DNA of 64,000 nucleotides, from the NCBI GenBank assembly GCA_012845835.1, contig JABAKD010000009.1, positions 9,973,785 to 10,037,784 on the forward strand. The letters are read 5' to 3'. The notes below the pieces were generated by a model. The model was not told the DNA's origin. It saw only the letters and a list, made by a program, of their open reading frames with translations, and did no database searches. This document shows, piece after piece, positions 1 through 64,000 of the stretch. Every line of letters starts with the position of its first letter. Position 1 is the stretch's first letter. A program made the position numbers and the translations under genes. The DNA comes from Undaria pinnatifida. Taxonomy: Eukaryota > Sar > Phaeophyceae > Laminariales > Alariaceae.

Positions 1-3000
1 TTGCTTTGCTGATCGCGGTTGATATACAGCACTGGTCGGCACGGCCGTGTCGCCCAGCGGTGCTTTTGCTTAGTATTGTGATTGCTGTTGATATACGGCT
101 GCGCCAAATATGCTTTCGCTTTGCTGACCGCGGTTGATATTCCGCGCTGGTGATGTACAGCTGCGGCAGATATGCTTTTGATTCACTGAACGCGGTTGAT
201 ATACCACGCTGGTGATATACAGTTGCGCCATATATGCCTTTGCCTTGCTGATTGCGGTTGATGTCCTGCCCTCGTCGGCTGCGTCGCCCAGCAGGGCTTT
301 CGCTTAAAGTTTTGATTGCTGTTGATACACAGCTATACCGCGCTGCTGGTGATATACGGCTGTGCCAGATAGTGCTAGATATGCTTCGCTTCGCTGATCG
401 CAGTTGATATACCGCGCTGGTAATACGCAGTTGCGCTAAATAGGCATTTGCTTGGCTAATCTCGCAGTTGATATTCCGCCCTGGTCGACACGGCTGTGTC
501 CTCCAGAAGCCCTTTCGCTTTAGTTTTGATTGCTGTTCATATGCAGCTATACCGCGCTAGTGATATACAGCTGCGCCAGATATGCTCTTGCTTTGCTGAT
601 TGCGGTTGATACACCACTCTGGTCGACACGGTTGTGTCGTCCAGAAGGGTTTTCGCTTCAGTTTTCTGATTGCTGTTGAATCCGGCGCGCCAGACATTAT
701 TTTGCTTTGCTGATCGCGGTTTATATACAGCGGCACCAATTGCGTTTTGCGTTGCTGAATGCGGTTGATTTACGGCGCTGGTGATAACAGCTGTGTCATA
801 GATGCCTTTGGTTTGCTGATCGCGGTGAATTTACCGCTCTGGCAGTCACGACCGTGTCGTCCAGCAGCGCTGTCGCTTTGGTGTCCTGACCGCTGTTGAT
901 ATATTGCTACGACAGTATGTTTTCGCTCGGCTGATCGCGGTTGATACACCGCACTTTGATATGCAGCTGTGCCAGATATACTTTCTTTCTGTGGATCGCA
1001 GTTGATATACCGCTCTGCTGGACACGGCAGTGTGGCCCAGAAGTGCTTTTGCTTTCCTGATCGTGGTTGATATACGACTGGATTAGTTATGTTTTCGCGT
1101 TGCCGATTGGTTATACCGCAGTGGGGACATACACACTTCATGGCCGGCTGGGCCAAACGTGCTTTCGCTCTGCTGATCACCATGGATGTACGGCTATGCC
1201 AGATATGCTTTCGCGCTGCTGACCGTGGTTACATCGCTCTGGTCGACACGACTGTCGCCCAGCAGCGTTTTCGCTTTGCTGCTCGGGGTTGATATGCAGC
1301 TGTGCCTTTTGTACTTTCGCCTTGAAAAAATCGCGGGCGCGGGTGTGCCTGAGGGAGATGGTTTTGCCGATCGCTGTTGATATACAGGGGTCGCAGATAT
1401 TCTTTCGCTTTGCGGATCGCGGGGATCTACCGCTCTGGTCGACACGGTTGTGGCGTCTTGAATGGCCTTCGCTTTGCTGTTTGTTGACATACGACTGGGC
1501 TGGGCGTATTTTGATTTGACGATACGCGTCTAGGCGATCTCGCTGGGCCGATCGCGGTTGATGTGCCGCCCTGGTCGACTGATCGCGGTTAATGTACCGC
1601 CCTGGTCGACACGGCTGCGTCGTCCAGCAGTGCATCTGCTTCCTTGCTCACGGTTGATACACGGCTGGGTTAGTTGTATTTTGCTGTGCTGATTAGTTAG
1701 GCTGCTCATTGACATGGTGGTATTACGGTTGCTATCGGTTGCTATTGTTTCGCTCCTCGCTAGCAATATATCGCTTCCATAGGCACGGCGGTGCCAGCGG
1801 GCTCTGCGTCGCTGACGTCGGTACGGCAGTAGCAGCGGTTTTTTGTTCCGCTGGCCTCGGTACGTTGTGCTGCCACCTCTCTGGTCGCTGGTTGGGTGTA
1901 GTGGATATACCACCATCGCTGGATCGGCTTTGCCGGGGATATGTTGTCTTGCCAGTTGCTGAGGTACACAGATGGTTCGGCTGTCTTCATTGCCGCGGCT
2001 GACTTCGGATCGCGGCTGAGATACAGCTATGGCGGACATGGGTCAGCGTTGTGACCGCTATACCACTCGTTACTGTTGATATACACTTCATGCTGACGCA
2101 GTTTAATCAGAGGCGACTGCGTGTGTCGCGGGTTGCGGGGTTACACAGCTAGGGTTGGTGTGCTGACAACGCCGTTGCAGTCGATACGGCATATATCTCG
2201 GATGCCGATGCCGCTGCTCCCTTGTCTTCTCACCGACGCGCGCGGGTTACGGTTTAATAATGGGCGGGGTTACCATGTGGCAGGTTAACCCGCTTCTGCT
2301 GCGAGAGATAGAGACTTTGCGAAACAACATCGGAACGAACTCATGGTCTAACTTCGCTGGTTGCTGGTTGGTTGCGGTTAGCGCACGTATCTTGCTGGTT
2401 GCTGTGTTCATCCAGATGTTGACAATTATCTTCGTGCCGCTACTGATTCACGAGTCGCGGTTGAGACACAGTTGTTGGTGACATGGGTCAGGGTGGCGAC
2501 CGCTATACCGACCGCTATACCGACCGCTGTACCTCTCTTTACTGTGGATATACAGTTCATGCTGATGCAGTTTCATCAGGGATGGCTGCATGTTTCGCTT
2601 GTTGCGGTGGTTACACAGCTATCGTTGACGTGCGCAGATCGAACAGTTATCACTGGCTCGGCTGCACCAGATGCTTTTGCTTTGCGGATTGCTGTGGGTA
2701 CTAATACCCCCTTTGGGACTTCGGAGAGCAACGTTGACGAATATAACTGGCAATTGCAGGGTCAGCCACACGACGTTACACGGGGTGCTAGCTTAAGGAG
2801 TGGGAATTTTCATGTGCGACTCCAACGCAAGAAGCTGCGCGATACGCGCGTAGCATGACACACCGTGTGCTACGCACTCATGCTATGACGATGACCGCCT
2901 TTCTTACTTGTTTTATCGCTATGCGTGGGCTCCGAAAGGGGTAATGTCGGTATTAATGTGGGTATACAGCTGTCGCTGACACACGGCTGTGTGGATATGC

Positions 3001-3770
3001 CACCATCATTGGCACTGTTGTGCCAGAGATGGTTTCACTTTGCTGATCACTGTTGATATACAGCTGTGCCAAAAGTACTTTCGCTTTGCGGGTTGCTGCT
3101 AACATACAGCTATTGCCCACACTGATGTGTTGTCGCTGTTGCCTCGCTAGTCGCCGTTGATAGTCGTTGATCACTGTCGCTGTTGATATACAGCGGTTGA
3201 TGGCACAGCTGTCATATTGGCTGTTTCGTCGCTGATTGCTGTTATACGACGATCTCCGGCGCGGGCTATTGACTGTTGCTTCGCTGATCAATGTTGGTAT
3301 ACAACAATCTCCGGCGCAGCCGTGCCGGAGCTGCTTTGCGTGACTGCTGACGTGGCTGGGGTATGGTTGCGGTGGCTTCGCTAGTCGCTGTCGGTATACA
3401 GCAATCACGAGCACGGTTGTGCCAGAGGCTCTACTTCGCTGACCTCGGCGTGGCAGTGCCAGAGGCTTCTGGTTGGCGGATCTCGGCCCGGCGGTGCTGG
3501 AGGCTTTGTTTTTGCTGATCTCTATAGATATACAGCTATGACTGGCACGGCGGTATTATCTCTGGGCCGCTGCAGTTGATTTGCTTGTTGCTGATGATAG
3601 TTTCTGGGTGCTGTATCAATATATAAAAGCTATCGATCACACGACTGTGTCCATACATAATGGCCGCTGCTTCGTGGATTGAGATTGTTGTACCATCATC
3701 GCTATCACGGCGGTGCCGGAGATGCTTTTGCCTAGCTGATTGCTGATGTCAAACAGATACTGACGCCTGT
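1..3770. repeat. Degenerate ~60-bp minisatellite
   Basis: A loosely conserved unit of about 55-65 bp recurs throughout. Its core reads approximately TTTGCTGATCGCGGTTGATA, followed by TACAGCTGTGCC, with a second common phrase around CTGGTCGACACGG. Copies can be seen starting near 1, 61, 110, 170, 236, 293 and 384, and so on. Short reading frames on both strands (for example 770-1183 and 1177-1635, minus) simply translate the repeat into repeated peptides such as YINRDQQSK, so I do not treat them as genes. No recognisable transposon protein is present. The array reaches the left edge of the window, so its true length is unknown. Confidence 0.8.
2027..2303 (+). repeat. Higher-order repeat block, copy A
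   Basis: This block sits inside the minisatellite and is repeated almost in full at 3824-4103. Shared landmarks in order are GACATGGGTCAG, CGCTATACC, GCAGTTTAATCAGAGG, GTGCTGACAAC, a CTACGGTTT-like phrase, GGGCGGG and AACCCGCTTCTGCTGCGAG. A third, shorter relative lies at about 2478-2640. It shows that the satellite has a higher-order organisation. Confidence 0.7.
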
Positions 3771-3823
3771 CTTCGTCGCCGCTATTGCTTCGCAAGTCGC
3801 GGTTGACAGACAGTTATGGCTGA

Positions 3824-4103
3824 CATGGGGTCAGAGTTGCGCCCGCTATACCGCTCGTTACTCTGTCAATATGCATGTAATGCTTACGCAGTTTAATCAG
3901 AGGTGATAGTGTGTATCGCTGGTGGCAGTGATTACACATCTATGGTTGATGTGCTGACAACGTGCTTACAGTCGACACTGCATACATTTCAACGGATACC
4001 GAGACGGCTGCCCCCATGTCTTCCTACCTACGCGCGGGGGCTACGGTTTGATAACGGGCGGGTGTCGCGGTATGGCGGGTAAACCCGCTTCTGCTGCGAG
4101 GAC
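3824..4103 (+). repeat. Higher-order repeat block, copy B
   Basis: Second copy of the block at 2027-2303, with the same landmark order and roughly four-fifths identity by eye. It ends with AAACCCGCTTCTGCTGCGAG, immediately before a GC-rich stretch (4104-4430) that has no counterpart in the other copy. Confidence 0.7.
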
Positions 4104-5399
4104 TCGACACGCTAAATACAGCTCGTCCGCAGCCCAGTACAGGTACCTTTCGACGGCCCCATCCCCGGGTCCCTCTCCACGTGAATTGGGCGTACATGCA
4201 CCGGCAGGGTGTACGCCGCGACGGGTGGGTGGGCGCATCGCTGACCCAGCAGCCCCCAACCCCCCTCGATCTGGGCGCTGCGCGGATAAGAACGCAACGC
4301 CCTCGCGCCAGGGAAGTTGGAGGTCGGGACGGGGTCGGGGTCGCCGGGGAGGCGGCGACCGCGGCCTACTCGCTTCTCCTGCCATTCCGCCGCCCGCCCC
4401 CGGTTCGCCCGGGCGATAGCTGAGCGGGCTGACTATAAATCTCGGTTGCAGGCCCTGTTTAATTTTCATTTTTGTTTGATTTTTATTTTTTTTTGCTAGC
4501 TACTGATAGTATCGCAGACACATGCGTGACTCATGGCAGCTGTTCCTATTTCGTTACATCATAATTTGGCTGTTAGGTAATGGTAGGTAGGAGTGGCCCG
4601 GAGTCGCGCTGTTAGTGTCTGTGCTACCGTCAGGTTTTCTCGATGGGTTGGCTGGACACACAGCATCACTTCGACGCTCGCTTAGTTGTTTAGCAGAACA
4701 AGGGGCGTGAAATGTTTCCCCCCGGTTCTAACGTACGATGCTGCGTATTGACATTCAGATAGTCTTGTATTGGCATTCGCGGTAGGTGGGCGCGGATGAA
4801 TGGCTCTGGCACCTAAATCATCGCCAGACTGGCGTGCGGCCTATTCTACCCCCAATTCCACAGCTTTCCGCCGAACATCGGTGGGGGGACACATGGGCGA
4901 TTCTCAACCCCTCGCCCACATTGCCTGTTTCGGCAGACGTATTTAGGGACCCGATGCAATGGCCGCTCCGACGGTGGTCGTGGCATGCCCCGGCGTAGGA
5001 CGCCGGCCCGGGGGGGTGCGCGTTTGTGCCGGGTTTCGTGCGCAAACACGAAGCGGTTTGGGACGAACTCGTCCTGCAGGAACACCCACTCCGTGACGAG
5101 CTTACATCATGCTGATGCTTGGAACATGGAACAAGCAGTACCGAGGTACCATGTATGTTTTACGGTGATTACTGCTGCTCTTACGGGGAGCACCTATCAA
5201 ACCAGTGACGGTGCTTCTAAGCGAACGCAAAAGTAGGCTAATCCTAATTGATTTACCACACCCGCCGGTCCTTCGCCTCGTGCACGCCACTGTATGAAAA
5301 CAATTTTTAAGAAGTTTGGGTGAGGCGACGACCCCAGTCCGGTAGCCAATGCAGAGTATAAGAAGCAATGGAAGTATGGGTAGGCCCACCGGCTGGGGG

Positions 5400-5466
5400 A
5401 GGAGGCCTCATCTAATCCAATACTTACTTTAAATGATCAATGAAGCCGCAGAAGAATACTGCAGTA
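5400..5466 (+). repeat. Perfect 67-bp direct repeat, copy 1
   Basis: This 67-bp stretch, from AGGAGGCCTCATC to ACTGCAGTA, is repeated without a mismatch at 6027-6093. The intervening 560 bp shows no protein I recognise. The arrangement could be the direct repeats of a small element or a local duplication. Confidence 0.85.
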
Positions 5467-6005
5467 AAATCGGGTTTCCAGAAAATGAGACATCGATGGT
5501 ACGGAGGTGGCTCCATGATTTGGAACCGGTGAATTACTTGGAGAATCTAGGCCACATCGATCATTGTGCATGTTTCCCACGAACCCAAAGCCAGAGAACA
5601 TACGTTGAATGAGAAATACTGACCATCCCACCCACCCAGCTTATGCATGCAGTAGTTTCTTGTTTTACAACCTTTGCGGACCGGAGAAGTCTGCGAGCGC
5701 CTTGCCACACTCAGCCCCGTGCGGAAGCAACCAGAGATGTCTTCAAATGGATCCAAGATTGGAACAAAGCTGTTGGTTTCGGCCTACTTGAGCCTATCTG
5801 AGGCACAGTACCGGAGCCACAACCATTGTCTTCAACCCCCGCCCAACGGGCAAGAACAAGAGGAAGCAGAAACCATTTCGGACCACCCTAGACATCCTGC
5901 GTGCTGAGTAGCTGCTGCGCCGTGTTTTGTTTAGTTTATTATATTTATTTTATTTTCCAGGATTACAGCCGCGCTGAGCGCTCAGCGCGGAGGTACATCC
6001 CGGGC

Positions 6006-6036
6006 GAGGCCCTCCTGCTTCGGGGCAGGAGGCCTC
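6006..6036 (+). other. GC-rich hairpin with TTCG loop
   Basis: Arms CCTCCTGC (6011-6018) and GCAGGAGG (6025-6032) pair perfectly around a TTCGGG loop, and GAGG/CCTC extend the stem outside. Similar GC hairpins with TTC(G) or CGAAG loops occur at 34996-35014, 38153-38173 and 44248-44262. Confidence 0.6.
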
Positions 6037-6093
6037 ATCTAATCCAATACTTACTTTAAATGATCAATGAAGCCGCAGAAGAATACTGCAGTA
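6027..6093 (+). repeat. Perfect 67-bp direct repeat, copy 2
   Basis: Identical to 5400-5466. The left edge of this copy coincides with the 3' arm of a strong hairpin (6011-6032), so the hairpin belongs to the junction. Confidence 0.85.
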
Positions 6094-7169
6094 TCACATA
6101 GCCAGTACGGCGGGTTTACAACAAATATTGCTAATACTGTTAATGTTAATACTACATACCAGGGTAGTTTATACCGGTACTTTGTAGTTTGTACTCTTGT
6201 CATTCTCCGTATCTTGGAAACTACCGGTATCGCAACAAACAAAATATCTGCACACCCATTCACAACTAGACTATACCTGGCACTATAAGATAATATCACA
6301 ACTACGCACGGCAGCCAGTTCATTTCCTTGACGATCCCGGCACGAATCAAGATAGCGCTGTCTTCTACCCGGCATGTTGCGGTTATTTTGGAACGGAGAG
6401 CTTCCTGTGGTGCTTCCAAGACCAATGAGGTACGTAGAACCCTGGCGTCGTACGGCACAGCTGAGCCCCTTGGCGCTGGAATGTTCTGCTCCGACTGGGT
6501 TTGATTGAAGTCTGAGGAGTCGCCGTTGGAACTGAGCATCATACGATTTCTTGCGTTGTCCGTGGTAAATGGATCCTGTTTTACATCTCGGGCTTTTGCA
6601 ATTCTCCGCAATTTCCGTATCATCACACGTCGTACGAATCCCGCTTCTTTTTTTGATTCCCCTTCCCAACCGGTACAAAATTTCAGCTGTTGATGCCCCC
6701 TTCACAACCAACACACACACGCATGCAATCAAGCTGCCTGACGAGGGCACGGAAACATATGAAACATTGTTCAAACAATCCTTTTTCGAGAAACGCTTAC
6801 GGCGGCGTGTGTCTCAAACGATGCATCTCTGAGTTCCGGATCGCTGATAGGGTGGGAACGCACCGCACTGTATATATACGTACTCGCACAAGGATCTGTA
6901 GTCCGTTGCGTTAAAAAATATACCGAGAGGTATGCTGTAACGATACCTTCGTTGGCCCCTATGTTGGATAATAATATGCGACCAACCTCTGTCCTGTGTT
7001 GGATAACAATGCTTCTTGCCCAACCTCTAGACTAACCTTGGTGTCATACTCGTGTAGCCCAGTTGGCATTTCCTCCACGCTTGAGCAGAGTACATGCACG
7101 TACGCCAAAAAGCCGCCCGCTCTGCAAGGCATACCTACGTACGCGATTGGTGTAGACTAGTAAGGTAGG

Positions 7170-7545
7170 GAGCGCTGTTTTCGTTAACAATCGGAGCAAC
7201 GACAACGTTTACCTACCTAACCGCGTTGATAAGTATTTTATTTGGTTTTCATTGGCCTACTTGCTGATTGTTGCGCCTCTGCGAACGAGACCGTTTCATT
7301 TAAAGCACAAGTACTCATCATGAGCTAAAGATACATAGCCAACGCACCGCCCGCTCTCGTACAAGACACACAGCTGGCGTAGTGCGGTCGGAATAGTGTT
7401 TTGCACCATTATTATCAACAAAAAGCAACGACAACAATCTACCTGCTTAACTGCTTTGTGCAGTTATTATTATAGTCTTCATTGGCCTACTGATTATTCC
7501 GACTCTGCAAATGAAACCGTCAAAATGAAAAGATTCAACATAGCC
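7170..7545 (+). repeat. Two-copy ~210-bp tandem duplication upstream of permease copy 1
   Basis: About 7170-7365 and 7381-7545 share ordered phrases: a (GC/AA)AACGACAAC phrase, CTACCT, TTCATTGGCCTAC, a TCTGC(A/G)AA-GA-ACCGT phrase and CATAGCCAACG. The second copy lies where the conserved upstream block of the permease genes is found, so the 5' region of copy 1 seems to have been locally duplicated. Confidence 0.55.
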
Positions 7546-7811
7546 AACGTACAGAAAGATATGCCAACCTCCGTTCTACCATATATTTCCTCGGGCCGTC
7601 GATCTTCAATCGCCGACCGCCCACTGCATGGCAGCGATACTACGAGAAAAACTGCTCAGCGTCTGCTGAACAAGCTTCAGCTAGGTGACGTTGCGTTGAC
7701 GACTGCTGCTGTTCTGATACAGTAGACTATACTGTCGCACGAAATTGCTTATCGATCTCGGTTGTTTTCGATGGGTCGGGCATCCTCTTGATTCGCTCCC
7801 AGCGGCTGCCA
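7481..7811 (+). promoter_or_regulatory. Conserved 5' flank of permease copy 1
   Basis: Two blocks are shared with the regions in front of the other two genes. One is a TTGGCCTA phrase, then a TCCG phrase, ending in AAACCGT (7481-7520). The other is a CCGTCGA...CGACCGC phrase (about 7594-7622). A third conserved phrase, CATCCTCTTGAT followed by CGCTCCCAGC (about 7789-7811), lies directly before the ATG. These may be promoter or 5' UTR elements. The sequence does not show a transcription start. Confidence 0.4.
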
Positions 7812-7813
7812 GC

Positions 7814-10800
7814 ATGATGCGGACGGTGAGACGAAGAAGGAGCTGGAAAGCTCCGTTTTTATCGGACCTTGGCCCAGCAGAAATTGGCCAAGAAATCCTC
7901 GCAGGGGTCATGGGGTGGCAGACGGTGGTCACGTCACTTGAATTCTGTGAGTACGGAGGATACGGAATGGACGTGTGAAGTTTCCTTTGCACCCGGTTTG
8001 GGTTACTCGTCCCAGTAGGTATGATGTCGTTGGGGATATTTCAGGATCCGACACCGCTTCTTCTTTGTGTGAAACGCACGGTGCGTATCCATAAAGGATG
8101 TTCCGTTGCAGGGATTGCTCGGGGTTTGGCCACCGCGGTAATTTTCAGGCGGAACGCGGTCACCACGGGATAGCACCTTCGGAGACTGCTCTATGTGTTT
8201 TAGATATTGAAGACTATAGATCAAACGATATTGTCTCCTGAAACGATAAGGAGAAATACTAATAGGAATCGGGAACCGGCATAAATAATTATACCAGGTA
8301 TGTTGTTTGTTGTTCCAGAGAGAATTCGGCGTTATGGTTCATAGTTTTTTCTGGTGGAGTACGTACGTAGCTTCCTTTGACAGCGCTTTGACAGCGCAGC
8401 AGCTGGCATTGTTTGGTTGGTCGCGCTTTTGGAGATACCAGGTGAATACCGCACGGGATGGTGTTGGCAGACTGGTAGACCACGCGAACAGACAGAGGTA
8501 TTGTTTACAACTGGATAGCGGTCGCTCACTGGACCAGATAATTCGTGATTTCGTGATTTTCGACTTCATCGCTAGGCGGCGAATCGGGGAATTAGCGAGA
8601 GCAAGAAGCAACATCCAAGGCGATATGATTGCACCCCTTTGGCCGCTTGCCATTTCTTAATCCTCATCCCGAAAAAGATGGGTGTGCCGAGGGAGTCTTT
8701 GGCGTCATTTGCCGGTACAGAGAAAATCCGTCACTACATAGTAACCTTATATCGGCTGCGCTCATGGGCCAAAGCACCCCTGTACCGGGACGTAGCCACA
8801 AACGCCCGTTCTCACTCATTATTGTTTTCTTTCGCAGACGTAGATGGAAGCTTTCATGAAGTTTCCACCACTTCCACGGAAGTATCCACTACCTCCACTG
8901 AAGCTTCCACTACCTCCACGGTAGCTTCCACTACTTTCTTCTCGGAAAACGCTTACATCGAAGCTTCCACTTCTTCCTCCATCGAAGCCTCCGCGAAATT
9001 TCGAACAATTTCATGGATTTTTGCGATGCTTCTGCGGAAGCTTTGGCTACTATTTCATACTATGGTTTGATACTGCCATGGAAGCTTTCGTAAGCTATTT
9101 TCATGGATTACTTCATCAACTTCCATGGGAATGCTTCTTCAATGGAAGTACACGGAAGCTCCCAAGCACAGCGACCTAGAGTTTACCCACATACAGCGAC
9201 CTAGAATGTTACCAAGCACATCGACCTAGAATCGTTCCACGCACAGCAACATAGATTCTAGCGACTCAAAGCATACGTACCCTAGCACATCGACTTAGAG
9301 GATACCTAAGCATCCTTACCTAAAGCATTGCCAAGGACGTTAGCCTAAAATATTTCCAAGCACAGCGGCCTGTTGGTTATATAGAGCTACCCACTGAAAC
9401 ACGTAGTGACGTGACTAGTTCTATACTTCGTATATCCAACAAAATAATGTCGTGGGTTTCGAGTCCCACCGACTTCATATATGTGACTACGTAGCTCAAT
9501 GGGTAGCGCTATGTAACCAACACGGCCTAGAGTCTTCCGTGTTGTTGTTAACCAACTACTACAGCAGTTGTTGGACGATACACCCCAGCCCCGTGGTATT
9601 TACTCCGCAAAGTTCTCTGGGCTGCCCCAGTGACTACCTGCGAGCTGGACGAACACTCCGCTAGAACTGGTCAATCTGAGGTTTGTGGTACGACGAGATC
9701 TTTGCGATGCATAGTCTATAGACTATATATATCTGTGATGGCGGCGGCAAAATGATAGACACCACTGCTCAATCGTGTTATGATATAGTCTCTACAACCT
9801 CTCCTTACCCCCGCCGCAGACGCTTCGTTGTTCGTGAGCGGCGATGATTCAGATAAACACGCAACAGCCGAAATCTTCATGTGCATCGCGGGCGTGTCTA
9901 CCATTGCGTTCGGCTTGGCCACCAACCTGCCGTTCATTGTGGCTCCGTCGGTGCTGTACGCTGGGCGACAAACCGGGTACGAAACGGAGCTCTCTGTTTG
10001 AAAGAAAGTATTCCCCGCTGTTGTTCGGTATCCTTGGGTATTTACATAGTGATGGCCTGCACATACTCTCTCGTTGCCTGTGTGAATGCGTTAGTATGTT
10101 CGCAGCAGCATTTTCCGGTAGGATGAGGTGCATGTTACACGTGGAAAAAAAGTGCGTGGACACATGCGTGAACCTCGCTTCACGTGAAGGATCAAAGCAG
10201 CAAAAGTTTATCGAGTCCACCCCGCCCCGATATGCCTCCTCATGCCGTATCAGAATCACGATGGGTGGACAGCTGGCTGCCCAAGCCCTTGCGAACGCCG
10301 CGGCGGTTCTGGTGTTCTGGTTTGCATTAAAGCTCAAGCTTGTATCTTACATACCGACGGCACTCCGAATTGGCGCTGGGTACGGTGTAGCAGTGCTGGT
10401 TGGTGTCTTGGGGATGCGCAACCTTGGTCTCCTGGTCGCAGACTCTTTCGTCTTGTCGACGATTACGTGGGAAAGTGTGAGTAAGGTATTTTACCTGGAT
10501 TTTTTTGTCGACGATATTTGACAGGGAAAGACGCCGATTGTCGTGCATGCATACTTACTTGGTGTATCTTACGTCTATTCTAATCGTGCCAGAGCGACGA
10601 ATATATCCCCGACGCTGGTGGTTCTTCAATTAATGCCGTGGCTTGTTCGTGCGATCAACTTTGTGACGTGTAAGCTGGGTCGTTTCGGCGATGTCATGGC
10701 GCCGGACCTCCAACTGATGCTTCGTTTTATTCCTCATGGCCTGTCTTATACGAAGGTTGTTGGTCTTGCAGTTATTACTGCCGCTTCAACGGCGACGTCA

Positions 10801-13800
10801 CCCCGGCTCGCAGTGCGAAAGTGGGTCTACGTCTTGGGGGTTCCTACGGCCTTGACCGCGGCTGTGTACGCTATTGCAGATGTGGCCAAGTTCCAAGGAT
10901 ATGCATTAGCAGAGAATACTCCTCTATCAAACTGGCGTGGTGGAAGTTTTGGGCTGGTCGATTTCTCCGTCATCTTCGACGATCCAGGACTGTACACGTT
11001 CTACGTGGTCCGGACATTTATCAGCATCGTCATCAACATTTCGAGCGTCCTGCTTGTCCTAATCGACACAGTTTGCCTGCAGGTGAGAGTGCGCCAACAG
11101 CACCACGAAGAGTTCAATATATCACGATGTATATACCGATGCAAAGAAACAGCACACCCATGAGATGCTGTGTGGCACGCCTTCGGGTACCTCCTAAACT
11201 CATGTCGCGCTCACGCTCACCGAGTACATGCAAGTACCTTCGTACCCTATCTCCTCCAGTAAGTCGACGCCCTTCAGCCCTGGTGATCGAAGCTATGGCC
11301 AAAAGAGGCAGGGTGTCGGGCCGCAGAGCAAGTGCGCCGCAGGGGGACGGATTGCGTGTACCTCGCCTAGAAGACATTTCCCCCCCGGATTTGGCTTGCT
11401 ATTCCTACCCTCATCCGATTTAGTACGTCTCAACTGGAGGCCCTGCTTTAGTCAATTTTATTGGGTATTTACACAGTGGAAACATACTCTCCAGCGGGGT
11501 GACAGAGGCACGTTCAGTCATGCGATAATCCAGACGGTTGACTCAAGATATTACTAAATCCTGATGCCAGATAAGACTAAGAGAGAAAACACGGCCACCT
11601 TTCTTGTTTCTCTGACATAGATGTCTTCATTGGCACGGTGCTGAGTGTCTGCTGTGGGTGCATCATCTGGTTGCCATTTTATCCGTTCTGTCTTCTTGCG
11701 TTTACCTTGGAATAGGATGAGTTACTTGTATTATTATTTTCCTGCCCGGCGCAAAGAAACAGCACACCCACGAGAACTTGTGTGGGACACTATCAGTGCT
11801 TTCTCCAATCCCATCGTGCCCACGATTATCAAGTACGTGCAAGTACCTAGCTAGGCTATCCTATCCCCTCGAGTCAGCCGGAGCCCCTCTGTCTTATGAT
11901 GATGGTCAAACCAAAAGCCAGAGGAACGACTGTCTCGGGCCGTAGAGCAAAGAGCTATAGGGGAACGTGAAGCGTGTTCCTCGCCAAGAAGACATTATCC
12001 CTTTGGTGTACGTTTGTTATTCCTCCCCTCACCTGAGATGGAACGCCTCAACCGAAATCCCAATTGAGCCCAGAATGGCACCGACGCAACACCCACGCAC
12101 GTGGGAACGCATGAGCCGGGGATTGAAAATCTACCCTAATGTCTCATCGAGTGGTCGCCATCGCAACACCATGAAAGGAAAACTCCTTCGATAGAGAACA
12201 CCTACTGGATATTGGAAGATACAAATTGAGGTCCATACGTACCTGGTTGATGTTCAATCACGACGCAGGAGTACACTGGGTATCTTATTTTTAGATGCGG
12301 AGAGATAAAGTACACTCGTATGCGACGAGACTCGAGTTTGTTCCTTCTCACCGGTGTCTTGTACATAATCGACTTGTAACTAGCCTACACCATAGGTACC
12401 TGGGAATGTTGCAGGGAGTGCTGCAGGGAAAAACTCTGAAGAATGGACTGTTGGTTAGTACAACGACCCGCGGAGTACATCTGCCCGTAGCTTGGGTACT
12501 GTCCCGTGATGATCAGGTGACGGTCACCCCTCCTTCGATCACTCCCTTTCGTCTTCTTTTATATTTTCTTTTCGTCACATGAGCTTCACAGTTCACTTGG
12601 TGCCACCTCTGCAGCTCTTATCACAGAAACAGCCTTGATACGCACGCATCAGCATTACGGGTTATGAGCCTCGTGTGGTTCAACATTGACTCCGCCCTGT
12701 TTCCTCCTCCGCCCCCCCTTGATTTCCAGCGCTTTCGAGGCGTCGTGAAATCTGCTGAAGACACGGATTATTCCGACGCAATCGGAGGTACCGCCAAGGT
12801 AAGGAAGAGGTTGCTCATGTATTGTATAGCGTTGTTAGCCACTCCACGTGTATTGCCAGGAGTGCAGCGCTCGCTGTGGGTAGTCAAGCGCCATGAACGG
12901 GGAAGGCATCGGGAGGGCCGGAACGCCATCCTCCATGCGCCTCTCGGGAGCTCTGCTATTTTAGGTTGCGGGTGAGAATGACACAACCCTTCATGCCAAA
13001 CAACGATCGTAGCGTATTCGTTTGTATCATAGCGGTGGTGCTCATCACGATTCAGTTCTATTTCAAAACCATCGTGTGGGTACTACCGAATGCGTATGCG
13101 TGAGGTAGGTGAGTGGACCGGTGTCTATGGATGTCCCGCCTACGTCCTGGTTAGCAGGTGGTTCGCTGCACGCTCAATGCAAAACGGCGACGCTACGAGC
13201 AGACACGAGGGGCTATTTTTGATGTGGTACATTGTCTAAACTGCGTTACAGCCAATCGTCCTTCGTGTAACGCAGGTAACTTTACCGCATGTTGCCCTTA
13301 CAGAGTTCAGTTGGTTGGGGATTTCGATCAAAAGGATGGCAGGGTTCTAAACCTTTGCTTTTTTTTAACTTGCTAGTCTAGCGACCCACGTTGAAAATTT
13401 AAAAGAAAGCGGCTCTGCCGTCACTTAAGTAGGGGGTAACTGGTTACGACCAGAATTACAGTCTACTAAGTTTAACATGCGTTATGATTTATCCCACAAC
13501 GAGATCGTAACCAGCATGGATGGCTAAAACTCAAACGTACGTTAGTTTAAGCCCTGCGTCTGGCATCCTCTTTCCAGGTCGGCTGGTATCCGAACCGTAA
13601 ACGCCGGCAACAGATTAACACCTTCGACAGGCCGCACGTGAGCGATATGCAGCACCCTCCTACAGCCACACCTACCCGATGCTTTTTTTGGTGCCGTATA
13701 CGCTCATGTGCAGTTTCGGCTTATGGCCTGCGCCGTACCTCTGATGTCCTTCCTTGGGAACCTCTTGGGCGTAACCACCCAAGCAGCTTTCGTGCAGTCC

Positions 13801-16800
13801 ATGATCGTTGTGTTTACTGGCGGAAAAACTGGTTTGAGTGTGGTCGTCACAGGTGCGTTTAACAGGTATTCTTCCGTGCAGATTATTCACCGTTGCGCAC
13901 CGGAATTTCGGTTGTACGTGGTCACTGCAACATACCAGGTACATAGTAGACCAGAGTGGTTTACCGTATCCTACATCCTGGCCTGGGTTGTACAGGCCGA
14001 CACGATGTTGTCAAAGCTTCTGACCTTTACCACCTCGCGTGTTATACTGTGGTCGGAGTTCGACGCATTCAGAAACCGCTGTGAACTTTGTTTTTTTCAG
14101 GAATCCTCTTCATCTTGAGCATGGTGATGTGGCCCTTGCTTCCGGTACTCGTACCGGCCCACATCTCGGGAGCTCTGACGATAGTCATTACCTTGAGGTG
14201 CGTCAAACAAATGGTACGCGAATCGTGATCTGCACAGGTTGGCTGCCAAGGGCATGGCCATAGGGGTATGCTTCATTTGGATCCAAACGGACTCGTACAA
14301 CGCCGCAGGCTAGGACAACTTAGAGTTGACCTACACGTGTGGAAAATCCCCTCACCTGTCAAACTGTTTGCCGTCGGTCAGTTAAAAAATCCGCTACCCA
14401 ACTACGTGTGGTGTAACGCGTAAGAGGGGCAACTGGCTGTCACAGTCGGAAGACGGGGAAGCTCTCAATCAATCGTGTTTGCGCGCGTGTAGGGAAGCAT
14501 GGGTAGCACCAGCTTTATGTACTCCTGTAGAATGTGTTTGTTTAGGTGTTTGGCACATTCTGTGTTTCCGATTCATCTTTACCTTCGACCCACAGCCCTT
14601 GGCTCGGGTCGTCGGCGTTCTTTAAGACAAACGCGACCCATCATGGATCTTGCTTAGTTTCGTATACGTAACTGGGACTGTGGCTCTCGCCCTTCATTCG
14701 TCACCATGTTCAGTACCTGGTAACTAGGTTGCCAGGATGGCATCCACGACACACGCTAAATGTCAACCATCTCAAAGGATTGTCAATACCCGTTGTCAGC
14801 TGCTTCATACAGTCATATGTGGAGACTGCGCAAATTTCAAGACCGTTGGCAAAACGGTTTCGGCGCCATTATGCCGTCGCCATTGCTTTTATCCGGGCTT
14901 GAATGCCCTGGCTGACACTACCGTGGTTCCACCTGATGGAGGCCAGACCCCCCGCTCGTCCATAAGTAGAACAATGGACGTTGTGGCCGCAATGCCGTTG
15001 CAGATGTTTCACGAAGTAGTAGTTAAACACAAATACGACAGGCAGTGTTCGCAAAGCCCGGCGCCATTGGCGGCGCTACAGTCTGTGACATCTACTCCCA
15101 CCATTCCGTGCGATGATCCGCTAATGTTTACGCTCGACAGGTTTTTTACCGCGATAAGGGTGATTGACGTTTCCCACGCGGAAAATCTCCTCATGTTTGG
15201 TGAGAAGAGAAGTGAAATGAACACGAGCAAGCGACATTCTCTGAACGCGTATAGCACGACAGAGGGGCAAAGACGATCTTACCCCGGAGTCCACAGCTAC
15301 ACTAAACCATCCCGCGGGAAGGGTAGCGTTGTTTGGGGCGAAGGGTTTTTACCGGTTGAGCTCGTCAAGTGTGGAATTGTCGGATCGTCCTCGATCAAGT
15401 AATTTCGCGAGTATGTTAGGTTTAGGACTAACACATAGAAGTTGGCCGGCTGGGCGAGCAAATGCCGTCGTCGGAGACATGTTTCGGGTGATGTTGATAT
15501 TGACCTCCTCATGTTAGGAGCTCAGAGACTTCTTAGAATATGCTGCACGCCTAGCGTGGGATAACTCCACCTCTTCGTATGAAATTTTGAGTGCGGTTGT
15601 GCGCCGCGGTTCCAGCCATAGGTGGTCTGATGCTTACGTATCCAATGTACCCAACCCCTCCAACCTCCTCGTGTGCTGGTTACGACGATTAATCATGTAC
15701 AGCTCGAGTTTGAAGCGGTGTCACCCCTGCTGAATATGTCGCGCTCGGCACGGTGTATGGGAGGGATTATGGCCGCCCGGTCAGGATTATTGTGCAATCG
15801 AGAAGCTTCGTTGGTCGTATTTAATTGGTGATGACCCACGCTCTTGCACGTTAATGGTAGCAGCTATGACGACGTGTGATCGCAAGTACCTCGGGTTAGC
15901 AATCACACAGCTACAGCGCCAACCAACCCGTGCGTGATCACGGCTCGCGCTTACCACTAACTTACGCCGCGTGATGGACTCGTCTATGCATGATTTTTAC
16001 CGTTTTTAGGTGTATCGATCCTTTTGATCCCCTTCTCCTTCGATTTCGTGGATGCCCTATGCGTGGCAACCGTTCTCGGCTTCATTTGTACCATCAGCAA
16101 CAAGATAGTATCACGAGGCATGTGCTACAAAAATAGCAAAGTCGCCCTGTCGCTTTCGGAGGAAAACGTGACTCCAGAAGTGAAACCGCCCAATGAGACT
16201 CGGCAATTTACTTCAACTGCCGGAAGCACGACGAAGGCATTGAGCCCGATCGATGATGAGAAAGACACCGGTAAAACCAAATTGCCATCGATTGGAGGCG
16301 ATCACTGCCCGCCAGGATATCCATGGCCGCTTGGGATGCCGGGGGTGACGGGCATGCCCCACCCCATGATAAGACACCAATCTTTGCCCGCTATACCCGT
16401 GTCCTGGACGGCTACATCGCAGTTTAAGAACGAAGAGGATGACATAGAGGTGGGGGGCGGAAGGCGGCGCCTTTCCCACCTTCCCGATCGTGTAGTTCGA
16501 CAAAACACACGCCAATCTTACGGCCAAGCTAAAGATATCACGACAAGCGAATTGAGCACAGACGTGTCGCATGGTGACCATTCGTCAATAGCTTCGACGC
16601 TAAAGTCGATATCATTATCGTCATCCTCGCGACGCTCTATCATCCGAGGATTCCGGCGGGTCAAAGTGGGCTCACGGTCGAAGATACTTCGAACTGACAA
16701 GGTACAAGCAGTCGGAAAGGATGGCAAGACGCCAGGCGAGATAGAGTCCGAGAACAGTCCGACCGTGCACTGGAAACTGGCTCTCGTTGCCACGGTGGAG

Positions 16801-16839
16801 CTAGTGCTCAAATTAGTTGGCGACCAGAGGCAGCAGTAG
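7814..16839 (+). CDS. AzgA-like nucleobase permease, copy 1 (nine exons)
   Basis: Exons: 7814-7946, 9820-9976, 10254-10476, 10756-11082, 12730-12798, 13714-13852, 14101-14197, 15141-15199, 16010-16839 (2034 nt, 677 aa; every junction is GT-AG and the phases close). The start is the ATG conserved in all three copies. The upstream frame is not conserved, which supports it. Domain reading: TM1 region GQEILAGVMGWQTVV in exon 1; TM3 TNLPFIVAPSVLYAG in exon 2; YIPTALRIGAGYGVA in exon 3; TM8 with LIDT (D275) in exon 4; TM10 with FVQS (Q331) and GGKTGLS in exon 6; IPFSFDF in exon 9. These match the order of AzgA-type NCS2 purine permeases, multi-pass proteins that co-transport purines with protons. 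The canonical TM3 Asn is absent and the TM10 Glu is Gln. Residues of about 438-653 form a Ser/Arg-rich hydrophilic region before a terminal hydrophobic helix. Fold assignment is fairly sure; the substrate is not known. Confidence 0.8.
8850..9165. repeat. GGAAGCTTCC palindrome array 1 (intron 1 of permease copy 1)
   Basis: Closely spaced, degenerate copies of a palindromic word, GGAAGCTTCCA/G or CTTCCACGGAAG, separated by short variable bases. The plus-strand reading frame over it (Ser-Thr-Thr repeats) is an artefact of the repeat. The array is followed directly by a second short-period repeat at 9165-9300, with the same neighbour as array 3. Confidence 0.75.
9165..9365. repeat. CAGCGACCTAGA minisatellite
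   Basis: Degenerate units of roughly 25-30 bp carrying AGCACA(G/T)CGACCTAGA recur from 9165 to about 9365. The same word occurs beside array 3 at 53440-53535, which links the two arrays as one repeat type. Confidence 0.6.
9366..9525 (+). repeat. tRNA-like SINE candidate with inverted terminal arms
   Basis: GTTGGTTATATAGAGCTACC (from 9367) is inverted at 9498-9522, so the ends can pair. The right half carries TAGCTCAATGGG (9492-9503), a perfect match to the tRNA A-box consensus. A B-box-like GTTTCGAGTCCCACC lies just upstream, at about 9454-9470, next to a CACCGACTTC phrase shared with 52085-52110 and 58390-58440. The same A-box and inverted-arm layout occurs at 51991-52068. Confidence 0.45.
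11145..11450 (+). repeat. ~300-bp dispersed repeat, copy 1 (intron 4 of permease copy 1)
   Basis: Shared landmarks in order are ACAGCACACCCA, AAGTACCT, a GCCAAAAG phrase, GTGTCGGGCCG(C/T)AGAGCAA, GTGTACCTCGCC, AGAAGACATT, GCTATTCCTACCCTCA and a GTCTCAAC phrase. Copies follow at 11752-12060 and, more diverged, at 26780-27085. It has no coding capacity I can recognise. Confidence 0.6.
11752..12060 (+). repeat. ~300-bp dispersed repeat, copy 2
   Basis: Direct copy of 11145-11450, about 605 bp downstream in the same intron, with matching CAGCACACCCA, CGTGCAAGTACCT, TGTCTCGGGCCGTAGAGCAA and CGCCAAGAAGACATTA phrases. Confidence 0.6.
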
Positions 16840-17310
16840 CTCAAGCAGCTGGTAGCATAATTCGACCACAAGAAAGAGTATGACATGGAATTGCTCTACC
16901 ATGGTCGTGTAGAACGTGGTGAGGATGGGAATACCAAACGCTTTACAGATATGTGTCTTAGGTTTCGTTTCAAAACTGTAGATTCAGCAGTGTCTGGAGT
17001 TCCGGACGTAGATGGAATGTGGAGGGTAGTATATGTTAGTGTTAACGTAACAAGCGACGGAAGGCGGACACGACGGTAGACTTGTCGCCATGGTTTTCTG
17101 CTGTCCGCAGATAAAACGCTGCATACGCCAGATGCCGCGACCATGCTCCTCCGCATGTGCATCTCGGTCACTACACGGCGCTTTCCTTCGCTATGCGCCC
17201 AACAAATATATAATTTCGGAGGAAAAAATAAAAAAGTTTTCCATGAAACAATTTCAGGTCAATGTAGTGGTGGTAGGTGAGCGAACTGGATTGTGGTACG
17301 TATTGCCGCG
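16840..17310 (+). other. Duplicated 3' flank of permease copy 1
   Basis: After the stop codon, a GGTGAGGATGGGAATA phrase, an ACACGACGGTAGA phrase, a GGCGCTT phrase and GAGCGAACTGGATT occur in the same order as behind permease copy 2 (33980-34375). The duplicated unit therefore includes several hundred bases of 3' sequence, probably 3' UTR and terminator region. No separate gene is seen here. Confidence 0.5.
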
Positions 17311-18289
17311 CTGTAGGACCATTTCGGTCACCGCGCCAGGAGTTCGGCCCGGCGGGGTTCACGTCATCTTGCACTAGTAGCAAAATGCGCACAATGTACC
17401 ACACGTCGATAGTACAAGTGTCTGCAAAAGCAAAAAGTCTGCCTGGGCGGTGATATTCCTCGTGAGACGTCCGGATGGACAACCGATATATTTCGCGTGT
17501 AAGAGATAATGCGTACTACCTCTGTGCCAAGCGTGACGAGCACAGTTGTGATGCTTGCGACGATATTTCGACGGAGCAATATAATTCGGCATTAGGGCGC
17601 TAGTACCTAGAGAAGGATGAAGACTGGCCTTCTTCCCGATTTGAAACGTATCACTCAAACTTACCTGGTAGTGTCGTTGTAGTGTTGTAGCATGCTCCAT
17701 TTATGTGGAGGTTCAGAGGACAAATTACTGCCTTCCCTTAGTGACATGGTGGTGTATTGGGGCCGTATGAAGTTGACTGCATAATACCATCCCGGGGCAT
17801 CCACTCGTGTCCCTGCTCTTCCCGCGTACTTGGGTAACACCAACGGTGATATTGGCATACGGTTACAAATACCTCAAGCCCCCTGATTCGACAAATACCA
17901 CCACCCGCAGATTTTAGGCTTCTCTAACCTGCTGTTAGCGCTCGAGTAGAATACATCCGAGGGTAGCATCTAAGAATTTCAAATACCTCGGGGTTCATGC
18001 ATACCAGCGCAATAGTCAAACCAGGTGGAGCGATTTGTAACCGATGACCAGACGCGGTCATACCGACAACAACGCCATGGCAATATGCACAATAGGCAAC
18101 ACGCGTGGTTGACATAGCAGGACAAATGGCACAGATATTTGGACTCTGGCGTTCGTTCATCAGGATTGTACCGAACCACGATTCCATATAGGTGTTGACA
18201 GGGTATCCACTCGGAGGATGCGTTCTCGTCCAGGGACTTCTCGCGCCAACGTCCAATATTACCCTCTCTTTACTCACTGATTGTACGAA

Positions 18290-18850
18290 TTGCCCCAGGA
18301 TATACATGATAAACTGATGTATTATTTCCAAAAATGTCACATTTATCCCCTCAAAATAATGTATAGTTTCCAGGCACATATTGAGCTGCCCCCCCCCCCC
18401 CCCCCCCCCTCCCCCCCCCCCCCCCCCTCCCCCCCCCCCCCCCCCCGCCCCCAATAATATACTGGTGCCAAAACCGTCAGATTTATCCCCTCGAAAGGAT
18501 TTATAGCTTACATGCACAAATTGCCCCTTCCCCCCCCCCCCCCGCCCCCCTCCAAACCCGCTCGCTTTAGATCAAAACCAGGCCCCCCTTTCCCTTCACA
18601 GCTGTCAGATTTTGTCCCCCTCAGAAACGGGTTTTATAGTTTCCGCGCACAGACTGACTAAAACCATCCTGTTGACCCTGATAGCTACACTGTAGCTGTA
18701 AGGGGAGTCGCCGACCTATATCCTTAATGAGCACACACAACCCGTAATACGCGCGATCGGAGTATCACACACAGCTTGCAAAGATGAGTTTCGACGAAAT
18801 CTTCGATCTCACAGCTGGATGGAGTGTATTTTGATTTTTTATAATATTAC
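18290..18850. repeat. Poly-C dispersed repeat, copy 1
   Basis: Three units of a CAGATTTATCCCCTC... TTTATAG(T/C)TT(C/A)C... GCACA(A/T)ATTG phrase, each followed by a C-run. One run (18391-18446) is almost uninterrupted C for more than 50 bases, so its length may be unreliable in the assembly. The right end, GCGCGATCGGAGTATCACAC to about 18845, recurs nearly unchanged at 58152-58250. The left end GATATACATGATAAACTGAT and the phrase GGGGAGTCGCCGACC recur at 60919 and 61083. Confidence 0.7.
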
Positions 18851-19900
18851 CACGGAGTGCTTCCGACGACTAAATCTCTGCCAAATACTATGAGTCCTTC
18901 GACCAAATAGTCACCACTACTCATTAGAGCGGATATTGCTGCCATGGCGCTGCAACGCCCCCTCTGCATCACATAGTATGAGTGCCGGTGCAAACGGGCA
19001 TACCAGTCACAGCCCGGTAATAGCATGCGCCTTCCACACCACATGTCCCTCGCTCTCTTGTAACCTTTTCTCCTTAAAGCAGAGTTTATCTCCGACTTCC
19101 AGCACTCCTGTAGTCGTCCGCCCCTCGGCCCATCTTGCGACGTCCATGTTCTTTCCAACTTTCGTCAGAGCCTACCAGTGCAACGCTTGGAAGACGTAGA
19201 CCCGTCCCGTTATCAGTCGGCGTAGCCGCTCGGCATGCACAAAACCCCACTTGGTTTGCATTCCGGCCGGGAAGTCCTTTCACAACGTAGCCCACAGCTC
19301 GTAGTCCTTCTCCCCTTCACGGGTGCTGGAATGCGACGAACCGGTGATCGCCCTGCCAGGTAAGACACAGCTCTGACGTTACAGCGAGGCTGGGAGTTGG
19401 CCAACGAGTAAACCAGGACTGGACTGCTACTTCAGAGACTGGTCCACCTCGGTGTCTTGGGTTGGTGTGAGAGAGTTGGAGATTTTGCCAGGGCATACGG
19501 CTCTTCAGACCACCATACCTCCATATATATTCTCGATTGTTGAAACAGGCAAGGCGATTCACGAACTAAATGTCAAGCACGTTGTGTGCCGAGATGCATA
19601 CGCGATGGGTGAACACGTGGCCGGTGATATATAGAGTGGAGCTGGGAATGGTGGTTTTGGCTTGATTGTTTTTTTGGGTAGAGTTCCCTGAACGCTAGGT
19701 GTATACTTGCGGTGAAGATATTGTCAACTCGCAGACCTTTCCTCCAAACCTCCGTAAAAACGGTAGAAGGCCTGCCGATAGCTCGATCTCTACCTACGAA
19801 ATAAACCCTCCGCGTGTGTTGGCCAGGTCGGCTGCCACGCGTCAACGAATTGCATGTTGGCACAGGCTGTGCTGCAGCATGTGCTAGCCAGAGCACATGA
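18850..19900 (-). pseudogene. Unrecognised degraded reading frame
   Basis: The minus strand has a protein-like stretch interrupted by stop codons. The frame reading EKDYELWATL, then DFPAGMQTKWGFVHAERLR and VGKNMDVARWAEGRTTTG, runs from about 19320 to 19010 with two or more in-frame stops. An adjacent frame (19562-19317) reads LCLTWQGDHRFVAFQHP just upstream. The composition looks like a decayed gene or transposon protein rather than random sequence. I cannot name the family. Confidence 0.3.
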
Positions 19901-20578
19901 GGGCTGGAACTTATACATCTCTCTTCTTTCCTTTACTCAGGTCATGTTTCTTAATCCTCGAAGCGTAGCGGGCTTACCCGTTGAGCGGACAGAGCTGAGG
20001 TGGACGGGGTTACCGGCCGATCATCAAATGCGTAATGTAAAGGTTAAGCTCCTTCGAGTACAAAGCAGAGGGCGGCGAAGTAGACTCTTCACATAAAGTT
20101 TCACATCAAGTGCGCTACGCTGCATAATCACGATGGAAAATGCCGCCCATCCGGGGAAATTCCGCAATGAAGTTCCCATTACAATAAAGCCAAACTACTG
20201 TTGCAACTCGCTGCTACCGTCAACCATCCTCAGTGCTGTACGATATCCGAGCAAAATCGACAGCCTCCCTGCTTTGTAATTGATCCTGCACGACCTCACA
20301 TTCTTGTTTCGTCAATGTAAAATAGGTCCATGAAAGATACAGTCAACCGGGTTCTTCCCTACACTACTGCGACAGAACAAAACATTACAGCACCATATTC
20401 TCTTGAAGCCACTCCGAACACCAAGAGTCACATTCCAGGGACAGCATCCAGAATCTATCTTAAAGACTTAAGATTCCAAATCGAAAGTCCAAAATCCGAA
20501 ATCCAGTAACAGAAGATCAAAATGCCAAACCCGAAAGCTGTAACATAAAATCCTAAAATAAAAATGAGATCCAGCATC

Positions 20579-20850
20579 AGCCCGGTATTCAGCACTCAGT
20601 TGCCGTAACTCGTTGTACTAGTCCACAGTAATCGAACGGGCATCATCAGCCGGTGAAATAGGGTTGAAGCGAGTGCACTGGCACGGCAGTCCCAAAGCTA
20701 CAAATCTCCAACTAACACCAGCCCGGTAGTCGGCACTCAGCTGCTGTAAGTAGACGCGGTAGACCACAGTAATCGAACGGACATCAGCTGCTGGCGAAAT
20801 AGGGTTGAAACGAGTGTGATAGGACAGCAGCAGTCCCAATCATCACTAGG
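20579..20850. repeat. Two-copy ~140-bp tandem repeat
   Basis: Units at about 20579-20715 and 20720-20845 share CAGCCCGGTA, TCGGCACTCAG or its variant, CCACAGTAATCGAACGG, GGTGAAATAGGGTTGAA and a GGCAGTCCCAA-like ending. No coding signal is present. Confidence 0.65.
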
Positions 20851-21899
20851 TAATGAGACGACTTCCTCCCGGCTGGGTAGACACCAACACCCACCCAAAG
20901 TCCAAACGCTCAAATCCAAAAGGACATGATAACGTCCTATCTATCATGTAGTAAACAATAAAACGCAGAAACTTTAGTCTATTGTTCCATAAGCCCAAAA
21001 TTGTTCATCCGCTTCCGAAATTTAAAATCCCCATCGACAAATCTTCAAATACTGAACTCGCGAAAGTCTCAATTCTACCATTAATAATCTTCGGACCAAA
21101 ATGCACATTCTCAGTCCAAGATTCTCCGAATTCCAAATCACCCAGGTACATATATACCAGCTAGGATAAACCGCTAACATACCAATCAATAATACTGTAG
21201 ACTATTATAGTCTTGGCACAGCCGAGATCAAAAGTCCTGTTTTCGGCAGTGACCATTTTTCCTTAATTATTTGGCACTGAGGGAAAATGGTAGATTGAAA
21301 ATTAATCAACGTGTCAACTGTCCTACACATACTTGTATCATATAAGACAGAAGATTTGGCTATCACAGGCAAGCGCTATGTTCGACTAACACCAGGCTCA
21401 TCATTATCATCCTTGTCCCTAAAAAAATTCTGCAATTTGGTAGTTACCGCTTGATTAGCAGATAGCAAGCACAAGCGGTTGCCGGGGGGTGGGAGAAAGT
21501 GCAGGGTGACCGGCACAACAAGCATTCACCCTACACAGCTACACAACCCTCTGCCCTATAATAGCTACCATTCCACGCTAAAAGTGAAATATCAAAGCGC
21601 AAATAATAATACGTGGTAAGTCATTGCTACGTCAGACAACATCGCTTGATTCGTACACCAACAACGATAGTACCCTGCTGTATTGTTATTGAAAGTAAAG
21701 ATAAAGCCCAGGCGGGAAAGAAAGGCAGTGTACATGAACTTGTTGCTACCTAGTCCGGTCCGAAAGGTGGGAAAGGTTCCCCAGCCGGGTGTCCGTGCCT
21801 CCAAGCGTCCTCCATCTCGCAACCAGCCACCTCATGCCGATCCCAGCTCTGGTCTAGACGTCAATGGGTTCAGCAGTCGACGCTCCCACGGAGCACGAT

Positions 21900-22900
21900 A
21901 GATTGGAATCAGGGTTCAGTTTCGCAACCAAACCGTTGTGCCACCCCTTCTTCCCCCGAAGCCTTACCCCGCTGAAATAGTAAACGTTATCGAATTCTGC
22001 GGGGACTAGCGGTGGCCAAGCACGGTGGTGGCTCCGGCAACTGCAGCTGCAGCAGCTGCTGCGGCGTTGGCGGCGGCCATTGCTTCTCCTGCTCTTCCTG
22101 TTTAACTGCTCTCGTCTCAATCTCCAGAATCATTTTCCCCCATCACGTGCCATATCACTCTTAAAGACTTCCAACCTCAACCACCGTTCGTTTTTCTTCC
22201 GTCTCAACCACCTGATCCATCGCCGCCGGCTGTACATCCGGTGGCAGCGGAGGTAGCCACGGGTTTGGGGCGGCAGCACCAGGTAGCTGTGGCCGCTGCT
22301 GCTGCGGCCGCTGCTGCAGCAGCTCTTTCTTCCACCCCCGACTGCGCCAAGATCAGTATTTTCCACCACTGGGATTTCTCTGCCCTGCCGTCCCGAAAAT
22401 CAACTCGCGCTCCTACCCCCGTTGCTCCGTCTCCATTATCTGACACCTCACCCTTCTCATCCTCGCCAAATACCTCCAGCGGCTGCAGCGGAAGCGGCTG
22501 CGCTGTCAGCGACCGCTGCGGCAGTAGCGGCGCCTGCGGCTGCGCACCTTCTGACTCTTCTCGGGACTCCATCACCATGTACAATCACCATGTCCTCCTC
22601 GTGTCCCTCTTATACGTACCCCAGCTCAAATGCGATGGCGCACGCCTCGGAAACGTTGCTGTGAATCTCGCCCACTATCCTGGCTGTCCAATACGTTTGT
22701 TCCAGTAGCTGTTCCTCCTCCTGGCACCATATGGGAAGATATCCGAGCGCTTCCATGGTCTCCCTGCGGCCCGGTGTTGGGACTGCGCAGCTCCTAGGTT
22801 TTTCCTTGGCTGGCGATGGTCCTTCTTCATCTCGGGATTCTCGCTCGGGTTGACAGGCGTTAGCGTCTCGGCGGGATCCCCAGGCATTTATTTACCGTCC
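21900..22900. other. GC-rich Ala/Ser/Gly low-complexity block
   Basis: Runs of GCT/GCG/GCC triplets make open frames on both strands (22241-22708 plus, 22204-22584 minus), rich in Ala, Ser and Gly. One minus-strand frame around 22750-22610 reads YLPIWCQEEEQLLEQTYWTA and looks more protein-like than the rest. A compositionally similar block, also minus-leaning, lies at 40980-42060, likewise upstream of a permease copy. A decayed gene family is possible, but I cannot define exons or a product. Confidence 0.25.
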
Positions 22901-23401
22901 TTCTGGCAAATTTTGCCGATTCCCGCAATCTCTAGTTCAGCTGAGGCTGCAGCGTTTGCTTGCAGTAAGTAGCTTCGCTGCTGTTCCTCGGTAAGCCCCA
23001 GAAAAGAAGCAGCCATCCTCATAGTAACCTATTCCGAGCTCCTTAGAGCACCCTACTTCCAAAGGCACCAGGTCTCTTGTCGTTCGATCATGCTTTAAAT
23101 AGCGTTATCGACTTTCTGTAGACTATGTGTGGAGTAGGATGGCTCACGGGGAGATTGCTCTCGGTACCCGACGTGGCGCCATCAAGCGGAGGAGTGAAGA
23201 TAGGTAGAAAATACAGTTGCATAAATGATCGTACTCCAAAGTAGACCAGAACACGACCACACGTACTCGGTACTGGAAAATGACGACGATGACTGAGCCT
23301 AATGGGGCTTAAGTCGAACACATGAAGATTGGGACCGCCAATCATATCAATAATTCTACTCTACTAACATCTCTGTAGATTCTATGCACTCATAGACTAG
23401 T

Positions 23402-23716
23402 CTACACATCAGACCTCATACATTGATACGAGCAAAGAGTAAATCCTACAAACGATGGGTACCAATCTCGCTTCAAACATTTTTTCAAGAAAAACTCTTG
23501 CTGCGCGTGTGCCTCGAATTCATTGTCCCTTGGCCCCGGATTGGCGATGGGGTACATGTCACAGGCATGCACGACGGCACGGAGTTTTGTCGCCCGCTTC
23601 GCCCCAAAGATCCCGAGGATGCTCGGAGCATAGACGAGTCTTTCTACCTGCTGTCTTTTATAAAATTTGCTCAACACGTCAGCTGCGACTTCGACAAATT
23701 TAGGGTCGATACTCAT
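23402..23716 (-). CDS. Short hypothetical protein (104 aa)
   Basis: A compact open frame with non-repetitive, protein-like composition. It starts MSIDPKFVEVAADVLSKFYK and continues with a basic middle section and several aromatic residues. I do not recognise a domain. The opening segment reminds me of short conserved reading frames scattered in brown-algal genomes, but that is memory and unverified. It may be a repeat-derived frame rather than a gene. It has no paralogue in this window. Confidence 0.3.
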   Translation of the reverse strand: MSIDPKFVEVAADVLSKFYKRQQVERLVYAPSILGIFGAKRATKLRAVVHACDMYPIANPGPRDNEFEAHAQQEFFLKKCLKRDWYPSFVGFTLCSYQCMRSDV

Positions 23717-23784
23717 CTTTGCAGGCTGTCTTTAGTTCGTGTGTCTGTTGTTTGATTGTTAGTTTTTTATGTCACTTCTACCTC

Positions 23785-24060
23785 ACAGCTTCTGGACAAG
23801 CCGTGGTCCCAGGGGTCGTCCCTTCTCGCCCCCCGGTACGCGCCTTAAGTTTTGCTGCTCTGAGGGTTACGCTCGTCGATACTCATCGTTTTTTGCTAAA
23901 ACACGCTCTCGCGCTTTCCGTGCAGTCATTTTTTGCGCAAGAAAAAGTCCCTACGAGTACCTGTGTTACGTATTGTAAGCGCGAGTATGCACTCGGGTGG
24001 GACTCGAACCAGCGAAATCGACCTTGGTACCAGGTAGTTACGAGGTTAACCCAGTAGCTC
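23785..24060 (-). repeat. tRNA-like SINE candidate, minus strand
   Basis: On the minus strand the element begins with a tRNA-like head: GAGCTACTGGGTT near 24058, then GGTTCGAGTCCC, a good B box, near 24006. A body follows, matching 43335-43620 through ACGCTCTC(G/C)CGCTTTC, CTCGTCGAT and TCTGGACAAG(C/T)CGTGGTC. The shared body with different tRNA-like heads is typical of SINE families. Confidence 0.5.
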
Positions 24061-24314
24061 ATATATATGGGACGCCAACCTGTAATATATCTGTTGGTAA
24101 GTTATTCGCGCTTCAGCATATTGCACGCACACATGCCTGAGAGGACCTCCGTGAACGAGGCATTCAATCTATCTACTCTCGTACGCATACAACGCAGCAG
24201 TGCAGCAGCACTGCGAATGAGGATACCTTTGTGTTTTCGCCAACAGACAACAGCTGTCGCAGCAACATTATTACCTGATCAACCGCGTATAACTGCTCTT
24301 CGATGGTTTATTTT

Positions 24315-24693
24315 CATTGGCCTATTTATCCCGCCGCCAGGGAATGCAACCGTTTGATAAAAATGTTAAGGTACACTTTTTCGTAAAAAGATCGAACCCA
24401 ACGAACAGAAGGATACCTACATCTATTGTACCTCCGTTCTACGACATACCTCATCGTATCACCGACCGTCGACCGTCGATTGTCGACCGCACTACGGTGA
24501 GACGAAGAAGAGCGACCGCTTAGTCTAGCGTGTTTCTGAAAACTCCGGCCAGCTGGCTTTAGGTCGGCGGCTACTGCCATCATGTTTCTTCAATTATTGT
24601 AAAAAATACGAAGTTTTATGTTACTGGTGTTGACTTTTTTTTCGATTGCTGCTGCCGTATCCTCCTGATTCACTCCCAGCAGTTGCCACCGCG
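24315..24693 (+). promoter_or_regulatory. Conserved 5' flank of permease copy 2
   Basis: Contains the ATTGGCCTA...CCGCCGCCAGG...AACCGTTT block (24316-24355), the CACCGACCGTCGACC block (about 24460-24500) and TCCTCCTGATTCACTCCCAGC (about 24660-24680) ahead of the ATG, in the same order as in copies 1 and 3. Likely promoter or 5' UTR, by conservation alone. Confidence 0.4.
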
Positions 24694-27600
24694 ATGCCGA
24701 AGGCGAGACGAAAACGGAGCTGGCATGCCCCGTTTAACGCCGACTTCAGCCGAGCAGACATCGGCCAAGAAATCCTGGCAGGTGTCATGGGGTGGCAAAC
24801 AGTGGTCACTTCCCTTGAATTCTGTGAGTGCAGGATACCCGGATTACAAAGATGGTACTTGGTGTGAATATTCCTCCGCATCCGTTTTGAAAATGTATCG
24901 GGACGGGACGGGACGGCACCAGTAGCCACCACGGGATGGTATCAGTGACTATCAAGGGGGTGTTCAGGATCTGGTACCCCTTCTCTGTAAGTTCGCGCAC
25001 GGTATGTAGCTGGGTAATGCATGTGCGTGTTTCTGGAACGCACGGAATTTTGCCACCGAGGAGATTTATGGGCAATGGCGCAGCCACCACGAAATTTCAC
25101 CAGGACTGACTGCTGTACATACGGGAACCGACGATTTCACGTACGAGGCTTCGTTATATCCTTCTACTGTCGTCTATTTGATACAGCTCTGGCCTCTAAA
25201 ATTCCTACTAACCAATGATCGTCCTCTCCTCGATAGGCGCCCTCCCCTGTGCGTGGAGCGAAAGCCGAGAACACTGCCCGTCTCCATGTTCTCGCAGCCT
25301 GTGTTATCGAGTGAATCGATGTAGGACGTGGTGTAATTTTGCTTCCTTCCCCCCTCGCGCAGTCTAAGTGCCGAAGGAGCATGGAAGTGTACGAGCATGT
25401 AGGCTTGTCATATTTTGCGTCGTTGTGAACCTTTTGCTTGGGCTCCACCCGAAGCCCGTGTGCAATAGAACTTGGAGTACTTGAATTTTCAACATTCGCA
25501 CCACGGGTGGGCGAGGCTTGTCTATTTCGAGTTCGTGCTGGAAGGTGGGCAAACGGCAAACCTTCTATGTACCAGGCTTTAATAACCACTTTTTGGAATG
25601 TCAAAATACGCCACGAGCGGGTATCCCCACGTTCTGTGAGCTTTGCGTGGTTTTTGAATTTCCACAAGGCGCCGATAACAGAAATGCTGATTTAATTATT
25701 TGCCTACGTCACATGGAGTTCCCTTGACTTTTACGTTCCAAAATGTTTCAGAGGGTCGACCTCTTGCGACCCCACCTTGCAATTAGGATTCGAAATTGGG
25801 GATCCCGTCCACCCGTGACATTAAGACTTAGGAGCACGTTCTAGTGACGACATCGTTCTAAGCTACGCCCCCGGAGGCCTGACCACTTGCACACTGCGCG
25901 ATTTCGCAACTAAGGACGCCGTCTCCCTCATATGATTCTGATTACGAATACTTCTTGTTCGTCTTTTTCCACATCTAGCCCAACGCAGAAACAGCGAGCA
26001 GTGCTCCCCTCGCTCGCACCTTTCGTCCACAGGTCAATGATCCCCGCCCTAATATCCCCAACTACAAGTGCAAACATGGCGAACGTCGTCAAGATGACCA
26101 TCAGTATCTCCGGTTGGCCTCCTTCTGACCGTAAAAGCAATACTCCACTCGTCACAGTGTACAGCAATACCCACAGTTGTTCCCCCCCTTTGACTTCGCG
26201 GACCCATGCCTTGTCCCGTTATCACAATTCATCGTTTTCTCAAGGGAGGCGCATCATGTCTTCCACAACGTCTGCATCTGCACTGAAGCGCATCTCCGAC
26301 ATGCGTAGTACCGCCGTGAACAACGTTAAACAGCGATGGCGCGAGCCTGCACCCCCTCCCACATCCTTGTCGGAACCACGTCGAACATACGGAAACACTC
26401 CCGGCCATCCAGCCTATTGTAGCACGCATCCTCCCACTCGCCTCACAAGCATTTCAGGCCGAAGGTGCAATTCTCCAAACGTATAGTATTTATTGCCGTT
26501 AATATGTGCCTCTCTATGCCGACCACTTTTTGCGCCTGCCGATATTTTCCATCAACATTAGTATCCTAGTGCGTTCTAGAGAAACATTTTTCTGCCCACC
26601 TCGTTAGTCAATCTGATATCTGGTTTTTCTGTGGAAGCCCGATTTCGATTATCGGAGTAGACACCATGCTATGAACGAGCGCGGCGCGTGCACCATCCAA
26701 GGTGGAGGCTGCTCTTGTGCCCATGACGCCGACGATATGTTCAATCCAAGAGCATTCTTTGTGTTACCGTTTCCATTAGGGTGCACAAAAGAACACCCAT
26801 TCCCACTTTGGCACATCTGAGAGGAACATCTCCGATATCATCACGCCCACCCTCACCGAGCACGTGTAACCCATATCATCTCTCCGAGATAGTTGGTGCC
26901 TGTCCGCCCTGGTCGTCTGAGCTAAGCCATAATACACAATGGGATGGGCGGTAGCGAAAGCATCCTACATGGGGAGGGGGTTCCTTTTCCTTGCACGGAA
27001 GCGGGAAGGAATAACTCCCCCGGGTTAGGCATGTTATTCCTCCCCTTGCCCAAAACTCCACGTCTTAACCGAAAACCTGCATGGGTTCAACCAAACCGTC
27101 GTAACATCTTCCCCCAGGTGGATGACTGAAGCAAAGGCGAACCACGCCATGCTCCAGACGGCATGCCCAAGACATTCTACCCGAACTAAGACTGAGAGCA
27201 GAAAACCCGGCCACATTATCATACTTTCCCATTTAAGGAAAACCTTCCCAACACGCCAAATGAGCCGCATAGCTCGTTAACGTGACGAACGGAACGCCTC
27301 CTTCACGGGGAACGTTTCTGAATTATCGCCACACATACCCTGTCCGACGTTTCGCACTGTATCCAAACGGACGGCGACGACATTCGAGTCACAACCTTAC
27401 TGCACCTGATCCGGCGTTTATTTTACCAAGTACGCCATGGGCCAATGTACCCGATAGTATTGACACCCCCCTCACCACCGCTGTCAGCCGTCCCGGGGGT
27501 CATTTCCCCGTTGGGGAGCACAGCTCTTCGTTGGCAGCACAATTTCCATGTTCTCCGTATCACACGCACATTCCAACAGCTCCTGCTATGACTCCCAAGC

Positions 27601-30600
27601 CCGTGCTTTCCTGCAATATCAAGAACTCATCTTCGCGCTCCGCTCCCCCACGACCTGAGCCTAGTTCGATGTAAACAAGCAACAGGAACACCGCGTTCCA
27701 CCACTTTCCCGTTGTACATGCGTCGCGATGACGTAGTCCATATATGATGGCACGCAGACTGAATCGTTGCATACTCCTTCCCTTCGCTGATGGAACAACG
27801 TTTTGTTCCGCCGTCCCGGACTACTGGTCGTCTTATTGGCAGTGCTATCCTTACATTTTCTGCCGCTCCGTTTCCGCCTACGAGATGAGATTGAAGCAAA
27901 GCGCGCTCCCCAATCTACCATCGAGTAACGCGTAAACGGAACAGCGTAACTCGGAACTTTGCCGACATGCAGATATCTTGGGTGGTGCCAGCAAGAACGC
28001 CCGGCACCATGGCTCACCCTAACGCTAACCCTACAACCTTTCCCGGCCCCCGTCGCAGACGCTTCGCTATTCGTGAGCGGCGACGATTCAGACAAACATG
28101 CAACGTCCGAAATCTTCATGTTCATTGCGGGAGTATCTACCATGGCGTTCGGTTTGGCCACCAACCTGCCGTTCATCGTAGCCCCGTCGGTGCTGTACGC
28201 TGGGCGACAAAGCGGGTACGTCAAGCAAAATGAGTTACATGCTTGAAAGACAGCATGCCCCGCTAATGCTCGTTATCCTTGGGCATCACGTACCGATGAC
28301 GAGCAGTTACTCTCTCGCCCCCGATGCGAATGCACTAGAATGTTTGCACCGATCCGCTCTGTTCCCGTAAGATGAGGTATGTGATAGGTATGGGTAACGT
28401 GTGGGTAAAATAATATGTAAACAACCAACGCAACCAAAGCTTACCGAGCAACCCCCCCGACATTCCTTCTCATGCGATACTAGAATCACGATGGGCGGGC
28501 AACTGGCTGCCCAAGCCGTTGCGAACGCAGCGGCCGTTCTGGTGTTCTGGTTCGCGTTGAAGCTCAAGCTTGTGTCGTACATACCGACGGCGCTCCGAAT
28601 CGGCGCTGGGTACGGTGTAGCTATGCTAGTTGGAGTCTTGGGGATGCGCAACATTGGTCTCCTGGTGTCAGACTCTTTCGTCCTGTCGACGATTACGTGG
28701 GAAAGTGTGAGTACAATTCTGTGCCGTTTTCCTACAACGAACAACATTGAAAGGCGCCGATCGTTCACTTCCATCGTGTGCTGCGATTAATGTTCCAATC
28801 ATGTCAGTGCAGCAAGCTGGTCCTTAAACGCTGATGGGTATTCTTGTCAAATGCTGCGGGTCGTTCGAGCATTCAGTTTTGTGACGTACACGTTCGGCCG
28901 TTTTAGTGGCAACGTAACGCCGGACCCCCTACTGATGCTTTTCTTCATTTCTCACGGTTGTACACTCGAAGGTTGTCGGTCTTGCGGTTATTACGGCGGC
29001 TTCAACGACAACATCGCCCGGGCTCGCAGTGAAAAAGTGGGTCTACGTCTTGGGAGTCCCTACGGCTGTGACTGTGGCGGTGTACGCAATTATAGACCTG
29101 TCGAAATTCCAAGGATATTCTTTAGCAGAGAAGGCTCCCCTATCAAACTGGCGTGGAGGAAGCTTTGGGCTGGTTGATTTCCCTGTCATGCTCTACAACC
29201 CAGGACTGTACGCGTTCTACATAGTCCGAACATTCATCAGCATCGTCATCAACATTTCGAGCGTATTGCTTGTCCTAATCGACACGGTGTGTCTTCAGGT
29301 GAGGGTACACCAGCAGGGCCATGCGGACTCCTGACAAATCGATCAACGTAACCCTCATCACATGTGCTTTAATCGCAAGCCACCACCCCACCACCGGATC
29401 TTCGTTCTCATAGCAACGGAACGTTTTTGATCGCCGTTCGTACGTTCTTCGTAAGCCTCCAAAATCCTGTGCGGCCCACATACTTTGCTTGTCTTTGACG
29501 ACAAAGTATATACATTAATATTCTTCTCGACGAACGAAGGAAAATTCAACCGGTACGTAGCTCTCGTATTGCTTGTCTATCCGCTTACGTATAAACTCAT
29601 ACTTCACTTAAGTCTGTGGAATACCTTGAGCTGGGGCTGCCAAACCCTCCTTAAGACCTCGTCAAATGGCCAACACCGCGAGACGATGCTGTCGTTTTCT
29701 TTGCCAAATAACACTTGCCGGACCACCTGTGGTTTGGTTCGTTGATGACTCCACCATATTTCTTTCGCCGAATCCCTGATTGTCAGAAATTTCGCGGCGT
29801 GGTGAAATCTGCGGAAGATACGGACTACTCCGACGCGATCGGAGGCACCAACAAGGTGAGAATCATTCAAAGCTAGGGGTGAAGCAGACGTTTTTGAGCT
29901 CCTACCATCAAGAGCTCAACATACCACAGGAAACATGACTTCGAAAACCCTCGCTCGCGCAGCGCGACCCGACCAGCACTTTTCTGTGCTTTTCCCAACA
30001 CAAACATACTCGTATCATTACCCTACTAACAGATAGTTCCACACCTGAGGGAGGCCAACCGCTCACAAACCTCCAGACTAACCACTGCAACCGCTACCGT
30101 CGGATGACTCGTAAGGAGGACATAATCGACCAGCAAGTAGTTAGTCAATCCGCGCATATCACCCAAACTACAGCGCTTGCTGTGACAATCCAGACACAAT
30201 GAATGGGCAAGGCAGTGTGAAGGCTGGGGTCCTACCTTCAATAATCCTTTCAGGAGACTACCGCCATTGTGTTTTATGCGGCTCAAGAAGGGGAAATTTT
30301 CGTACGAAATTTTGGTTTAAAGCGTATCGTGGAGCTTATCACGCCTCAATGGTATTGCGAAAACATCGTGCGGGTCATACCGAATGGATATACGCTCGAA
30401 GTAGATGAGTAGGTTGTCGTCTGGAGCTGCTCCACCTAGACGAGAAGCATATACTGGCCAGCAAGTGGTTCGTTCCACGCTCAGTCCCAGCCGGTAACGC
30501 TCCAAACAGACACGAAGGGTACCTGTTCAAGTGCTGCATGCTATGAAGTACTTTTCAGAAGCCCCATCGTTCTCCGGCGGACATGTAGCTTCGTCGTACG

Positions 30601-33600
30601 TTGTTCCTGCAGATTCCAATTGGTCGAGGATGCCGGTCAGTTGTATGCCCAGGTTCTGAACCCGTGCTTCTATTTTCACCAGCTAGAATAGCAATCCACC
30701 CTGAAACAATGGCATGTGGCGCTTGCCATTACATTCACACGTGGTGAACGGTTGCCAATAGGAATACTCTTGAAAAAAAAAGGCAAGTCTCCGTTTTGCC
30801 AATATGGCACTGAATGCACGGTCTACCCAGTGCAAAAGCCGTTGCGATTTGTCGCACTGTTTACGGATACCCAACGCACAGGACTTGAAATCAAGCCTCT
30901 GTTAGGTTTGGACTTCCGCATGCTTGTCTCTCTTATGGTTTGGGCTGACGCTCGAAACCGGAACACAGTTTACATACCTTTCAGAAGTCGTACGTGAGCA
31001 CTCTCCCTTGCTCCCACCCCCATCCGCCCTGTGTTGCTTGACGCCGCTTGTACTCTTGTGAAGTTTCGGCGTATGGCTTGTGCCATACCTATGATGTCCT
31101 TCTTTGGAAACATCCTAGGCGTGACTACCCAAGCGGCGTTCGTTCAGTCCATGATCGTCGTGTTCGCTGGCGGAAAAACGGGTCTGAGTGCGGTCGTCAC
31201 GGGTGCGTTAATTTTGCTTCCGTTCAGACGCTCCACCGTTGTGCAACGGTTAGGGTCCAATTCGCTCGTTACTAACAACGTAAATGGACCAGACGGCGGG
31301 AGATTTACAGTAAATTACATCCTGCTCTGTGCTGGTCCACATCTACTCAATAACGCCGCTGACCGTCACCGCCTCGAATATTTCATCTAGAAGTAGGAGT
31401 TCTAAAACCGCCTAATCTAAACCGTCACGGATTTCGTTCTTCAGGTTCTCTCTTCATCCTGAGCACGGTGATATGGCCCTTGCTTCCGGTGATCGTACCG
31501 TCCCATATCTCAGGAGCTCTGACGATAGTCATTACCTTGAGGTACGTCGTGTAAACAATTCGTGTATTGTCTTGTACAGTTGCGGTTGTTGACAATACAA
31601 TTTAATTCAGCAAAAGAGGCATGCCTCGTTTGGCCCCGAACCAACTGGTATAGCGCCTGATGGAAGTATAGTTACAAGTACGAGCATGCAACTGCCAGCG
31701 TGGATATTTTCCCCGATGGGTCGAACGTGCTTCTGTTTTTATTCAACAAATCAATCCCACAACTACGTCCGCTTTATTGCTTACGACACAAAGACAATTA
31801 ACTGTCCCACTCGTGCGGTGTGACATCCCTTACATAGCATCGTACACGTGACAAAGGACACACAAGTTTCTCCAGCTCTAGGGAACCCGGCAGCACTAAT
31901 TTCTTGGGTGTTTGGTATCTTTTGTACGCCCTCAGCATGTTTATCCTCGACCCACAACCCTTGGCTTAGTCCGTGGGTGGTTCTGTCTAACAACTACTTT
32001 CCGGCCCTGCCCATCACACATTTTTCACATTTACGCAGACACGACTGGGACGGTGGCTTTCACCCTTAACAGTATCATCACAATCAGCAGTTTTTTCGGA
32101 AATGTTGTGTACATGGTACCTGGTACATGTTTAATGTCAAGCTTTCCCTTTCCCAGCTGCTAGCGCCGGTCATGAGCGGAGAATAATCGTAAGTTCCCTG
32201 ACGACAAGGTTCTCGCGTGGCGGTATACCGTCGCTATGGCTCTACACAGCGCGCGAATACGCTGATGGGCGCTACCGAGATCCCACTTCCAGAAGCCCAG
32301 ACATTCCGCTCGTTATAGTTAGCGCAACAGACGTTGTGATAGCGATACAGTTGCATATGGTTTTATAGTTAAGCGCAAGCATGGCAGTCACTGTTCGCAT
32401 AGCCCTGTACTTTTGGCGGCGCCAGAGTCTGTGACATTCGTTCCCACGATTCCGCTCGACGATTCACCAATATTTCCTCTCGACAGGTTTTTTACCGCGA
32501 TAAGGGTGATCGACGTTTCCCATGCGGAAAACCTCCTCATGTTCGGTGAGAATCTTTTTATTTATCCAGCACATGCAAGCAAACGGTGTACCCTGAACGT
32601 GTACGGTGCGGTAGAGGAGCGAGCAGAGTTTACCCCCGTGTCCAAACTTTCTCTTCATTATTGAACTGTACAGCGTGATGTTGTGCCGTGGGTCGAGCTG
32701 TAGGCGATCTAGTGCTTTTGAACCTGAATGAATGAACATCCTAGGACCTGTGCGATTGTTAGAAATACTAATGTTACCTCGCTCGCGCACCCTGCTTCAT
32801 AGCCGTGTTTGGCAAGGTGCATGGAAGGAGTTTAGGCCGCCGGATGTAGAAGAATAATGTATCGAACACCTTCGTGTGGTCGTATTGTGTTGTTGGCAAC
32901 ACACGCTTTTACTTCTTATACGTTAACTGTAGCAGTCATGACGCTATTCGGTCGCATCAACTTCGCGTTAGCAGGAACATAGCTACAGCGTCAACTTGCT
33001 CGTGGTTGGACCCGTCTTCCGATGATCACCAAATCACGCCGTGTGGTGGGCACGACTGTGCATGTGTGTTGCTTCCGCTTGCAGGTGTATCGATCCTTTT
33101 GATCCCGTTTTCCTTCGACTTCGTGGATGCCTTATGCGTGGCAACCGCCCTCGGCTTTATTTGCAGCGTTGGTAACAACATAATATCGCGAGGAAGGCTC
33201 TGCACAAGTAGCAAAGTAGTCGTATCCATTTGCGGTGGGAGCCGGACGTCAGACAGCAAATCGTGCAAGCCTTCTCGGCGATCTTCATCACATTCCGTAA
33301 GCAGGACGAAGATAATGAGCACCGCCGACGAGTTAAACAGCAGCTCCCAGGCCAGCTTATCAATGGCAGGAAACGACAACTTCCCGCCTGAATCCCTAGT
33401 ACCTTTCCGGACGTCGGGGGTGAAGATCGCGCCCCAACAAGCGCCAAGGCACAAATCTATGCCCAATATTCCCGTATCGTTTACGGCGACAACACCATTT
33501 GAGAACGACGAGACGGAACAGTCCGGCGACGAGGAGAAGAAACAGAAGCAACCATTTTGCCATCTTCCTCGTCGCTTCTCCATTTACAAAGAAAACCAGT

Positions 33601-33881
33601 CGCGCTCCGATGTTAAAGAATCGTCGCACGGTCGCATTTTTTCAGCACTCTCCACGCAGAGTGCATCGTCGCGCAGCTCTATCTTCGGGGGAGTCCGGCG
33701 GGTGAAGGTGGGGACGCGGTCGAAGCGCATTTACGTTGGACCGGTAAAATCAAACCAAAAGCAATATGAGGAACCATACGAGGCGGAATCCTCGACTGGT
33801 CAGGCAGTGCACTGGAAGCTGGCTCTCATTGCCATGATCGAGCTGGTGCTCAAAGTAATCAGCGATCACAGAGAGACGTAG
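24694..33881 (+). CDS. AzgA-like nucleobase permease, copy 2 (nine exons)
   Basis: Exons: 24694-24823, 28059-28215, 28484-28706, 28972-29298, 29787-29855, 31064-31202, 31445-31541, 32487-32545, 33085-33881 (1998 nt, 665 aa; all GT-AG, frame closes). Lengths of exons 2-8 equal those of copy 1. Exon 3 differs from copy 1 at only about four of 74 residues, so copies 1 and 2 are the closest pair. Introns 2, 3, 6 and 7 are also similar in size (268, 265, 242 and 945 bp), and stretches of intron 5 still align. Same architecture: TM3 NLPFIVAP, TM8 LIDT (D274), TM10 FVQS (Q330) with GGKTGLS, IPFSFDF, a hydrophilic tail with RRVKVGTRSK, and a terminal helix beginning HWKLALIA. It probably moves a purine-like base across a membrane. 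The substrate cannot be read from the sequence. Confidence 0.8.
25928..26485 (-). pseudogene. Degenerate LINE reverse transcriptase fragment
   Basis: Lies antisense in intron 1 of permease copy 2. In shifting minus-strand frames it reads FTAVLRMSEMRFSADADVV, then LPxEK, then LLYTVTSGVLL. This is the order expected around the RT palm of RTE/L2-like LINEs, where the catalytic box is normally YADD; here the position reads YTVT. GIIDLWTKGASEGSTA continues the thumb region. At least two frame changes and stop codons are present, so it is dead. Confidence 0.55.
26780..27085 (+). repeat. ~300-bp dispersed repeat, copy 3
   Basis: A more diverged relative of 11145-11450 and 11752-12060, in intron 1 of permease copy 2. 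Shared phrases are GAACACCCA, the CACCCTCACCGAGCACGTG region, and near the end TTATTCCTCCCCTTGCC and a CGTCTTAACCGAAAACC phrase. Confidence 0.45.
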
Positions 33882-34375
33882 CTGAAACATTTGACAGTAA
33901 AGCACTAAGGAGGCAAAGTTTTGTCGATCCAATTTCACGTGGAGCTGCCTATGGCGGTGTGTTAGAGGGGTGATCGTGGGGTGAGGATGGGAATATCACA
34001 CGCTTTTTACTGATGTATCTGATGTTCTTGTACCAACCAGGACAACAATGTCAACGGTCTTGGATACAGATGGTACGTGGACGTATGCACACGCCATCGT
34101 TACGAAGACACGACGGTAGAAGTATCTCCGAGCGAGCATGTGCTTGCCGCACTCGGCGGGTGACGTTGCATTGACCCGATGTCACCGCTGCACTCCTCAG
34201 CGTGTGTTATTTCTTCCGCCGCTGTGCGGCGCTTACTTTCGGTATGAGCGGAGTAAGGGATGCCAGGCATGCTTCGGTATTTTGAGGAGAAAGGAGGCGG
34301 AGATTTTTCCTTGATGTAGTGGTTGCTATATGATGTTCTGATGGGTGGGCGAACTGGATTCTTGTAGTATCGCAC
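33882..34375 (+). other. Duplicated 3' flank of permease copy 2
   Basis: Carries GGGTGAGGATGGGAATA, ACACGACGGTAGAAG, GCGGCGCTTACTTTCGGTATG and GGGCGAACTGGATT in the order seen behind copy 1. This marks the right end of the duplicated unit at about 34375. No gene is seen. Confidence 0.5.
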
Positions 34376-34995
34376 TGGAGGGCTGTTCTGATCGTTGCAC
34401 CACGAGGCCAGCTTTGCGGTAGGTTCGTGTCCAACTCAGTTTGCTTCAGAAGGCGCACAAGGTGTTAAACGTCGATGGTATGAGTGTCTATGCTTGTTAG
34501 ATCTTTGGAGCGTGGTGAGGTTACCGTTGCACAAACAGCAGAGGTGGTAGGAGCACCAGCAGGTGATCAAAGACATGATGCATAATATATTTTGAGTTCC
34601 CTCGCCAGGCATTCGTGGGGTGATCAAGTTTTCACATTGAGGGATAGATCAAGTAGAGAAGCGGAGTAGTCGAGTGCGGTTACACCTGCAGAAAAAAAAA
34701 TCCGCCTGATCGGGGACATTCCACCATAAATCCCTCCAACTCATTGGTCAATCTACTTTTTGAACTCCCAAATATAATCAAACCGTTCTCATTGCTGAAA
34801 CCTTGTACAAGCATAATCATCAGCCTCCCTGCTTCGTAAAGAAAACGGCATGACACCATAAACATATATAAAATCATTCCTTGAATATCGAGCCATTCCT
34901 TGGTGTCATGGACTTTGGTCCGAAGTTCTTTGTCTCGGCCTAAGTATGCGATTCGCGGAACTGGATTTCTCGGTCGAATATGGTTTGGTTCGAGC

Positions 34996-35014
34996 GCCGC
35001 CTTCGGGGGGCGGC
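34996..35014 (+). other. GC-rich hairpin
   Basis: GCCGCC (34996-35001) pairs with GGCGGC (35009-35014) around a TTCGGGG loop. Part of a set with 6006-6036, 38153-38173 and 44248-44262. Confidence 0.5.
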
Positions 35015-35145
35015 TCCAACGCCCCTCGCCCTGTCGTGTCCGTTCCGCACATCGACGTGAACGCGGACGGGCGCCGAGCGAGACAAGCGAGTGTCGAGGA
35101 GGAATTTTGGAAAAATTGTTGATTCTTAATGGCTGCAACGCCTGA

Positions 35146-35480
35146 ATGATTTACAAAATTGGCATCATTTCCAAACGGTATGTGATAATGTTTGGATTTT
35201 GCGGTGGCATGTGCAACTTTCTATTGTTTGGTCACAGATTGTGCACCAGGTGTGTTTAATTGCACGCGCCTGCATGATTTACGAAATTGGCATCATTTCC
35301 AAACCGTACGTAATAATGTTTCCAAGAAATAGGTACTTGATAATGTTCGGAATTTTGCGGTGCATGGTGCAACTTTTCGATGTTTGTTTACAGATTGTGC
35401 ACCAGGCATTTAATTGCACGCGCCTGGATTATTTACAAAATTGGCATCATATACAAACGGTACTTAAAAAGTCTTGATAA
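35146..35480 (+). repeat. ~130-155-bp tandem repeat, about 2.3 copies
   Basis: Units start at about 35146, 35275 and 35430 with TGATTTAC(A/G)AAATTGGCATC (the last varies slightly). Each contains TTTGCGGTG, ACAGATTGTGCACCAGG and TTTAATTGCACGCGCCTG. No coding content. Confidence 0.7.
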
Positions 35481-35693
35481 TGTTTCCGCAAACACAACTT
35501 TGCAAGAGGGTGCTAATCAAGCCGTCGCGGTCATTCGTTATTCATGGTGCCGCGCTGTAGGCTTCATACGTGCAGCGGTTGGTTGCGTGTGTGCTGTTGG
35601 GCTGTCATGTACTGCAGTGTGCGTGCAGGCCATGTGGCTGAAGGTGTGGCTGCAAGACGACACATGATACGTCCAGAAGAACGCGTGTTATAC

Positions 35694-35745
35694 CAGTAGT
35701 AGATCGCTCAAATAATGCGGCTTTTTATGCTATTGCGTTTGGTGC
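35694..35745 (+). repeat. ~50-bp direct repeat, copy 1
   Basis: CAGTAGTAGATCGCTC, then AATAAT, CGGCTTTT and TTGCGTTTGG, matches 36228-36277 in the same orientation. The two copies bracket about 530 bp with no recognisable gene, so they may be the ends of a small element. Confidence 0.5.
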
Positions 35746-36227
35746 TGTTGGAGTGTTCCACCATTTTGAGATTGCTTGGTCTGCAGGTACAGATTGGCTC
35801 AAAACCGTTCCTTTGCGCGACCTTACGCAAAAACGTTCTGGAGGAGGAGTTACTAACTGTATGAAGAATGTGTATGAAATAACTTCGTCGGGTGAATTCG
35901 CACATACATGAAGAAATTACATCTACTTACAGTCTGATAAGGTATTATTAGTACAACAACGACGGACCACCTACAAAAAGAACTAAACAAATAACGCGTT
36001 AACGATGGCGTGCTTTTCGTAGACGAATGTGCATAATACGACATCTATCTGCGCAAGGGTACCTACGGCTGGCAACAAAAACGGGAATACAACTTTATTA
36101 GGAAGCAAAAATAGACGGACACCCTTTACGGACAAATAAATATCTGCTAGACAACGTACATGACGCAAATGACCAGCCGAATTGCGACCGCGCAGATAAT
36201 GAATAAATCTTTTCTTCTGGTTTTATA

Positions 36228-36277
36228 GCAGTAGTAGATCGCTCTAATAATTCGGCTTTTATATTATTTTGCGTTTG
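36228..36277 (+). repeat. ~50-bp direct repeat, copy 2
   Basis: Partner of 35694-35745, with the same AGTAGTAGATCGCTC...AATAAT...CGGCTTTT...TTGCGTTTGG order. Confidence 0.5.
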
Positions 36278-36427
36278 GCATGATATCTAAAACTCCGCGT
36301 AGGCTGATATTTAGGTATTTGGCGCTTTATTCTATGTCGCGTCAACCATCGGAATATCATACAATATGGGGGATGGAATGTAATCTCTATGCAAAGATCC
36401 TGTTTTGTTTGAATCAATTGTCAGCCG

Positions 36428-36512
36428 GCCGCCCCGGTGGTCTAGTGGTTTTACCCTCGAATACCTCCAACGTTTGGTTGTCCTTGAGTTCGACACCCAC
36501 CACGATGAAATA
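36428..36512 (+). repeat. tRNA-like sequence, SINE head candidate
   Basis: GGTGGTCTAGTGGTT near 36437 closely matches the A box of many eukaryotic tRNAs, and GAGTTCGACACCC near 36488 is a one-base variant of the B box at normal spacing. The acceptor and T stems do not close well, so I read it as tRNA-derived rather than a functional tRNA. Confidence 0.4.
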
Positions 36513-38152
36513 TGACTAAATTTGCAAAAATGCAATAAAAAAAGAGATCACCTGCTGAGAGCGCCTGCTAGGTACAATTCGACGCGAGTCGACAAGGGAA
36601 GAAAACGCTCGGTTCTCCTCGCGGTAAAAATGAAGGCATGTGCCGAAGTGGGGAGGGAGGAGGAGGGCCCGCTATGTGACCCCGGATCTGAGTTACTACT
36701 GGGAGGGAGCGCGAGAATGGTGCGGGGATGATAAATTTGATGAAGAAAAAAAAATGTTGCAAAGAAAGGTATATCATTATTTCTACCAGTAAATAATATG
36801 TCAGTCTCTGGGAAATACGCACGGCACCATCAGCAGTCGTCATGGTAAAGACACTCCGGATATTTTGTATTGAGGGGACGCGTCCGATTTCGACAACGTG
36901 AAAGCACCCACGAACAAAAGATAGCAGACACACATATCCCGCCTTCTCGAGAAAAAAACAGAGAAGAAGCGCTACGCCAACCTCCCGTACGAGCAAAGCC
37001 ACCCCCGCACCTATCTTAGACAACGCCGCCTCAACGAGAGATCGCCCTCCTCTTCTTCGTTTTTCTCCTCGCCCGCAACCACGCAGACCAATCAATGCGA
37101 CAGCCTTCACGTAACAAACAAAGCAATCTTCTGCCAAAACCTCGCCGGCTGACATGGCCCCATGTCGACGTTTGATGCAAACCGACTTTGCATCCTGTCG
37201 ACTTCGAACCTCCATTGCAACGGGGACAGCAGTGCAGTCTCTTCATTAATGCCAAGGCCTCTTTTGTTTCGCCTAGAGGCGACGCAGGTTCTCAATACTC
37301 TTTTCGGTATTTTTGTTCGATAGACGCTAACTTTTACTTGACGGCTTATTTAACATAGATAGTGTGTTTCGCCTATCCTTGCCCTATTTGTTGTATAATA
37401 CTACGTTTTTTTTCTGTCAAATCATGACTTTCATAATCCCATGTTCGTATTAAACTCTTGGCATTACTTTAAAGTTCAATGCATGCCAAATCGGACAGCT
37501 ACACCTCAAGTTGTCGAAGTGCTGCCCTGCCCATGCGGAGCCCTTGTATATATTACCATTTTCCTCAAGGTAAAACGAGTCAACGAAATATGCAGTCAAC
37601 CAGTATCATCCTCCTTGCACTACTGCGACAGAAAGAACGATTACAGCACGATCGGCCTCTAAAGCGTCAGCAGTCACACTGTGGAGGGGAAACTTTCCAC
37701 GGAAAGTGCGTTGAAATCATTAGATCTTTGATCTGAGAGAGAAAATACGGCACTCAGCGTACTCAGAGGCGTTATCATGCGTATGTTTTTTACCATTTGC
37801 AATATTCGGAACGAACGACGTATCATACCATTCAGAACACCCTCGTCGCAAACGATAAACATCCCATCACCCAATATTTCTCAAACTAGGGCTCTGTCCC
37901 GGGCCAGTATCTACTGGCAGTACATCGCTCCTGGCAGTACATTTCTCCTGGCTGAGAGAGGTGCCATGATTCCAGGATATTGGCTGTTTACGTAGTCCCA
38001 CTAAAACGCCTCAGAATACAGCGGCGACCCATCCAAACGTGCGGACAGAGCCCTACAAATCGCGTAAAATAAGTAAAAAAGCAGGGCACCTCCAGCGGGG
38101 CCCTCCGGGGGCGCGTCCTGCGGGGCCCCGTCACCAGCCGGGGGGAGGCGAT

Positions 38153-38173
38153 GGTCGCGGCGAAGCCGCGACC
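38153..38173 (+). other. Perfect GC-rich hairpin
   Basis: GGTCGCGG and CCGCGACC pair over eight bases around a CGAAG loop, inside a GC-rich 38080-38175 segment. On the minus strand the loop reads CTTCG, as in the other hairpins of this set. Confidence 0.6.
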
Positions 38174-38367
38174 AAATGCTGGTTGGATTCAGGCTCCTGG
38201 CTGCGTCTTCTCCTGGCTAGAGCTACCAGGACATAGCCCTACAAATTTCAAATCCTAACTCCAGAAACTCCAGAAACTGGCCCAAAATCCCCAATAAAAA
38301 GTGTGGCACCAGGAGAGGAGCATATCCATTGTGAAAGGCCAGTCTCCTGCACTATTTGGTTTTTGCG

Positions 38368-39530
38368 TGGAAGTTCATGAAAGCTTCCGTGGAAGCTTTC
38401 ACCGCTTCCATGAAAGCTTCCATAGCTTCCATGAAAGCTTCCACGGAATCGATGGAAGCTTTCATGGAAGGGGTGGAAGCTTCCATGAAAGCTTCCTCGG
38501 CAGAAATGGAATCTTCAATGGAAAAAAATGCCGGAAGCTTCCACGGAAGCTTCCGTGGAAGTAGTGGAAGACGCCGCGAAAGTCACTTTCACGGACGCTT
38601 CCATGAAAGCCTTCCACGGAATCTTCCATGGAAGCGCTTCCACAGAAGTTTCCACGGATTAGAAAGCCTCCACGAAAGCACTTCCACGTATTTTTAGGTT
38701 TTAGTTTCATGGAAGCGAGCGGCAGCTTCCACGGAAGGTCGCTAGCTCAGCTGCTTCCATGAAAGCTTCCACGAAAGCTTTTCGTGAAAGCTTTTGAAAT
38801 AGCTTCCACGAAAAATTGGAATCTACATGCACTGAATTTAATGTTTTACTTCCATGGAAGCTTCCCCAGCTTCCACGGAAACTCAGCGGCTTCCACGATC
38901 GCTCCCACGGATATATTTGTATTGTACACTACTGTGCCTGCATACAGTAGAGCTTGCCACTTTTTCGACAACATGGTTGACGCACAATGTGTACGAGACG
39001 AAGGGGTTTCCCCGTACAATAGTTGATGCGTTTCATTGGGTTAGGGTTAGGGCTAGGGTATAGATAATTTAAAGAGTAAAACCACATGCTGGAAGTTTTC
39101 ACAGAAGCTTTTGTGGCAGTAATTTTCTTTCAGAGAAGCTATCGTGGAAGCTTCCATGGGTGTTTTTTTTTAAAGCCTCCGTGGAAGAAAATTATTATTT
39201 ACAGTATTGTTTCTAACTTTTTATTTACTTCCACGGAAACTTCCGTGAAAGCGTCCGTGAAAGCCTGCGTGGAAGCTAATTTACTTCCACGAAGCCTCCA
39301 TGAAAGCTTCCGTGAAAGCTTCCGTGAAAGCTTCCGTGAAAGAACATTTACTTCCACGAAAGCTTCTGTGGAAGTTTCTGTGGAAGTAACTTCCGTGGAA
39401 GCTTTCACGGAAGCTTCCGTGGAAGTAACTTCCGTGGCAGCTTTCACGAAAAACCTCCATGTGAGTCACTTGTACGGAAGCTTCCACGGAAGCTTTCATG
39501 GAAGTTTCCACAGCATGGAAGCGTAGAACA
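38368..39530. repeat. GGAAGCTTCC palindrome array 2 (largest)
   Basis: Dozens of copies of GCTTCCA(T/C)GGAAGC-type words, many centred on a HindIII site (AAGCTT), with phase changes. A spacer at about 38900-39085 splits the array and holds the telomere-like repeat. Reading frames across it on both strands give matching Phe-His-Gly-Ser or Ala-Ser-Thr-Glu peptides, as expected of a palindromic repeat. They are not genes. Confidence 0.85.
39037..39059 (+). repeat. Short interstitial telomere-like repeat
   Basis: TTGGGTTAGGGTTAGGG followed by CTAGGG gives about three and a half TTAGGG-type units, lying between the two halves of the palindrome array. Confidence 0.55.
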
Positions 39531-40979
39531 CCAATGGTAATCATGGTTGCTACGATGTTGGAATCATACATGTTGTACTCTTTTCACTTTATTTCAAAGC
39601 CTAGAAATACCCAGGAAAATTGTCTGTCACACCACCGTAACATGTGTCGCTTTCATTTAAGGTTCCCCCTCCGGTCCTGAAACAAACCCCCCGAAAAGCC
39701 CATGTCGTGCGACCACACAATGAAGACGCCAAACGAAAAAATTTCATCAGATCATCAGTACTTGGCAAGTGAATGGTGGTACAGAGTACACAAAATGCAA
39801 ATGGGATAGGTGTATGCCGTGATTCTACAGGCAATTTGACTCCTGCTTAGCATAGAAGGCCAATATTAGCATCCACTTCCCGTATAGCTGACTTTCTACA
39901 AGACTCCACAGCTCAAGAAGACATTAATCTACGCGTCCTCACATAATCCTTGGGCGGTAACGGTAATGGGCGGCGGAGGCATTTGATATTTGCTTTTATT
40001 GCTGTACGAGTGGTTTGCCGGTACGGGGTACCTGGTAGTACATACTGTGGTTGTAGCTGGTGCAATACACCCGCGGACGACCTTTGTGAGATTCAATCGG
40101 CAGCAAAGCATCAACACAATGGCAAATGTGTCGAAAAATGGACAGCCCAGTACTGCTGTACTCAAGACAACCCCAGAATCCTAAATTCCCAATCTAGGTA
40201 TGATATTAGTCCAACACCAACTCATACCAGCACCACACGCAAACAAGGAAGGGCGTAAGTACGCGATGACGAATTCAGCGAACTGCTGCAAAGCGGCTCG
40301 TAGCGATGTATTAAACACACAAGGCCACTCCAAGAGCTGTAGGAATATCGCTCTCAATCGTTAGCGGTATCTATCTGCCATCTCGTGCCCCTCCACCTCA
40401 TGTACCCTGACGTGATATGCGTAGTAAAGGTTAAGATGGTCTACCTGGAGTCGTGCTACAGCATGTATCCTCTCGTCGAAGGCCATCCATATTATATGCA
40501 TGCAGCACAACCAAAACTAACAGCTCCCCCGCGATGCCGGTGGGCCAGACCACCCTTATCGGTTACTTCCCGCACGCAGCTACAGGGCTGCGCAGAGGGC
40601 CAGACGCCGCATTTGGTATAATAACGCTCCTCATCGTCCTCCCTATTTTCATCGTCCACGCTCCAAGTCTCCAATTCAGCACGTGTTGCAAGAAAACAGT
40701 CAACGTCGTTTTGCATTGTTAGCGTCTCAGCCAACACAACGCAAAGTTATACCTAACATAAATTACAGCAAAGCAAGGGAAACGAGAAACGAAAATACAA
40801 CAAATCAGGCGTGGGAGGGAAGGGCGAACACAAAACCTGATCAATCGGGTCCGAACAGCGCAAACCCATGACCGCCCGAGCTTTAGCACCGCTCACCCCC
40901 AATCTCGATTCCACCATCGCCTCGTAGTAGATTAGGCTGGTATGCTCTCTCCCGTGCCGTTTTGCGCTCCTACTGCTGC
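39531..40979. other. Spacer with no gene seen
   Basis: Only short open frames with unremarkable composition are present. I see no conserved protein, structural RNA or clear repeat in this stretch. Confidence 0.4.
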
Positions 40980-42060
40980 TGCTGCTGCTTATCCTTTGGA
41001 CCGCCCTGTATCCGACCCCGTTGTATGCCTCCATCTTGAGGGTCAGGGGATTGATTCCCCAATCCCCGTGTGGTGAAGCGCGAGACTCCCGGCTGTACCT
41101 GCCCCGGCCGCGCCGATGGCGGTGGTGCCGGTGGCGGCATTGGTGGCATGGGTTACTGTTGCGGAGACGTCGACTGCGGCGTTGATGACAGCTTCGAGTG
41201 CTTGCTGCTGCTGCGGCTGCTCCAGCTGCTGCCGAATATCATCTACCGCGGCCAATTGTATCCGGCGTCGTTGAATGTCGCCATCTTAGGCATCAGGGGG
41301 TTGACTCCCCAAGTCTCTTGCGGTGTCGCACGATACTGCCAGCTGTCGCTGCGGCGACGGCAGTTTTGGCGGTGGTACTGGCATGGTATTCCACTCTGAT
41401 CTGGTGCTGTTGTTCCTGCGGCGGCGGCAGCGGCTGCAGTGTCGATGGTATTTTCGACTGCTGCTGCAGCGACGGTGCATGTGCCCATGGCTGCGCCGGT
41501 TTTTCCATCATGCTATCCTCCGACTTGAGCCCTGTTTTCTTCACCGCACCCACCACCTGTCCTTTCCTCAACCTTTGCTTCTAGACAGCTACCACCTGCC
41601 ATTCGTTGCAGATCCTCCCCTTGTGTGCGTGGCGGTGGCGGCGGCGGTGGCGCCACCCTCGCCGTTTGCGCTGGTTGCGATGGCGATGGTCACTGCTGGT
41701 GCACAGCGTGTGCCTCATTTTTCCATCCGTTCATAACGAGCTCATACTCCGAGATGCATACATGTAGCTTCATGAGTCGGGACGCTTCCCTTCCATATGG
41801 TACCGTGCGTGCTACTGACTGAGGGGGCAGCAACGATCGGCGGCGCACGAGCTCGCTCGTCAAAATATCTCCCTTTCGTCGCGCAGCCTCTCCACTTCAT
41901 ATATCCACGCGATCTTCAACCTCAATTCCTCGATCTCTCCTCGAAGGGCGGTATCACTTGCTTCCTTCTCGGCTGCTCTTGCTTGCTTGTCGTCCTCCAT
42001 GCCACCCGGCACCTTGGAAACCAATCAACTACTACCTTCAATTCACCTCGAAGGATGCTC
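40980..42060 (-). other. Gln/Ala-rich block with internal duplication
   Basis: Minus-strand frames read PLMPKMATFNDAGYNW (about 41245-41300) and PLTLKMEAYNGVGYRA (about 41005-41060). Both are preceded by Ala- and Gln-rich runs, so a unit of about 240 bp is duplicated. Further upstream on the minus strand, about 42000-41860 reads DKQARAAEKEASDTALRGE, coiled-coil-like. Frames are broken by stops. This looks like a decayed low-complexity protein gene; the family is unknown. It sits about 0.7 kb before permease copy 3, while a similar block lies about 1.8 kb before copy 2. Confidence 0.3.
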
Positions 42061-42470
42061 AACACAGGTTCCCCGCTTCGAAGGATCGTACCAGCGATCA
42101 CGATATTACTTGCCAGGTACAGACTAGACTGTAGACTAGACTATATCGTGTCGATCGATCTCTAGTCTAAAGCGTTAGTAATTGTAGTCCACACATGTAA
42201 TAACGACGACTATTAATAGGTTGAGCCTGGGAGTGCTGGATGCGGTTCCCTTCGGTCCCTCTAGCTCAGACCCGCAAAGTGTGTTCCTCACGCGACAGTC
42301 ACTATTGCGTTTATCGCGCAGGCCTCGTACATTGGACTACACATCGTACATTTCATGTACCAGGGACATGCTGCTGGTATGTATGATACATGAGCATGTA
42401 CATGCGCACGCGTTATTACAGCAGTACCTGGTGGGTTATTTTTTCTTCTGTACTTAAAACGTGTTTTTGT

Positions 42471-42751
42471 TGGCCTGTTGTTCCGCCGCCAAGGAGTGAA
42501 ACCGTTCGAGCACAAAAGGTCTAACTTTGAACTGTTCAAACTGTCCTCCGGTAGTGCGCGTAGCCAACTGAAGACACGACAACAGTGTACATACTCGGGC
42601 CACCGACGGCCGACCGGCAACCGTGGACCGCACCATGGTAGGACCATACTCGTAGAGCACTGGGTATAGCATATTGCCAGCTCTGGCTCTCTTCGGTAGG
42701 TGTGGCATCCTCTTGATCCACTCCCGGCAAACAACTACTACTACTGCCGTC
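42471..42751 (+). promoter_or_regulatory. Conserved 5' flank of permease copy 3
   Basis: TTGGCCTGTTGTTCCGCCGC with a following AAGGAGTGAAACCGTT (about 42470-42506), a CCACCGACGGCCGACCG block (about 42600-42640) and GGCATCCTCTTGATCCACTC (from about 42706) recur in the same order as in copies 1 and 2. Confidence 0.4.
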
Positions 42752-45700
42752 ATGCTGCGGAAGGATCGACCAAGACGGGGCTGGAACTGGCGTTCCCCGT
42801 TACAGTTCGACCTTAGCCGACCGGAAACATTCCAAGAAATCCTTGCAGGAATTTTGGGGTGGCAGACAGTGGTCACCTCCTTTTCGTCCTGTGAGTATCC
42901 CAGATCGTGCGGGATGCATTAAGTGTAGCTCGTCTTACATGGATATGCCAGGCTAAATAATAGGCTGTAAGAAGTGCTCTGTGAGTCCTGCTGTATAACG
43001 CAGGACACCCCGTAGCAGTACACACGAACAGGGAAAAACTGGTACACAACAGGCTGGATCCTTTTTCCGGGATGGGTGCACTGTACAGTACACCAACTTC
43101 GGTGTAACGGCCCTCGAATCTCGCACTTTTCTGTACCAGGTAAATTTAAAATCTCAGTCAGCCTTTCTTTCTTTCTTGGTCATTTTGCTGTAGGCGCCCT
43201 GTCTGCTACCTACTACTACTGCTGAATGCTGGGTCATTACTAGCCCTTTGTAATACCCTGTTGGTTAGTCTATATATGATAGATCTGTTCCTATTTTTTT
43301 GGTCGTCACTCTTACCCAACTCGCAAGAGGTTTTACCTTCAGCGACGTTCTGGACAAGTCGTGGTCACAGGTGTCTTCCTTCTTCCCCCCTGGTACCAGC
43401 CTTCATTTCTATCGCGCACACTATATAGTGTGGTGCAGCATTCCCAACTTCAGCTTTTTGTGCTCGTCGATTGGCATCGAATTTCGCCAACTCACGCTCT
43501 CCCGCTTTCAGCCTGCCGATTTGTAAGAAAGCGCCTTTGGAAAGATTCGAACCTACAACCTCGACCTCAATAATAGTTACTTTGCTTACTATTGCACCGC
43601 CGGGGACGCCAGTTAGTTGACTATCCACTATGGATAGATGTTACAAGGCTGAGTTTGTAAGCTATTGGTTAACCTTTTGCAAGTGGTCAAACGGACGAAT
43701 ACCCCACTAATACCTTGACAAATGGCGTCGTCGACAGACCATGGGTTTTTAGGATCGTGGGTTCGAGTCCCACATCCACCATAATAAACTTTTTCAGACT
43801 TTCCCCATCCATGTCGAACTTAAAAAATACTCTCCCCGGTATACCCAGGAAACGAAAAAGTTTGGATATTCATAGGTCCGCCCGTATATCCGGCCGACCT
43901 GGTATCCCGCCGTTTCAGGGGGGGGAAGTGTTACAAGGCTGAGTTTGTAAGCTATTATTGTTTAACCTTTTGCTTAGGGTCAAACGGACTAATACCCCAC
44001 TAGTCTAATAGCTTAACATAGACCACCTAATATTTAATTGGAACGTTCTAGTATTAATTAGTCACTGTGACTGAGAGGTCCAACGGATAGTGTGTCATTG
44101 ATAATGTGTGATACCCTGGCACGGTGGTTTGAGAGGTTGTGCCGTCGACGTTAGTCGAGGTGATGGCACGGAGCGAGAGGACAGCCTGGAAGACGAAGTG
44201 CTTCCGAGATGTAGAGAAGATGTTGAATAGTACAAGGATCGGGCGGCGCCGCCTTCGGCGGCCCCACCCTCATGATTGTTGTTAGAGACGGTGTGAGGAA
44301 GAGGGAAGTAAAGGTGAATGGTCATGACTCCTACCAAGAGGTTGATGTGCAATTTGTGTCGGAGAAGATGATATTTTGGAAAAGAACTATGTCGGCGGCT
44401 ACTAGCCGACGAAGCGGGCAAACCCCGGAAGGGTGGCATGCCGGCAGAAGACGGAGTCGTCTCTGAAAGTTTAAAAAACATGTACTGAGTATTAAAGAAC
44501 GTCAATCATAAAGAAAACCAAAACTTTTTCTGCAAGCGCTACACATTTTGCTGCAAGCTGCAGTACCCGTAAGAAGGAGGTGTCGCTAGGCAACTCCTGT
44601 TGACTGACAAAAAAGAAGGTGTTGCTAGGTGACGGAGTGGACTTCGACCCAAATTCTCATGTCTACGGGAAATAGACGGTACGGAGCGAGTTGGACGGTC
44701 GTCCGCGATACTACTGTAAGGATCAACCTAATACATGGAAGAAGAAGGTGCCGCTAGGCGACGGGGTAAAGTCTACCGCAACCGAGACTCGTACGGAACA
44801 ACAGCGGAAGGCGCTCGCAAGTTGCAACCGGTTTCATATGCAGTACATAACCTTAAATAGAAGCTGGCGCTAGGCGACTTTTGTCGACTGCGAAATTGAA
44901 AAACCACCCAACACTCTGAAGAAGCAGCTGCCGCTAGTCGATGGATATACCGCAAAACTGCCAAATTAGAAAATCACCCAATACTTGGAAGGAGAAGCTG
45001 CCGCGAGTCGACGGGTACTTATACCGTAACTGAGACTCATACGGTACAGGAGTACGATAAAGAAAACTTTTGCTGCAAGCTGCAGTACCCGTAAGAAGGA
45101 GGTGTCGCTAGGCAACTCCCATTGACTGACAAAAAAAGGTGTCGCTAGGCGACGGGTTGGACTTCGACCCGAACTCTGTAAGACAAAGACTACGACACGA
45201 ACTGTTCGTGATAGCGGCATGTATGTATCAACTGCACTGCGGTGAAACTCTGATTGGTTGGTTTGAATAGCAGAACTGTTGATTGTATGTTGTTGTACCA
45301 GAATACTCTTCTTGTGGTGCTACGGTACTTCGGTAGATTGTACATGTGCACGAGTTATACATCGGACCGTAGTGGTGTGTACGGTACGTTGGTATGTCGG
45401 TACGTTGGACACATTGACGAATAGGAACATTCCTGTAGTGTTGCTAACACGATATAGCTTGTCTCAACGAACAGCCTAGCAATAAGTTACAGTTACATAC
45501 GTTGTGTCACGGAGGTAAGTTACAGGGATCGTCTCGTGGTATCACCCACGAGCAGTCCCACGGGTATATACGAGTAGGCACTATGCGAGGAGGTTTAGGT
45601 ATTCGACTACGAGCGGTTGTTACTGGGCTGTGGAGAGTTGGCCCACATGACCCACTCCACTTTCTGACCTGTCTCTCCAGACATTGGTCTCTCTAATATA

Positions 45701-48700
45701 ATACCTTTCTCCAGAAGCCACTGATTTACCAACACGCTATAGCGCTATCGGTCGACTGCTGTACGTCCCCCTGGACTGTGTTCGACGAGACTGTGAGGGC
45801 GGCTTGAACAACCGGCCTCGTCATGGCTGAACAGGAGGGAGGTGACCCTGCGGCAAACCAACAGGGTGACCCGCAGGGCTTTGGTGAGAGAATGGATTCC
45901 TTAGAGTCTCGAGTGTCTCAAATGCTGGATATGTTGTCTAACCAGCAGCAGATGCTCCAGACAGTTGTTGAGACACACCAGAGGGAGAATGTGGAGTCCT
46001 CTAGTTCGCGTGCTGCGCCGCGAGGCATCGAACTAGAGTCTGGTGTGCACCAATCGGGTGCTGCCGGTAGGACCGCGGGGAGTACGGGAGGCGATACCCT
46101 AGGCTTTGGCGTGTCCGACATGAGGGTTGGGAGTAGGGGTGTTGTAGACCCAGGCTTGAACCCGCGTGTTTCTGATGAGAATCATTCGTTTGTTCCTGCA
46201 GTAAACTTTGGTTCGGTTGACGGGACTGTTGGTGGAGCTTTAGGTAGCCAGTCCTCTGTTCCGCCCACTACCTCAGCAAGTGAGTGGTGGGGAAAAGTCG
46301 CTAGTGGGAACACACTGATCCCAGTGGCTGACAGTAGTTCGGGGGAGAGCTTGGGTGGGGGTCTTTTCAAGAAAGTTCCCAAGGCTCCTGAATTTATCGG
46401 TACTGATGTATCGTATCCTTCATGGTCGCAGAATTTTCTGCTCAAAGCTCGTCACTACAATCTGAGCGAGCCGTTCACCTGTGATATCGACATTAAAATC
46501 GCCGACGTTAATTTCGACTTGACCCCTTGGGTAGAGAAGGGATACAGCGTTGGTGTACTGCGTCAGCATGAGATTGCTTGGTGGTTTCTGTTCGACTGCT
46601 TGAAGAAAGACAGCGACTGCAAGGCTCGCATCATCCCTCATCCTTCCCAGACTGGAAAGCCTGAGACCGACGAGAATGAGAGCGGTGAGCAGTGTGCTAT
46701 TCCTGATTCGGATCTGGTGTGCAGAAATGGTAGTTACCGCATGAGTGATGACTGCCAAAAGGTGTTGCTTGCAGCATGTCGTAAGGAAGTGGTCTTGAAG
46801 GCGTGTGATGATTTGAGTAGGATGTGGTATGATGTCTCTGGTCTGAAGTGTCTGACGACATCCCGTGATGATCTGATTATGAGCGCCGTCAGTAATGATA
46901 TGATCCTGAAAGCTGTCAACAAGGCTAGATATGTCGAGGATTGGTATGCTGACACAAGCACTTCATATCACATGACTGATTCCCTGTCTTGCATGAGAGA
47001 TTTGAAGCCTTGCCACAGAAGTGTGAATGGAATTGGTGGCGTGTCTTGTGAAGTAGCTTACTCCGAAACGCTAGACTTGGTATTTGTGACTGCTGACAGT
47101 GAGTTCTCCGTGGAATTGAAGAACGTATTGTACTCTCCCAACTTGGGGTATAATCTCTTTTCTCCGAGTGCAGAGTTTGATGGTGAGTCATGGAATGGTC
47201 TTGGTGGTCCTAATGGTGTTATGACTGCATTCAATGGACAAGTAACTTTTCAGAACTTCGATGGCATGCTGATTGCGTCTGCGTATCGCCTAGGAGAAGC
47301 CTCTGTTGGTACGGTGTTGGACTCCCGCCAACCCCAAGCATGAAACTACGATGGATATCAACGATTTCCACAATATGTATGCACATTCGCACGAGGGTCT
47401 GCTTCGCACTACTGCAAAGCGATTAGGTACCAAGTTGGTTGGTGACATGCATGCTTGTTCAGGGTGTTCGATGTCGAAGGCTATTCGGAAAGGAATCGTT
47501 CGGGAAACTAAAACTCGATCGGATAAAAAGTTGGGCAGAGTTTTTGTTGACCTGGGAGGAAGGAAGGACATTGCGTCCGTAGGGGGAAAACATTACCCCA
47601 TGATTGTGAAGGATGATTTCACGAGACGTGCATGGCTGTATTTCCTGAAAAATAAATCAGACGCTGGCAGTGCTTTCCGGAGTTTTCTTGCGAGTGTGCG
47701 TGCTGATGGTGTCCCGTCATTGGTTGAGATTGTTAGGTCTGACAATGGTGGGGAGTTTTTCGGGGGGGAGTTTGCATCTGTGTGCAACGAGCTTTTGATC
47801 AAACAAGAGTTCATACCGGCTTATAGTCCGCAATATAATGGTGTTGCAGAGCGTGGGCTGGGATTGATAGAGGAGGCCGCGATGGCGGCTCGTATTCAAG
47901 CTAAAGTTCTTTTTGGGCATGTACAGTTACCTAAGACTGATAAACTCTGGTCTGAGGCTATGCACTGGGCTTGCGAAGCGATGAACCACACTGCGTGTTC
48001 TGCTAACCCTGGATCCAAATCGCCGTATGAAATGTGGTATGGTGAACCTCGTCCCGCTAGACCGTATCCGTTTTTGAAGCCCGCCTACTGTAGGTGGCAG
48101 CGACCGTCAAAGCTGCTGCCGAAGGGTGAGAGTTGTTTCCATGTCGGTCCTTCGAGAGACCACCCGCGTGATTGTCATAGAGTTCTTACGAGGGCTGGTA
48201 CTATTCAAGAAACGAGGGATGTGACGTGGGAGGTGCTGCCGTCACAGCTCCCTCCGCTGCAACCTTCTTTGCCGATAGAGGTAGCAGAGGAGGGAGGAGA
48301 GGATAGTGACGACGATGTTGAAACCGAGATATGGCCGCTTGTGGGAAGAGGAGTCGCTCACACACTTTTGAAACGTGATGCCGTGCCATCTGGTGCGGGA
48401 GTCGAGGAGGTTGAGAGTGTTGGCGCAGGTAGTATAGGCCCGTCCTTTTCTGTTCCATCTTCCCCTGCTGAACCGTCTGCCCCCGTGAACATTTCTTCTG
48501 GTAGTGTAGCTCCTTCTGTGTCTTCGCCTGTGAATGACGGGGAGGGCCAGGGAGGGCAGGAATCAGGAGAGGTAGAGATGGGGGATCTGGGAGGGGATGA
48601 TGAGGCAGAGTCGATGGGGCAGGAAGGGCATGATGATGAAGAGTCGATTGGGTCGGGAGGACTGGTAGAGGCGGAGGCATCCCCTCCAGCCGCTCGTCGT

Positions 48701-51700
48701 CCGCGGCATGTGGCCGAGCTTGCTGATTTTAATACTTCCGCGCGTGAAAATGATGAAGTGAGAGAAGGTAGGACTGGCGCGCAAACTCGTGCAGTCAACC
48801 AGCAGAGTTTACCCGGCCTCATGGCCACCCTAGGACCCATCTTCGCGACAGAGGTCGTGTACTCATTGTTGTCGGAGCAGAGAGCAGGTGATGAGACGGA
48901 ATTGCCGAAAGAACTGGTTCAGGATGTAGAATCGGAGCCTGGTAGTTATCAGGAAGCCCAGCGTTCGAAGTACGCTAAGATTTGGGAAGGAGCCAGGTCT
49001 GCCGAAATTGAAGGCTTGATAAGAGCAGGAACGTTCACGTTGGCAGTAAAAGTCCCGATAGGCTGTAATGTGATTGATGCTAGATGGGTTTTCAAGTGGA
49101 AAGCAGACGAAACAGGAAAGATAGTGAAGGCCAAGGCTAGGCTTGTAGCGAAGGGCTTCAAGCAGAAGTATGGTGTGGATTATCTTGAGACATTCTCGCC
49201 TACCGCAAATGCTGCATCTTTACGATTGCTGATAGTGTTGGCGTGTTTGTACAATTTGGAATTACTCCACTGGGATATTGAGCAAGCATTTGTTCAGTCG
49301 GAATTGGATCACGAGGTGTTCATGAAGTTGCCTCCTGGCTGCGGGTCGATGTCAGGAAAGGTTGTCCGTTTGAACAAGAGTTTGTACGGATTGAAGCAGG
49401 CTTCTAGGACATTTTACAAGAGGCTGGGGTCGGAACTGAAAAGGATTGGTTTTGAGCAGTCAATGTCTGACCCCTGTGTCCTGCGTTTCATGATGGGAGA
49501 CGAGGTATTGGGGATGGTCGCGATCCACGTGGATGACATTATGTATGCAGAAAGTAAGAGCCTTGCCAAGGTGGTTGTGGCAGCACTAGGTGACTCTCTT
49601 CCTACGAAGGACTTGGGGGAGGTCAAGTTCTTTCTAGGTTGTGAATATATTCGCGACCGTGAGGCTGGTACGATTGAGATTTCTCAGGAAAGTTATATCA
49701 GGAGTGTTCTCGAGAGATTCAATATATGTCGCACCAGCTCGATCCCTGCTTCCCTTGCCAATGATAACAGGTCCGTGATGGAGGATGAGGGGGCAGGAGA
49801 TGTGCCGTTCCGAGAGGTGGTGGGGAGCCTGATGTGGATCGCCAGCCAGACAAGGCCCGACATCGCCAATGCTGTGCGGGCGGTGGCGAGGCACTCTGAC
49901 GAACCAAAGAGGAGCCACTGGAAGGCAGCTCAGAAGATTCTCAATTATCTTCTGGAAACGGCGCATCTGACTTTGAAGTTCAAGCAGGATAGTTCGGTAG
50001 ACGCAGGCACGTTGGTGTATGTAGATGCTGACTTTGCAAGTAGGGCCACTGACCGTAGATCAGTTTCGGGTGCGATGGTTTTCGTGGCGGCGATGCTTGT
50101 AGTTTGGATTTCTAGGACGCAAAAATGCGTTTCACAGTCAACTTCAGAAGCAGAGTATCTTGCGATGGGAGGTGGTGTAAATGAGGCTCTGTTTGTAAAC
50201 GGAATGCTTCAGTTCCTGAGGCCTAGTGCGAAGCCTCGTAAGATAGATGTCCTCGAAGACAACGAGGGGGCGATTGCGCTCGCAGAGAACCCGCTGAGCT
50301 CGAGTAGGAGTAAGCACATCGATGTGAGGCACCACTTTCTTAGGAATCTGACCGAGGAGGGTGTGATCGAAGTCACCCACGTCCCCAGCGAGAAACAACA
50401 CGCGGACATCCTCACGAAGGCGTTGCCGAGAGATCTTTTTGAAGTTCACCGCGACTTTGCACTTGGTATCAAGAAGTAGAAGTCTGACTCGTTTTGTTTT
50501 TGTTTTTGTTTGATATGTATTTGGTCTGGTAGATACAACAGCCCCTAGGGAGGGTGTTCGTGATAGCGGCATGTATGTATCAACTGTACTGCGGTGAAAC
50601 TCTGATTGGTTGGTTTGAATAGCAGAACTGTTGATTGTATGTTGTTGTACCAGAATACTCTTCTTGTGGTGCTACGGTACTTCGGTAGATTGTACATGTG
50701 CACGAGTTATACATCGGACCGTAGTGGTGTGTACGGTACGTTGGTATGTCGGTACGTTGGACACATTGACGAATAGGAACATTCCTGTAGTGTTGCTAAC
50801 ACGATATAGCTTGTCTCAACGAACAGCCTAGCAATAAGTTACAGTTACATACGTTGTGTCACGGAGGTAAGTTACAGGGATCGTCTCGTGGTATCACCCA
50901 CGAGCAGTCCCACGGGTATATACGAGTAGGCACTATGCGAGGAGGTTTAGGTATTCGACTACGAGCGGTTGTTACTGGGCTGTGGAGAGTTGGCCCACAT
51001 GACCCACTCCACTTTCTGACCTGTCTCTCCAGACATTGGTCTCTCTAATATAATACCTTTCTCCAGAAGCCACTGATTTACCAACACGAACTCGGTAAGT
51101 AAGGCAAAAATGCAGGCACATGTCTGCGGGAAAGAGACGGTACGGAGCGACTTGGACGGTCACACCCCACCATCACAGCAGTACAACAGCAGTACAACAG
51201 CAGTGGAGTCAGCACGTACCGACCAATCCATAGCGGCCGCGAGTCGACGGGTACTTATACCGCAACTGAGACTCATACGGTACAGGAGTACGATGAAGAA
51301 AACTTTTGCTGCAATCTGCAGTGCCCGTAAGAAGGAGGTGTCGTTAGGCAGCTCCTGTTGACTGAGAAAAAAGAAGGTGTCGCTAGGCGACGGGGTGGAC
51401 TTCGACCCGAACTCGGTAAGACAAAGAGTACGACACGAACTCGGTAAGACAAAAATGCAGGTACATGTCTATCGGAAAGAGACGGCACGGGGCGAGTTGG
51501 ACGGTCGCACCCCACCATCACAGCAATACAACAACAGTACAACAGCAGTGGAGAAGCACGTACCGACCAATCCATAGCGGCAGCATATAGTAGCAATACG
51601 GCAGCGCAGCGGTACACATGTGGTCCTGTTGTACGCCAGGAGCTGGGTGGGGTTTGCAATTTTTTTACGATTCTCTACATTGCGGGGAAGATCGCGAGCC

Positions 51701-54700
51701 GTCCCCGGGGGAGGCTTCTCATGCCCCGCGCTCGCGGAGTTGGGACTCGTCGGCGGTTGCGTCGCCGCGGTCACCGAGGGCTTGTGTGTGGGGCGGGCGT
51801 GGCACGGGCGTGCGGTCGCCAGGGGCCGGGTGGCGAGCGGTAGAGCGGAGAGTTGTAAGTGTACCGGTTTCATAGTACGCGTAATTCCGCCGCTTGCACC
51901 TTAGCGCTTAGAGGTAATATTCCTTACGCATACAACGGTGGCGCTTAATTTACCCAATACACACAGATAAAAATCGCAGAGTTGCAATGTTGGTTATATA
52001 AAACTACCCACTGGCCCACGTTGTCACGTTACTACGTAGCTCAGTGGGAAGTTCTATATAACCAACAAAATATATGTTTGGGAGTCCGCCAATTGACTCT
52101 CACCGACTTCGTAACAGGGATCTCCGGGGCTCTCTCCCCTCGCCAAGCACTACCGTAGTACTTAGGAGCAAACTATCACAACCATTCACGTCTCCAGCGC
52201 GCACGCTCGCAAAGACGTTGTTTCCTCTATACATAACCAATATGCAGGAGCCCAGACGACGGCTGCTTCCCAGAGATGACCAGGACAGCTTCGTAAAGAT
52301 CTTAGGCTTCGAAAATTGATTATGAAGGATGCCCCTGGGTTTTGGTCTTGGTTTTCGGAGCGACTTTTCAGGAACCATGGTACTTCCACCTTTCTTTGTG
52401 TAACGAACGGTAGTAGCGTCGGGAGGATACTGATGAACTGTATTTTTCATTACTCCTTTGACCGTGAGGAAATTATAATTTTGTGTAATAATGCCGTAGC
52501 GATTACAACGTAGGGGGGCTTTTTGTTGTGCTCGACAATGATACAGCGGAGATGATGGTTGAATATAGTAGAGAGTTAAAGTAGTAAGTTGGCTCTATTG
52601 CAGTTGGAAATTCATTGCAAAACATCCTCGTTGGGCGGGATTTCTCATTGTGTTTGTATAGCCTTTCTCACCTGATTCATCCCTTTATGACAGACTTGAT
52701 TATTACATGGATGCCTGGGAATGAAACTCAATGCGTACATGGTGCATTGGACCATCGGCTGGTAACCCCACCACATCAACCGTGTCCGCGCATCGGGTAA
52801 GCCCGCCACGCTTCGAGGATCAAGAAAAATAAGTAGATTGGTGTTTCCATGGAATCGTCTATTATTTCTATATATAATAACTATATTCTACTACTATGGT
52901 AGTCCAAAAAAGCTTCCACGGAAGTGCATGGAATCTCCCAAGGTTACGGATGAAGCTTCGATAGAAGCACTGTGGTGGGAAGTTTATTTTCTTTAATGCT
53001 TTCATCACGGATACGTCCAGCGACAACTAACTTCCACGGTAGCTTCCATGGAAGCCCCCACTTTCTAAAAAAACATCCACCGCTTCCGCGGAAACTTCTG
53101 CTATTGTTTCTATGGAATCCATTGCATGGAAATACAACTTCCACGGTAGCTGAAGCTTCCACCGCTTCTATGGAAGCTCCCACTTCCAAAAACATTTCCA
53201 CCGCTCCCACCGAAAATTGCACTTTTCACATGGAATCCATTGCATGAAAGCTCCCACAACTCCCATAGGAGCTTTCCCTGTTTCCGTGGAAGCTTCCATC
53301 GCTTCCATGGATGCTTCCACTACTTGCATAGACGCTTCCATGAAAGGAGTAGAAGCTTCCCGAACTCATGGAAGTGGAAGCTTTACTCGATGGAAGTAGA
53401 TGGAAGCTGCCATGGAAGCGGCTTTCACATATTTTTCCCAAGGACAGCGATCTAAAACATGCCAACGCACTGCGACTTCGAATATTTCCAAGCGCGTCGA
53501 CATAGAGTATTTCCGATCGCAGCGACCTAGAATAAAAACACAATAATAATAGCAGCACACCGACTGAACAGACGTCTTCACCGTGATGAAAAGTTGGAAC
53601 GCCTGAGTCCGAAAGTCACCTCCGCAACCTTTAAATGTTTTAGGACGTCCATCCTTCAACCTAAGGTAAATTCGTGTCGACATGACATGTCTGAAAACAA
53701 CCAGGCACAAATTGTGGCCCCACTGGCACCAGATTCGGGAGAGAGGGCTCTTGTTTCTTCCCTCGCAATTTACACGCAAGCCTACAAACAGGATACGTGA
53801 ACTGGTCCCATGGACGCATTCAGGAAGCAGTCGACTCAACAACACGCGCTACGACAGCAACAGCAAGCAATTTTGAAGCTACATCAAAAGTTAGTTGAAG
53901 GCTTCGCGACGTCTCTCCCTACGGTGTGGTCGAGATTGCTAATAGTAAAAGCCCCCGGCTCTGCCAAGCGCGATGCGATTTGTCTTGCTACGTCTTCTCT
54001 CCCCTGCCCCGCCGCAGACGCTGCGCTATTCGTGGAAAAGGAAGACTTGGACGAGGATACAATAGCCGAAATCTTCATGTTCGCCGCGGGAGTGTCCACC
54101 ATAGTATTCGGTTTGTCCACCGACCTGCCGTTCCTCGTGGCCCCTTCGGTCCTCTACGTTGCTCGGCAATCCGGGTGCGTACGCTGCTAAGACAAACTAC
54201 CGGTAAGTTAGTTTTGTTTGGACGGATGCCCCGCTGCTGCCTGTCGGCTCTCCGCTCTCCTATTGGACAGTGCGTGTAGTAGTGCTGATCATTGGTTGCA
54301 TAATCTCGCCTCCCGGCGTATTAATCATGCTATGCCAACAATACAAGCCTAGTCCTCACAAGAGAGACGTGCAAGCAGTGAGATAGTTCGGAACTACGTG
54401 AATTGAATTTCGCTTTCCCTACTAACTCAATCCAACGAAAATAATGACTGAGCCAATAAATACCCTTACACAATAATCCTCGTGCGAGAACAGAATTACG
54501 ATGGGTGGGCAACTGGCTGCCCAAGCCTTGGCGAACGCCGCGGCAACGCTGGTTTTAGCGTGTGCTGTGAAGCTTAATCTTGTGTCGTACATACCGACGG
54601 CGCTCCGAGTCGGCGCTGGGAGCGGCGTGGCGATGCTTGTCGGCGTGTTGGGGATGCGCAGCGTTGGTCTCCTGGTCGCCGACGCTTTCATCTTGCCACC

Positions 54701-57700
54701 ATTTACGTGGGAAGCTGTGAGTATATAATGAACACCAGTACACTACATCAATACGTAGTGAGAACTGTTTATATCGTTTGTTGTTGTGGATGTTCTGTTG
54801 TTTTCCAATCGTGCCAGAACAATTATTTGACCCGCAATGACACGGACCGAAAGTAAACGCCACGCTTGTTTCGTGCGCTCAACCTCACGGTGTCTACATT
54901 TATTTAGCAATTCCATGACACCGCAACCCCCACCGACGCTTCGCTGATTGCCGCATGCCGGGGTCTATCCTGTACACCCAAAGGTTGTTGGTCTTGCACT
55001 TGTCACAGCTGCTTCGACGACGACGCCATCGGAATTTGCAGCGAGAAAGTGGATATACGTGCTGGTTGCGCCTCTGCTACTGACCGTGGCGGTGTACGCC
55101 ACTTTTGATAGATCGAAGTTTGCAGGTTATTCTTCAGCAGCTTATACGCCCCTGACAAACTGGCGTGGTGGGAGCTTTGGGCTGATAAACTTCTCGGTCA
55201 TGTCCGACGCCCCGGGACTATACATGCTCTACATACTCCGAACATTTTTCAGCATCGTCATCAACGTTTCGAGCGTTTTGCTTGTGCTGATCGACACGGT
55301 GTGCCTGCAGGCGAGAGCATATTAGACTATGATATGGTGCTAGTATAACAGCTTAAGGTTTTCAGCGAATTGTGTGTTCTGCGATTATATTACAGGTATC
55401 AACCCGTAGCGGTAGTGAAGCGCACAATCATTCACATACCTCCCGGATTCACAGTACGTACCTTTCGTCTTCGCGTCTTCGTGTTTCAACGCCATCAATG
55501 CTTTCAAAAGTATTGTCAACAGATACTTACTTGTAGTATTTATTCTATTGTGGCGTTTACCTTTCTTGATCAAACTACATGTCTCGTGCTGGGTTCGTGG
55601 CCGGTTCCCTAGCAGAGGGAGGGGCACCCTAGAGGTTCATAGTAGCGGACAGGACGTCGTCCTAGCGCGTTAGGGCGTGTAGCCGTGCCGTCATTTGCTA
55701 GCACCCACAAAAGGTACTGCAATCCACAGGCAGCAAACATCCTATTGCCAAGATCGCTTCATTATGTAACGCATTTTTAGTAGTAGAAGTGCGTATTAAA
55801 TAGCTCTCCTGTGTGTATCCGCTGTCGTCTACAGGCCATGTGAAACGCTGATACGGGTAGTACGCACAGGACATCTGCCAAACCGTAAGCCGGGGGTGTC
55901 AAACCCATTTAGAGGCCTCGCCGAATAGTCTCTTCCGTTGGGTGATACTTTCTCCAACACCACGCCTGAGAAAGTTTGGTTTCACTGTTGTATCTAATAT
56001 CTGCCAAACTCGTGACGGTCCACTGGCTTTTCCCCCGTGCTCTATCTCGGCTCGGTTTGCAGCGTTTTCGTGGCGTATTGAGATCTGCTGGAGAGACGGA
56101 CTTTTCTGACGCAATCGGGGGTACCAAGAAGGTGAGAAGGTGTGTCGATTCCATCGACTACGGTGTGGAATGCTCAGTCGTCCCATGCACCGAATTATCC
56201 TATGAAGCTATGGGGGTCATTTCGCGGGCCTGGGGTGCAACGCTTCGAACGGAGCAAGCGACACTGGGAGGCGAAGAAACGAAAAATAAATGGGCGATAT
56301 ACTACCCTCCATCCGCAAAGAGGCCAGAAACTCGAGACTTTGCGCTCGCAAATTCAAGAGCTCAAATAGATTCCGTATCATGTATCGTTCTCCAGGGCTT
56401 GTCACACTTCAGGTTTTCACCGGACGAATTTTGTCGAGAGGTCCGTAGTCTGTGTATTTTTCGTGATAGATGCGAAACGCGAGCCCTACCCTAGTCATCG
56501 CGTCGCTTTCGTGATTTGCTCAGCTCACAATGTCAACGCTCTGGCCTGACTTGAGGCGCATATTGTAAGTTTCAAGAGTGAGTACAGGTTTTCAGAGCCC
56601 GAGTCATACTCCGTGCACGTGAGAGTATCAATCGAGTTGCCGATGTACTGCAATGGTTTAAGGTCTCGATACGATCTAGCCGGTGGATTGATCGAGTTTG
56701 CGTAAGTTCGTTGTATACTACCCTCAAGTAAAGATGTGTTCGTTGAATAGTACCTGGTACTACTCACTCGACCACGTAATCACGGGTCTGCTGTAGTAGA
56801 TAGTGCTACATAACTAACAAAATACCTCGCTTGTTGTATTTGTAAGATGTACCTCTGTCTTAGAATTGGCAACCTCAGAGCCCCACATCGGCACCATGGA
56901 ATCATGGGCGAAAATCGTACATTTGAGCCAATAATAATGGGAAAAGGGAGCACAGGCAGATTTGCTAAAATTGCGGTAGACCACACTACCAACCTATTAC
57001 ATAGGGTATTTCGTACATACCGTCTGCATGATTGCCTCCCAACCTATGCCAAACGAAGTATGACTAACGAAGTAACGTAATTGAGCGCGGGTACACCAAG
57101 CGTTCCTTTCTAAACACTGACGATTTGCACTTCTCCCCCGCGTGCTCAATGGTGGTGACATTGCACATGACCACATCACCTCGCCTGTTGTACTTTGCAA
57201 TATATAGTCTATCTTTCATATAATTAGCGATGCCAGAAAATTATGGTAACTACATGGTTGTACCTATCGATTGAAATATGTTGTCTTGCGATCCATGTAC
57301 AACAACAAATTATGAAGCTTTAGCACGTTGTTTACCACACCCAAAGATTGTGTTGCCTACCACATCTATCATTAAATCTTCTAGAATAATAAACAATACC
57401 AGGCAGGTGATGTAAAGGGATGTCTTCTTGCTACAACCGTCAGATTTGTCCCCTTTAAGGAGTAACACTTTCCGCGCACATATTGAAGTGTCCCGCCCGC
57501 CCCTCCCTCCACCCGATCCCTCTTGTTCAAACGCGCCCCAGCTACAATCAAAATCTGCCAGACAGAGTAGTAAACACTACCAGCCGGCTGATATCACCTC
57601 ATTATCTTTCTGGCCATCCAACATCAAATCTTCTAGAATAATAAACAATACCAGGCACAGGTGATATAAAGGGATGTCTTCTTGCTACAACCGTCAGATT

Positions 57701-59201
57701 TGCCCCCTTTAAGGGTTTATAGTTTCCATGCACATATTGAAGTTCCCCCCCCCCCCCGATCCCTCTTGTTCAAACGCCCCACCTAAAATCAACATCTATC
57801 TGCCAGCCTAGTAAACACTACCAACCAGCTGAATCTGATATCACCTCAGTATCTTTCTAGCCATCCATGCCGTAGCTCCAATTCATTTCCGCCCCCCCCT
57901 CCTTTTTCTGTTCTATTGTTTTTTTTCTCCCCACCCTTTTGTTCAAACGCCCCACCTACAATCGTAATCGGCCAGAGTAATAAACATTTCTACGCAATTG
58001 ATATCACGTCATTATCTTTCTAGACATCCATGACGTAGATTTTATTCATTTACCCCTGTTCCCCCCCCGCAACGCCCCCTCCTTCCCCACCACCCGTACG
58101 ATCGCCTGGACCTAGCACCACGCGTATAGCAAGCCCCTACATATATGCGCAATATACGCGCGATCGGAGTATCACACACAGCTTGCAAAGATGAGTTCCG
58201 ACAAAATCTTCGATCTCACAGCTGCTGAAGTGTATTTTTATTGTTATAATAACTAACTAACAAAATGTTTACTTTGAAACTCGAAGAATTACTCTCGCCA
58301 GCGTTGATCTTCGGGGACTTCCCTGCGCCACTCACTGGACAAGTGTCGAGGAATACGTTGCCGTGACCATTCACAATATTCTCCAGCGTGAAGCACCCTC
58401 GACAGTCGTAAATACGAAGTCGGTGAGAGTCAAGCTCACGACACACCCATGCTAGCTATATAGCACTATCCACTCGGCCACTCCATTTTAATTTCGAATA
58501 TCACTATTATTATGCTTCGCAGTTATTATTCTCGATCGTGTTTCGCGCTGGGAAAAATCATGAATAATAGTTATGATAGTGTGTTGCTAGACACTTGTCC
58601 AGTGGGGGGGGGGGGTCCCCTGAGATCAATTATATCGAGATTGGTGCCTGAGCTCCAAAGTAAACAGTTTGTTGCTTAAATAGCACCATCCACTAGATCA
58701 TTCAGTCATAGTGGCCTAAGTGGTCTACATTATTGGATAGTGCTGTATACCAGCTACCAGGTTGCTAATAAGATGTAATATCTACTGGGGCCTCGATTGC
58801 GGTGCGAGCCGAAACACGTTGTATCCAGTACATCAATCGCTAACGTACACGACGCCAGCTGGTATACAAGAAGCTGTGAGCACGAACTGGCTTAGGTAAT
58901 TCCGCTGGTACCCTCTGGTTCAATTCGTTGTCGGCTCGACTGAGAACCACAGTAAAAATACCGATAGAACAAGCAAACACCAACAAACTAAGCACTACTG
59001 ATCGGTCATTTTCCACCCCCCCCCAACCAATGCTTTGCGACGTCGCATGTCTCCATGTTCAGTTCCGGCGTATGGCTTGCACCATACCTATGATGTCCTT
59101 CATTGGGAATCTCGCGGGCGTCACGACCCAGGCAGCGTTCGTGGAATCTATGATCGTCGTGTTTGCTGGCGGCAAAACGGGTCTGAGCGCCGCCATCACA
59201 G
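42752..59201 (+). CDS. AzgA-like nucleobase permease, copy 3 (exons 1-6; 3' exons not found)
   Basis: Exons: 42752-42890, 54018-54174, 54494-54716, 54984-55310, 56063-56131, 59063-59201. Exons 2-6 have exactly the lengths of the other two copies and all six are open in phase. It is the most diverged paralogue, for example YAALFVEKEDLDED at the start of exon 2 and FTWEA at the end of exon 3. TM8 keeps LIDT (D277). TM10 has FVES (E333), the residue typical of AzgA proteins, where copies 1 and 2 have Gln. Intron 1 is 11.1 kb and hosts a complete copia element. Intron 4 begins with GC instead of GT (CTGCAG followed by GCGAGA). The donor after exon 6 is GTGGGT. No match to exons 7-9 is visible up to 64000. 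Either intron 6 exceeds 4.8 kb, or the gene has lost its 3' end and is a pseudogene. Confidence 0.7.
43335..43620 (-). repeat. SINE candidate, minus strand, second body copy
   Basis: Shares its body with 23785-24060 and has a B-box-like GGTTCGAATCTTTCC (minus strand, near 43545). It lies in intron 1 of permease copy 3. Confidence 0.45.
43640..43785 (+). repeat. Dispersed repeat with tRNA-like segment
   Basis: 43646-43715 (ACAAGGCTGAGTTTGTAAGC, then TTTTGCAAGTGGTCAAACGG and ATACCCCACTAATACC) recurs at 43930-44003 and at the right window edge, 63917-64000. It includes TGGTCAAACGG, similar to a Leu/Ser-tRNA A box, and GGGTTCGAGTCCCAC (43759-43773) is a perfect B box. There is no matching acceptor stem, so it is a tRNA-derived repeat rather than a tRNA gene. 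Confidence 0.5.
43930..44003 (+). repeat. Dispersed repeat, second copy
   Basis: Same phrases as 43646-43715 with small indels: ACAAGGCTGAGTTTGTAAGC and GGTCAAACGGACTAATACCC. Confidence 0.6.
44248..44262 (+). other. Short GC hairpin
   Basis: GCCGCC and GGCGGC pair around a TTC loop, in a GC-rich patch (44241-44270). Confidence 0.5.
44540..45202 (+). repeat. Tandem repeat split by the copia insertion, left part
   Basis: Recurrent phrases GTGTCGCTAGGCGACGG, CTGCAAGCTGCAGTACCCG and GACTTCGACCCGAACTC appear at irregular spacing. The same array continues at 51087-51480, so the retrotransposon landed inside it. Confidence 0.7.
45198..45202 (+). repeat. Target-site duplication, left (CGAAC)
   Basis: CGAAC directly precedes the left LTR and is repeated directly after the right LTR (51087-51091). 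Confidence 0.85.
45203..45734 (+). repeat. Left LTR of copia element (532 bp)
   Basis: Begins TGTTCGTGATAG and ends CCAACA, giving the TG...CA ends. It matches 50555-51086 except at 45235 (C here, T at 50587). A TATA-like GGGTATATACGAG lies near 45562, and CTAATATAATACC near 45695. Confidence 0.95.
45823..47343 (+). CDS. Copia gag-protease polyprotein
   Basis: 506 aa. Residues 1-180 are Gln/Gly/Ser-rich with a coiled-coil-like start (ERMDSLESRVSQMLDML). From about residue 186, VPKAPEFIGTDVSYPSW begins the copia gag core, where a W after F-x-G is typical. From about 374, WYADTSTSYHMT is the aspartic protease active-site segment, followed by a protease-like LKNVLYSPNLGYNLFS. The active-site triad reads D377-T-S rather than D-T/S-G. 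I see no CCHC zinc knuckle, which copia gag proteins usually carry, and the gag part is short. It ends at TGA in the overlap with the pol frame. It would form the virus-like particle and mature the polyprotein; whether the protease is active is doubtful. Confidence 0.85.
   Translation: MAEQEGGDPAANQQGDPQGFGERMDSLESRVSQMLDMLSNQQQMLQTVVETHQRENVESSSSRAAPRGIELESGVHQSGAAGRTAGSTGGDTLGFGVSDMRVGSRGVVDPGLNPRVSDENHSFVPAVNFGSVDGTVGGALGSQSSVPPTTSASEWWGKVASGNTLIPVADSSSGESLGGGLFKKVPKAPEFIGTDVSYPSWSQNFLLKARHYNLSEPFTCDIDIKIADVNFDLTPWVEKGYSVGVLRQHEIAWWFLFDCLKKDSDCKARIIPHPSQTGKPETDENESGEQCAIPDSDLVCRNGSYRMSDDCQKVLLAACRKEVVLKACDDLSRMWYDVSGLKCLTTSRDDLIMSAVSNDMILKAVNKARYVEDWYADTSTSYHMTDSLSCMRDLKPCHRSVNGIGGVSCEVAYSETLDLVFVTADSEFSVELKNVLYSPNLGYNLFSPSAEFDGESWNGLGGPNGVMTAFNGQVTFQNFDGMLIASAYRLGEASVGTVLDSRQPQA
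47294..47340 (+). other. gag-PR / IN-RT frame overlap (+1)
   Basis: The pol frame is open from 47294, just after a TAG at 47291. The gag-protease frame stays open to its TGA at 47341. Joint expression therefore needs a +1 shift somewhere in these 47 bases, or initiation at 47306. I see no exact copy of the Ty1 slip site CTTAGGC; CCTAGGA lies just upstream, at 47289-47295. Confidence 0.6.
47306..50479 (+). CDS. Copia pol: integrase, reverse transcriptase, RNase H
   Basis: 1057 aa. Integrase zinc module: H22/H27 and C51-x2-C54 (CSGC). Integrase catalytic triad D82, D146 and E182, with 35 residues between the last two (RSDNGGEF and QYNGVAERG). An acidic Pro/Ser/Gly-rich linker spans about 310-520. 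Reverse transcriptase from about 590 (ARWVFKWKADETG, RLVAKGFKQKYGVDY, WDIEQAFVQ) with catalytic HVDDIMYA (D743, D744). RNase H from about 905 with YVDADFA (D907), SEAEYLA, EDNEGAIAL and SKHIDVRHHF. All key residues are present and the frame is uninterrupted. It begins outside the gag-protease frame and is probably reached by frameshifting. Confidence 0.93.
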   Translation: MVRCWTPANPKHETTMDINDFHNMYAHSHEGLLRTTAKRLGTKLVGDMHACSGCSMSKAIRKGIVRETKTRSDKKLGRVFVDLGGRKDIASVGGKHYPMIVKDDFTRRAWLYFLKNKSDAGSAFRSFLASVRADGVPSLVEIVRSDNGGEFFGGEFASVCNELLIKQEFIPAYSPQYNGVAERGLGLIEEAAMAARIQAKVLFGHVQLPKTDKLWSEAMHWACEAMNHTACSANPGSKSPYEMWYGEPRPARPYPFLKPAYCRWQRPSKLLPKGESCFHVGPSRDHPRDCHRVLTRAGTIQETRDVTWEVLPSQLPPLQPSLPIEVAEEGGEDSDDDVETEIWPLVGRGVAHTLLKRDAVPSGAGVEEVESVGAGSIGPSFSVPSSPAEPSAPVNISSGSVAPSVSSPVNDGEGQGGQESGEVEMGDLGGDDEAESMGQEGHDDEESIGSGGLVEAEASPPAARRPRHVAELADFNTSARENDEVREGRTGAQTRAVNQQSLPGLMATLGPIFATEVVYSLLSEQRAGDETELPKELVQDVESEPGSYQEAQRSKYAKIWEGARSAEIEGLIRAGTFTLAVKVPIGCNVIDARWVFKWKADETGKIVKAKARLVAKGFKQKYGVDYLETFSPTANAASLRLLIVLACLYNLELLHWDIEQAFVQSELDHEVFMKLPPGCGSMSGKVVRLNKSLYGLKQASRTFYKRLGSELKRIGFEQSMSDPCVLRFMMGDEVLGMVAIHVDDIMYAESKSLAKVVVAALGDSLPTKDLGEVKFFLGCEYIRDREAGTIEISQESYIRSVLERFNICRTSSIPASLANDNRSVMEDEGAGDVPFREVVGSLMWIASQTRPDIANAVRAVARHSDEPKRSHWKAAQKILNYLLETAHLTLKFKQDSSVDAGTLVYVDADFASRATDRRSVSGAMVFVAAMLVVWISRTQKCVSQSTSEAEYLAMGGGVNEALFVNGMLQFLRPSAKPRKIDVLEDNEGAIALAENPLSSSRSKHIDVRHHFLRNLTEEGVIEVTHVPSEKQHADILTKALPRDLFEVHRDFALGIKK
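50547..50554 (+). promoter_or_regulatory. Polypurine tract
   Basis: AGGGAGGG immediately before the right LTR, the expected primer for plus-strand DNA synthesis. Confidence 0.8.
50555..51086 (+). repeat. Right LTR of copia element (532 bp)
   Basis: Same length and ends as the left LTR with one substitution (50587), then followed by the CGAAC target duplication. Confidence 0.95.
51087..51600 (+). repeat. Tandem repeat split by the copia insertion, right part
   Basis: Continues the GTGTCGCTAGGCGACGG / GACTTCGACCCGAACTC array of 44540-45202. It also contains a duplicated ACAAAAATGCAGG(T/C)ACATGTC...CACCCCACCATCACAGCA segment (about 51108-51200 and 51452-51545). Confidence 0.7.
51991..52320 (+). 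repeat. tRNA-like SINE candidate with inverted arms
   Basis: GTTGGTTATATAAAACTACC (from 51991) is inverted at about 52041-52068. TAGCTCAGTGGG (52037-52048) is a perfect A box. Downstream, GACTCTCACCGACTTCGTA (from about 52094) and AAGAC, then TTTCCTCTAT, continue a body shared in part with the minus-strand copy at 58300-58480. The 81-codon frame starting at 52074 is repeat-derived. Confidence 0.45.
52912..53425. repeat. GGAAGCTTCC palindrome array 3 (intron 1 of permease copy 3)
   Basis: Same degenerate palindromic words as 8850-9165 and 38368-39530, followed at 53440-53535 by units carrying CAGCGA(C/T)CTA as behind array 1. It lies about 0.6 kb before exon 2. Confidence 0.75.
57377..58260. 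repeat. Poly-C dispersed repeat, copy 2, in ~250-bp tandem units
   Basis: Units starting at about 57377 and 57626, plus a partial third, share CTTCTAGAATAATAAACAAT, CAACCGTCAGATTTG, GCACATATTGAAG, a C-run and GATCCCTCTTGTTCAAACGC. The right end, GCGCGATCGGAGTATCACAC to AATCTTCGATCTCACAGC, matches the end of 18290-18850. It lies in intron 5 of permease copy 3 and explains why that intron (2.9 kb) is larger than in the other copies. Confidence 0.7.
58300..58485 (-). repeat. tRNA-like SINE candidate, minus strand
   Basis: On the minus strand TGGCCGAGTGG (58470-58480) is a perfect Leu/Ser-type A box, followed by GAGCTTGACTCTCACCGACT, a degenerate B box plus the phrase shared with 52094. The 76-codon minus frame here comes from the repeat. 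Confidence 0.5.
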
Positions 59202-59669
59202 GTGGGTCGAAATGGAAATGCTGACCAATTGTTCTGAACTACTGCTACTGCTGCATGTAGGCAAACATAAACAACGAAATATGAACTAATCGAACGGATG
59301 ACTTCACGATTGTAATTATTTCTTTTTATTTATGTCCAATAATGTGCAGGGTGAGCTTTAACGTCGACCACTCATACTTGTAAATATTCCCAGAAAGAGC
59401 ACCAAGAGAAATGCTTTTTGCTCCGCATTGATTTCGACCCCAGTACCAGGTGGAGCTGCCAGCTTAATTGAGCTCGAACTTGGCCACGCTCCCCCCGTTT
59501 TTTGTTTCTTATGGGGAACAGGCTTCGATTCGTTTTCGTATCTCCTCTTACAGCGAGAGTCTGTTGAGCTCGAGGAGGATACGCGAGTACTTGAAAATTG
59601 TGCACTGGATATCCTCGACTTTATTGTCAATTCGTCCGATCAAACTCCAACCCTGCGACATCCGGTCAA

Positions 59670-59905
59670 AGATACGTTTATTTGATACATTTCGAGTTGC
59701 TTGATTGCTGTCATATCTGCGACTTCGGAGGGAGAGCCCTCCCGAGAGACGAGGCGACCGACCTCATCCTTAGCGGTACTCAACTGATATATATATATAT
59801 ATATACTTATTAATTCGATGCGTCCTTCGTTGGCCACTAGCAAGGTCGCAACCGAAAATCCACGTAGTGTACGACGACTGAGTTCCTCTGCGCACGATGC
59901 CGCGG
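59670..59905 (+). repeat. Direct repeat pair, copy 1
   Basis: Shares TTGATTGCTGTCAT, TCG-TGC(A/G)T-CTT-GTTGGCCA, CCACGTAGT(G/A)TACGAC and ACGATGCCG in order with 60300-60530. It contains an AT-dinucleotide microsatellite (59789-59805). Confidence 0.5.
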
Positions 59906-60299
59906 GAACTCGCTAATAAAAATACGCAGTAGTATCTAATGCACAAACAAACTATTAATAATAATATCACAAATTGAACGCAATGTGTTAGATCCCGTTC
60001 CCGTCATCTTTGAATGGACAAGGATGGGTGGGTTGGTGGGAGAAATAACACGGTTTTGGGGGGGGGTTTGCTTGGGCGCTGCCAGCTACTGTCTCTCATT
60101 GCTTTAATCGCGCGGCTAACTCGGCACCATCCCTCGCCCTTCGACGTGGAGCGCACACGTCTTCAAGCAGTGACCATCACTACTGATGTAGTCTTGTACC
60201 ACAAGGTCATGGAACAACAACCCCAAATATCTCGTGTGCAAATAAACTACGGGTTACTCCGTTTCCGGTTGCCTATGCGGTGCAACCTTCCAACCTTCA

Positions 60300-60530
60300 C
60301 CTCCAATGATATACTTCAAATTTACTTGATTGCTGTCATGTCTAAGATTTCAAGGGGAAAACCCGCTGGAGGGATCAGTCGACCGCAACCATCCTCTGCA
60401 ATACCCAAGTGATATCTACTCGTAAATCCGATGCATTCCTTTGCTGGCCAATAGGCAGGCCCCAACTGAAATCCCACGTAGTATACGACAACTGAGTCCC
60501 CGAAGACACGATGCCGTGGGATTTCCTCCT
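60300..60530 (+). repeat. Direct repeat pair, copy 2
   Basis: Diverged partner of 59670-59905: TTGATTGCTGTCATGTCTAA, a TGCTGGCCAATAGGCA phrase, CCCACGTAGTATACGACAAC and ACACGATGCCGTGGG. Confidence 0.5.
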
Positions 60531-60659
60531 CGGGATTTGTCCCTGATGATCTTGGCCTGACTGTCTCTAGTTGTTGCCTGTTCCGATAGTCTGTGAGATA
60601 CCCATCCCACGTCCTCTATCTACGCGAATTTTTTACCTCATGGTATTCGTCTGAACGGG

Positions 60660-61130
60660 TCATCCATGCGGTACTCCAATTCATTTGTATGGTCTTCAAG
60701 TTCAAAGTAACCTTTCCCCCTGTCCCCTCCTTCCCCGCCACCCCCACCACCGCCTATGCCTAGAGAACCACGCGTGCAGTAAGGTCCTACACAACATTGC
60801 GACCAAAAACTCCCCCATCCCCCGCCCCCCCGTCCTCTTTTTCACCCCCCCGCCCCCCCCGCCCCCCCTCCCCCCTAAGAAACCCCACTCTCTTCATCGG
60901 TTATACGACTTACTTACAGGATATACATGATAAACTGATACATTCCTTCCATAATCGTCATGTTCTACATTTCGTCCTCCTCAAAAACTTTTTTTTTTTT
61001 TCAAATAGAGTCCGTGCACAGATCGATTGACTCTTTACTCCATCCTGTTGACCCCCTGGTACAAGCTGCTGCATGTAGTTCTAAGGGGAGTCGCCGACCA
61101 ATACGCTTACAACGGTTTTGGCGACTGACG
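60660..61130. repeat. Poly-C dispersed repeat, copy 3
   Basis: Contains C-rich runs (60720-60900), GGATATACATGATAAACTGA (from 60919), CATCCTGTTGACCC and GGGGAGTCGCCGACC, in the order of 18297-18720. A pyrimidine-rich ordinary spacer is less likely, because several unique phrases match. Confidence 0.6.
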
Positions 61131-61841
61131 CCGCCCGCTCAATGAAGGGAGCCCAAGACCTTGATTCAAGCCGTCAGCGAGTGGCATATAAAAAACGCAG
61201 TGAATTGGGCAAAGGATAAACTTCAGCATTGATTGTTACTTGATTGTCGGCCTTTTTTGAAGTAACCGAAAGGACATATTAATAGTGTACCCAACATTGA
61301 TTAGTGGCATGTCTAGAGTACGAACCCAAAATGAAACACCAAAACAGAAAACCGACCCCAGAAAGGGTAGCGTGCGAGAAAATAACACACAATACCTAGC
61401 ATGCCACCCCACCGCAAGCTATCAGAAACCAACACTGCCGTACATGACCAGTGCACAGCCACCGCGCCTAAGAGCCGAACGATGTGCAACACACTGTCGT
61501 AGTTATTGTTTTCAAAATATCTACGAGATGATATTCCACCAATTACTCGGATCATAAAGCCACCGTTCGAACGCTCCCCCAAAACTCGCCTCGAAAGGAA
61601 ACCCTACCAAGGAGGACCGAAAGCACACCACCCGATAACAAAGAAAAGCACGGTAACCACCCGTCTACCGCAAAGCACCCAGTCCCACAATAAGCAAACA
61701 AACACCGCACGCAGTGTTGAAATATACAATAGCTGTCGCTGAAACGAGCGACAGCTGATAGATGTAACTGTCGTCAGACGTGTGCGTCCACGGGCCAATG
61801 GAGCCGATGTGACGTTTGTTGTATTGCAATTGATGTGGTCA

Positions 61842-62490
61842 TTAGTTGGCCGCGGCGGCGTTGAAGACGCCCATGCCTGTGTACCTACCCCGCGTGCTTT
61901 GTGCTGAGTCCACCAGCCTAACAACCTCTTCCCGCAACCTAGCCTTCATGGTGTCGGAGTTTCCAAGCTTGCCTATCCCGTCGAAACTCATTGGCTTTAC
62001 CATGACGTCTGCGAGTCTTTTAGCCCTACTGAGACAGACGAAAGTAAGCCCCGTGCAGGCCTCCTTCGGCCCCAAGTCTATGACGGCCTTCTCTAACGTC
62101 TGCCCCTGTGATTTGTGCAAAGTGATGGCCCAGCAGAGCCTCAACGGCAGTTGCGTCCTGACCTGCCTTCCCCCGTCCTGCCAAGTAGTGTCTACGGGAG
62201 AAATCGGCACACACCCTCTATATCTCTCCTCAGACGACCATTCCCCCCCTGAGTACCCTCTAACTTGACGACAACGTAAAGGGGGAAATTCGGCGGGGGG
62301 GCGTCGTCTGCAAACACCAACTCGACGACTTGGCCTCGAATGCCGTTCACGAGTCCAACTTGTTGGTACAGGTTCTTCGTGAGCATGACCTTAGCTCCCT
62401 TAGCTAGGTAGAGGTCCCTCTCAAGCCCATCCGCCGTGTCTGCTGTCGCCCTTCTGGCGTTGGCGCACGGACCGAGTTTGGGTCAATCGC
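61842..62490 (-). pseudogene. C-terminal remnant of a PIF1-like helicase
   Basis: The minus strand reads ADGLERDLYLAKGAKVMLTK and NLYQQVGLVNGIRGQVVEL, then in another frame VPISPVD, QLPLRLCWAITLHKSQGQTL, VIDLGPKEACTGLTFVCLSR. These are the late helicase motifs of PIF1 proteins, with LTKN, GLVNG, HKSQG and TFVxLSR in the right order. The frame changes in a run of seven C (62243-62249). The N-terminal ATP-binding half is missing: an in-frame stop lies just upstream, near 62490. PIF1-type helicases are often carried by Helitrons and other mobile elements, but no Rep domain is visible here. Confidence 0.75.
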
Positions 62491-62739
62491 CCCCAACGGA
62501 CGTATCTCCATGATGACCTACTCTCACCACGAGACAGTAGCAGTAGATACACTCAGCGGACACACCCCTAGCGGGCACACACTCTCCATGCCCGCTCTCC
62601 GCTGGCCACTGTTGTCGCCCGCTGCGCCCGTTGTCTGTGTGCTGCCCGCTGTGTGAGCGCTGTGTGCCGGCTGTGTGTGTGCTGCTGTTTTTGCCCGTGT
62701 GGTCGGCTGTGTGTTGCTCGGTAGTGGTCTGCTCGAATG

Positions 62740-63210
62740 TGTTTTGTTCCTCCGTGGTGGTCTGCCTACACCTGCAGTCTAAATTCCAATGACCCCACAC
62801 TAAAATCCAGTTAAGTCGAAGACACGCACGTGCACAATATTTTTTTTTCATGGGAGCCTATATTGCGAGGCCCAGGTGTAGACTAGAAACTCGCTTCGCA
62901 CGTGCAAACTGTTTTGTGTGTTTTGTTGCTGCGTGGTGGTCTGCCTACACCTGCAGTCTGAAATCAAATGATCCTACACTGAAATCAAGTTTAGTCGAAC
63001 ACACGCACGTGCACACTATTTTTTTTCATGAGAACCTATATTGCGAGGCCCAGGTGTTGATTAGAAACTTGCTTCGCTCGAATGTGTTTTGTTGCTCCGT
63101 GGTGCTCTGCCTACACCTGCAGTCTGAAATCAAATGATCCTACACTAAAATCAAGTTTAGTCGAAGACACGCACGTGCACACTATTTTTTTTCATGGGAG
63201 CCTATATTGG
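62740..63210. repeat. ~170-bp tandem repeat, left block
   Basis: Units beginning TGTTTTGTTGCTCCGTGG-like at about 62740, 62918 and 63085 share TGCCTACACCTGCAG, ATCAAGTTTAGTCGAAGACA, CACGCACGTGCACACTATTT, then CATGGGAGCCTATATTGCGA and GAAACTCGCTTCGC. The array resumes at 63660 after the LINE remnant. Confidence 0.75.
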
Positions 63211-63545
63211 TGAACCCGTCGTAGCCTGTCATAGTCAGGCTTCTTCGGGCTCCACGTCATGCAACCGTACAGCAGTGTCTCGACCACCTCAGCTTTCAGC
63301 AACCGCACCTTCAACCGTAAACGCACACCCGGGCGATCATAGATTTCCATCTTGTACCGCTGGAAGCACGCCCAGGCCCTCTGAAGACGCCGCGTTATTT
63401 CAGTGCTAAGGTTTATGTCTGCGGTGATAGCCCCGCCCAAGTATACAAACTGGATTGTTTGTTTGTAAACCTGGCCGGCTGCATTGATCGTGAAGGACAG
63501 CTTCCCCCCGCTTTTGGTTTCCAGGCACATTATCTCTACCACCTT
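63192..63545 (-). pseudogene. LINE reverse transcriptase C-terminal fragment
   Basis: The minus strand reads VEIMCLETKSGGKLSF, then FVYLGGAITADINLSTEI and VVETLLYGCMTWSP. This is the thumb/connection region of a non-LTR reverse transcriptase, as usually annotated in LINE ORF2. It is truncated on both sides and flanked by the ~170-bp repeat. It covers a region partly equivalent to the older remnant at 25928-26485. Confidence 0.75.
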
Positions 63546-63659
63546 GGGTTGTGTGTGTGTTTTTCCCTGGGGGTATTCCTCAGCTCCAGAGTGACTGGAG
63601 CCTGTCCTGTGACCACAGACTTGATTATGCGAGTTAATGTGAGAACAACAACAACAACA

Positions 63660-63915
63660 ACAATTGCGAGGCCCAGGTGTAGATTTGAAACTCGCTTCGC
63701 ACGTGCAAACTGTTTTGTGTGTTTTGTTGCTCCGTGGTGGTCTGCCTACACCTGCAGCCTAAAATCAAATGATCCTACACTAAAATCAAGTTTAGTCAAA
63801 GACACGCACGTGCACACTATTTTTTTTTTATGGGGGCCTATATTGCGAGGCCCAGGTTGGTGTAGATTAGAAACTTGCTTCGCTCGAATGTGTTTTGTTG
63901 CTGCGTGGTGGTCTG
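63660..63915. repeat. ~170-bp tandem repeat, right block
   Basis: Same unit as 62740-63210: TTGCGAGGCCCAGGTGTAGA, CTCGCTTCGCACGTGCAAAC, then GTGGTGGTCTGCCTACACC. A short (CAA)n run (63648-63658) lies at its left edge. Confidence 0.7.
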
Positions 63916-63916
63916 T

Positions 63917-64000
63917 GTTAAAAGGCTTAGTTTGGGTAAGCTACCGGTTAACCAGTTGCAAGTGGTCAAACGGACTAATACCCCACTAATACCTTAACAA
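63917..64000 (+). repeat. Dispersed repeat, third copy (cut by window edge)
   Basis: AAAAGGCTTAGTTTGGGTAA and TTGCAAGTGGTCAAACGGAC, ending ACCCCACTAATACCTTAACA, matches 43646-43720. Confidence 0.65.

What the first reader, a model, noticed from the sequence alone, without database searches (positions are those of the whole stretch)
7814..59201. Head-to-tail triplication of a divergent, intron-rich AzgA-like permease gene
Three same-strand copies at 17-18 kb intervals share nine-exon (copies 1, 2) or at least six-exon (copy 3) structures with invariant lengths for exons 2-6 and closing phases. Copies 1 and 2 are near-identical in places; copy 3 is older. The family is placed by motif order (NLP...AP, LIDT, F-V-Q/E-S...GGKTGLS, IPFSFDF), yet it is far from textbook AzgA sequences. 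A tandem expansion of a nucleobase carrier suggests dosage or substrate diversification.
Basis: partly seen in the sequence, partly recalled or inferred. Interest (0 to 1): 0.7.

Follow-up and report, generated by a model that had tools for sequence, protein, structure and literature searches.

The report
Three old kelp-like purine-carrier gene copies
A large, probably brown-algal genome carries three neighbouring, long-diverged and apparently working copies of a membrane carrier related to plant and bacterial adenine/guanine permeases, with a changed binding site that suggests the copies carry different molecules.

Summary
Three same-strand nine-exon genes start at 7814, 24694 and 42752. Copy 3, cut by the window end, is complete: exons 7-9 lie within the next 23.3 kb. 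Exons 2-8 have identical lengths and closing phases in all three. A genome-wide search kept 27 matches, which by position are the 27 exons. The AzgA placement is supported, though Pfam and NCBIfam miss it: the best solved relative is Arabidopsis AZG2, an AzgA profile mislabelled 'tail protein' matches 3 of 3 copies, and profile comparison gives E about 1e-17. Copies 1 and 2 are 87% identical in the membrane core and copy 3 about 70% identical to either. Core dS is 0.47-0.66 and dN/dS 0.15-0.29, so these are old, constrained paralogues rather than recent dosage copies. Differences from textbook AzgA: TM3 motif 2 is lost, one TM8 Asp replaces a pair, the TM10 Glu is Gln in copies 1 and 2 but Glu in copy 3, and about 200 variable residues precede a probable TM14. 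Substrate diversification is favoured but untested.

The parts
7814..7946 (+). copy 1 exon 1 (start ATG, TM1 region)
9820..9976 (+). copy 1 exon 2 (157 nt)
10254..10476 (+). copy 1 exon 3 (223 nt)
10756..11082 (+). copy 1 exon 4 (327 nt, carries TM8 Asp275)
12730..12798 (+). copy 1 exon 5 (69 nt)
13714..13852 (+). copy 1 exon 6 (139 nt; TM10 FVQS...GGKTG, Gln331)
14101..14197 (+). copy 1 exon 7 (97 nt)
15141..15199 (+). copy 1 exon 8 (59 nt)
16010..16839 (+). copy 1 exon 9: TM12/13, about 210-aa variable insert, probable TM14, stop
24694..24823 (+). copy 2 exon 1
28059..28215 (+). copy 2 exon 2
28484..28706 (+). copy 2 exon 3
28972..29298 (+). copy 2 exon 4
29787..29855 (+). copy 2 exon 5
31064..31202 (+). 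copy 2 exon 6 (TM10 FVQS)
31445..31541 (+). copy 2 exon 7
32487..32545 (+). copy 2 exon 8
33085..33881 (+). copy 2 exon 9, stop
42752..42890 (+). copy 3 exon 1
54018..54174 (+). copy 3 exon 2
54494..54716 (+). copy 3 exon 3
54984..55310 (+). copy 3 exon 4 (GC donor)
56063..56131 (+). copy 3 exon 5
59063..59201 (+). copy 3 exon 6 (TM10 FVES); exons 7-9 follow outside the window at 84780-84876, 85853-85911, 86420-87255 on the same scale
45203..51088 (+). Copia-type LTR retroelement inside intron 1 of copy 3 (not part of the gene; makes up about 5.9 kb of that 11.1-kb intron)

Best explanation
Three functional, long-diverged paralogous genes encode 677-, 665- and 681-residue carriers of a divergent branch of the AzgA (NCS2, UraA-fold) family. 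Shown: gene structures, tandem arrangement, sequence constraint, family placement, binding-site substitutions. Inferred from the family: a 14-helix elevator-type, probably proton-coupled symporter, with substrate held between TM3, TM8 and TM10 of the core domain. Two duplications are inferred: first copy 3 versus the ancestor of copies 1 and 2, then copy 1 versus copy 2. The acidic TM10 residue that contacts the purine in AzgA is Glu in copy 3 and in the four bacterial relatives examined, but Gln in copies 1 and 2. I therefore think the most likely consequence is split specificity: copy 3 nearer to the hypoxanthine/guanine/adenine type, copies 1 and 2 shifted towards oxidised purines or another nucleobase-like solute. 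About 200-213 fast-evolving residues are inserted between TM13 and a conserved probable TM14, perhaps a regulatory segment.
For: Identical lengths and closing phases of exons 2-8 in three copies and three open full-length frames. The 27 genome-wide matches kept are these exons. phmmer to AZG2 E=2.6e-8, 2.8e-8 and 3.6e-8 for copies 1, 2 and the core of copy 3, 2e-9 with a profile of copies 1, 2 and partial copy 3. phrog_27398 matches 3 of 3 copies (best 2.5e-12, near full length), and that profile is AzgA-type because three bacterial AzgA-type permeases match it at 6.8e-106 to 9.4e-154. hhalign to bacterial AzgA E=2.2e-17 over 381 columns; in a repeat 1.6e-18, against a lowest E of 0.056 in 30 column-shuffled runs (runs without a reported hit dropped) and 0.53 reversed. 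A bacterial AzgA queried against the genome gave three places, all exons of copies 1 and 2, though weakly (E 0.017, 0.046, 0.39). Core dN/dS 0.15, 0.28, 0.29. Published motif 4 is matched at 8, 9 and 10 of 12 positions. E394 is proposed to contact substrate in AzgA (PMC11527162, passages), and replacing UapA Q408 by Glu lets it recognise hypoxanthine and guanine (PMC3405029, passages). Joining the C-end directly to the core extends the AzgA profile match to position 428 of 434 with +3.8 bits for copy 2 (+0.6 bits and no extension for a hand-scrambled end) and to 424 with +1.6 bits for copy 3 (copy 1 not tried).
Against: PF00860 and NCBIfam do not recognise the proteins. AzgA motifs 1-3 are weak or absent: motif 2 scores 6 of 13, no better than shuffles. 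The TM3 stretch APSVLYAGRQ.GITMGG holds no Asn where AzgA has N131. TM8 has one Asp where AzgA has D339 and D342, and three alignments place it differently. So the substrate may not be a purine at all. The same UapA paper states that Q408E causes dramatic loss of transport activity although it widens recognition, so a Gln/Glu exchange need not give a working carrier of new range. AZG1 matches are weaker (4.7e-6, 4.3e-4, 0.0059). In columns where copies 1 and 2 agree against copy 3 and the outgroup decides, copies 1/2 keep the outgroup residue in 14 and copy 3 in 9, so copy 3 is not simply the ancestral-like one. No expression, transport or localisation data. Equivalence of AzgA E394 and UapA Q408 is from the literature on topology, not tested here.
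Confidence: 0.6

Rival explanations
1. AzgA-fold carriers that no longer carry purines: the changed TM3, TM8 and TM10 site serves another small solute.
For: Motif 2 is lost in 3 of 3 copies, only one TM8 Asp is left, TM10 Glu is Gln in 2 of 3. General family models fail.
Against: Motif 4 is largely kept (8-10 of 12). The YicO-type relative L002 also scores only 6 of 13 on motif 2; that YicO carries adenine is recalled, not from a call. If so, that loss alone does not exclude purines.
Confidence: 0.26
2. Plain dosage amplification: three copies of one carrier with the same job.
For: Tandem same-strand arrangement; constraint on the membrane core.
Against: Core proteins differ by 13% (1 v 2) and about 30% (3 v others), dS 0.47-0.66, inserts are only 29-37% identical, TM10 binding residue differs. 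Intergenic DNA keeps four short matches (27-93 bp) between the two spacers.
Confidence: 0.1
3. One or more copies, most likely copy 3, are decaying or unexpressed.
For: Copy 3 has a retroelement in intron 1, a GC donor and a roughly 25.6-kb intron 6 part of which reads N.
Against: All nine copy 3 exons are open; exons 2-8 keep lengths and phases; core dN/dS 0.28-0.29.
Confidence: 0.1
4. A member of another UraA-fold family (NAT/UapA type or SulP).
For: Same fold superfamily by established knowledge. Two of ten listed phage-collection matches carry the label 'inorganic anion transporter, sulfate permease family protein'.
Against: No SulP or PF00860 match; no NAT signature in 3 of 3. PDB hits are AZG2 and AZG1, with no UapA, UraA or SulP. 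The genome's NAT-type gene is elsewhere (contig C27), matches UapA at 8.7e-18 and a different PHROG.
Confidence: 0.03

Closest known systems
Arabidopsis AZG2 and AZG1 (adenine/guanine permeases; PDB 9j12, 8irl series; species recalled)
   Same: Best sequence matches among solved structures; same order of conserved stretches and a similar TM10 region (GVTT-A-FVxS..GGKTGL in AZG2)
   Different: AZG1 and AZG2 show APGM..NAY in TM3 and Glu in TM10 in the printed alignments; these copies lack the first, and two lack the second. Percent identity and the C-ends of the plant proteins were not examined
Bacterial AzgA-type NCS2 permeases (Ilyobacter, Klebsiella YicO, Deinococcus, Pseudomonas)
   Same: Profile alignment over 381 columns, 23% identity, E=2.2e-17 (three of the four); shared profile phrog_27398
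   Different: The three with complete CDS are 427-461 aa, match PF00860 (3 of 3) and lack the long TM13-14 insert; all but YicO-type L002 match motifs 1-4 fully or nearly
Fungal AzgA / PhZ
   Same: Residue framework for substrate binding (N131, D339, D342, E394) read from PMC11527162 passages
   Different: No Asn in the TM3 stretch, one TM8 Asp instead of two, E394 position is Gln in two of three copies; fungal sequences themselves were not aligned here
UapA (NAT family)
   Same: Same fold and TM10 binding position by established knowledge; Gln there, as in copies 1 and 2 (PMC3405029 passages)
   Different: NAT signature absent in 3 of 3 copies; no UapA among PDB hits at E <= 10

Membership tests
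AzgA-like (NCS2/AzgA) permeases | Sequence homology to AzgA members over the full membrane core | tested here: met
   phrog_27398 3 of 3, hhalign E=2.2e-17, AZG2 phmmer 2.6e-8 to 3.6e-8, shuffled and reversed controls
AzgA-like (NCS2/AzgA) permeases | Motif 4 in TM10: [FY][IV]ESx[AST]Gxx[EAV]GG[RKA]TG (PMC11527162) | tested here: inconclusive
   8/12, 9/12, 10/12 for copies 1-3 (2, 0 and 0 of 200 shuffles as good); Glu kept only in copy 3
AzgA-like (NCS2/AzgA) permeases | Motif 2 in TM3 with Asn/Thr (PMC11527162) | tested here: not met
   best 6/13 in 3 of 3, at three different places, reached by 176-185 of 200 shuffles; YicO-type L002 also 6/13
AzgA-like (NCS2/AzgA) permeases | Motifs 1 and 3 (PMC11527162) | tested here: not met
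   motif 1 7/13 (28, 26 and 16 of 200 shuffles as good; in copy 3 the best place is not TM1), motif 3 3/6 (200 of 200)
AzgA-like (NCS2/AzgA) permeases | Match to Pfam PF00860 above cut-off (covers the wider superfamily) | tested here: not met
   no match at E<=10 for copies 1, 2 and partial copy 3, none at E<=0.1 for full copy 3; bacterial relatives 3 of 3 match
AzgA-like (NCS2/AzgA) permeases | 14 transmembrane helices in two inverted repeats | tested here: inconclusive
   12, 12 and 13 hydropathy peaks; TM14 assignment supported modestly in 2 of 3 copies; no structure model was run
AzgA-like (NCS2/AzgA) permeases | Transport of adenine, guanine or hypoxanthine | not testable with these tools
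   needs uptake assays
NAT (UapA-type) | Signature [QEP]NxGxxxxT[RKG] | tested here: not met
   0 of 3 copies; also 0 of 4 bacterial AzgA relatives
SulP | Pfam SulP family match | tested here: not met
   no family at E<=10 in copies 1 and 2; only Mating_N at 0.18 in partial copy 3

The most novel reading that the evidence does not exclude
A lineage-specific clade derived from AzgA carriers, recognised by neither Pfam nor NCBIfam, in which a TM10 Glu-to-Gln change after tandem duplication split substrate range between neighbouring genes, and a roughly 200-residue loop before the last helix adds copy-specific regulation. It is the only AzgA-type carrier set that my two searches found in this genome.
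Probability: 0.3. Interest if true: 0.55.

Novelty: new variant of a known kind. Interest (0 to 1): 0.38.

Why it matters
Purine carriers of large algae seem little described: five full-text searches returned 0, 1, 3, 0 and 16 papers, and the titles and abstract starts I saw (8 of the 16 for the last) named no AzgA-type carrier of a brown alga or stramenopile. This locus offers natural paralogues differing at a residue known to bear on specificity in two related families, so how TM10 chemistry selects purines could be tested with three genes. It also shows that one eukaryotic AzgA branch escapes two standard family libraries, so such genes may be left unnamed in automatic annotation.

Tried and rejected
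Pfam and NCBIfam scans gave nothing useful for the three proteins. Searches for prokaryotic or viral relatives by back-translated patterns found no confirmed relative (46, 37, 32 and 32 pattern matches, 0 confirmed); these patterns reach near relatives only. Exons 7-9 of copy 3 were sought in 59202-64000 and not found; they lie further on. A first splice of copy 3 was off by one base at exon 8 and gave a false frame shift; corrected. phrog_27398 is labelled 'tail protein'; the label is rejected because bacterial AzgA-type permeases match it at up to 9.4e-154. Copy 3 also matched antibody 35O22 heavy chains, best E=0.0017, better than its AZG1 match of 0.0059; taken as chance, since copies 1 and 2 show no such hit at E <= 10. 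Copy 1 also hit PomA at E=9.8, which is noise. 'Sulfate permease family' labels on two phage-collection records were followed for one (its note says xanthine/uracil permease). Which copy is ancestral-like stayed open (14 against 9 columns). Rfam: no match in the window at gathering score. Organism: genome size 511,146,479 and window GC near 0.50 fit the published Undaria pinnatifida assembly (511.0-511.3 Mb, GC 50.14%; PMC7058681 passages), but 68 contigs against 114 scaffolds differ and I did not prove the species.

Full report
WHAT WAS CHECKED. Self-comparison of the window shows same-strand similarity blocks about 17-18 kb apart between copies 1 and 2 and 18-28 kb apart between copies 2 and 3. 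Comparing short open frames between copies and reading the splice sites gives the gene models. Copy 1 runs 7814-16839 (677 aa), copy 2 24694-33881 (665 aa), copy 3 starts at 42752. Exons 2-6 are 157, 223, 327, 69 and 139 nt in all three, and exons 7 and 8 are 97 and 59 nt in copies 1 and 2. Of 21 introns with both ends in the window, 20 are GT-AG and one GC-AG.

COPY 3 IS COMPLETE. Its exons 7-9 were not found in 59202-64000. The window lies in a 511-Mb genome of 68 contigs. In the neighbouring DNA exons 7, 8 and 9 lie at 84780-84876, 85853-85911 and 86420-87255 on the window scale, with the same 97 and 59 nt lengths, giving an open 681-aa protein (the first attempt was off by one base). The gene is thus about 44.5 kb long, with an 11.1-kb intron 1 and a 25.6-kb intron 6, part of which reads N.

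ONLY THREE COPIES FOUND. tblastn of copy 2 against the genome scored 30 candidates; 27 passed E <= 1 and all lie on one contig between 9981607 and 10061027. Matched by hand to the models, they are the nine exons of each of the three genes. The tool warns that only the best candidates are scored.

FAMILY. Pfam finds nothing at E <= 10 for copies 1 and 2 and only Mating_N (0.18) for partial copy 3, and nothing at E <= 0.1 for full copy 3; NCBIfam finds nothing for 3 of 3 (copy 3 partial). Yet the best solved-structure match is AZG2 (E 2.6e-8, 2.8e-8 and 3.6e-8 for copies 1, 2 and the core of 3), with AZG1 weaker (4.7e-6, 4.3e-4, 0.0059), also with a profile of copies 1, 2 and partial 3 (AZG2 2e-9). 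Copy 3 alone also hit an antibody family at 0.0017, read as chance. tblastn of the copy 2 core against plasmid records gave 339 records; of the 20 listed, 15 are annotated at the match, all as NCS2-type (NCS2 family, AdeQ, AdeP, YicO or xanthine/uracil permease), and 5 have no annotation there; identity 21-26%, best E 1e-5. For copy 3, 10 of 237 are listed: 5 NCS2, one AdeP, one PurP, 3 none. In the phage collection, 10 of 34 are listed: two labelled sulfate-permease family, the rest in records without annotation; the one opened is noted as xanthine/uracil permease. Profile comparison with three bacterial AzgA-type permeases gives E=2.2e-17 over 381 columns; a repeat with four gives 1.6e-18 against a lowest E of 0.056 in 30 column-shuffled runs and 0.53 reversed. 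phrog_27398 matches 3 of 3 copies over nearly its whole length, best 2.5e-12; although labelled 'tail protein' it behaves as an AzgA profile (bacterial permeases 6.8e-106 to 9.4e-154). The same genome has a NAT-type gene on contig C27: a 64-residue exon matches PF00860, UapA (8.7e-18) and another PHROG. A bacterial AzgA searched in the whole genome gave three weak places (E 0.017, 0.046, 0.39), all exons of copies 1 and 2.

AGE AND CONSTRAINT. Counting codon changes (own Nei-Gojobori script): membrane core (430, 431 and 430 codons) copies 1-2 87% identical, dS 0.47, dN/dS 0.15; 1-3 70%, 0.66, 0.28; 2-3 71%, 0.64, 0.29. The stretch after TM13 (196-207 aligned codons) is 29-37% identical with dN/dS 0.70-0.81. 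The last 36 codons are 50-64% identical with dN/dS 0.30-0.60. So the copies are old and the membrane part is constrained in all pairs. Between genes, the two spacers share four short matches (27-93 bp).

ANATOMY. Hydropathy gives 12, 12 and 13 peaks, including one at the very C-terminus (VHWKLAL...). Appending that end directly to the core extends the AzgA profile match to position 428 of 434 (+3.8 bits, copy 2) and 424 (+1.6 bits, copy 3), while a hand-scrambled end on copy 2 gives +0.6 bits and no extension (copy 1 and a scrambled copy 3 were not tried). I read the C-end as TM14 and the variable stretch as an insert between TM13 and TM14; support is modest, and the side of the membrane is not settled.

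BINDING SITE. From PMC11527162 (passages): AzgA N131, D339 and E394 are proposed to contact substrate, D342 to help translocation, and four motifs mark the family. Here motif 4 scores 8, 9 and 10 of 12, motif 1 7 of 13 (16-28 of 200 shuffles as good), motifs 2 and 3 no better than shuffles. The YicO-type relative also scores 6 of 13 on motif 2. The TM10 position aligns without gaps: Gln in copies 1 and 2, Glu in copy 3 and in four of four bacterial relatives. TM8 has one Asp; phmmer aligns it with the first of the AzgA pair, hhalign with the second, MAFFT with neither. In UapA, changing the TM10 Gln to Glu lets it recognise hypoxanthine and guanine, but the paper also says this change dramatically lowers transport (PMC3405029, passages). 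This suggests, without proving, that copies 1/2 and copy 3 differ in substrate.

READING. Two rounds of tandem duplication of a divergent AzgA-type gene, all copies kept under selection, with binding-site divergence between copies 1/2 and copy 3. Dosage is the weaker meaning. Elevator transport and proton coupling are taken from the family, not shown. The host is probably a kelp (size and GC like Undaria pinnatifida in PMC7058681, passages), not proven.

LIMITS. No expression data, no structure model, and no eukaryotic homologues apart from AZG1/AZG2 in the collections used. Three papers were seen as passages (PMC11527162, PMC3405029, PMC7058681); all other papers only as search listings.

Noticed in passing
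45203-51088: Copia-type LTR retroelement in intron 1 of copy 3: LTRs differ at 1 of 534 bases; the 5-base CGAAC flanks both sides if the element ends TGTT...AACA; integrase and reverse transcriptase domains in a second frame. Apparently a very young insertion.
   Followed up: partly
8851-8927, 38364-38536, 39223-39511, 53219-53358: Dispersed arrays of a 12/21-base GAAGCTTCCATG-type repeat, in intron 1 of copies 1 and 3 and between copies 2 and 3.
   Followed up: no
1-4100: Dense field of diverged 62-, 140- and 208-base tandem repeats and other repeats.
   Followed up: no
62683-63915: Repeat family of about 165 bases, four copies 65-95% like the reference.
   Followed up: no
18317-18549 and 57673-57765: Runs of C beside a shared roughly 90-base repeat.
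   Followed up: no
61842-62390 minus strand: Open frame with a sub-threshold match to a UvrD-like helicase C-terminal domain (E 0.0085).
   Followed up: no
14870-15140 and 32224-32486: Intron 7 keeps about 74% identity between copies 1 and 2 just before exon 8. A frame continuous with exon 8 is open for 44 codons in both copies with fewer replacement than silent differences (pN 0.26, pS 0.44), so an alternative, longer exon 8 is possible; nothing alike was seen before exon 8 of copy 3.
   Followed up: partly
L005 1501-1692 minus strand: UapA-like NAT permease exon elsewhere in the same genome (contig C27).
   Followed up: partly
phrog_27398 (library entry): PHROG labelled 'tail protein' matches bacterial AzgA-type permeases at up to 9.4e-154.
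   Followed up: yes
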